Notes: a model not told the origin generated them from the letters alone. Positions 1-34,080 are shown, counted from the stretch's first letter. The stretch is DNA of 34,080 nucleotides from a virus (IMGVR_UViG_3300050120_000009:1-34080), one strand, 5' to 3'. Made by a program: numbers and translations.

Positions 1-26
1 GCCTAGCTTAGCTTAGTTCAAGCTTG

Positions 27-78
27 GAACGAAAAAGGCCCCGACAGGTACGATATCCTGTCGGGGCCTTTTTCGTTC
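27..78. terminator. Long perfect hairpin, bidirectional terminator
   Basis: Bases 27-48 and 57-78 form a perfect 22-bp inverted repeat with an 8-base loop. Each arm carries a five-base T run (A run on the other strand), so either strand gives a GC-rich hairpin followed by U residues. It lies 24 bases past the stop of the last gene on the minus strand and probably ends that transcript; it could also stop transcription arriving from the other side. Nothing else is seen in bases 1-102. Confidence 0.88.
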
Positions 79-102
79 GCTCTTGATTTCAGATTCCATC
101 TA

Positions 103-363
103 CTAGTCTGTCTTGAGGTCTGTAGCTTTTGGTGTGTATCGAATGTTATCGTTGCCGCGAACACGATACCAGTCAGATGTTTGGTGAGTACCGGCTTTCG
201 GCTTCCATGGACCATCAATGATCTTACCCGTAACAGTCTTTGGTTGACCATTGTTGTCTGTTACGGTAAACACAACCTTGGTGCCTTTCTGTAGATCAGT
301 ATTGCTCAACGCGTGGACCTGCGTTGCGTTCAGACGTGTAGCTGCATTGAGTTTAGTTTTCAT
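103..363 (-). CDS. Small tagged protein, function unknown
   Basis: This 86-residue protein begins with the recurrent peptide (MKTKLNAATRLNATQV), the best preserved form of the tag at this end of the window. The remainder (residues 20-86) looks like a small beta-rich domain with segments such as KVVFTVTDNNGQ and WYRVRGN, reminiscent of hypervariable small phage domains, but I recognise no family. A GAGGCC ribosome binding site precedes the ATG. It is the last gene before a strong terminator and follows two further tagged genes, so it belongs to a run of three presumptive cargo genes. The start is well supported because the tag begins exactly there. Function is inferred only from the tag (possible packaged protein). 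Confidence 0.82.
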   Translation of the reverse strand: MKTKLNAATRLNATQVHALSNTDLQKGTKVVFTVTDNNGQPKTVTGKIIDGPWKPKAGTHQTSDWYRVRGNDNIRYTPKATDLKTD

Positions 364-369
364 TTGGCC

Positions 370-765
370 TCAATCGTCGTCGAACGCGATCACCACGTGA
401 TTCGTGGCATTCTTGGAATACACGGCGGTCACCGTGTCGGTGTGCGCCAGCTTGAAGCCGCTCAGATTCGGCAGTTTCAGCAGACCCTTGAACATGGCGG
501 CCACGTCTTGGCACGGGGCCAGTTTCTTGGCTGTACCATCAAACAGCACATAGGCTGCATCATTGCGCGTGCTGTAACCGGCTATATAACCCTTGAACTC
601 GGGAAACTTCTCGGCGATTTCGGTGTCGGTCAGATCTTCCTGATCGAGATCAATCACCTTGATCTTGCCGGTGATCTGGTAAATGCCTGTGCCGTTCTCT
701 TTCATAGCCGCCCGCACTTTTGACGACGCGGTCAGGCGTAGTGCTGCGTCCAATTCGATTTTCAT
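370..765 (-). CDS. Tagged protein, function unknown
   Basis: A 131-residue protein whose first residues, MKIELDAALRLTASSK, are a variant of the tag with Asp in place of Asn. The rest contains alternating strands and helices (for example ITGKIKVIDLDQEDLTDTEIAEKF and a C-terminal VVIAFDDD) with no family I can name. Its ATG overlaps the TAA of the upstream gene (TAATG), which points to translational coupling. Base composition looks more G+C-rich than the neighbouring tagged genes, which may hint at separate acquisition; this is a by-eye impression. Probably a cargo protein; no enzymatic motif seen. Confidence 0.82.
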   Translation of the reverse strand: MKIELDAALRLTASSKVRAAMKENGTGIYQITGKIKVIDLDQEDLTDTEIAEKFPEFKGYIAGYSTRNDAAYVLFDGTAKKLAPCQDVAAMFKGLLKLPNLSGFKLAHTDTVTAVYSKNATNHVVIAFDDD

Positions 766-1100
766 TATTGATCGCCCAGGAATTTTTCAACCAGTGCTAT
801 CTCATCATCAGAGATACCTTTCTTAGATTGTGGGTAGTTCTCACCCATAACTGCGTCCACAACCTTTTCCCAGTTGTCCTTGTGTTTGGCCGCGAATTTC
901 TCTAGCTTCTGTAGTTCAGAAGCTGTTACATTCTTCATGTATATTCGCGTGTGTCGATCGGAGAGGACATTGTCGGATTTGGAAAATCCCTCGACTACCT
1001 GATCCCACCTGCGCATCATTCCCTGCAGATTAGGTGGTATCGGTGCTGCTACGATTGCTTCGGTGGCGGTTAGTCTAGCGGCTGCACTGAGTTTAATCAT
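765..1100 (-). CDS. Tagged protein, function unknown
   Basis: A 111-residue protein starting MIKLSAAARLTATEA. The tag ends in A-T-E, which fits an A-x-E prohead protease site, and the mature part would begin at Ala15. The body is predicted mostly helical and charged (residues 55-111: ELQKLEKFAAKHKDNWEKVV, then a C-terminal helix ending KFLGDQ). No family recognised. It is the first of three consecutive tagged genes and follows a terminator-like hairpin at 1133-1156, so it may have its own promoter or depend on read-through. Confidence 0.82.
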   Translation of the reverse strand: MIKLSAAARLTATEAIVAAPIPPNLQGMMRRWDQVVEGFSKSDNVLSDRHTRIYMKNVTASELQKLEKFAAKHKDNWEKVVDAVMGENYPQSKKGISDDEIALVEKFLGDQ

Positions 1101-1132
1101 TATATATTCTCGTCCACTGCGTTTATTAAAAA

Positions 1133-1156
1133 GGCTAGGACTGTTACGTCCTAGCC
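1133..1156 (-). terminator. Rho-independent terminator
   Basis: A 9-bp perfect stem (1133-1141 with 1148-1156) and a 6-base loop. Read on the minus strand the hairpin is followed by TTTTTAATAAA, a classic U tract. It sits 19 bases after the stop of the 245-residue gene. Confidence 0.82.
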
Positions 1157-1174
1157 GTATTTTATACAGAAACG

Positions 1175-1912
1175 TTAGGCCACGACATCCTCGTTTACTT
1201 GATCGATAGTGTCTTGCATGTAAGCCGGATCATATGAATACAGCTTGCGCCAGTATTCATTGGCTTGCTGTTTGTCGGCCCTGGAGATACCAGCAGTCTT
1301 CATCTGTTTGGCAAATTCACGTGGTACTGGCACCGGACTAATCGAAGCTACCAACGAATAGTCAATAACGACTGGCGTGTGCGTGGCATGGCTGATAACC
1401 TGAACCTTCTCAGCGTTAGCACGCACAGCAAAGCCGTAATCCATGTCACCAGTCTTGCTAATAAAGGCCACGAATTCACCGGCAGCCGCTTTAGCCATTG
1501 ACAGGTGACGCAGGCCCGGTACATCTTGACGACGGTTGATCGACGCGTTGATAAGCTCCGACAGATCTTCGTTGCCGTGACGTGCCAGATACTTACCGCT
1601 CTTGCCTTCTTTTACTGCCCACAGCGACTTATCGCTGTTGTCCATCATGATGTTCGAACTCATAACGCGGTAGTTAGCACGCAGTTCATTGGGTTCGATC
1701 ACACGGACTTCCTTGTTGGCCCGCAGAAAGCCTACGGCAACACCAGCCTTTATGAGACGGAACGAGTTATCAACCGGGGCTGCAAGATTAGCCAGCTTTT
1801 CCAGCAAGGCCGTACGAATGCTTTCTTTGTTGTAGCGGCCGGTGAAGCTAACGATAACCTTAGCCAGCGTCGGACTCTTCATCTCGAAGTCAGTTACAGA
1901 TACAGTATCCAT
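1175..1912 (-). CDS. Conserved phage protein, probably structural, unknown
   Basis: A 245-residue soluble protein without the N-terminal tag. It starts MDTVSVTDFEMKSPTLAKV and contains a central segment SLWAVKEGKSGKYLARHGNE that looks like a conserved core, with a helical C-terminus rich in Tyr, Asp and Gln. I do not recognise the family. The gene stands alone: a promoter-like AATTTTAC box lies 76-83 bases upstream of its ATG and a strong terminator immediately follows, so it may be expressed as a single-gene unit. High expression would suit a virion protein, but that is inference. The ATG is preceded by an AAGGGAT ribosome binding site. Confidence 0.8.
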   Translation of the reverse strand: MDTVSVTDFEMKSPTLAKVIVSFTGRYNKESIRTALLEKLANLAAPVDNSFRLIKAGVAVGFLRANKEVRVIEPNELRANYRVMSSNIMMDNSDKSLWAVKEGKSGKYLARHGNEDLSELINASINRRQDVPGLRHLSMAKAAAGEFVAFISKTGDMDYGFAVRANAEKVQVISHATHTPVVIDYSLVASISPVPVPREFAKQMKTAGISRADKQQANEYWRKLYSYDPAYMQDTIDQVNEDVVA

Positions 1913-1987
1913 TTTAAATCCCTTGTTGTGAAAGGTTTGAAACGATTGCGAACCTCGGTGGGTTTGTTTGCTTATGCAATGTTAAAC

Positions 1988-1995
1988 GTAAAATT
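1988..1995 (-). promoter_or_regulatory. Candidate phage promoter box AATTTTAC (copy 1)
   Basis: Reads AATTTTAC on the minus strand, followed by GTTTAACATTG. It is one of four copies found by eye, all in intergenic gaps and all pointing the same way. It lies in the 93-base gap upstream of the 245-residue gene. The downstream context (TTTAA or TTGAA) is similar in copies 1-3. Confidence 0.45.
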
Positions 1996-2005
1996 ATTAA
2001 TTGAC

Positions 2006-3031
2006 TCAATGCGCAGCGCTGCTAGGTTTGTTACTATCTATCTCAGCCTGAGCTTTCTTCAACGCGTATTCCGGGATATCCCCGGTAGCAGCGTAGTCAG
2101 CAATGGTTTCAATAAGATGTTGCATCTGCTTTTCTTGTTGAGTCTTTTCGTCAGTAGCTAGCAAGCGCAAACTTGCATGTCGTGGCTTGATGTCGTCCTT
2201 AGTACCAGGACCACGTTGGTCATAATCACGTTCCCAGGCTTCCTTCGACTGCGGATGCCATGTACCTTTAGACCAGTAACCGTAGTCATCTTTATCGTCT
2301 TTGTCTTTAGACTTACTAGGTTGGTGACTCAATCTTGGTACATCGTCACCGTCTTCGTCACCCATCAGCTTGTCCTTGGCTATACCAAAACCCTTCTTGG
2401 CCAAGTCAAGTAACGGAGCACCAACCAGATGCTTGATAGCCATGAACGCTAGAAAGCCGACCGGACCAGTAGTACCTATAGCAGCCGCCATTACTGAACT
2501 ACCTATGATAGTACCCAGGAAGGAAGCGATATGCTTGGCGTCGTCTTTCGATGTCTTGCCTTGCAACACATGACCAACTGATACCATAGCATTTCCTACA
2601 CCTATACTGTCTCGAAGAATACCACGAGCTAGTCCACGGCTTTTCTTCTTGATTTGTCCAGCAGATTCTCTGCGTTCTGGACTGCCACTCTTCATCGACT
2701 TTGGTGTAACCTTCTGATGAGTCAGTTCCCGTGACTTTGGCTTAGTCTCAATTTCGTCAACATCTTCGACGTCGTCAGTATCAGGGGGTGCCTTACGATG
2801 AGGGCCTGATGGAACCACGTCCTTACTTTTTGGCGTTCCTGTTCCGTCAGTATCATCGGTTAGACTTGGCGCTTTACTTTTACTGGACTCACTCTCTTTA
2901 GCAAACTTGTGGCCCTTAGCAAACTGGCTGTTGGGATGCTCTTCCAAGTATTGCTGTTTAGCCTTCTTGGACAGTTCATCCCACCATTCAGCTTCAGCTA
3001 CTACCAATCGTGTTGCAGCTTGAAGGCGCAT
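2006..3031 (-). CDS. Tagged protein with hydrophobic central segment
   Basis: A 341-residue protein starting MRLQAATRLVVAEAE, a tag ending in V-A-E/A. Residues 16-44 (WWDELSKKAKQQYLEEHPNS followed by FAKGHK) resemble a motif often seen at the start of phage virion-associated proteins. Residues 45-130 are disordered and charged. Residues 169-209 are strongly hydrophobic and Gly/Ala-rich and could insert into a membrane. Residues 286-295 (ASLRLLATDE) are a second, internal tag-like copy, followed by a 46-residue helical tail; cleavage there would release a separate small peptide. The ATG has a perfect AGGAGG site. The combination of tag and membrane-active segment would suit an ejected protein that acts at the host membrane, but this is inference. 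Confidence 0.83.
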   Translation of the reverse strand: MRLQAATRLVVAEAEWWDELSKKAKQQYLEEHPNSQFAKGHKFAKESESSKSKAPSLTDDTDGTGTPKSKDVVPSGPHRKAPPDTDDVEDVDEIETKPKSRELTHQKVTPKSMKSGSPERRESAGQIKKKSRGLARGILRDSIGVGNAMVSVGHVLQGKTSKDDAKHIASFLGTIIGSSVMAAAIGTTGPVGFLAFMAIKHLVGAPLLDLAKKGFGIAKDKLMGDEDGDDVPRLSHQPSKSKDKDDKDDYGYWSKGTWHPQSKEAWERDYDQRGPGTKDDIKPRHASLRLLATDEKTQQEKQMQHLIETIADYAATGDIPEYALKKAQAEIDSNKPSSAAH

Positions 3032-3032
3032 T

Positions 3033-3254
3033 TCAACCTCCTGATCTACGGATCTTATTTTTTAGGGCCTGGATCTCTTCTAGCTTGCGCTTTTCCTCAG
3101 GGCTGCCTTTCTTGAAGTCCTTTACCTTATTCTCAGCGTCTCGCAAACGCTGCTTCAATCCCTGAACGATACCTTGAGGAGTGCCAGTATCTCTACCGGC
3201 TGCACTTACCTCAGTAGCTACCAGCCTAAACGTTGCGTTGAGTTTGGTTTTCAT
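3033..3254 (-). CDS. Small tagged coiled-coil protein
   Basis: A 73-residue basic protein beginning MKTKLNATFRLVATEVSAAG; the tag ends A-T-E and would leave a mature protein of about 57 residues. That part is Lys/Arg/Glu-rich with heptad-like spacing (LKQRLRDAENKVKDF, then EEKRKLEEIQALKNKI), so a short coiled coil is likely. It lies directly after the tail tube gene and 1 base before the next tagged gene. No clear Shine-Dalgarno sequence is visible before the ATG, so translation is probably coupled to the upstream gene. Function unknown. Confidence 0.78.
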   Translation of the reverse strand: MKTKLNATFRLVATEVSAAGRDTGTPQGIVQGLKQRLRDAENKVKDFKKGSPEEKRKLEEIQALKNKIRRSGG

Positions 3255-3264
3255 GATTGATAAA

Positions 3265-3771
3265 TCATGCGTCTGTTAGGTAATCGAAGGACCAAGTAAT
3301 ATCAAGAGATACTAGATCTGACTGTGCACCGTTCAAAGCCACGTCAGCAACAGTTTCAGGCCACATACCCATACAAGTGATTGTACGACTTACCTGCGGC
3401 AAGTCGTTGTAGACCACCAGTTGACCGTTGACCTTATACGAGCTAGCGAATGTGCCAGTGTTATTGACCCACGAACGCATGCTTTCAGACCATGCGTAGA
3501 ATTGTGAACGCGTGGACCAGTCAGACGCTTCCATGAACACTGACTGGAATGAATGAGTGAAGGTCTTTCGACCAGCGTACACCAACTCAATACCGTGCAA
3601 CGGTACTAGAACTTTATCGAAAGCAAAACCCGGCAATCCACTGGACATGCACTTCCAAGTAAGCGCTGACGTCGAAGACGACCCAGGAATTGACGGCAGG
3701 AACAAGTCGAAGTTCCAAGATTGCGCTGGGTCCGCCACTGCCTGCGCATCATTAAGACTAGAGCGTGTCAT
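3265..3771 (-). CDS. Tail tube protein (T4 gp19-like)
   Basis: A 168-residue protein of the length and pattern typical of myovirus tail tubes. It would polymerise into the inner tube that the sheath contracts around. The sequence is beta-rich, with LPGFAFDKVLVPLHGIELVY, where a strand leads into the segment that is KTFTHSFQSVFM in many tubes' position, and ends with SLDITWSFDYL, a common terminal strand of tube proteins. It lies just after the sheath gene (with one tagged gene between), which is the usual sheath-tube order. Identification rests on size, pattern and position; I cannot align it here. A hairpin (3785-3810) lies directly upstream of its ribosome binding site AAGGAGTA. Confidence 0.75.
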   Translation of the reverse strand: MTRSSLNDAQAVADPAQSWNFDLFLPSIPGSSSTSALTWKCMSSGLPGFAFDKVLVPLHGIELVYAGRKTFTHSFQSVFMEASDWSTRSQFYAWSESMRSWVNNTGTFASSYKVNGQLVVYNDLPQVSRTITCMGMWPETVADVALNGAQSDLVSLDITWSFDYLTDA

Positions 3772-3784
3772 GTGATACTCCTTA

Positions 3785-3810
3785 GTATCTTATGTTATCA
3801 ATTAAGATAC
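3785..3810 (-). other. Hairpin in tail tube leader, no U tract
   Basis: An 8-bp perfect stem (3785-3792 with 3803-3810, GTATCTTA/TAAGATAC) with a 10-base loop. It lies in the 65-base gap upstream of the tail tube gene, ending near its ribosome binding site. No U tract follows on either strand, so it may be an mRNA processing or translation-control element rather than a terminator. Confidence 0.5.
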
Positions 3811-3836
3811 CATCAAATTGTGTGATCAATTAACCA

Positions 3837-4379
3837 TTAACCAAGCGGTTGATTTACTGTGTTAAACAGCTTCGGGTCAGCGTCACTGAGGACTTCCTCG
3901 TCTTCTTCATCTGGATTTACTTCCATCGAAGCTAGTAGCCGTACATGAGCATTGGTTTTAATCTTGGCGACTTTGGCATCGATACCAGAACTATCGTCTT
4001 CGTTGTCTTGGGGTACGTCCATAACCACGTTAGTATCACCGGAACCGCCGTCTTCACCACCTTCGCTTTCATCTATACCGCTGCTTCCCTCACTCTGCTT
4101 TACAGCCTTCTGACCACCGTCATGACCTTCACCACCTTCCTCTGGAACATTGAGATTGGTCTCAGTAGTATCTCGGTCCGAATCCTTACTTTCATTCTTG
4201 TCGGTTTCAGCTGTAGTTTCACTCTTAGGCTCTTCGGACTCAGTACTCTTCTTGTGATCTTTTTGCTGGTCCTTCAATTGATCTTTGTTCTGCTCTTGAA
4301 ATCCATCTGCAGGTGCTATTAGACCTGTGCCTTCACCATCCGCAAGCAACCGAGTTGCTGCGTTTAATTGAACTTTCAT
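3837..4379 (-). CDS. Acidic tagged protein with internal second tag
   Basis: A 180-residue, highly charged, low-complexity protein starting MKVQLNAATRLLADGE. Residues 28-135 are rich in Glu, Asp, Lys, Ser and Gly and probably disordered. Residues 143-153 (NAHVRLLASME) repeat the core of the tag and again end in A-x-E form. Acidic disordered proteins cut at A-x-E sites are typical of prohead core proteins, so this could be a minor scaffold or internal head protein. The first 30 coding bases and the ribosome binding site are identical to those of the gene starting at 31832. It lies between sheath and tube genes, an unusual place for a head protein. Confidence 0.82.
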   Translation of the reverse strand: MKVQLNAATRLLADGEGTGLIAPADGFQEQNKDQLKDQQKDHKKSTESEEPKSETTAETDKNESKDSDRDTTETNLNVPEEGGEGHDGGQKAVKQSEGSSGIDESEGGEDGGSGDTNVVMDVPQDNEDDSSGIDAKVAKIKTNAHVRLLASMEVNPDEEDEEVLSDADPKLFNTVNQPLG

Positions 4380-4389
4380 TGTTGCTCCT
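4351..4389 (-). repeat. 39-base exact repeat (RBS plus tag codons), copy 1
   Basis: Identical over 39 bases to 31804-31842. It spans the AGGAG ribosome binding site, the spacer, the ATG and the codons for MKVQLNAATR. The downstream coding sequences of the two genes are unrelated, so this is either recent duplication of a 5-prime cassette or recombination between tag sequences. Confidence 0.92.
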
Positions 4390-4395
4390 AATAAA

Positions 4396-4417
4396 GGAGC
4401 CCTGTGAAAGCGGCTCC
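4396..4417 (-). terminator. Probable terminator after tail sheath
   Basis: A 6-bp GC-rich stem (4396-4401 with 4412-4417) followed on the minus strand by TTTATT. It lies between the sheath stop and the ATG of the acidic tagged gene, partly next to that gene's ribosome binding site, so it may only attenuate transcription. Confidence 0.6.
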
Positions 4418-4425
4418 CTTAAAGC

Positions 4426-6363
4426 TTATCCAGGAGTCACTTGGGACAGAGCTTCAGTGAATGATACACCCTGCTGGCTAATTACCACTTGCAGGTTGAT
4501 GATGTGTACTGGAATCACCGGAACGATGATGACCGTTACGTTACGAACACCAGTGTTGAAATCCTGCGCACTGTTGTTGGTAGTATCAGACACAACATCG
4601 AACGACGAAATACCGCGTGCGTTCTGAATCGTTTGCAGATAGTCAGTACACGAAGCTACGATCTGACGACCAAGGAAGTCATCGTTCGGCTCTTGCAGAC
4701 TATAGAGCAAGAACTGGTACAACGCTACCTTTATCACGTTGACAATACGACGTACCGACAACCACGACAACGCCGATGTTTGAGCAGCAAGCGTCTGTTG
4801 TTCCCACAGTGCCGTACCCTGACCGATGAAGGTTTGGGTGTAGTTCACCTGTGCATCGAACAGGTCGTCCATTTCACCCTGGTCGTAAGCGTACCGTGTT
4901 CCAAGTACACTTATCAAACCACGGTTCAAACCAGCGATCGAGAAGCTCGGATTAGCAACTCGGTCAGTACGCGCGCACAAGGCCGCAGCCCAACCGCTGA
5001 ACGGGACATATTGTTGCTTACCGTTGATCAGGTCAGCTTCAAGAACGTCCGGACTGAACAACGCACTATACGTAGAATTCAGGTTCAGTTGTAGGTTACG
5101 ATAGTTGATAGCTTGCTGGAACTGTTGACTAGCTGACGGTACATCAAACAAACCAACGCAGTCACCGCGTGCCTGAGCAAGAGTATCCATCGCTAACTGA
5201 GTTGTCGGATCACTGTGACCCGAATTCAACAGAATGTTGATAGCATACAACTGTTTGTTAGAGAACGTGTTCCAGGCAGCAGCTACTTCAAACGAAGTCG
5301 GAGCAGCACCGCTATCACCGCCAGCTAAACCAGCCAACGCCACACTAGTCATCGACGGAGTTTCAACCAATGCTGGAATATTCGATGTTACTTGCATGTA
5401 CATCGAGAACGGGTTGATACGCTGTTCCAACTCAGTTTCAGTACCAGTGCTATCGGTGTAATCGACCAAAGAACAGTTGAATGATTCAATCGGATACACT
5501 GTGGACTGTGACTGACTGTAGAAGTTGACAGTAAAGACCGGCGACGGTTGCGCTGCATTAGCTGGGCTTGTTACTGGCACTTTGGTTGTATCAGGCGTTA
5601 CAGCACCAGTATCAACAAAAGTAGTGGTTCCCTGGCCTATCGTTACTATCAAGCCAATACCTTCGGTACTACGGCCGTAGATGTTGTAGCCGATACCCTG
5701 TGGTTCAGTATTCCAGTTTAGGGTAATGCTGTTGGTTGAACCAGATCCTGCGATTACTACTTGAGCCGGAGAACTAGCTAGTGTTTCACCAGTAGAACTG
5801 ATAGCACTGATCTGATATTCGTACGTAGCAGCAACCAGCGTACCGCCAGTAGCCGACGAAGTTGCAGCAAGACCAGTCGGGGCAATGACGTTGTTACTGA
5901 CGATTTGAACAGCTAGATTATCACCATAACCACCAGGACCCTGACTCGGATAGAACAAGGCCATTGCTTCATTCGAGCTCCCAGACGGAAGCAGTGCCGG
6001 CCAGTCTGGTTCGGTAGGATCAACAACACCAGCAGTTATCGGCAAGAACAGGACGTCAGTACCATCGGTGTACATCAACAGCGCTGCGTACAACGCACCT
6101 TCACCAGGAACGCGCAGACCCCAGAGTTGATTGCCTTCGCCGAAATAGTCCAAGCCGCAGTACACGTCAAAGCTGATCTGTGCATTCGGATTACCATATT
6201 GCGTCAGATAGTCTTGGCCGTTCGTAAACAGCACCGGCAAAGTTGAACCCTGATTTGACACGATGACCTGTGCCACTACACTTGTAGACGCCGAGGTAAT
6301 AACTTGGGACAGGTTAATTTCCTGGACTATTACCTTGGAACCTTGTTGTGCTGAAATTGTCAT
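4426..6363 (-). CDS. Contractile tail sheath protein
   Basis: A 645-residue protein with the pattern of myovirus tail sheaths. The N-terminus (VIVQEINLSQVITSASTSVV) and the C-terminal region (residues about 480-645, including RIVNVIKVALYQFLLYSLQE, the sheath core helix, and GVRNVTVIIVPVIPVHIINL) match the conserved part that forms the contractile mesh. Residues about 160-265 are an inserted beta-sandwich, fibronectin type III-like, with a pattern TYEYQISAISSTGETLAS and GIGYNIYGRS; such domains face outwards. The sheath surrounds the tail tube and contracts on infection. The ATG overlaps the stop of the preceding small gene (ATGA). A terminator-like hairpin follows. Assignment is by pattern and gene order. 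Confidence 0.92.
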   Translation of the reverse strand: MTISAQQGSKVIVQEINLSQVITSASTSVVAQVIVSNQGSTLPVLFTNGQDYLTQYGNPNAQISFDVYCGLDYFGEGNQLWGLRVPGEGALYAALLMYTDGTDVLFLPITAGVVDPTEPDWPALLPSGSSNEAMALFYPSQGPGGYGDNLAVQIVSNNVIAPTGLAATSSATGGTLVAATYEYQISAISSTGETLASSPAQVVIAGSGSTNSITLNWNTEPQGIGYNIYGRSTEGIGLIVTIGQGTTTFVDTGAVTPDTTKVPVTSPANAAQPSPVFTVNFYSQSQSTVYPIESFNCSLVDYTDSTGTETELEQRINPFSMYMQVTSNIPALVETPSMTSVALAGLAGGDSGAAPTSFEVAAAWNTFSNKQLYAINILLNSGHSDPTTQLAMDTLAQARGDCVGLFDVPSASQQFQQAINYRNLQLNLNSTYSALFSPDVLEADLINGKQQYVPFSGWAAALCARTDRVANPSFSIAGLNRGLISVLGTRYAYDQGEMDDLFDAQVNYTQTFIGQGTALWEQQTLAAQTSALSWLSVRRIVNVIKVALYQFLLYSLQEPNDDFLGRQIVASCTDYLQTIQNARGISSFDVVSDTTNNSAQDFNTGVRNVTVIIVPVIPVHIINLQVVISQQGVSFTEALSQVTPG

Positions 6364-6683
6364 TTCGTGTCCCCTGCCGTAGAGGTGACGGTCTCAGCCG
6401 TATTCTTCTCAGGCTCCACTGGGGTTTGTTCTGTGGGTGCCGATGTTTGTTCTTGAGCTTCTGTGTTCGACGATACGACAGCCGCTACTGCTATTGGCTT
6501 CTTCACTTCGACAACTTTCACAGCTTTACCGTAAAGTGCCAACCAGTTTGGATCCACCTTCGATCCTTCAGCCAAGTTAGCGCGACTACGATGCATGATG
6601 CGTGAAGTTGTCTTAGTACCGTTCTTCAAGATGATGCCCACTTGAAGGGGAACACGGCCAGTATTGATAACAAGGATAGCCAT
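6360..6683 (-). CDS. Small protein upstream of sheath, unknown
   Basis: A 107-residue protein. Residues 1-60 look folded (MAILVINTGRVPLQVGIILK, then a W-L-A-L-Y-G core) and residues 66-107 are Thr/Glu/Pro/Ala-rich and probably a disordered tail. It ends in a 4-base overlap with the sheath start, implying coupled translation. Position between a tail-completion-type gene and the sheath suggests a tail or head-tail role, but I recognise no family. An AGGAGTAG ribosome binding site precedes the start. Confidence 0.78.
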   Translation of the reverse strand: MAILVINTGRVPLQVGIILKNGTKTTSRIMHRSRANLAEGSKVDPNWLALYGKAVKVVEVKKPIAVAAVVSSNTEAQEQTSAPTEQTPVEPEKNTAETVTSTAGDTK

Positions 6684-6698
6684 GCTTTCTACTCCTAA

Positions 6699-7382
6699 CT
6701 AAGACTGTTTCGGGAATTCGAGGTACTGAGTCGAGATTATGGTGCCTGTTCCAGTAACGCCACCCACTTGTGAGTTTACGCGAACCTGAGTGACTCTGCC
6801 CTTTTGACCAAGAACAGGTTCACTAATGTAACCATGAATCGTAGCTGAAGCAACCGTCGTGTACGAACTTTCATTCTCAGCGATGTTTTCACGCTGAGGG
6901 ATATTGACAGATTCATCCATGGTTTGATTAATGCCAAACTGCAACCGCCCGTAGTTGATACTAAACTTCAGGTAGCCAATCCGGCGTGCTAGTAACCAAC
7001 GGCGAACGAATGCCAATACTGATCCCTGTTCTACAGACTCAAATTTGTTGGTCACGTAAGTGACTTCGACAATAAAGTTTGTAGGTATAACACGTACCGT
7101 CTGTATAGTGGAACCAGAGGTAAGGTTGACTGGAATCCCTCGCCGCGACATGGCATGCGAGTTGTATGATTCGTTGTTAGCTCCGATTGACTGGATAACG
7201 AAGTACGCATACGGATATTCTAAGGGCTGGCCCTGTCCAAATATCCGTTCGATTATCTTCGTCTTGTCGTTGGCGTTAATGAACAAGCACTTGGCGCATC
7301 CAAACACCTGTTGGAAACGCTGCTGAAATCCAGCAAGGACCATGTGATCGATAGGTTGAATAGCGGTTTGCAAGTCCGACAT
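6699..7382 (-). CDS. Putative tail terminator or neck protein
   Basis: A 227-residue protein with a helical start (HMVLAGFQQRFQQVFG), a beta-rich middle (TVRVIPTNFIVEVTYVTN, then LKFSINYGRLQFGI) and a C-terminal beta segment. The size and mixed fold, and position just before sheath and tube, fit a tail terminator or sheath-stabilising neck protein (role like T4 gp3/gp15), but this is by position and pattern only. I chose the ATG at 7382 because a GGAGG site lies 5 bases before it; an in-frame ATG at 7400 has no such site. Confidence 0.7.
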   Translation of the reverse strand: MSDLQTAIQPIDHMVLAGFQQRFQQVFGCAKCLFINANDKTKIIERIFGQGQPLEYPYAYFVIQSIGANNESYNSHAMSRRGIPVNLTSGSTIQTVRVIPTNFIVEVTYVTNKFESVEQGSVLAFVRRWLLARRIGYLKFSINYGRLQFGINQTMDESVNIPQRENIAENESSYTTVASATIHGYISEPVLGQKGRVTQVRVNSQVGGVTGTGTIISTQYLEFPKQS

Positions 7383-7414
7383 ATGGTCCTCCGAAATCAA
7401 CCGTACAAACAGAA

Positions 7415-7446
7415 ATGGCCCGGCGGCTCATATCACCGGCGGGCCA
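7415..7446 (-). terminator. Probable terminator after acidic head protein
   Basis: A GC-rich hairpin: ATGGCCCG at 7415-7422 pairs with CGGGCCAT at 7439-7446, with a further partly paired CGG/CCG segment inside. On the minus strand it is followed by TTCTGTTTGT, a weak U tract. It separates the head gene block from the tail gene block. Confidence 0.6.
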
Positions 7447-7462
7447 TGAATTACACTATTGC

Positions 7463-7981
7463 TTACTTACGCTTTGGTGTTACTGGTTTCTTCTTTGCAG
7501 CAACTGGCTTAGACTTGTTAGTAGACGACTTAACACGTGTCAGAGCGGTCAGAGCACTAGCAAAGTTTTCCGAATCGTCTTCCTCGTCAACAGCTTCGTC
7601 TTCCACTTCTTCGGGCTCGCCCTCAGCTTCCGCATCGACTTCACTATCTTCGTCCTCTTCGACTTCATCAGCCTCGTCGTCAACTTCGTCGGTGTCGTCT
7701 TCGAGTTCGTCCATATCACCAACCAACGACTCGATAGCGCTATCTTCTTCGGAGGCTTTCAGCTTACGCTTGCGAGCAGCCGCTTGCAGCTTGGCCTTTT
7801 CAGCTTCCTTCGAAGCAAACGCCTGACCGTTTGACGCTTCAATTATTGCGATTGCTTGCTGAAAGTCCGAACTGGTCGTCGCTTTCACCATAAGTTTTGC
7901 AGCAGTCTTGACCCGACCCTTCGTGAACTGGACAGATGCCAGCGCCATGAAGTCGAGCGCGCGATTGTATGTCTTCATCAT
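7463..7981 (-). CDS. Small acidic head protein, possible prohead core
   Basis: A 172-residue protein with three parts: a helical, mildly basic N-terminal half (residues 1-75), a long Glu/Asp run (about residues 78-138), and a Lys/Pro-rich tail (residues 150-172). A-S-E occurs at the junction of the first two parts (LKASEED), a possible prohead protease site. It follows the MCP gene directly. Small acidic proteins in this position are often prohead core or scaffold helpers (compare T4 gp67/gp68 in role), which is my inference. The segment ASALTALTRVKSS near residue 141 vaguely resembles the tag but I do not count it. Start could be either of two adjacent ATGs (7981 or 7978). Confidence 0.78.
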   Translation of the reverse strand: MMKTYNRALDFMALASVQFTKGRVKTAAKLMVKATTSSDFQQAIAIIEASNGQAFASKEAEKAKLQAAARKRKLKASEEDSAIESLVGDMDELEDDTDEVDDEADEVEEDEDSEVDAEAEGEPEEVEDEAVDEEDDSENFASALTALTRVKSSTNKSKPVAAKKKPVTPKRK

Positions 7982-8004
7982 GATTCCTATGTAACGTTGC
8001 GCTT

Positions 8005-8041
8005 GGATGTGGATTAGCTACAACAAGCCAAATCCACATCC
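8005..8041 (-). other. Perfect 11-bp hairpin downstream of MCP, no U tract
   Basis: GGATGTGGATT (8005-8015) pairs perfectly with 8031-8041 across a 15-base loop. It lies in the gap after the MCP stop and upstream of the next gene. There is no U tract on the minus strand, so it may be an mRNA-stabilising or processing hairpin rather than a simple terminator. Confidence 0.6.
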
Positions 8042-8057
8042 TCGATTTCATACACGC

Positions 8058-9149
8058 TTAGATGCGCAGACCCTTAGCAACTGAGCGGCTGTTAGCCACG
8101 CTGACCGCCAACGATTCGAACATCACCCAGCCGCGACCCGGAACCTTCTCGATCGAGATGTCGATCGGTTGCGATTGCAGACCACCGCGATCCGAGTAAG
8201 CACCGTGGTTCAGAGCGTCAGCAATGACGAAGAATTCGCCTTGATTCAGCACCTTGTGTTCCGGATGACGATACGCATCCGAAGTAATGGTACAACCGTA
8301 CATCACACCGAGTTCACCCGTAAGCAACAGTTCGTGGCGAGCAACCGGGTCGATCGCGCTGAAGAAGTCACTGTTACCGATGAAATCCTGATAGATGTCA
8401 GTAGCGATCAAGACGTGCGGTGCTTTCAGGCCCCAACGCGTAACGTTCGTCATAACTTGTGCGAACGTGTAGGGCGTCAGCTGACCGGAGATAATCGACA
8501 GGGGATTATCGACGCCGACGATTTGGTTCACTTGGTTGTACCACAACCGATCTTCACCGACCATGATTGCTTCGGTTGCTTCCACATACTTTTCTTGCAG
8601 CACGTCACCAGCCGATTGATTCAGTTCGTTCATCGGAATGAACGGGCGAGTCACCACTTGCAGTTCCGGCGGGGTGAACCATTTGTCACGCGTGATTTGC
8701 GACTGAATCTTCGTGGGGCTGGTGCTATAGACAGCCGTTACGTTCTTGTTGCGCAGCGGGAAACGCGGGATTGCACCTTGTTCGACCGTAATCTTGGTAA
8801 GGTACTTCCGCATGAAACCCTGACGGTTGGCGGTGATGTACAACGAATCAGCCATACGTTCACCGAGAACGCGGTGAGCTTCGTGATCGTTGAACGCAGC
8901 AGCAACCAGTTCCTTCGACAACTTTGCACCTTGCTCTGCCGAGGCAAACACGCCGTCAGCAGCTAGTTGGCCATTCGATGCAGCTTGAATGAAAGCCATC
9001 TGGCGATTGATAAGTTCTTTCTTCGAACTGGCATTGATTTCACCATCCCGACCCAACGCACGTTCACCTGTGGTTGCGCCACCGAATCGATATTCACTGG
9101 CTGCCACCATCGGCGTCTTGGACGCACGAACTTTGACTTTTGTACGCAT
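8058..9149 (-). CDS. Major capsid protein, HK97 fold
   Basis: A 363-residue protein that would form the icosahedral shell. The middle and C-terminal parts match capsid protein patterns: an alpha-helical stretch with FNDHEAHRVLGERMADSLY, an E-loop-like region with IPRFPLRNKNVTAVY, a segment LKAPHVLIATDIYQDF and a final beta segment MFESLAVSVANSRSVAKG. Near the N-terminus, VAASE at residues 15-19 is an A-x-E site where a prohead protease could remove the first 19 residues. The start KVKVRAS resembles that of the scaffold gene (KLKVRAA). Codon choice is C- and G-ending more than in the small neighbours, as expected for a highly expressed gene. GGAG ribosome binding site; flanked on both sides by hairpins. 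Confidence 0.9.
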   Translation of the reverse strand: MRTKVKVRASKTPMVAASEYRFGGATTGERALGRDGEINASSKKELINRQMAFIQAASNGQLAADGVFASAEQGAKLSKELVAAAFNDHEAHRVLGERMADSLYITANRQGFMRKYLTKITVEQGAIPRFPLRNKNVTAVYSTSPTKIQSQITRDKWFTPPELQVVTRPFIPMNELNQSAGDVLQEKYVEATEAIMVGEDRLWYNQVNQIVGVDNPLSIISGQLTPYTFAQVMTNVTRWGLKAPHVLIATDIYQDFIGNSDFFSAIDPVARHELLLTGELGVMYGCTITSDAYRHPEHKVLNQGEFFVIADALNHGAYSDRGGLQSQPIDISIEKVPGRGWVMFESLAVSVANSRSVAKGLRI

Positions 9150-9175
9150 CTTGATACTCCGTTTCGTTTGTTTGG

Positions 9176-9210
9176 TCGACTGGTGATATAACTACTAAGT
9201 CACCAGTCGA
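9176..9210 (-). other. Perfect 11-bp hairpin upstream of MCP, no U tract
   Basis: TCGACTGGTGA (9176-9186) pairs perfectly with 9200-9210 across a 13-base A/T-rich loop. On the minus strand it is followed by CCAAACAAACG, so it is not a canonical terminator. It lies in the 73-base gap before the MCP ATG and could be a processing site or 5-prime stabiliser. Confidence 0.6.
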
Positions 9211-9222
9211 GATAGCGTGCGA

Positions 9223-9918
9223 TTAAGCAGCCGAGAAGTTAATGCCGAGGAACGGCTGGTCTTGGCCCGGAATACCAACAACGTAACCCGGAAGAGCGAT
9301 ACCGTTCGTTACCGCAGTACCAAGAGTCAATTGACCATTGGCACCGAGCACGATTTGATTGGCAGCACCCAGACCGGCACCAGCCCAATTCTTCGAAGCG
9401 TCGAATTCCGACGTCCACACAACACCGCGTGTGATGACACCGATTTGACCAACATAGGCACCGACGTAGCCACCCGGTTGGACATCACCGAACAGCGCAC
9501 GCTCTTGAACAACCGTCATCGCGTACTTGTAGGTGATCGTAACTTCATCACCAGCGGTGAGGCCGCTGATGTTGTTACCAGACAGAGTACCGGAACCAGG
9601 AGCAGCGGTCGTATTGTCATAGACAAAGAACTGACCAGCAACCGGAGCAAGTGACAACGTGACGATACCCGTGGTCGGAACCAGGAACTGCTCAACCTTG
9701 TTCGTATACGATTCCGGAAACGGAAGAGCGCTAGTACCGGCAAAAGCGAAACCAGCGAAGATGTCGTTGGCACCGACGCCAGTCGACGGCAGTACACCAG
9801 CAGCGGCAGCACCAGCAGTGCGAACCAGAGCTTGGCCTTCAGCAGTGAAGATCGCGCCCGGAGCGGTGATCATTTCCGTGCTGTCAGCGATTTTCGTAAA
9901 CGGGAGATAGAAACTCAT
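9223..9918 (-). CDS. Putative capsid decoration or minor head protein
   Basis: A 231-residue protein very rich in Gly, Ala, Val and Thr, with many short strands (for example VTITYKYAMTVVQERALFGD, then GGYVGAYVGQIGVITRG) and no charged low-complexity part. It lies directly upstream of the MCP in the same direction. Composition and position suggest an all-beta capsid decoration or stabilising protein; I do not recognise a named family. I take the ATG at 9918 because a GGAG site lies at good distance before it. It is flanked by hairpins at 9949-9994 and 9176-9210. Confidence 0.78.
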   Translation of the reverse strand: MSFYLPFTKIADSTEMITAPGAIFTAEGQALVRTAGAAAAGVLPSTGVGANDIFAGFAFAGTSALPFPESYTNKVEQFLVPTTGIVTLSLAPVAGQFFVYDNTTAAPGSGTLSGNNISGLTAGDEVTITYKYAMTVVQERALFGDVQPGGYVGAYVGQIGVITRGVVWTSEFDASKNWAGAGLGAANQIVLGANGQLTLGTAVTNGIALPGYVVGIPGQDQPFLGINFSAA

Positions 9919-9948
9919 TTTGTGATTCTCCAAAATTGGATTTGCGTG

Positions 9949-9994
9949 CGGTCTAGTGACTAACTTATTTTCCTATTAATCAACCACTAGACCG
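9949..9994 (-). other. 10-bp hairpin with long loop upstream of decoration gene
   Basis: CGGTCTAGTG (9949-9958) pairs perfectly with CACTAGACCG (9985-9994) around a 26-base A/T-rich loop. It lies between the scaffold gene and the 231-residue head gene. There is no U tract after the stem on the minus strand. It is the third U-less hairpin bordering the MCP block. Confidence 0.55.
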
Positions 9995-10039
9995 TCACCA
10001 TAAAAATACAGTGTGTGCGACCGTTGATTTGTACAAGAA

Positions 10040-11647
10040 TCAGATGAACGGAAGCGGTGCTTTGCCAGACAGAACAGCCATTGCATTTACCGAATAACCA
10101 GCAGCGCTTGCATTGACTTCGCTACGACGTTGACGGATTTGTGCAGCCGGCCGTTGAAGCGCGGCATGGACAGTTTCGGGGCTTTCGATTTCGTCTTCGA
10201 AGTCATCATCGAATTCCGCGTCAGCGTCCTCAGCGGTAACGAATTCCGGTTCAGCATCTTCACCAAACTCATCTTCGTCGTCATCGATTTCACCGTCGGT
10301 GGTCATGTCCAGAGCCGCCGCAAACTGATTGCGGGTAACTTCTGGCATACCAACCAGCTTGTTAGCCAGCGTAAGAATCGACTTAGCGTAGTCAACACCC
10401 TTTGACGCAAAGATCCGACGAATCAAACGCGAAGCACCACGAACACCAGCGGCTTCAAGCTCGTCTTCCAACGCAGCACGCAATTCATTACGCGCGTCTT
10501 TGAAATACTGACGATTGATACCGACCGCAGCGATGGCCAAACATTGACCAAGAGCTTCATTCGAAGATTGAGTCGTACGACGCACAGCCGCAGTTACCTT
10601 CTTGGCCTTCGCTTCAACGCGCTTGTTGATCACGTCGTTCTTGGTAACGTTGATGGTTGCCAGGGCAAAACCCATCTTGGCCAAACCAGCACGCAGACCA
10701 TGTTTCGACATCTCTACGTATACTACTTCCTGGAACTGATCCGACATATACGTATCGCCGTGCCCAGCCTTAACTGCACGCTTCTTACCAATCGACGCTA
10801 CAATGCGATTGGCTTTGATAACGTGCACTTGCCGACCAACGGAAGCAAACACTGCGTCGTCGCCTTCGTCGTCAGTACCGTCAACGTCCACGACTGGCAT
10901 GTCGTCAGCACTAAGGACCGTGGAAGCTTCGATCTCGCCTTCTTCAGGTTCTTCGCTCTCGTCAGGTTCGCCGTCTTCTTCATCTTCGTCATCGAATTCA
11001 GAAACCACTTCGATGCTTTCCTCATCCCAGTCGTCGTCTTCGTCACCGACTTCCAGAAGTGATTGCGGAGTGGAGCCGCTGTCAACATCCAGTTCGGAGC
11101 CAGCATCGATTTCGTCTTCGTCGTCATCGAAATCATCTTCTAGCTCACCGCCAACCGTCAGATAACCAGCGGCCGGATCAATATCATTGTCCATATGCTG
11201 AGTATCTTGTTGACCGACTTCTTCGTCACAGTCTACGTCTGCTTCAACTTCGTCAGCCGGGAAGTCATCGCCTTCCATGGCTTGAGTAGTACCAGGAGCA
11301 TCAACCGTGTTGTTGGCCCTGGTCTTCGCCGGATGTTTCTTGGCGCTTTGCTTTGCCAGCGGAACCGGAGCATGCTTCTTGGTAGGCGCAGCGGTGGTTT
11401 TCTTCGCCTTTGTACTGGCGTTCATGCGATTGGTTTTTTCGCTGTAGGTGGTATCGTTCTGGAAGTGCGTTGAACCCTGGTCGTCCGTCGTGTCTTCCGG
11501 GTCGATCAACGTTTCCGGTTCCATGTGGTTGAGCAGCGTTTGCTTGCTGTCTTCCGGAGCCTTCGTAGTTTCATTTCGAAAGTGAGTCGACGTGCTTTCA
11601 CCATCAGCCGCCGCGCGCACTTTCAGTTTCTTTGTGACGATCGCCAT
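10040..11647 (-). CDS. Scaffold or prohead core protein
   Basis: A 535-residue protein. It starts MAIVTKKLKVRAAADGES; the K-[LV]-K-V-R-A part is shared with the MCP start. Residues about 20-28 and 59-67 are two copies of STHFxNxTT. Residues about 80-125 are Lys/Ala/Pro-rich, about 130-260 very acidic, about 270-430 a basic-helical domain, about 445-485 acidic again, and the C-terminus (residues 490-535) helical with a hydrophobic end. A long acidic protein before the MCP, downstream of the protease gene, is the expected scaffold (T4 gp22 role), and it would be degraded or trimmed on maturation. The ATG at 11647 has a GAGGAA site; an upstream in-frame ATG at 11698 does not. A promoter-like box lies at 11709-11716. 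Confidence 0.8.
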   Translation of the reverse strand: MAIVTKKLKVRAAADGESTSTHFRNETTKAPEDSKQTLLNHMEPETLIDPEDTTDDQGSTHFQNDTTYSEKTNRMNASTKAKKTTAAPTKKHAPVPLAKQSAKKHPAKTRANNTVDAPGTTQAMEGDDFPADEVEADVDCDEEVGQQDTQHMDNDIDPAAGYLTVGGELEDDFDDDEDEIDAGSELDVDSGSTPQSLLEVGDEDDDWDEESIEVVSEFDDEDEEDGEPDESEEPEEGEIEASTVLSADDMPVVDVDGTDDEGDDAVFASVGRQVHVIKANRIVASIGKKRAVKAGHGDTYMSDQFQEVVYVEMSKHGLRAGLAKMGFALATINVTKNDVINKRVEAKAKKVTAAVRRTTQSSNEALGQCLAIAAVGINRQYFKDARNELRAALEDELEAAGVRGASRLIRRIFASKGVDYAKSILTLANKLVGMPEVTRNQFAAALDMTTDGEIDDDEDEFGEDAEPEFVTAEDADAEFDDDFEDEIESPETVHAALQRPAAQIRQRRSEVNASAAGYSVNAMAVLSGKAPLPFI

Positions 11648-11708
11648 GAGTTCCTCGCTAAGTTTATAAAACAGAAATGAAAGGGGCGCCCGAATCATTT
11701 TTGTTAAA

Positions 11709-11716
11709 GTAAAATT
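11709..11716 (-). promoter_or_regulatory. Candidate phage promoter box AATTTTAC (copy 2)
   Basis: AATTTTAC on the minus strand followed by TTTAACAAAAATG, 62-69 bases upstream of the scaffold ATG and about 80 bases downstream of the terminator at 11796-11823. This is what is expected for the promoter of the head gene block. Confidence 0.5.
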
Positions 11717-11790
11717 ACTTAGCGGGAAAACGTAGAAATAAGGGGTTGGATTTTAGGTGCAATTCGATCGTAATTGGGAATTCTGGACGT

Positions 11791-11823
11791 GAAAAAGGAC
11801 GCAGACCTTTCGGAATGCGTCCT
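11791..11823 (-). terminator. Rho-independent terminator before head block
   Basis: An 8-bp stem (11796-11803 with 11816-11823) with a 12-base loop; the minus-strand transcript continues with TTTTT. It lies 21 bases beyond the stop of the decayed small gene at 11844-11992 and ends the protease transcript. Bases 11648-11843 hold only this terminator and the promoter-like box. Confidence 0.85.
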
Positions 11824-11843
11824 GTTGATTGAAGATTCTAGTT

Positions 11844-11992
11844 CTATTGGCGCTCTGTCCACATGCGCCGATAGCGACCCTTTGGATTTCTGAGAACAAA
11901 AGGAAGATTGAAAACCATCTTCAACTTTCCCTTTGAGAAATCGTCTACCCAGTCACCAGTCCGTGAAGGATCCTATTAAGGTCTCGTGTCAT
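11844..11992 (-). pseudogene. Small gene broken by a frameshift
   Basis: An ATG at 11990-11992 overlaps the stop of the upstream tagged gene (ATGA) and begins MTRDLNR, but this frame stops after 15 codons. The neighbouring frame is open from just after codon 7 (DPSRTGDWVDDFSKGKLKMV, continuing through FNLPFVLRNPKGRYRRMW) to a TAG at 11844, immediately before the terminator. Restoring one G in the AGGAT run would join the two into a protein of about 49 residues that fills the gap between gene and terminator exactly. This is either a decayed gene, a programmed frameshift or a sequencing error. A 25-residue product from an internal ATG is also possible. No family recognised. Confidence 0.5.
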
Positions 11993-12243
11993 AAGATGCC
12001 ACCCTTCTTAATAACCACCATTGGTAATGTATTTCCTGAATTAGTAATTACCGTCGAAAGATCGGTCTCTTCATAATATACATATTGGTTTTCAGGGCCT
12101 AGAGCTACCTGACGGGATGGATTCCAGGCCTTCATCTGCTCGGCGACAGCGCTCGTATCTCGTTTTACTTCTTCTTTGAACATCGGCGCGGCCGTTACTT
12201 CAGTTGCCTGCAGACGCAGTGCTGCGTTGAGTTCTATAGCCAT
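11989..12243 (-). CDS. Small tagged protein, function unknown
   Basis: An 84-residue protein starting MAIELNAALRLQATEVTAAP. The tag ends in A-T-E. The mature part (residues 15-84) has a helical first half (KEEVKRDTSAVAEQMKAW) and a strand-rich second half. I chose the ATG at 12243, one base after the TAG of the metalloprotease frame, because GGAG precedes it at the right distance; an in-frame ATG 24 bases earlier does not have a better site. Function unknown; probably a cargo protein in the same transcript as the metalloprotease. Confidence 0.8.
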   Translation of the reverse strand: MAIELNAALRLQATEVTAAPMFKEEVKRDTSAVAEQMKAWNPSRQVALGPENQYVYYEETDLSTVITNSGNTLPMVVIKKGGIL

Positions 12244-12244
12244 T

Positions 12245-12931
12245 CTAGGCTCCAAAGTATTTTTCAAATGCAGAAAGCAGTTCGGGGTAGATTACGATCT
12301 TGCTGTTTGCGAATGACGGATGCATGAATGCGGCAAACGCTTCCGCGAAATACTCGAATTCATTCTCAGCCGCGTACTTCGACAATCGAGGTTGTATGCC
12401 ACCCGGTTCTTTCTTCTCTCACACGTATGCGGATCGTACCAGATTCGGGAATCCACCGAACGTGAAGAGTGATCGAACCAAGCCGTGACCGAATTCGTGG
12501 CGTACCGCGTCGTTCAGATAGGTTCCGCCAATCGACCATCCACCCGGACGTAGGGACGGCTGGTCACCGAACTTCAAACCCGCCGCCAGCGAAACGACTC
12601 CGTAACCATCCTTGTCCTCGAACAGACCCCCAGCGTCCCATCCGTTTGCGCGAAATGATTTACCCTTTATCAGATTGATCTCGTGGACCTGTATCTTATT
12701 GCAGGGCACGCCACGCGCGTACATGGTTTGGATGACTTTGTCGATTTCTGAAACTACCAGTCCAAATCGTTTGGGTGGGATAGCCTCGTCCACGTTCCGG
12801 ATCGGCACACCGTGACGCTCGATGAACTGCGTGACCGCAGGCTGTTGTTTCGTAGTCTTCGGCGTGTCATCGAAGTCGTCAGCCCACCCGCTTTTCAGCC
12901 TAAACGCGGCATTGAGCTGGATCTGGGTCAT
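12245..12931 (-). pseudogene. Tagged zinc metalloprotease with in-frame TGA
   Basis: The frame starts MTQIQLNAAFRLKSG (tag) and overlaps the prohead protease stop by ATGA. Residues 145-149 are HEFGH, the HExxH zinc site. A TGA at codon 171 (12419-12421) interrupts the frame, but it continues open for another 57 codons, ending at TAG 12245. The continuation contains SKYAAENEFEYFAEAFAAF (residues 182-200), the typical place for the third zinc ligand (a Glu) of gluzincin-type enzymes. The full frame fits the gap exactly and carries the ribosome binding site of the next gene. TGA is used as a normal stop elsewhere in the window, so recoding of all TGA is unlikely. A CGA-to-TGA mutation, stop read-through, or sequencing error could explain it. 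The TGA-terminated product (12419-12931) would lack the third ligand. Role inferred: injected protease. Confidence 0.82.
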
Positions 12932-13776
12932 GTGTTACTCCAAGGATCAAACACTTCGTCTGACAATGCTGGTGCCCACGCTGGATCGGCTACTATTGAA
13001 CACTCGATAGGACTGATACCATGAGCATTCAAGAATGCCAGATGTGAACTACCATCGAAGTCATTGTAGAGTTTCCAGTTTACGTTCTGTGGACTCGTTA
13101 TGTGTGAGCAAACATGTTTGGCGTTACACTCAGTCCCACAATAACCACACGTAAAGTAATCAACCAATGCTCCCATCGAGTAAGTGTTGATTTCCTTACG
13201 CAAGACCTTCCCAGCCATATCGGGATACTTATTCTTATCAACACCCAATAACCCCATGACCTTCCACAATTTGCCGCCACCGTAGCCAGTAACCTTGGTT
13301 AATGCTGAATCAAACATCACGCCGTAAGCTTTCTCGTGATCTTCGTTGTCGTGTTCAAGATGTATCGGACAACCAGTCCACGCTTTGAATGACTGACGGT
13401 TAGTCGGCGGTGGTTGGAAGGCCGCTAGTTCTCGAGCCGGAAACGCAATCCCGTTACGATTCGGTATGTCAGAAGGACACACCAAAGTGTTGACGATGAT
13501 ATAGTCCTCTATATGCGGACTTATTTTATAAACCGGCGCAGCAAACGGTAACCATGTGGCGTAGTCAAGCTGGCCCAGTCGATCCATTTCTTTCTCAGCT
13601 TCAAACGTCTCGATGCCGTTCGTTGCAGGAGTACCAATCGCGTGGGTTAAGAGCGATTCCTGCATCGAAGTGTCAGCACGCATCTGGTTTTTCTTCCGGG
13701 CGTAATCAGCTCGTGCCTGAACAAGTGCTTTGTCTTCGCTGTTTGTTTTCCACGCCTTCGGGATTTGTAATGCCAT
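12928..13776 (-). CDS. Prohead core protease (T4 gp21-like) with Cys insert
   Basis: A 282-residue serine protease of the gp21/assemblin type that would cut scaffold, MCP and cargo during head maturation. The middle has the His motif (GCPIHLEHDNEDHEKAYG, His139/His142) and then the Ser motif INTYSMGAL (Ser200), followed by a C-terminal CSIVADPAWAPA. Between Ser200 and the end, Cys210, Cys213, Cys217, Cys223 and His225 form a small Cys cluster that looks like a zinc-binding insert. Residues 1-80 form an N-terminal extension. Length and order of motifs fit the family. The gene lies upstream of scaffold and MCP, as usual, though separated by two cargo-type genes. No A-x-E tag on this protein. 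Confidence 0.82.
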   Translation of the reverse strand: MALQIPKAWKTNSEDKALVQARADYARKKNQMRADTSMQESLLTHAIGTPATNGIETFEAEKEMDRLGQLDYATWLPFAAPVYKISPHIEDYIIVNTLVCPSDIPNRNGIAFPARELAAFQPPPTNRQSFKAWTGCPIHLEHDNEDHEKAYGVMFDSALTKVTGYGGGKLWKVMGLLGVDKNKYPDMAGKVLRKEINTYSMGALVDYFTCGYCGTECNAKHVCSHITSPQNVNWKLYNDFDGSSHLAFLNAHGISPIECSIVADPAWAPALSDEVFDPWSNT

Positions 13777-13806
13777 GTCGTTCCCCTTACTTAACCCAAT
13801 ACAACC

Positions 13807-14199
13807 TTAGCGACAGACTATATAGAATTCACTATCAGCCGCAAAGCTAATACGAATAGCACTGAATCCAAGATCTGATTGGAGAATGGTTCCTGGCGTA
13901 ACTGGTTCAGCGTTGCACCAGTCAACACCGTCCTGTATAGTAGGATCTTGATTCAACGCTGTAGCGACGTTCTGCAACGTGAAGTCTACTGTTACAACAC
14001 CGCCGATCGCTTGGAAGTAGTAACCTTGATCCACTTTGTTTGTGCTCGTACAATCCGCAGCAGATAGATAAGCAACGTCACCGGCCTTACCGGTCAAGCC
14101 AACCCATCCGATGATACCGTCAGGCAGATTTCGCCCGCCGATACCATCGACACCACCACGAAAATATGACGAGCGGTTACTAACGAGCTTAACCGTCAT
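13807..14199 (-). CDS. Small protein, probably structural
   Basis: A 130-residue beta-rich protein (MTVKLVSNRSSYFRGGVDGI start; middle GGVVTVDFTLQNVATALN; end ISFAADSEFYIVCR). Gly, Val, Thr and Asp are common. It lies between the Ala/Pro/Glu-rich protein and the prohead protease. The fold may be a small decoration or head-completion module, but I recognise no family and infer a structural role only from place and composition. Ribosome binding site AAAGGAAG. Confidence 0.75.
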   Translation of the reverse strand: MTVKLVSNRSSYFRGGVDGIGGRNLPDGIIGWVGLTGKAGDVAYLSAADCTSTNKVDQGYYFQAIGGVVTVDFTLQNVATALNQDPTIQDGVDWCNAEPVTPGTILQSDLGFSAIRISFAADSEFYIVCR

Positions 14200-14228
14200 G
14201 ATACTTCCTTTTGTAATTAGTCAATTGA

Positions 14229-15041
14229 TCAATCGGCAGCTTTACTTTCTTCTTTGTCATCCGGATGCTGTTCTTCTGCATGTTCGACATGCTGATCACC
14301 AACGGGCTTCGCTTCAGCATTAGCATGTTCAGTAGCTGCTTCGTTAGAATCGTGAATATGCTTCAATACTTCAGGTGCCACACCTTCCGACGTTGTAGGC
14401 GGCGTATCTTCTTGAGCGTGTTTTGCAGCCTGTTCCTGAGCAGCTTGTTCAGTAGCAGCCTTTACTTCCGGACTCGGTTCTTGCGCTTCCTGCGTCGGCG
14501 GTTGTGCTACGTCAGCGTCTAGTTGATTTTCGACAGCCTCCGATTCTACAGGTGATGCCACTGGTTCTGTCACTACCGGCTCAATTGTCGGTGCAGCGGC
14601 GGCGGTGGCGGCAATCTGGGCTGTAGTTTCAGTCAGTACACCAGCCGCCGGTGACGGAGATTCAACGGCGTCAGTTTCTGTGGTTTCTACAGGTGCTGCA
14701 TTGGTACGTGCATGAACCTTGGTTGCTTGGACACTTGCTTCACTTGTGATGGCCGTTGTCGATACGGTAGTCGAAGCAGCCGGAGTAATCAAGGGTGCTA
14801 CTGGTGTAGCCGGGACAACAGGTGCTACTTTCTTGCCAGCATCAGGATGGCCGGGGAATTCCGAAGTAATCTCAGAAGGATAGGCCAAAGCCGCAGCCAT
14901 CTTCTCTTTGGCGATGCCGAATTCAGTCTTAGCATAAACGAACAATTCATGAAAATCGGTAGCCAACCAGGTCTCACCTTCGGAGACAGTGTGTCCAGCT
15001 TCTTTCAATGCTGTTTTGATCGCGTTCATATTGAAGCTCAT
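14229..15041 (-). CDS. Ala/Pro/Glu/Thr-rich protein, possible core protein
   Basis: A 270-residue protein. Residues 1-65 look folded (MSFNMNAIKTALKEAGHTVS, with a helical continuation), and the remaining 200 residues are Ala/Thr/Pro/Val/Glu-rich low complexity, acidic towards the C-terminus with His-rich patches (HVEHAEEQHPDD). Several S/A-x-E tripeptides are present. This could be a prohead core protein or a linker-type virion protein. The ATG at 15041 has an AAGGAG site; a GTG two codons earlier (15047) is also open. The repetitive nature means that similarity searches need masking. No family recognised. Confidence 0.75.
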   Translation of the reverse strand: MSFNMNAIKTALKEAGHTVSEGETWLATDFHELFVYAKTEFGIAKEKMAAALAYPSEITSEFPGHPDAGKKVAPVVPATPVAPLITPAASTTVSTTAITSEASVQATKVHARTNAAPVETTETDAVESPSPAAGVLTETTAQIAATAAAAPTIEPVVTEPVASPVESEAVENQLDADVAQPPTQEAQEPSPEVKAATEQAAQEQAAKHAQEDTPPTTSEGVAPEVLKHIHDSNEAATEHANAEAKPVGDQHVEHAEEQHPDDKEESKAAD

Positions 15042-15110
15042 AACCACTCCTTGAATTAGGATAATTTAGTGAGGGTCCGTGGGAACCCGTCACTGTCAAA
15101 TTGCGTTTAG

Positions 15111-18100
15111 TTAAATGATGTCATCACTAGGTGCACGGATTTTCATCTTCTTCAGTTTTACAAAATCCCTCTTCAAATCGTCTATGTTCGTAATCTGAAC
15201 GCCAGAACTCTGCACCTTCTTCATCATAGCTATGATTTGTTGGATAGTACCATAGTACGACAACGTAGGTTCTGACAGATGCCATCTATACGACGGCCGC
15301 TTCCATAACATTGCATTCTTCGTACCCGCTTGTCCGTTGGACGGCAACGCGATGTAAGCTACACCATCCTGGATCACAGGATAGGGTTTGAACAGCATCT
15401 TATCGCTTGATGCTTTGTGGGACAAACGATAGAAGTTGACGATGCCCGCGCTTGACGCCGCCTTGTAGGTTGCTGCGTGATTACGTATTTGTCCAGATTT
15501 CAGAAGTTGCAACATCTCTCTGAATGCAGCCGGTACGTTCTGTTTCAGAATCACTGGATCTGGCCGCAATCCTTTCTCTTGCCACAGCTTGAACTGTAGC
15601 TCAAGAGCTTTCGCGTTGATGATCTTAGAGTAGTAGAATGGCTGACTAGGTCTAAATCCACAAGCCGATAGTGCTTGCATGGCCTTGTGATTAGTCTCGT
15701 CAATGATATAATCAATACCCAAGAAGCCGTTAGCCACAACAAAAGTCAGTTCAATCGACAGAGCAGACTTCAGTTCGGTTTCACGGACTTCCTTCATCTT
15801 CGTGACCTTCTCAGCTTTCTCCTTGATAATCTTATCCTTGACGCTTTGCTTCATCGGGACCCAGCGTTCAGCAGGTACATCTACTGGTGTGGCTATGTCC
15901 TTAATACCAACGCTCTTCAATAGTTGATTCCGGATATCCTTGGTTGAGGTTTCACCCCGCGTGATGAGAAAACATTGGGCTTTCCGAACAGTCATGGAAT
16001 AGCCATTTAGCAAACTCACACGAACAAACGGTGTTATCGGAGAGCAGTTGGAAATGTATCCATCACCAAACTCGGTATGAGCCAATCGGCCTTTAAGAGA
16101 TGCTGCCTGTGCAGCTATTGGTGAAGCTGAATCCTCAGCACTGTCATCTTCGTTCTCCGAGCTATCATCGTCATCATTCGAACTAATGTTCAGATATTCA
16201 TCGATACGAACAAGCCCCATTTCCTTGGCATTGTAGATGTCCAACCCTGGAGCGTAAGGAACACGTTTCAGAAGCTTGGCGTCTGCAGGAATAGGTGCTA
16301 CCGGTATTGTCTGTTTGACGGGTCCTTCACCATGTAGCTCGATGTAATCCTGTTTGTATTGCTCGTAATCTGCGTTCCGTACTTGTTCGTACTTCGATTG
16401 AGCAATAGCATAATCACGCAAGCCTGGATGTTCAGCGTCAACAGCTTCCCAGCTATTGAATTCACGTACGTCTTCCAACGTCATCTTAATGATTTCTACG
16501 TCAGGTATAGTAGCGTAGTCTGCGTTCTCGGCATTCTCAAATTTAGCTGCGGCAATAACCTTAGATATCAACCGAGCCGTCTTGGTTATATCGATAGTAT
16601 GGTTAGCAACAATGGTGTCGAAGAAGATTTCCTTCCGCAGTTCTTCAGCTTTCAGCTCAGGACGATTGATACGGCTGTTACCCTGTTCCAACGTGCCTGG
16701 ATTCCACACTGTTTCAGTACGAATCAAACGACTGGCGAATTGGAAGTTAAGACCGGTTTCCATTGAAGCGCTAACACCGACCATCCACTTAACTCGCTTG
16801 TCTTTCTCGAAGCGAGCACCATCTTCAAGTTTACGAGCAGCTTTATACAATACTCCGCATTTTTGAAGTTCTGGCCCAGCCAGTGCCCATACTTCTTCAG
16901 CGCTGACTACGCTGTTGGTAAACACCAAAACTTTACCTGGGAACGGACCATATGGAACTTTTTGACCAGTATCCGGATCTTCTATCTCGCCACCGAATAT
17001 ATGCAGCCTGATCCGTTCGATGATAGCCATCGTTTTTGGACTGATACGATCGTCACCCTTTAGCGCAGTCTTACCAAGTACGTCAGAAGCCGGAGCCATC
17101 AAGAAGGCTTCGAGACGAGCCAAGTATGGACGCAGTGCGCTTTCTACACTTTCGCCAGCATCCTCATCTGCTGCGTCTTCTTCCTCATCCTCACCTGAAT
17201 CTTCGCCGTTGTCGTTCTCTTCCTCTAGATCTTCGTTAGTAATCTTCTTCTTTTTATCAAGACCCAAGAACTTCTGCAGATTTTTGTTACCTGCTTTGGC
17301 TTTCTCGGTAATCTTGTCAACTGTGTCACCTAGAATTGTGTTGTACAACTCAAGTTGAGCAGTCCGCAGTTCAACACCGCCGATCCATTCACGTTTGGTT
17401 GGCAGTAGTGCCGCCCATTCCTTACGCATAGCACCAGCTGAGACTATACGACTACGAATCTTAGCTTGGATTAGTTCTGGCGCGCCTTTCTTCCACTGTA
17501 TTACTCGACCACCACGTACTACCTCTCCGTAGGTTTCATTGAATTTTTCTTTATCACCAAACAGCGTGGGATCCATCATGGCTACCTGCATTGCCAGATC
17601 AGATGGACTGTCGTGAACCATAGTGCCGCTTGCCAGTCGTTTCTTTGGTATGTCGGTAATCAATGCCATCGTTGATTTGCTACGTGACGTAGCGTTCTTT
17701 ACTAGATGACTTTCATCTAATGCAACATAACCGAACGCAAACTGACGCAAGAAGTCAATAACCGGGAATACTTCGATTGGCTTCGTACCGTAACAGATAG
17801 ATTGTTCGCGATAGGCAAGACTATCATATTCAGTGACAACCACAGTGTTACGTGGTGCAGCCACCAAGATGGCTTTCAAGCGAGCCCATCCGTTTTGACG
17901 AATAGCGAACCGTGTGATGGCCACAACATTCAGCTTACCGCCAGTGAAATACACTACTTCCTTCACGTAGTTGGCGACCAAATGGCCAGGACACAACACT
18001 AGATACGGCTGACTACGATTGGCTTTGATTTCGTACAGGATGTCTGTAAGCAACAGGACTGACTTACCCCCACCGGCCTGAACAGGAAGTATAGCGAAAT

Positions 18101-19778
18101 CCGGACTGTCCTTAAGCAGATTACGTATCTTGGACTGGTGAGGTAGGAAGCCAATCTCACTAGATAGCAGAGGTATTGACGGCGGTTTCCATTTCGGATC
18201 AACCCCTTGTTCGATAGCTGCTTTACGGTTCGTAGTGTCGGCAGCACGTAGGGCTGGCATATCGTCGTTATACTTGGCGATCATAACGAGCCACGGCATT
18301 GCTTCGATAACTGTGGACACGCTGTATTTGTTGTACACCGGATCAATGTTATCACGAACCACTGCTTCTACTTCTTTGAAGTAACGAGCGAGTGCTCGGA
18401 ACGGACCAAAGCCTGTGCTATTGATATCAACGAGTTTGACCACGCTCTTGTCTTCCAAGCGCTTATACGCAAGGAGCGCTGCTTTATACCATTCTTGCGG
18501 TTTCTTGGCTTGTTGTAACGCAACTTCAATTGTGGGACCAAAATCAAGTCCTTCAAAATCAGAAGGTTTTCCACTGATCTTGTTAGCTGGTACACCGGCA
18601 GCCTCACCCATGCGCGTCATCAGATCGATTAGCTCCGGAGTCACCAGAGTATCATCAATGAGCGTGCGAATATGTGACACGTCTGCCTTACGGAAGCGTA
18701 TCAAATCCAATACTGTCATGTCACCACTGGTATTGGTGTAGGCGTACTTCAAATTCACCCAGTCAATCAGTACCGGCATGTTGGCAGGCAACGGATTCTT
18801 CAGATCATGTCCACTGGACATCGACTTGGCACCTTGGTCGATATCGAACATGCAGAAGCTACCGTCAGTGCGTGCACCAGCTTGAGTATAGCGATCCTCG
18901 TAGTCTACGGTCTGGCCTTTGTGAACTTCTTTAGGCAGATAGAACGGCGTGCCTTTAGGACCAATCGATAGGTTGTATTCATTGATACGTGCGTCTTCAA
19001 CGTGCGAAGGCGGCAACGTCATCGCGATCTTGGATATCGGGAAGCTAGTAAGCGGAGTAACGCCTAGTTCTCCGTATATGGTTCTCACCCATTGCAACAA
19101 TAGCGGATAGATATCGATGTCACGCAGTTGAACCCATGGAGTAGTCGTTAGCTGCTGTGCTTCTCCGCTGGTAATCTTAAAGTCAGCAAAGATAATGGAC
19201 AAAGCACCTTTCGACTGAACCCGAATAGCAAGCAACGTCTCCTTCAATTGAGCCGCTGCATTACCATTCAGCTTCATGGCAGCTACGACTCGTGGGCCCG
19301 GTATAGTCTTGTTGTCTTCAGACTCAGTATTATCTACTGTGAGCTTGTCGTTAGTGTCACGTAGTTCCTGCAAAGTCTCTGCAGTTGGTGTTTTAGGACC
19401 TGTCTTAGCTTCACCCAAGAACCAGTTCTTCAAAAATGTCATCATGTTCACAGTGTCAGAACGACCACTGTACAGTGGAACTGACGCTATGAAATATTGA
19501 TCGTGGCCTTGGTCTACTTTCTTGATCCGTAGATAACCATACGGAAGCGTTTTAGCCATCTGTTTGGCAACTACGCGCCCACGCATGGCCGTACCAAACT
19601 TTGGATCATGGGCTATTGACGGGAAGAACACCGAGGCCCACATCTTCGTCATAAAAGCTGACGGTGCTCCTACATAACCGTGATTGTAGACAAAGAGAAA
19701 GCGTGACTTCAGTTCCCGCTTCGGAAGCATCAAATCTTCAGGGATTATAAGATTTGTGGTTGGACGTAGATTGGCCAT
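15111..19778 (-). CDS. SNF2-like helicase, 1555 residues
   Basis: A superfamily-2 helicase of SNF2 type. Visible motifs are FLPHQSK with Walker A PVQAGGGKS (near residues 561-573), motif II LDESH (near 689), motif III SGTMVHDSPSD (near 716), motif V ASMETGLNFQFASRLIRTE and motif VI EQGNSRINRP (near 1036). A long acidic loop (near residues 860-890) separates the RecA-like halves. The first 550 residues and the last 400 are of unknown fold. It would use ATP to move along or remodel DNA or DNA-protein complexes; whether in packaging, replication or take-over of host DNA is not known. It sits in the structural region, followed by head-type genes. A promoter-like box lies 70-77 bases upstream. This type of very long helicase next to virion genes could itself be packaged, which is inference. 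Confidence 0.9.
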   Translation of the reverse strand: MANLRPTTNLIIPEDLMLPKRELKSRFLFVYNHGYVGAPSAFMTKMWASVFFPSIAHDPKFGTAMRGRVVAKQMAKTLPYGYLRIKKVDQGHDQYFIASVPLYSGRSDTVNMMTFLKNWFLGEAKTGPKTPTAETLQELRDTNDKLTVDNTESEDNKTIPGPRVVAAMKLNGNAAAQLKETLLAIRVQSKGALSIIFADFKITSGEAQQLTTTPWVQLRDIDIYPLLLQWVRTIYGELGVTPLTSFPISKIAMTLPPSHVEDARINEYNLSIGPKGTPFYLPKEVHKGQTVDYEDRYTQAGARTDGSFCMFDIDQGAKSMSSGHDLKNPLPANMPVLIDWVNLKYAYTNTSGDMTVLDLIRFRKADVSHIRTLIDDTLVTPELIDLMTRMGEAAGVPANKISGKPSDFEGLDFGPTIEVALQQAKKPQEWYKAALLAYKRLEDKSVVKLVDINSTGFGPFRALARYFKEVEAVVRDNIDPVYNKYSVSTVIEAMPWLVMIAKYNDDMPALRAADTTNRKAAIEQGVDPKWKPPSIPLLSSEIGFLPHQSKIRNLLKDSPDFAILPVQAGGGKSVLLLTDILYEIKANRSQPYLVLCPGHLVANYVKEVVYFTGGKLNVVAITRFAIRQNGWARLKAILVAAPRNTVVVTEYDSLAYREQSICYGTKPIEVFPVIDFLRQFAFGYVALDESHLVKNATSRSKSTMALITDIPKKRLASGTMVHDSPSDLAMQVAMMDPTLFGDKEKFNETYGEVVRGGRVIQWKKGAPELIQAKIRSRIVSAGAMRKEWAALLPTKREWIGGVELRTAQLELYNTILGDTVDKITEKAKAGNKNLQKFLGLDKKKKITNEDLEEENDNGEDSGEDEEEDAADEDAGESVESALRPYLARLEAFLMAPASDVLGKTALKGDDRISPKTMAIIERIRLHIFGGEIEDPDTGQKVPYGPFPGKVLVFTNSVVSAEEVWALAGPELQKCGVLYKAARKLEDGARFEKDKRVKWMVGVSASMETGLNFQFASRLIRTETVWNPGTLEQGNSRINRPELKAEELRKEIFFDTIVANHTIDITKTARLISKVIAAAKFENAENADYATIPDVEIIKMTLEDVREFNSWEAVDAEHPGLRDYAIAQSKYEQVRNADYEQYKQDYIELHGEGPVKQTIPVAPIPADAKLLKRVPYAPGLDIYNAKEMGLVRIDEYLNISSNDDDDSSENEDDSAEDSASPIAAQAASLKGRLAHTEFGDGYISNCSPITPFVRVSLLNGYSMTVRKAQCFLITRGETSTKDIRNQLLKSVGIKDIATPVDVPAERWVPMKQSVKDKIIKEKAEKVTKMKEVRETELKSALSIELTFVVANGFLGIDYIIDETNHKAMQALSACGFRPSQPFYYSKIINAKALELQFKLWQEKGLRPDPVILKQNVPAAFREMLQLLKSGQIRNHAATYKAASSAGIVNFYRLSHKASSDKMLFKPYPVIQDGVAYIALPSNGQAGTKNAMLWKRPSYRWHLSEPTLSYYGTIQQIIAMMKKVQSSGVQITNIDDLKRDFVKLKKMKIRAPSDDII

Positions 19779-19847
19779 CGATCGGCACCTTTTTAGAGTT
19801 TATCCGGGCGTGTAGATACTTGACACGATATTACTTGCGATTCAACG

Positions 19848-19855
19848 GTAAAATT
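19848..19855 (-). promoter_or_regulatory. Candidate phage promoter box AATTTTAC (copy 3)
   Basis: GCAATTTTAC on the minus strand, followed by CGTTGAATCG, 70-77 bases upstream of the helicase ATG and 29 bases downstream of the hairpin at 19884-19917. The same GCAATTTTAC decamer is found in copy 4. Confidence 0.5.
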
Positions 19856-19883
19856 GCATTGAGTGACTACAACAAACGCAATA

Positions 19884-19917
19884 AGGGGCTCCCAAGGAAT
19901 TACCCATGAGAGCCCCT
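19884..19917 (-). terminator. Probable terminator upstream of helicase
   Basis: AGGGGCTC (19884-19891) pairs with GAGCCCCT (19910-19917) with an 18-base loop. The minus-strand transcript continues TTATTGCGTTTGTTG, a moderate U tract. It lies 57 bases after the stop of the small membrane protein gene and before a promoter-like box. Confidence 0.65.
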
Positions 19918-19944
19918 CGATACTGTGAACCACTACATCTATGG

Positions 19945-19957
19945 CTTATTTACTACG
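19945..19957 (-). promoter_or_regulatory. Repeated TAGTAAATAAGCC element (copy 1)
   Basis: CGTAGTAAATAAG on the minus strand. The 13-mer TAGTAAATAAGCC recurs exactly at 30462-30474 and a shorter form, CGTAGTAAATAG, at 20396-20407. All are intergenic. This copy lies before the terminator at 19884-19917, so a role as promoter for the helicase is doubtful. Function unknown. Confidence 0.3.
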
Positions 19958-19973
19958 CCCAGATATTTGTCAA

Positions 19974-20357
19974 TTACGTAGTTGCTGGTGGAACTGGCTC
20001 AACCACTGGAGCCTGAACAGGAGCCGGTGTAGAAACAGGAACGACAACCGGTGTAGATACTACAGCCGGTACAGGAGTCTGAGTTACTGGTGCTGGAACC
20101 GGAACTTGAACTGGGGCAGGAAGGATCGGAGCAGTTGCCACACCACCTGGAGTCGGTGCGAGCGTGGCGTTTACCGAAGCTTTTTCAGCCAAAGACTTGA
20201 GTTCAGTCTGAGCCTTCGTTACCAAACTGTTCAACAGTGTCGGGTCTTTCTTTAGAAGATACCGATAGCCGATAGCTCCGATTAGAATGCCGACGATCAA
20301 CATTGGAACTGCGATTGCAAGATGCAGAACATCACCTGCGATTGATAGAACGTCCAT
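19974..20357 (-). CDS. Membrane-anchored Pro/Val-rich protein
   Basis: A 127-residue protein with one predicted membrane segment (residues 12-33, AIAVPMLIVGILIGAIGY), a short helical region (residues 36-60) and a long Pro/Val/Ala/Thr tail (residues 66-127). The architecture recalls membrane-anchored linker proteins such as spanin- or TonB-like phage products, but there is no specific motif to support either. It is a separate small gene with an AAGGAT ribosome binding site and a terminator-like hairpin downstream. A role at the host envelope (lysis or injection) is inference. Confidence 0.78.
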   Translation of the reverse strand: MDVLSIAGDVLHLAIAVPMLIVGILIGAIGYRYLLKKDPTLLNSLVTKAQTELKSLAEKASVNATLAPTPGGVATAPILPAPVQVPVPAPVTQTPVPAVVSTPVVVPVSTPAPVQAPVVEPVPPATT

Positions 20358-20395
20358 GATTCAAATCCTTAGGAAGGGTTATTTGTTGACACTAA

Positions 20396-20407
20396 CTATT
20401 TACTACG
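20396..20407 (-). promoter_or_regulatory. Repeated CGTAGTAAATA element (copy 2)
   Basis: CGTAGTAAATAG on the minus strand, about 38 bases upstream of the ATG of the small membrane protein gene and directly at the end of the preceding gene. It shares CGTAGTAAATA with the element at 19945-19957. It could be a promoter -10 element, loosely like the T4 late TATAAATA box. Confidence 0.35.
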
Positions 20408-21139
20408 CTAAATAAGTTTGAGAACTGCACGTCTGTTCAGTGGACGCATTGAACGCAACAGCGGCATCCAAAGTATGTCCAGAATAAACCGTTCCAATTC
20501 AGCTTTAGACGGGGTGTGATTGGTGGGCAAATCAGGAAACATTGGACAGATTATGTCATAACCGATTATCCATCGGTCATGCATATTATCTGCACCGTCG
20601 TTCTCAACAAAGATCTCTAGCCCACTAGTACCTGGGATATGTTTCTTGTAACGTCCGTTGTGGCGTATCAGGTCAAATCTGGGCATCGGTATTTCACGTA
20701 GCCATTTGATGAACGACGGATCTGTGTTAAGGGTCTTGGCGTACACCGTCAATACGAATCCTTTCTCTGTTACGGTAACTCGACGGTGTGTAGACCGGAT
20801 CTTGATAGTTTCGAACAAATTGACCCGATTCACAAACTTAACGAAGGCCCGCCGGCGTTCACGTAGATAATCCGAGATATCGTCGTTACGAGATTCGTGG
20901 AAATTCTGGAATGGATAGACACCGCGCTGAGCACACAGTCGTACATATTCTTTGAGTGCGAATCCCCAATCTGTCATTGGATCCGGACCCAAAGTCAAAT
21001 TTTGTATGGCCGCACCCCAAAGACTACGATTGTTCGGATTGAACGCCAAAGGAAATGTGTCTTCGGTCGGTACACGAGCTTGGTCTAGTGGTGGTATCCC
21101 AAGATTCGATAGAAACGGATGTTCAGTATTCGTCTTCAT
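20408..21139 (-). CDS. Phage protein of unknown function
   Basis: A 243-residue protein with many aromatic and basic residues. Segments include WGFALKEYVRLCAQRGVYPF, YLRERRRAFVKFVNRVN and MHDRWIIGYDIICPMFPDLP. It may be a tail or neck protein judging by the surroundings, but I recognise no family. The ATG at 21139 begins 2 bases after the stop of the preceding gene; another ATG at 21151 (overlapping that gene) is possible. No tag at the N-terminus. Confidence 0.78.
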   Translation of the reverse strand: MKTNTEHPFLSNLGIPPLDQARVPTEDTFPLAFNPNNRSLWGAAIQNLTLGPDPMTDWGFALKEYVRLCAQRGVYPFQNFHESRNDDISDYLRERRRAFVKFVNRVNLFETIKIRSTHRRVTVTEKGFVLTVYAKTLNTDPSFIKWLREIPMPRFDLIRHNGRYKKHIPGTSGLEIFVENDGADNMHDRWIIGYDIICPMFPDLPTNHTPSKAELERFILDILWMPLLRSMRPLNRRAVLKLI

Positions 21140-21141
21140 GA

Positions 21142-21804
21142 CTACATCCACTTGTTACTAATCGGCCCAGTGATCTCACCTTTGCCTTCACCAGTGCTGC
21201 TATTGCGAGACCCAGTAAATTTCCAATAGCCTACTTGACTGTCGTGGCTTTCGTCCTCATAAGCGATCAAGTTACGGTCGTTAGGGTCGTTGCGATCCGG
21301 GGCAACATCAGCTTTCGGATATTTCTTCATTAGATCCGATTCCCATTTGTCACAGTCGGTATACGTATTGGCAGTAACCAAACCTAGGCGAAGAGCCGCT
21401 CGCAATGTATTGGGACTAGCACCGTCGTCGATCAATGCTTCTTGATCGCCGCTTACATCAACACCTACATCGTCAGCACCAACACCATCATCAAGTGTCG
21501 AGTCTTGTGTCTGTTGTTGGTTGCTGGTGCCTTCAGGTGCGCCATCGTTTAGTATAAGATCGTCAGGGCTAGTTGTGTTCGGGTCGTAGTCGCCATCCAA
21601 CACTTCCTGTTGTTCCGACAGACCAGTATCACCCGTAGCAACTACAGTTTCTTTCGAATCCGCCAGCATTTCATACATGATTGCTTCTAGCGTTTCGTGA
21701 TCAGTATTGACTGACTCAGCCAATCCATGTACTTGCGCATCCGAGGGTTTAGAATTCAAAGCCAAGAACGCAACAATTAAACGGGTCAACAATTCTTTGT
21801 CCAT
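21142..21804 (-). CDS. Two-part protein with internal tag-like motif
   Basis: A 220-residue protein. Residues 1-50 (MDKELLTRLIVAFLALNSKP, then DAQVHGLAESVNTDHETLEA) form a small helical domain that I recall as frequent at the start of small proteins in T4-like and other large phages, of unknown function. Residues 55-130 are acidic and disordered. Residues 132-147 contain TLRAALRLGLVTANTY, which resembles the tag core, followed by a folded C-terminal part ending KFTGSRNSSTGEGKGEIT. The gene may be a fusion of a helical adaptor and a tagged module. An AAAGGTG site supports the start. Confidence 0.8.
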   Translation of the reverse strand: MDKELLTRLIVAFLALNSKPSDAQVHGLAESVNTDHETLEAIMYEMLADSKETVVATGDTGLSEQQEVLDGDYDPNTTSPDDLILNDGAPEGTSNQQQTQDSTLDDGVGADDVGVDVSGDQEALIDDGASPNTLRAALRLGLVTANTYTDCDKWESDLMKKYPKADVAPDRNDPNDRNLIAYEDESHDSQVGYWKFTGSRNSSTGEGKGEITGPISNKWM

Positions 21805-21814
21805 GGATACACCT

Positions 21815-22177
21815 TTATTTTATGGTAGCGAACTTTGCACGTAAAGCTTTGATATCTGGTGGAACCTTGCCTTCAGGAACGAATTCAGTGACCTGATAGC
21901 GTATGTCTTCAAATAGCTTGGCTGCTGTTTTTCCTTCAGCGTCGAAGCCACCTGCAAAATTCTTGGTACGCAACGAGAACAACAGAGTATCTGAATCCAT
22001 GGTTAAGTCTAGTTCAGCACTGAACTTGCTACTCTTCCAAATGATACGTTGTTCATCTGAGTCTTCGTCGGTAACGAAATGAGGGCCTAACACCTTCTTG
22101 ACGGCGGTCAATACGCGGCCGGCTTCTTTCGAGTCAGCCAGTAACCGTGTAGCAGCATTTAGCTCAATGGCGGTCAT
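21815..22177 (-). CDS. Tagged protein, paralogue of 31876-32358
   Basis: A 120-residue protein starting MTAIELNAATRLLADSK. After the tag, KEAGRVLTAVKKVLGPHF and IIWKSSKFSAELDL align with EEAGKLLTVLKPILGSDF and IVWKNSIYRAGIEL in the gene at 31876-32358, so the two are diverged copies of the same tagged domain. The body is predicted alpha/beta with a hydrophobic strand LLFSLRTK. I know no family. The pair shows that tag and body have duplicated together. Start supported by the tag; ribosome binding site is GAGAAT. Confidence 0.83.
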   Translation of the reverse strand: MTAIELNAATRLLADSKEAGRVLTAVKKVLGPHFVTDEDSDEQRIIWKSSKFSAELDLTMDSDTLLFSLRTKNFAGGFDAEGKTAAKLFEDIRYQVTEFVPEGKVPPDIKALRAKFATIK

Positions 22178-22186
22178 TTCTTATTC

Positions 22187-22504
22187 TCATTTAGATCGTG
22201 CACGAAACAGATGACGGTGGCGTCTATCATGGCATCCTAGACACAGAGTAATTAGATTTGCCATAGTAGTAGTGCCACCGTCGGATAAGCTTATTATGTG
22301 ATGTACTTCTTTGCCGGGCTTTAGACAGCGAACGCCATTAAATATGGCTTGGCATCGACCACCATCTCGTTGCCATACTTTATCGCGTATTGGCCACCAG
22401 CCAGCTTTAATCGACATACCAGAATTTGTGTTGTACGTATCTCTACGTATGGAGGCCACGCCGTGACTATTCCTTCTTGAACTTCTAACACGACGGGCCC
22501 ACAT
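22187..22504 (-). CDS. HNH endonuclease
   Basis: A 105-residue HNH nuclease. Cys51 and Cys60 with Cys88 and Cys91 form the usual zinc-binding pairs, and the catalytic core is KEVHHIISLSDGGTTTMANL (His68/His69, Asn83), followed by CHDRRH. Such small stand-alone HNH proteins in phages are either homing endonucleases or DNA packaging/repair nucleases. Here it lies between two small unknown genes in the virion region with an AAGGAG site and regular spacing, with no sign of an intron, so I call it a free-standing HNH nuclease. It has no tag. The N-terminal 40 residues are basic and could bind DNA. Confidence 0.9.
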   Translation of the reverse strand: MWARRVRSSRRNSHGVASIRRDTYNTNSGMSIKAGWWPIRDKVWQRDGGRCQAIFNGVRCLKPGKEVHHIISLSDGGTTTMANLITLCLGCHDRRHRHLFRARSK

Positions 22505-22517
22505 GCCTACTCCTTAA

Positions 22518-22769
22518 TTAGTCGGGTGCTTCGGTGAAAGTTACGTAGTATTGTTTGCCCTGTTTGAAGAATTCCTTGGCTAGAGGATTAGCGATACCAA
22601 GTCGGATTTCACCCCAAGGAGTAGCGTTACCAAACAGTGCATTCTCAGGTTTAGCTCGTTCACCCTCGTCTGGAGTCCATACTGCTCCGAATCTTACTTC
22701 TTGAGGATGTTCCGTAATATCTTCAGACGAGGGCGTGATATGACATTGCATTTTTGCGACAACTGACAT
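22518..22769 (-). CDS. Small conserved phage protein, unknown
   Basis: An 83-residue protein (MSVVAKMQCHITPSSEDITE; later FGNATPWGEIRLGIANPLA and FFKQGKQYYVTFTEAPD). This pattern (a TPxGE motif, an N-x-x-A-K-x-F-F stretch, and Y-Y-V-x-F near the C-terminus) recurs in small phage proteins of unknown role, as far as I recall; I cannot name a family. It follows the gene with PKD domains and precedes the HNH gene. Confidence 0.8.
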   Translation of the reverse strand: MSVVAKMQCHITPSSEDITEHPQEVRFGAVWTPDEGERAKPENALFGNATPWGEIRLGIANPLAKEFFKQGKQYYVTFTEAPD

Positions 22770-22816
22770 GATGAAATCCTAGATAAGATTGCGCAGTCTA
22801 GGGTTTGATCTTGCAC

Positions 22817-22837
22817 GAACGGGAGCGCTACCCGTTC
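22817..22837 (-). other. Hairpin in intergenic gap, no U tract
   Basis: GAACGGG (22817-22823) pairs with CCCGTTC (22831-22837) around a 7-base loop. It lies after the stop of the PKD-domain gene. No U run follows on the minus strand, so it is either an mRNA stabiliser or a weak terminator. Confidence 0.45.
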
Positions 22838-22856
22838 TACTTTCACCCGATTGAAA

Positions 22857-23609
22857 TTACGAAACTACGGCAGGTGCTGTAGCATTGACAGATGGTTTAG
22901 CGACACCACCTTCAGTAGCTACAACCGAAGCAGTGTACGTTCCAGCGGCAGTATAGGTGTAGACAAACGGATTGGTTGAAACTTGAGTTGAGGTACCATC
23001 ACCCGGATTGAACTGGAATTGTGTAGCTGTACCGTTGTGTTCAGTAACAGTCCACGTTACTTCCAACGGATGCGCGCCGGTCAGCGGTGTACCCGCCATC
23101 GTCAGCGAATAGGCTGGAGCACTGACAACCACTGGTGCCCCGGCGCTAACTTGCGTACCAATGATAGTGTCTACAGTCGGTGTCATCTTGACCACATACG
23201 ATCCCGGGATCGTATATGAATGAGTCGCTGTTGGACTCGAAGTATTACTGTTAGTTGTACCATCACCCCAATTCCAATTGAAGTTAGACGCAGATCCGCC
23301 TACTTCAGTAGCAGTTGCAGTAACACTCAATGGTTCAGTTCCACTTAGGGGGCTGGCAACGATGGTCACGCTATAATTATCCGAACTGATTTCGTCGACT
23401 ATCGGTGCCGGCATTTCACTCACGTACGCAAATCCATACAATGCGGCGTTACGCTTAAACGGTACTCCGCTGTTATAACACAAGCTGGCACCGAATTGGT
23501 CATACGCCGCGACGTCAGTTCCTGCCCATACGATAGGTGACGGACTCGTCGGATAATTTTCTTTGACTAGTGCAGCTTTAGCTTGCGCATAAGTGATAGG
23601 AGTTGTCAT
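22857..23609 (-). CDS. Virion protein with two PKD/Ig-like domains
   Basis: A 250-residue protein. Residues 1-70 are a small N-terminal domain with a Trp and a Cys (YDQFGASLCYNSGVPF) that may anchor to the virion. Residues 78-145 and 166-233 are two PKD-type beta-sandwich repeats, recognised by the WGDGT / PGDGT motifs (residues 114-118 and 202-206) and YTYTAAGTYTASV. PKD and Ig-like domains on phage heads or tails (as in Hoc-like proteins) bind weakly to surface sugars and help attachment. The protein is probably displayed on the virion surface. AAGGAA ribosome binding site. Confidence 0.85.
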   Translation of the reverse strand: MTTPITYAQAKAALVKENYPTSPSPIVWAGTDVAAYDQFGASLCYNSGVPFKRNAALYGFAYVSEMPAPIVDEISSDNYSVTIVASPLSGTEPLSVTATATEVGGSASNFNWNWGDGTTNSNTSSPTATHSYTIPGSYVVKMTPTVDTIIGTQVSAGAPVVVSAPAYSLTMAGTPLTGAHPLEVTWTVTEHNGTATQFQFNPGDGTSTQVSTNPFVYTYTAAGTYTASVVATEGGVAKPSVNATAPAVVS

Positions 23610-23656
23610 GATTCATTCCTTATTGATTGATGCACTCAAATTGTGGATTGATTTAT

Positions 23657-24037
23657 TTATGGATTCGGTTGTTGACTATCGTCGTGACGGTCGTCATGGT
23701 GATCGTCAGGACCGCCACCTGGACGGTTAGAAACCCATTTATTTGCTACTTGAGAAGCCGCCCATATTCCCATGTACATCGAAAAGTAGTTCTCGTTTAT
23801 ACGACCTTGGATAGTTAGATAGACCACCATCCAGGTGGATACAAACAGGGCGATCAATTCACCCATCTTGTGTATGGACGGCTGCTTTGTCTTATCGTCG
23901 GTTATAAGATATCGAAGATCATAGGAATCTTTACGGGATTGAATGAACCACAAAACACCTACACCGAAGATCACTGAAACCAACAATATGAACGCCATTG
24001 GATTTTTTAAGAAGTATTGTAAGGCGTTCGTTAACAT
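23657..24037 (-). CDS. Membrane protein with Asp/His-rich tail, holin-like
   Basis: A 126-residue protein with two clear membrane segments (residues about 14-32 and 59-77) and a third weaker one (about 84-100), followed by a Gly/Pro hinge and a tail DDHHDDRHDD that could bind metal ions. The size and topology would fit a phage holin or another envelope protein, but there is no specific holin motif. The preceding gene stop is close and an AGAGGAC site is seen. It lies between the PKD protein and a Cys-rich unknown. Role is inference. Confidence 0.78.
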   Translation of the reverse strand: MLTNALQYFLKNPMAFILLVSVIFGVGVLWFIQSRKDSYDLRYLITDDKTKQPSIHKMGELIALFVSTWMVVYLTIQGRINENYFSMYMGIWAASQVANKWVSNRPGGGPDDHHDDRHDDSQQPNP

Positions 24038-24053
24038 GATAGTCCTCTGGATT

Positions 24054-24665
24054 TTAGTCCTCTAAATATCCACCGCGTAAGAAGCCGTGGTAAGTCTTCT
24101 GTTGTATTGATCCTGCACCAGCAGCACAAGTAACACCGTTCTTGTCTACCGTCAGATCTGGTGGTTCACCGTGTCGTACCCAGCACTTATGGACGTTATC
24201 GTTAGGAAGTGTGCAGTTGGAACATCGTGCGTCTATTGACCACCAACCGCCTGGAGTCTTTACGTCTATGGACTTGCCGTCTAGACCCTTGTGCCAACTC
24301 CAGTCAGCGTTAATCATTGCACCGACAGGCGCTTCTTCTAATGCGTGTAGTTCGCCTGTGTCCACACGTTTCCAAAGTGCCTGATAGAACAGTTGGAATT
24401 CATCATGTTTGGTGAACGCATAACCACAACCACAATACAAAGGCCAACGCGTGTCGTCCATTGGTGCGTCTAATCCAGACTTAGGGACAGTTGTACGGGA
24501 TGTACCAGTACCGTAAGGAACTAACTCCTCGTTTTCAATACTGACCATTGCGTTATGATAGCCATCATGAAGAGGACATTTAAGTTTGTTTGAAAACACA
24601 TAACGACGCAAGAAACGCCGGCACTCATCGGTTGGCTCCATCAAGAAGCATTTTATTCGACGCAT
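24054..24665 (-). CDS. Cys-rich phage protein of unknown function
   Basis: A 203-residue protein starting MRRIKCFLMEPTDECRRFLR. Two CxC/CxxC-type pairs (YCGCGY near the middle, ARCSNCTLPN later) and several His residues suggest zinc binding. Tryptophan-rich segments (NADWSWHKGLDGKS and GGWWSIDARC) are conspicuous. I recall similar 'C-F-x-x-E-P-T' starts in phage hypothetical proteins but have no functional name. The ATG at 24665 follows the tagged 89-residue gene by 2 bases; a GTG 12 bases earlier is also open. Confidence 0.8.
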   Translation of the reverse strand: MRRIKCFLMEPTDECRRFLRRYVFSNKLKCPLHDGYHNAMVSIENEELVPYGTGTSRTTVPKSGLDAPMDDTRWPLYCGCGYAFTKHDEFQLFYQALWKRVDTGELHALEEAPVGAMINADWSWHKGLDGKSIDVKTPGGWWSIDARCSNCTLPNDNVHKCWVRHGEPPDLTVDKNGVTCAAGAGSIQQKTYHGFLRGGYLED

Positions 24666-24667
24666 AA

Positions 24668-24937
24668 TTAAGTCCACAAGTCAATCATTAGATTACCTTT
24701 GCTGACTCCAACTGATACTTCGGAGCTGCCTTTAACCCAGGTGTCCAGCCTTATAGTCGCAGCCTTACTGAAAACAAAGCCGTTGCTCTCCAATTTCTTG
24801 ATGAACGCGGTTGCTTTCACATACGCATCAGCAGCTGACTTGCACACGAAAGTATTACCGCCTAGTGAGAGATTATAGTTGTCGAGTAAAGCTAGATTAT
24901 CCTTGGCCGTCAGCCTCGATGAAGCGTTCAGTTTCAT
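24668..24937 (-). CDS. Small tagged protein, function unknown
   Basis: An 89-residue protein starting MKLNASSRLTAKDN, a short tag variant. The body has AADAYVKATAFIKKLESNGF (a helix) followed by three strands ending NLMIDLWT. The SAADAYVK segment loosely resembles VADAATKM in the gene at 29634-29987, so they may be distant relatives. A CAGGTGAT site precedes the ATG, overlapping the stop of the large structural-type gene upstream. Confidence 0.8.
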   Translation of the reverse strand: MKLNASSRLTAKDNLALLDNYNLSLGGNTFVCKSAADAYVKATAFIKKLESNGFVFSKAATIRLDTWVKGSSEVSVGVSKGNLMIDLWT

Positions 24938-24940
24938 ATA

Positions 24941-26473
24941 TCACCTGTACAGGGCACCGATATACCCAGGACCATAACGACCGAACATAGAAGCTGGGGT
25001 AATCGTTATCCCAACAGCACCGATGGCTCCAGGCTGCAACGACGTAACGTTAGCGCTACCATCTCCACTAGTGTTACCCTTGATGATTAAGTTTACCTTG
25101 ATAGCCTTCAGTTCATTATCAAGCCGTGCCTGAATCTTACCTTCTGCGTTATCCAAATATTGAGTACGGTCAACGTCCAAGCTAATAGCGGCACCCTGGA
25201 AGTTGAACGCCTTCTCACCTTCAGCAAGGTACTGTGATTGAAGGGCCGCCATTTCAGCTTCGAGCAACCAGAACTCTCGAACGGGGCCAAGAGCGTTAAC
25301 GAAAGTAATACTCGTGAACTGACCGTAGGCCGCGTTAAACGCGTCTCCACCTCGACGTAACCACGTAAGAATGGTAGGCGTTGAATATATAAGGTCTGGT
25401 GTCCCGTACAGCGTGGTACGCGCCTTAGAAACCTTGGCTTTCACGTCTGAAATAGCACCCATGATTGACGGGTTCACAACCCAGAAATCTGCCTGTTCCT
25501 GGTAGACCATTGCTGAGTTAGTTGACGACCAGTATTTCCATACCAGTGCATACGGAAGCAGTGACGCTTGAAGCTGTGAAGTATCGATAACACCAGCGAA
25601 ATACCATCCATTAGCTGTTCTTTGGTATTCAACGATTTGTGAGGCGGGCGCTATCAGATTATTGCCACTATATAGCTCAACAGTCACATTGTCGTAGGGA
25701 CGGTCTAACACAATGGAAATCGTTGCCGGAACCCCCTGCAATTCAACACTAGGCTGTGTACCCAATGGAACCGTGTTTAGACCAACTACCCTGAGTCCTT
25801 CAAACTGGAAGAACGTATTTTGACTCAATGAACCCAGAGTTGGATCTGTTGGTGTTCCAAATGATTGCGGTAATTCTAATGTGTACCGCAACTGATAGCG
25901 TTGACTATCCAAAGACGGTGGAACTGTGATCGGTACGTTAATGACCGACTTAGCAACCACAGTGTTTGATATGCCATTCGATTGGACGACATACTCATAA
26001 GCGTTACCAGCAGCATAGACCGTTCCGTCAGACGCCAGAAGTTCCCATGTAACGAATCCACCGATTGGCATAACCGTGGAAGGAAACATGAAGACTGCAC
26101 TACCTATAGCCGCTTTCCCGGCTTCGATCTCATCTACCAGATCTTGATAAGCTTCTGGATTACTGGTTGTATACGGAATGAACGACTGGTCTGCTACTGT
26201 GACGGCTATCGATACAAGAAAGACTCGTGCACTAGTAGTGACGGTTAACTTGAAACCATAAGAAGTACCGTCATTACCGCCAGCGAGATTGACCAAGACA
26301 CCGGGTAGTATACCACTCGTTATTGTGGCAACCAGCGGAACAGTAGACACCGGGTTCACTGATCCTAGGACGATCGACGATATAGTTTCACCACTCATAA
26401 TCATCGAAGTGATGTCAGCCATTACCACGGTGTTAGTTTCAGGCACCTTGAAATAAACAAAAGGGGTTGCCAT
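24941..26473 (-). CDS. Large structural-type phage protein
   Basis: A 510-residue protein with long beta-rich stretches and few charged residues in the first half (for example ITSGILPGVLVNLAGGNDGT; later ATISIVLDRPYDNVTVELYS), then a more helical C-terminal part (LLEAEMAALQSQYLAEGEKA) and a Gly-rich end (GRYGPGYIGALYR). The composition is that of a virion protein (neck, baseplate or capsid-associated). No named family recognised. It lies between two tagged genes and upstream of a Cys-rich gene. GAGGATTG ribosome binding site. Confidence 0.8.
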   Translation of the reverse strand: MATPFVYFKVPETNTVVMADITSMIMSGETISSIVLGSVNPVSTVPLVATITSGILPGVLVNLAGGNDGTSYGFKLTVTTSARVFLVSIAVTVADQSFIPYTTSNPEAYQDLVDEIEAGKAAIGSAVFMFPSTVMPIGGFVTWELLASDGTVYAAGNAYEYVVQSNGISNTVVAKSVINVPITVPPSLDSQRYQLRYTLELPQSFGTPTDPTLGSLSQNTFFQFEGLRVVGLNTVPLGTQPSVELQGVPATISIVLDRPYDNVTVELYSGNNLIAPASQIVEYQRTANGWYFAGVIDTSQLQASLLPYALVWKYWSSTNSAMVYQEQADFWVVNPSIMGAISDVKAKVSKARTTLYGTPDLIYSTPTILTWLRRGGDAFNAAYGQFTSITFVNALGPVREFWLLEAEMAALQSQYLAEGEKAFNFQGAAISLDVDRTQYLDNAEGKIQARLDNELKAIKVNLIIKGNTSGDGSANVTSLQPGAIGAVGITITPASMFGRYGPGYIGALYR

Positions 26474-26479
26474 TATTGT

Positions 26480-26779
26480 TCAATCCTCAGTTTTCAATAA
26501 ACGTAATGCGGCATTGAGTTTGACGCCTTGCACTGGAATCGTAGGTTGTGCCGCAGTGTTGTTCGCTTGGTTGTTATGTTCGCGTGTGCCGATCGGTAAT
26601 TCTTCATCGAATTCAGCACTTATTTCTCTATCCTGTTCGGATTTTAGCTTAACATCGGCCTTGCATGAAATACATCCCAGTGACGACTTGGGACCACCGC
26701 AACGCATACGAACACCGTCGGCCCTAGGAAACACGTGGCCGTGACCTTCGTTAAGACCGTCGACCCGTTTTGGTCTCAT
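26480..26779 (-). CDS. Small protein with the tag at its C-terminus
   Basis: A 99-residue protein. The first part has RMRCGGPKSSLGCISCK, a possible zinc-binding Cys cluster, followed by an acidic and then an Asn/Ala-rich linker. The last residues are VKLNAALRLLKTED, the same peptide found at the N-terminus of many other proteins here, but placed at the very end. Either the tag also works at the C-terminus, or the product is a fusion remnant of a gene whose body was lost. I prefer the ATG at 26779 (AGGA at a spacing of 6); ATGs at 26785 and 26824 are also in frame, the latter within the upstream gene. Confidence 0.78.
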   Translation of the reverse strand: MRPKRVDGLNEGHGHVFPRADGVRMRCGGPKSSLGCISCKADVKLKSEQDREISAEFDEELPIGTREHNNQANNTAAQPTIPVQGVKLNAALRLLKTED

Positions 26780-26787
26780 CTTCATTC

Positions 26788-28224
26788 CTATTTGGTAGGA
26801 CGTGTACCGGGCTTGAAATCCCAAGTATTAGTGGGCGACGCACCGCCAGGAGGCAACGACGGACTTCTCTTAGGTGCGTTACCTTCACCAGCACCCTCAT
26901 TCAGAATGTTGACAACCTTCCGCAATCGACTGTCATCCAAACCAAATCGATCGGCCAGGAATTCGGCATCGTGGTTGGTTACTTCACCGCGTTCCGCCAC
27001 GTTGATCAATGTGAAAGTAATCTTTTGTTTGGTAGGCTTTACCTGAAGCTTGGCTTTCCGGCTCTTGGTTAGATCACGGTGGAACAGTGCCTTCACTTCT
27101 TCGTACAACGGATACTTGATTTCATCGACTTGTTCTTGTGTAGTGCCCTTACGTAGAATAAACGTAATCGTATTGGCGTCCACATCAATACGGCTGATGA
27201 AGTCCTTGTAGGTAAACATCGTTGGCGTAATCTGCGAAGGTTCCATGCGCAGTTGAGTAGCCAGCGGAAGTGCACCCAAGCTCGTACTGAACTCTTCAAG
27301 ATCCAGTAGGCGACTGATAGCCTTAACTGCCTCACCAGCACTAGCTACATCAGTGCCACCTTCCTTCATCAATTGCGCAGGCAGTTCAAACTCATGATTG
27401 ACCTGCACTACCACGGACTTGGTTACTGTCCATTGGATACTTATGTACAGATGCGGTGTTACCTTGCCTTCATCATTCGTGGCGTTCTGCAGCAGAATGT
27501 AGTTGGTGAACACCAGATCTTTATCTGGACTGGTATTGACATACATGAATTGCTCGGAGTCTTCAAAGAATACGTGTTCCGAGATCTCTTGCATAACGGC
27601 TTCACGGTATTTCATGAAGGTCTTTGGCACATGTTCCGCCGCTACCTTGTTGAGAAAACCCAACACTTCTTTCAGTTGTCCGCCAACCTTGTCTTTCAAT
27701 GCCTTGATAGCACCGATGGCATTGTTGTATTCCTTGCCACTCCGATCCGGAAACTGCATGGCTACCTGAGTTTCTACGGCTTGCAATAAGCGATGCTTCT
27801 CGTAGAGTTCTTCAGTCAGCGCATATTGCTCACGGAGCTTGGTGATATTCGGAATAACAAACTTCGGAAGATCAGGGTCAATCTTCCGCTTCAGGTGGGA
27901 CTTCGAACCACCTTCAGGTTGAGTGATGTTCATGGAGAAGCCGGCGGCTTTAACCAAAGCAGCGCGGATAAAATCCTTGGGCTTTGTTAGATAGGCCAAA
28001 GCTTCTTGTTGAATCTTTACCACTTGATCGAGTTCGTCCAATTCCTCGCGCATTGTATCTAAGAAACGAGACACGTCATCAATGTAGCGGAACTTCGGTA
28101 GTTCCACGGCGCAGACCTTTTGGGCTGCTGTTGTCATGGTAGCTTTAACCTTCTGTTTTGTCTTGGATTTCTTTGTAGTTGCGATCGTTGCTTGCAGTCG
28201 TTGCACGGCGTTGGTAGCCATCAT
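26788..28224 (-). CDS. Large phage protein, coiled-coil start, unknown
   Basis: A 478-residue protein. Its start (MMATNAVQRLQATIATTKKS) looks only loosely like the tag (N-A-x-x-R-L-x-A-T) and it has a basic run before residue 30. The middle contains helical segments (FLDTMREELDELDQVVKIQQ, LREQYALTEELYEKHRLLQA) and beta-rich parts, and the C-terminus is Pro/Gly-rich. It may be a virion protein. No family recognised. The stop is followed at short distance by the gene carrying a C-terminal tag. Start is supported by AGGAACAA. Confidence 0.8.
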   Translation of the reverse strand: MMATNAVQRLQATIATTKKSKTKQKVKATMTTAAQKVCAVELPKFRYIDDVSRFLDTMREELDELDQVVKIQQEALAYLTKPKDFIRAALVKAAGFSMNITQPEGGSKSHLKRKIDPDLPKFVIPNITKLREQYALTEELYEKHRLLQAVETQVAMQFPDRSGKEYNNAIGAIKALKDKVGGQLKEVLGFLNKVAAEHVPKTFMKYREAVMQEISEHVFFEDSEQFMYVNTSPDKDLVFTNYILLQNATNDEGKVTPHLYISIQWTVTKSVVVQVNHEFELPAQLMKEGGTDVASAGEAVKAISRLLDLEEFSTSLGALPLATQLRMEPSQITPTMFTYKDFISRIDVDANTITFILRKGTTQEQVDEIKYPLYEEVKALFHRDLTKSRKAKLQVKPTKQKITFTLINVAERGEVTNHDAEFLADRFGLDDSRLRKVVNILNEGAGEGNAPKRSPSLPPGGASPTNTWDFKPGTRPTK

Positions 28225-28272
28225 TTGTTCCTATATCTTATTTCGTGAAATCAAATTGTTGGGTTATCAGAG

Positions 28273-29520
28273 TCAAGTACGTCGTGGACCGGTGACGTTG
28301 TCACGTATCATTTGTGTTGTGGTGTCCTTGGTCATTACGCGGCCGCGTTTTGGTAGTATGCGAAACAACTCCTGCGGTTGGATAACACGAACTTGTGCTT
28401 CCCAACCCAGCACATTGCGGTTGCGGCTGTTCCATGGATTCACGTTTTGGACCAAGAGAACCTTACCAAGCTGAGATTCCACGATTACATCTTCAGAATT
28501 GATGGTAGGTAGATTAGGACTGAGAATGATTTGAAAGGGCTCCATCTGTTCGAGAAGTGTTGTATCCGCAGACTGACCACGTTTCGGGAACTCGAAATAT
28601 ACCGATTCAGTGGTTAGATTGAATTGCATCTCGAAATGGGAGAAATCACCATTAACTGTTGCTTGAACTACATGTCGCAAGCCGTCACATTTAGAAAGTA
28701 GTTGTGTTGGCGACGTCAAGGCTATTCCATCTATTGTGTAACTAGCGTTGACTGGCTTGTTCATGTTCCATACACGGAATATATCAATGCCTATGGCCCC
28801 GCGTGGTAGTATCAACACGACTTGGAACGTTGATGTATAAGCGGTCCAGGGACGTTTGATTAGATCGATCGTGCCGTCGGCGCTCATCTGTACGTCAGCT
28901 ACGGTTAGCACTTGACGGTGCGCATGATAAGGCATGAAGCCACCGACAAAGCCAGTACCAAAACATATAGGACAGCTCACATCGGAGAAGCCAAAGGCAC
29001 TCGCGTCCCAGTCACCGACCATGCTGTCTAAATCTAATGCATCCACCGGTCCGTTGTCACCAAAACCTCTTCCACTTACGATGTCCGCTTGAGGAAATTC
29101 CCCGTCAAGCGTATCAATATCGAACACACCTTGATTCTTGTTGGTCGGCGCGTAAGGACTGGTCTCGTTGTTCTTTCCAGTAACTCGCTGCTGATCTTGA
29201 TTATACGGTGTGATGTTGAACGAGAAGCTGCCAGTGTTGCTGTTGCCAGTACCCAAGATTAGCTCATTGATGTGACCTTCACTGGCTTTTCCTTCTTCGT
29301 TCAGATGACCAGCCATCTGTTTCTGAGAAGATTGGCAAACGCATTTACGACCATTAGTCAACCGGTTGTAGTGAACACATTGGATACCCTGCGGACGAAA
29401 GGCATCGTACATGCGACGCTGTTGGACCGGAATGATCTCGTTGATCGCACGTTCAGCTACGTCCGAGGCCCGCGCGTTAGCTGGTAATATGTGATTGTTA
29501 CTGCGTTCGACGAATGGCAT
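28273..29520 (-). CDS. Structural-type protein with Cys motifs
   Basis: A 415-residue protein. Cys48, Cys60 and Cys62 (GIQCVHYNRLTNGRKCVC) and, near residue 182, CPICFGTGFVGG look like metal-binding knuckles; proteins with a C-x-x-C-x-G-T-G motif of this kind occur among structural proteins of large myoviruses as far as I recall. The second half is a beta-rich domain (QVVLILPRGAIGIDIFRVW, VLGWEAQVRVIQPQELFRIL). The ATG at 29520 has an AGGGACC site; an in-frame ATG at 29541 has none. A promoter-like box lies 32-39 bases upstream and a strong terminator precedes that, so this gene opens a new transcript. Confidence 0.82.
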   Translation of the reverse strand: MPFVERSNNHILPANARASDVAERAINEIIPVQQRRMYDAFRPQGIQCVHYNRLTNGRKCVCQSSQKQMAGHLNEEGKASEGHINELILGTGNSNTGSFSFNITPYNQDQQRVTGKNNETSPYAPTNKNQGVFDIDTLDGEFPQADIVSGRGFGDNGPVDALDLDSMVGDWDASAFGFSDVSCPICFGTGFVGGFMPYHAHRQVLTVADVQMSADGTIDLIKRPWTAYTSTFQVVLILPRGAIGIDIFRVWNMNKPVNASYTIDGIALTSPTQLLSKCDGLRHVVQATVNGDFSHFEMQFNLTTESVYFEFPKRGQSADTTLLEQMEPFQIILSPNLPTINSEDVIVESQLGKVLLVQNVNPWNSRNRNVLGWEAQVRVIQPQELFRILPKRGRVMTKDTTTQMIRDNVTGPRRT

Positions 29521-29551
29521 AGTTGGTCCCTGTGGACACATTTTGTATGCT

Positions 29552-29559
29552 GTAAAATT
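29552..29559 (-). promoter_or_regulatory. Candidate phage promoter box AATTTTAC (copy 4)
   Basis: GCAATTTTAC on the minus strand, followed by AGCATACAAAATG, 32-39 bases upstream of the 415-residue gene ATG and 26 bases downstream of the terminator at 29586-29618. This arrangement, terminator then box then start, is the clearest of the four copies. Confidence 0.5.
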
Positions 29560-29582
29560 GCGCCGTTCAGCAGTGAAAACGC

Positions 29583-29618
29583 AAAAAGGGCGCTAGTCCG
29601 TGTAGACCTAGCGCCCTT
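29583..29618 (-). terminator. Strong rho-independent terminator
   Basis: An 11-bp perfect stem (29586-29596 with 29608-29618) with an 11-base loop, followed on the minus strand by TTTTT. It lies 16 bases after the stop of the small gene at 29634 and closes the accessory gene block at the high-coordinate end. Confidence 0.88.
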
Positions 29619-29633
29619 AATTTGTGAGTTTAA

Positions 29634-29987
29634 TCAAACAGCAATTAACATTCCAGTGTTTTCCAACACTAGCTGTTTCATCTTAGTCGCAGCATCAGCC
29701 ACGCTTTCGAAAGGAAACTTCTCACTCTTGAATTCTTCTTTCGAAAGCCGTCTGTCTATGTATACCTCTGCGTTTAAAGTAATCTTCAGGAAGAGCGTTC
29801 GTTTCTTATTGGTGATACACAATGAGCTATTGGCGTATTGTCGAGTCCAACCTTGAGGAAGATCCAACAATCCTACTTGCTCACGAATAATACGCCATCG
29901 ACCGTCAACTACCGCACGATTGGCCCGCGAGCTAATGCCACTCATATTAGGATCCGCTGGTGCGTATCCATTATTTGCGTTGTTCAT
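29634..29987 (-). CDS. Small basic protein, unknown
   Basis: A 117-residue protein starting MNNANNGYAPADPNMSGISS. It contains VVDGRWRIIREQVGLLDLPQ and a C-terminal helical part (ESVADAATKMKQLVLENTGM). I take the ATG at 29987 because GGGGATTG precedes it and the start overlaps the stop of the deaminase gene (ATGA); a much earlier in-frame ATG would run through that gene. No family recognised. It ends just before a strong terminator. Confidence 0.75.
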   Translation of the reverse strand: MNNANNGYAPADPNMSGISSRANRAVVDGRWRIIREQVGLLDLPQGWTRQYANSSLCITNKKRTLFLKITLNAEVYIDRRLSKEEFKSEKFPFESVADAATKMKQLVLENTGMLIAV

Positions 29988-30439
29988 TTCAATCCCCGGA
30001 CTTTGACGCCGCGCCCTCGTAGAAAGTCTACGCCGTCTGTTAGTTTGAATTCTTCTTCGTACACCACTTGAGTTACTTTTGATCTGTGAATCAACAATGC
30101 ACATTTGAAACAAGGACTCAACGTACAATAGAGTGTGGACCCACGCGAACTGTTCGTTGATGCCGCTAGTTTTCCTAGCGCGTTCAATTCCGCGTGCTGT
30201 ACTTCGGGACGGGTACGCATCTTTAGATACAGAGATCCACAGTCATGTTTGACTATGTTTGGATACTCCATAGAGTTGTCCATACCAGCAGGCATTCCGT
30301 TCCACCCGTAAGCCAATATGTCGTCACTCCTGGTAATGACACAACCCACCTTGTACGTCAAGTCCTGAGATCGCTCGGCAAATGCTCTGGCAATCGCCAT
30401 GAATGTATAGTCGTCTGCATCTTGCTTTGAATAAGCCAT
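29984..30439 (-). CDS. dCMP/cytidine deaminase-like protein
   Basis: A 151-residue zinc-dependent deaminase of the dCMP deaminase type. Zinc- and proton-shuttling residues are His82-Ala-Glu84 (VQHAEL) and Pro109-Cys110-Phe-Lys-Cys113 (LSPCFKC). It converts dCMP to dUMP for thymidylate synthesis or, less likely, modifies another base; T4 encodes such an enzyme (cd). The N-terminal YTFMAIARAFAERSQDLTYKVGCV pattern fits the family. No tag, so it likely acts in the infected cell. It is the only nucleotide-metabolism gene of the classical type here apart from the Nudix hydrolase. A repeated element at 30462-30475 lies just upstream. Confidence 0.92.
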   Translation of the reverse strand: MAYSKQDADDYTFMAIARAFAERSQDLTYKVGCVITRSDDILAYGWNGMPAGMDNSMEYPNIVKHDCGSLYLKMRTRPEVQHAELNALGKLAASTNSSRGSTLYCTLSPCFKCALLIHRSKVTQVVYEEEFKLTDGVDFLRGRGVKVRGLK

Positions 30440-30461
30440 GTAACGTCCTATGTTGTTCTAC

Positions 30462-30475
30462 GGCTTATTTACTAT
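30462..30475 (-). promoter_or_regulatory. Repeated TAGTAAATAAGCC element (copy 3)
   Basis: ATAGTAAATAAGCC on the minus strand, about 23 bases upstream of the deaminase ATG. It shares 13 bases with the element at 19943-19955. As a gene-proximal copy it could be a promoter -10 element for the deaminase, but no other part of a promoter is evident. Confidence 0.35.
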
Positions 30476-30485
30476 GTAGGATCGT

Positions 30486-30938
30486 TCAGGAAAATGCGCC
30501 TACTTCCTTAAGATCGTCTTTCATAAGTTCGAAGTAATGTTCACCGCTGGATCCAATAAAGTTAGGCTTCACATGTTTGTTAAGTGCAGTTTCTTGGTCA
30601 GCACCAGCGGCTACCTCATCCGCGTAGGCACGCAAAGCTCGGCAAAGCCTGCTGTTGATATTCGGACGTTTGTCGATCAACTTCTCTACGCCGATGTTAT
30701 ACGGATCATCCTTGGCTGCCAAAAGACGAGTTGCGGCATTAAGTTTAACTGACATGGTATTAGCCTTTGATTTTGGTTTGGTGTGAGTTTCGTTCTGTAG
30801 GATATGTGTGATCAAGCCATAGTTGTCGCCCTTTCCTTCTCCTTTGGCGATGCCTTTTGCTTTATCCCACTTCTTCTCCAAGGAAGGAACACTACCCTTT
30901 CCTTGTTCAGACAATTTCTTCAAGTATGGTGTAGGCAT
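30486..30938 (-). CDS. Two-part protein with internal tag
   Basis: A 150-residue protein. Residues 1-52 (MPTPYLKKLSEQGKGSVPSL, then KAKGIAKGEGKGDNYGLITH) resemble a small helical domain frequent in phage-encoded structural or host-interacting proteins. At residues 62-78, MSVKLNAATRLLAAKDD is a complete tag with its own ATG and a plausible AAAGG site, followed by a helical body (CRALRAYADEVAAGADQETA). The gene could express two products: the full protein and a tagged 89-residue form starting internally (at 30755). Alternatively it is a recent fusion of an untagged and a tagged gene. Function unknown. Confidence 0.8.
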   Translation of the reverse strand: MPTPYLKKLSEQGKGSVPSLEKKWDKAKGIAKGEGKGDNYGLITHILQNETHTKPKSKANTMSVKLNAATRLLAAKDDPYNIGVEKLIDKRPNINSRLCRALRAYADEVAAGADQETALNKHVKPNFIGSSGEHYFELMKDDLKEVGAFS

Positions 30939-30941
30939 GAT

Positions 30942-31511
30942 TCACCATTGAGGTATTATAGAAAAGCAATGGGGCACACGGAGCTCAGGTCCCCATGGAA
31001 CGCTACTAAATGTGTTGGTTGCTGGTTGATAATAATTCCAAGCTTTCCATCCAAACTTTATTTTCAAGAAAGAATACGTGCGTTCTACATTGAACATTTT
31101 GTTTGTTGAGCAAGCACTGAAATCAGAGTTAGCTTCGATGTACCAAGTAGACTTCCACTGTTGTGGATCAAAGGTTTCACCTAATACCCAATAACCGAAA
31201 CCATAAGCTGGATTACGATACAGCCAAAGAACCTGATACCATTTCCTCAACCAGTAACTAGGAGGATTCATCAGTGTGTACTTCGACGTAAAATACTTAT
31301 CCGCCCATCCGGCGTCAATTGACGCATCGAATGTATCAAACCATTTAAGCCAGGATGGTAACATCTGGCAATTGGTGTAACTCCGTGTGATCTGAACATA
31401 AGTATTACCTGGAACAGCCAAGAATGGAATCCACCAGTTTACAAATATGACAGCAAATAGAGTGAACAAGATGTCCGCTATCGAATACAAGATGTATTGA
31501 ACTATTCTCAT
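30942..31511 (-). CDS. Membrane protein, conserved phage family
   Basis: A 189-residue protein. Residues 5-34 are strongly hydrophobic (ILYSIADILFTLFAVIFVNW) and probably span the membrane. The remainder has many Trp and Tyr residues (YWLRKWYQVLWLYRNPAYGF, GWKAWNYYQPATN) and ends WGPELRVPHCFSIIPQW. A short sequence related to this end (PWGPELRVP) reappears at 33252-33332. I recall similar Trp/Tyr-rich proteins in large phages with unknown function. The next gene starts 4 bases after the stop. Confidence 0.8.
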   Translation of the reverse strand: MRIVQYILYSIADILFTLFAVIFVNWWIPFLAVPGNTYVQITRSYTNCQMLPSWLKWFDTFDASIDAGWADKYFTSKYTLMNPPSYWLRKWYQVLWLYRNPAYGFGYWVLGETFDPQQWKSTWYIEANSDFSACSTNKMFNVERTYSFLKIKFGWKAWNYYQPATNTFSSVPWGPELRVPHCFSIIPQW

Positions 31512-31529
31512 ACTGAACCCTTATTTGAT

Positions 31530-31832
31530 TTAACTGGCGATGACTACAACCCAGTCATCATCGTAGTCACCATCTTGTCGGTCGGTCAATTGCATCTTTT
31601 GGAATCCCTTACCGTTTATATAATCTCGTACCCATGCCCTTGCTTTTAGGACACTGGTATTCTTGAAAGAAAACTCCAGATAGTCTTTACCATTATGTTT
31701 GTAATGATTGATCGTATCCGGTTTACCAGACGCAGGATAACGGCCGTCACGACGCTGGAAATCATCGGTAGCAAGAGAAGCTGGATCAACTGCACTGAGT
31801 AGTCGAGTTGCTGCGTTTAATTGAACTTTCAT
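31530..31832 (-). CDS. Tagged protein, function unknown
   Basis: A 100-residue protein starting MKVQLNAATRLLSAVD, with 5-prime DNA identical to that of the gene ending at 4379. The body (DFQRRDGRYPASGKPDTINH, GKDYLEFSFKNTSVLKARAW) looks like a small alpha/beta domain and ends DDDWVVVIAS. I prefer the ATG at 31832, since AGGAG precedes it at optimal distance; the ATG at 31847 lies upstream of that site. No family recognised. Confidence 0.82.
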   Translation of the reverse strand: MKVQLNAATRLLSAVDPASLATDDFQRRDGRYPASGKPDTINHYKHNGKDYLEFSFKNTSVLKARAWVRDYINGKGFQKMQLTDRQDGDYDDDWVVVIAS

Positions 31833-31842
31833 TGTTGCTCCT
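31804..31842 (-). repeat. 39-base exact repeat (RBS plus tag codons), copy 2
   Basis: Identical over 39 bases to 4351-4389. It spans ribosome binding site, ATG and codons for MKVQLNAATR. Bodies of the two genes are unrelated. Confidence 0.92.
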
Positions 31843-31875
31843 GTCATCCGTCATAGCCCGTTCAAAATATAATTT

Positions 31876-32358
31876 TCAAGAAATGGTTCGATTTCTTTCC
31901 AGGTCCAACCATTTATCTTGTCCACGTTTTAAGCCCTTACCCTTTAGGCTTTTTGTCGCTGGGCTTGAGTCCTTAATATTTCTTAATTTCTTCAATATCA
32001 CCTGGAGTTCTGGGGATAACTTATTGAGTGATGTATTAAAGACCTCGCGTTTAATTTTCTTAATCACGTCGTCAGCAACTCCGATCTCTTCTATCGAATA
32101 ACAGGAAACCGTTAAATCAAAGTTATCCTTATCTGCTGAAAACCAAAATGCTAGGTGGTCCCCAATGTCCAATTCAATCCCTGCCCTGTAGATAGAATTT
32201 TTCCAAACAATTTCTTCCAGATTACCTCTCCTGGATTTTTTAAAATCAGAACCTAGTATAGGTTTTAGTACCGTCAAAAGCTTACCTGCTTCTTCCTGAG
32301 TAGAAGCAATAATTTTATTAGTTTCTAATAGTCGAGTTGTTGCATTGAGCTTAAACAT
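31876..32358 (-). CDS. Tagged protein, paralogue of 21815-22177
   Basis: A 160-residue protein starting MFKLNATTRLLETNK. After the tag it aligns with the gene at 21815-22177 (EEAGKLLTVLKPILGSDF and IVWKNSIYRAGIEL), and extends by about 40 residues at the C-terminus, which is basic (KSLKGKGLKRGQDKW). A+T content here appears higher than in most of the window. Function unknown; the duplication shows that the tag travels with its body. Confidence 0.82.
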   Translation of the reverse strand: MFKLNATTRLLETNKIIASTQEEAGKLLTVLKPILGSDFKKSRRGNLEEIVWKNSIYRAGIELDIGDHLAFWFSADKDNFDLTVSCYSIEEIGVADDVIKKIKREVFNTSLNKLSPELQVILKKLRNIKDSSPATKSLKGKGLKRGQDKWLDLERNRTIS

Positions 32359-32413
32359 AGATATACTCTTTAGTTGAAAAGTTCTAACAAATGACTAGAA
32401 GCATTGAGTTCCA

Positions 32414-33247
32414 TCATACCTTACCTTTCTTTTGGAATTTGCGACGTATGTCCACAGTGTTCGATATTACGTCAACCACAGTACCCTTGACCTTATTGGA
32501 AGGAAAAGTTAGTATCACCTCCTTCTGTCGTTTAATGAAAGGCCTCAAAATACTCTTCATCCCATTTGTGATCTTTGCTCCGGATCCTACGTTTCCCCAA
32601 GTAAGATTCGGATTAATTTTCATCAATTCATGTAACCAGCCATCATAATAGGTACGTACAGCTTCAATAAAGGAAACACAAGAATCATAGGACCCTACAA
32701 GGTTTGTAGTAGAAACAGAAACCTTATATACCACTGAGGCACAATCCACTTTAATATTTTTGAGTAGATATGGGTCCTTGGTCACCTCTTGCTCGGATTT
32801 CCCCCTCACACGCTTCCAGAATGTCCTCGGGTAGTTTGGATCGCCACTAAAGCTCAATATTTGACGAAACTCAGGTATGTTCTGATCCCCCAAAAGATCA
32901 GGACTTGATAGTCCTTTTGAATTGGGTATCATTGTGGCTCTATAAACAATCTTTGGAATTTTACTAGGATAATACTTTTGTACGGTCTTTAAATGTTTCT
33001 TCATTAGAAAAAGGCTATTGGCATCCCAATCTTTTGAGGGGTGTCCAAGATAGCCTTCAAACCATTGTTGGATATTATTAAGTATCGCCTTTATTGCTAA
33101 GGATCTACTTATGGTACCCCGTAAATCGTCTGTGCAAGCAATAAAATTTTTATAGCCTTCGGAGCTTATCAATTTATTTAAATATTCTTCCGAACGATTT
33201 ATCTTGGATAAAGCTAATAAACGAGTAGCCGCATTAAGTTGATACAT
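32414..33247 (-). CDS. Tagged ADP-ribosyltransferase-like protein
   Basis: A 277-residue protein starting MYQLNAATRLLALSK. Its C-terminal two-thirds show the R-S-E arrangement of ADP-ribosyltransferases: Arg103 in KIVYRATM, the S-x-S motif at residues 132-134 (ILSFSGD), and QKE at 241-243 in RQKEVILTFPSNKVKG, which looks like the E-V-L-L-P-P end motif of these enzymes with Gln-x-Glu. Such an enzyme would move ADP-ribose from NAD to host proteins. T4 packages an ADP-ribosyltransferase (Alt) in the head with an N-terminal capsid signal, which this gene would parallel. Start at 33247 is chosen because AAGGAA precedes it and the tag begins there; the reading frame extends 11 codons further upstream. 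The identification is pattern-based and needs alignment. Confidence 0.72.
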   Translation of the reverse strand: MYQLNAATRLLALSKINRSEEYLNKLISSEGYKNFIACTDDLRGTISRSLAIKAILNNIQQWFEGYLGHPSKDWDANSLFLMKKHLKTVQKYYPSKIPKIVYRATMIPNSKGLSSPDLLGDQNIPEFRQILSFSGDPNYPRTFWKRVRGKSEQEVTKDPYLLKNIKVDCASVVYKVSVSTTNLVGSYDSCVSFIEAVRTYYDGWLHELMKINPNLTWGNVGSGAKITNGMKSILRPFIKRQKEVILTFPSNKVKGTVVDVISNTVDIRRKFQKKGKV

Positions 33248-33251
33248 ATGG

Positions 33252-33332
33252 CTATTCCTTGGTCTCGTCAAACTTTTCAAGGTACTTCGGGACTCTCAAC
33301 TCAGGTCCCCACGGCTGACTTTTAAATGTCAT
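33252..33332 (-). pseudogene. Short fragment resembling the end of the 31511 gene
   Basis: An open frame of 26 codons (MTFKSQPWGPELRVPKYLEK and six more residues) ends with TAG 4 bases before the next ATG. The PWGPELRVP core also ends the membrane protein gene at 30942-31511 (TFSSVPWGPELRVP). This suggests a residual piece of a duplicated copy of that gene, kept because it contains the ribosome binding site for the next gene. No strong ribosome binding site of its own is visible. It could also be a genuine small gene. Confidence 0.55.
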
Positions 33333-33350
33333 TGTATGTCATTGTATGTC
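33326..33350. repeat. 10-base tandem repeat, 2.5 copies
   Basis: The unit ATGTCATTGT occurs twice, then ATGTC. It covers the stop codon of the Nudix gene (TGA at 33339-33341) and the ATG of the short fragment ORF. It probably arose by slippage at the junction left by gene loss. Confidence 0.85.
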
Positions 33351-33941
33351 TTTGGTTTGTATACGTGGCCGAATGATGTTGGTCTTCAACCCGGCTTCCA
33401 GGTGATAGCGTAAGGTGTCCATCGATACTTTGTCGTTCAACAGACAGTCCAAGCCTGGATGCAACGGTGTAGGCCATTCACCAAAAGTAAACCAGTCGTA
33501 GCCATCATTCTCCCAGTTCAGCTCAGGGTCAAATTGATGATCAACGACTACCAGGAAATTGTAGTAGACATAACCACGGTCCATATTGCGGTAGGTCATC
33601 AGCGGATACACACCATGCGCGTCGTTAGTATGTCCACCGTCGGAAGGCTTGCCCCCCGGAAGTTTAGTTTCTTCATAGACCTCCCTAAGCATCCCCTTCT
33701 TCGGAGTCTCATTACCGTTGACTGTACCACCAAACGTTGACCATAGTCCAGGGTCTGATACTTCTAAGCTACGTTTACCAAGAAGGATCTTACGGGTGTC
33801 CAGAGCTAGAATAATACCACCGGCCGCCATCGACTTCCAATACTCAGTATCATGAAGTGGTGGTTTGAATTTGCCATCTTCTTCTGCTTGCTGTATATCG
33901 CCTTCAGTCAATAGAAGGCGAGTGAGTGCCAAGAGTTTCAT
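33339..33941 (-). CDS. Nudix hydrolase with tag-like start
   Basis: A 200-residue Nudix hydrolase. The Nudix box is at residues 72-94: Gly72, Glu78, then REVYEE (Arg86, Glu87, Glu90, Glu91) with Leu94; the usual final Gly is replaced (TKL). It would hydrolyse a nucleoside diphosphate linked to another moiety, such as ADP-ribose, dinucleotides or damaged nucleotides; I cannot assign the substrate. The N-terminus MKLLALTRLLLTEGD is a degenerate tag (LALTRLLLTE) with a T-E end. A Nudix hydrolase beside an ADP-ribosyltransferase-like gene would be a meaningful pair, acting on NAD-related substrates. AAGAGGC ribosome binding site. Confidence 0.9.
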   Translation of the reverse strand: MKLLALTRLLLTEGDIQQAEEDGKFKPPLHDTEYWKSMAAGGIILALDTRKILLGKRSLEVSDPGLWSTFGGTVNGNETPKKGMLREVYEETKLPGGKPSDGGHTNDAHGVYPLMTYRNMDRGYVYYNFLVVVDHQFDPELNWENDGYDWFTFGEWPTPLHPGLDCLLNDKVSMDTLRYHLEAGLKTNIIRPRIQTKDIQ

Positions 33942-33950
33942 ACGTGCCTC

Positions 33951-34080
33951 TTATTCGTCGTCTTGTGTTGAACCAGCGCCATGACCGATATCAAACTTCT
34001 CCAACGAGGACGGAGGACGGAATCCTAGTTGACGCCAATACGCTATCTGTACTTCTGGACTGATGTAGTTATTCAAAGCC
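33951..34080 (-). CDS. C-terminal part of an unknown gene (cut by window)
   Basis: The last 43 codons of a gene that continues beyond the window: ALNNYISPEVQIAYWRQLGF and then PPSSLEKFDIGHG, ending GSTQDDE before TAA at 33951. No family can be assigned from this fragment. Its stop lies 9 bases before the Nudix ATG, so it is in the same transcript. The segment Y-I-S-P-E-V-Q-I-A-Y-W-R reads like a short helix, which is common at the C-terminus of portal or tail assembly proteins, but this is no evidence. Confidence 0.7.
   Translation of the reverse strand, partial: ALNNYISPEVQIAYWRQLGFRPPSSLEKFDIGHGAGSTQDDE

Follow-up and report, generated by a model that had tools for sequence, protein, structure and literature searches.

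A short peptide shared by otherwise unrelated proteins in the structural gene block of a jumbo-phage clade, probably a signal for loading accessory proteins into the virion

In phage T4, internal proteins become associated with the prohead core through a capsid-targeting sequence (CTS), and Alt undergoes trimming at its N- and C-termini (PMC5694885). The CTS of the internal proteins and Alt resembles the tag described here in being a short N-terminal peptide found on differing internal proteins of a phage with a prohead protease (PMC5694885, PMC7411985). However, the clade tag differs from it in sequence and has no general cleavage motif at its end. It is carried by up to ~20 proteins per genome, against ~4 in T4, and it also occurs at C-termini and at both ends, with lineage dialects. 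In phage P1, the N-terminal 30 residues of DarB, an accessory anti-restriction protein, are sufficient to package a reporter, and no common N-terminal consensus was found among the Dar proteins by BLAST (PMC9024508). If the clade tag does package its carriers, it would be similar to the DarB signal as an N-terminal packaging signal on accessory cargo; unlike the Dar proteins, it has a strong consensus common to unrelated bodies. SPN3US and phiKZ are likewise jumbo phages that encode a prohead protease and have numerous proteins inside the head, but the propeptides of their ejection proteins are mostly 111-254 residues long and occur on few proteins (PMC10052503), whereas the clade tag is short and repeated. 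The clade tag departs from the T4 and P1 precedents in how widely it is used, in its sharp consensus, in its dialects and in occurring at either terminus. By description the tag is also like the encapsulin cargo-loading peptides and microcompartment encapsulation peptides, which are short, modular and terminal and load unrelated enzymes into a protein shell, with the difference that these belong to cellular compartments.

The window, i.e. the whole 34,080-base virus record analysed here, is a fragment of a jumbo myovirus related to BcepSauron and BcepSaruman (Burkholderia), to both of which its major capsid protein (MCP) is 84% identical, and to Achromobacter phage Motura (61%). It covers a head/tail block with prohead protease, scaffold-like, capsid, sheath, tube and connector genes. 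A search of IMG/VR gave 50 loci related to it, and the comparisons were made on 16 sequences, taken in whole or in large parts: the window, 13 IMG/VR contigs, Motura and BcepSauron. The tagged genes and their principal neighbours are as follows.

103-363, minus strand: tagged, 86 aa, MKTKLNAATRLNATQ; body without homologue in the 15 other genomes or contigs
370-765, minus strand: tagged, 131 aa, MKIELDAALRLTASS
765-1100, minus strand: tagged, 111 aa, MIKLSAAARLTATEA
2006-3031, minus strand: tagged, 341 aa, MRLQAATRLVVAEAE; second tag-like copy PRHASLRLLATDE at 2147-2185
3033-3254, minus strand: tagged, 73 aa, MKTKLNATFRLVATEV
3837-4379, minus strand: tagged, 180 aa, MKVQLNAATRLLADGE; second copy KTNAHVRLLAS at 3927-3959
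8058-9149, minus strand: major capsid protein, without tag; conserved N-terminal motif, which in most relatives ends in A-[AST]-[ED]
10040-11698, minus strand: acidic scaffold-like head protein, untagged; start probably at 11647
11989-12243, minus strand: tagged, 84 aa, MAIELNAALRLQATEV; adjoins the scaffold-like gene
12245-12931, minus strand: tagged metallopeptidase-like gene (HEFGH), MTQIQLNAAFRLKSGW; tagged homologue in contig G001
12928-13776, minus strand: prohead (head maturation) protease, untagged; PHROG 18299, E 1.5e-82
21142-21804, minus strand: conserved protein, tag-like NTLRAALRLGL at 21379-21411 followed by an unrelated C-terminal stretch
21815-22177, minus strand: tagged, 120 aa, MTAIELNAATRLLADSK; body resembles 31876-32358
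24668-24937, minus strand: tagged, 89 aa, MKLNASSRLTAKDN
26480-26824, minus strand: C-terminally tagged; last 13 residues KLNAALRLLKTED, then stop, 26483-26521
26788-28224, minus strand: tagged, 478 aa, MMATNAVQRLQAT
30486-30755, minus strand: tagged, 89 aa, MSVKLNAATRLLAAKD, ATG at 30755
31530-31832, minus strand: tagged, 100 aa, MKVQLNAATRLLSAVD
31876-32358, minus strand: tagged, 160 aa, MFKLNATTRLLETNK; body resembles 21815-22177
32414-33247, minus strand: tagged, 277 aa, MYQLNAATRLLALSK; no family match or relative found
33339-33941, minus strand: tagged NUDIX hydrolase, degenerate tag MKLLALTRLLLTEGD; PF00293, E 6.7e-14

In total, 16 genes of the window carry an N-terminal tag and one a C-terminal tag, and three proteins have a second or internal copy. 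The tag is ~11-14 residues long with the core [KQE]-[LI]-[NQE]-A-x-x-R-L-x-A, also given as K-[LI]-[NQE]-A-[AK]-x-R-L-x-A. The core pattern matched 15 N-termini in the window against 0.3 in shuffles, and the clade profile (score >=13) found 16 N-terminal copies against 0 in shuffled ORFs, which excludes a chance origin. In unannotated contigs the ORFs were called mechanically and the profile decided on their start codons; this can bias the choice towards the tag, but the shuffles had the same freedom. The first-pass annotation had named 14 gene-start peptides, all of which were found, on the minus strand. However, it overlooked the N-terminal tags of 26788-28224 and 30486-30755 as well as the C-terminal (26483-26521), second (3927-3959, 2147-2185) and internal (21142-21804) copies. 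One gene on its list, 12245-12931, is tagged as described but is not an uninterrupted frame: it contains an in-frame TGA at 12419-12421, before and after which the same frame matches the intact G001 homologue, as far as 12251. This may be a pseudogene, a sequencing error or readthrough. The tag of 33339-33941, called degenerate, is indeed so in the window, whereas that of its homologue in contig G009 is canonical (MKLNAATRLLAHKDGEEW).

The bodies behind the tag are largely unrelated. As had been claimed, there is only one similar pair in the window (clustering joined 21815-22177 and 31876-32358 alone), and enzymes such as the NUDIX protein are included. The recognisable bodies across the clade are NUDIX, GNAT (three clusters), SprT-like, saccharopine/homospermidine-synthase-like, DEDD (RNase_T) exonuclease and HEFGH metallopeptidase-like proteins; most have no family match, weak Pfam hits below the threshold in small tagged proteins being disregarded. 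Position 1 of the RNase_T Pfam profile falls on residue 24 of the DEDD exonuclease, indicating that the tag precedes a complete exonuclease domain. Tagged relatives of 2006-3031 exist in several genomes (cluster C1), and the body of 26480-26824 has a Cys/His motif in common with BcepSauron gp093. For 32414-33247, a reading as an Alt-like ADP-ribosyltransferase was rejected: it had no Pfam, PHROG or PDB match and no relatives in viral contigs, and its single-sequence AlphaFold model (pLDDT 36) was useless for this purpose. Two 'FYRG/YHGT' proteins (L149:1639-2145, L152:43056-43580) likewise had no Pfam or PHROG support as ADP-ribosyltransferases.

Furthermore, the same body may occur with or without the tag, at either end. 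The homospermidine-synthase-like enzyme is tagged inside the block in G005, G009 and G011, while Motura gp275, outside the block, is untagged and begins directly at the Rossmann motif. Similarly, a GNAT protein is tagged in the block of G012, and its homologue in G011, 66 kb from the capsid gene, is untagged. The 21142-21804 family has a C-terminal tag in G001, G005, G006 and G009 and none in Motura, G010, G011 and G012; behind the tag, the window and G008 each have an unrelated sequence fused, differing between the two, as if the tag junctions were fusion points. In BcepSauron gp093 and gp276, and likewise in the gp276 homologue of G001, two copies of the tag occur, either at different places in the protein or one at each end. 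It was proposed earlier that the tag is a reusable module, and the unrelated bodies together with gain and loss on the same body strongly support this. They also speak against a tag without sorting function that survives from a single ancestral gene family, its bodies having diverged until no similarity could be recognised. The window does contain two tagged bodies of one family, as such a history would predict, but the folds are unrelated (NUDIX, GNAT, SprT, Rossmann dehydrogenase, DEDD exonuclease), and we consider this origin hardly credible. Two observations may be added on these genes. In Motura, an untagged homospermidine-synthase-like gene lies outside the structural block beside a glutathionylspermidine synthase gene, and a deazaguanine (Que) gene set is also found there. 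The protein of 21142-21804 is acidic with 'DG' repeats.

The tag is conserved as a peptide. All six codons are used for the conserved Arg of the window tags, and this, together with the C-terminal copies, indicates selection at the peptide level and not a translation or RNA signal. The A and R of the tag hardly vary, but both are residues for which the profile selects. The first-pass annotation had mentioned an effect on translation initiation, and the position of most copies at gene starts would agree with an initiation enhancer, a regulatory element or recently copied leader DNA. However, the diverse synonymous codons and the copies at C-termini and inside proteins contradict any such nucleic-acid-level feature, which is thus very improbable. 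The peptide also varies by lineage: LNAATRL in the window, LQAKxRL in G013-G015, IEAAxRLKA in G010/G011 and IQAAxRL in Motura. Tags on unrelated bodies were 59% identical within a genome and 49% between genomes, a difference that 0 of 2000 label permutations reached. These dialects fit a tag that co-evolves with a partner common to each lineage, or one that has been copied repeatedly; recent copying is made less likely by the codon diversity.

A motif search in related phages, suggested in the first-pass annotation, found 206 N-terminally tagged ORFs (score >=13) in 15 of the 16 genomes or contigs, window included, with a shuffle null of 0-2 each. At a cut-off of 11, 211 ORFs fell into 121 body clusters, 84 of them singletons. 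A shared N-terminal peptide on otherwise unrelated proteins, known from T4-type capsid-targeting sequences, is therefore present here (206 ORFs, 121 clusters), whereas the strict N-terminal position of the T4 type is not kept, with C-terminal and internal copies occurring. BcepSauron has only three strong N-terminal tags although its MCP is 84% identical to that of the window. No tags were found by profile in G017, which has the most distant MCP (53% identity), and a de novo search gave no convincing N-terminal repeats in the structural regions of PaBG, NCTB, PhiXhv-12, GR11A, Aura and RHph_N28_1. An exact-pattern search, done twice over 2.9 million viral contigs, gave 17 stretches, of which all except one (L173) hold further tags or belong to contigs already found via the capsid gene. 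From these results, the tag looks like a character of this jumbo-phage clade that more distant relatives lack. In the literature, the string LNAATRL matched only an unrelated paper, and no virion proteomics of a tagged phage was found in publications naming BcepSauron or Motura. Virion proteomics exists for PaBG (PMC7412058) but is uninformative on the tag, as the PaBG stretch examined has none.

The location of the tagged genes is equally distinctive. Almost all tags are found no further than 45 kb from the MCP gene: 15 of 16 in Motura, 10 of 10 in G001, 13 of 13 in G011, 10 of 11 in G005 and 20 of 22 in G006. Among the annotated genes of Motura, 15 tagged ones fall within the structural block (48 genes) and a single one outside it (Fisher p 2.5e-13). 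However, location in the block does not require a tag: the SprT-like homologues in G010 and G011 are untagged inside it, and untagged members of the 26788-28224 family occur there too; the homologues of this gene in Motura, BcepSauron and G010-G015 begin at the body, without the tagged extension. Homologues of the tagged window bodies occurred in a median of 0.5 of the 15 other genomes, those of their untagged neighbours in 12.5 (p 1e-5). Judged from sequence comparison, such rapid turnover of bodies beside conserved neighbours is what one would expect of exchangeable cargo within an assembly block that is itself conserved. The acidic scaffold-like gene, for example, is kept in all 15 other genomes or contigs, although its scaffold role is putative. 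In related phage annotation this protein carries the label 'ATPase', which looks doubtful. An untagged SNF2-type helicase (1555 aa, 15111-19778) also lies within the head gene block, with homologues in 14 of 15 relatives; it could be a virion protein.

We infer that the tag is probably a modular protein-sorting signal by which accessory proteins are taken into the virion as it assembles; the most likely destination is the prohead core, the site of protease and scaffold action. A common partner, possibly the scaffold or a capsid protein, would recognise the A-x-x-R-L core, and a tag at either terminus would make any protein cargo. The phage could then swap cargo freely, and the cargo would probably be delivered to the host with the DNA. 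On the other hand, the structural block also contains tail genes (sheath, tube and connector beside the head genes, with the tagged 3837-4379 sitting between tail tube and sheath), and the tag could for this reason act for the tail or for a late compartment outside the virion. Tail or baseplate assembly, the inner membrane, a replication body or a phage nucleus would all be conceivable destinations other than the head, the last having been proposed in the first-pass annotation. With phiKZ gp54 as query, tblastn and phmmer detected no homologue of chimallin (ChmA), a search by sequence only in which several genomes were incomplete. Moreover, tagged genes adjoin the protease and scaffold-like genes, and behind the tag they encode variable enzymes and small proteins, not conserved tail parts. 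A destination outside the head thus appears quite improbable.

Loading into the head leads to the question of cleavage. The first-pass annotation had compared the tag with the T4 peptide that is cut off during maturation. The comparison holds as the best functional analogue, with the tags clustering with prohead protease, scaffold-like, capsid and tail genes and marking fast-changing, cargo-like ones, but it does not extend to general removal. If the tag were a strict T4-style propeptide, always N-terminal, the prohead protease would cut after A/S/G-x-E at its end. The protease gene is within the block, and [ASG]-x-E at the tag end (offset 9) occurs in 21 of the 206 tags, a 7-fold enrichment over the 1.4% base (p 4e-12). 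In addition, the second copies in 2006-3031 and 3837-4379 end LLATDE and LLASME. However, A/S/G-x-E is missing from a fixed position in ~90% of the tags, and this, with the C-terminal and internal copies, does not indicate general proteolytic removal, which is perhaps untrue. We therefore regard a strict propeptide as unlikely, though less so than a destination outside the head; removal limited to the subset of tags bearing A-x-E at the tag end is possible. Residues ~7-20 of the MCP have a clade-wide short motif ending A-[AST]-[ED] (VAASE, VLATE, VVATD), and this motif, which agrees with a cutting protease of the T4 kind, is a candidate prohead-protease site.

Going further than loading itself, and only tentatively, the tag might be a position-independent cargo code, used at either or both ends and read by a co-evolving receptor in the capsid core, so that the head would be a general container for exchangeable enzymatic cargo addressed by lineage postcodes, not homologous to the T4 and P1 signals. 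If the tag does load proteins into the virion, sequence alone would be enough to predict which proteins an entire jumbo-phage clade packages and probably injects, and the more than 100 mostly unknown bodies would be a source of candidates for host takeover and anti-defence. It would also provide a short tag, possibly independent of position, with which foreign proteins could be loaded into large phage heads. Finally, cargo selection in giant heads, for which long propeptides were the previously known solution, would become testable.
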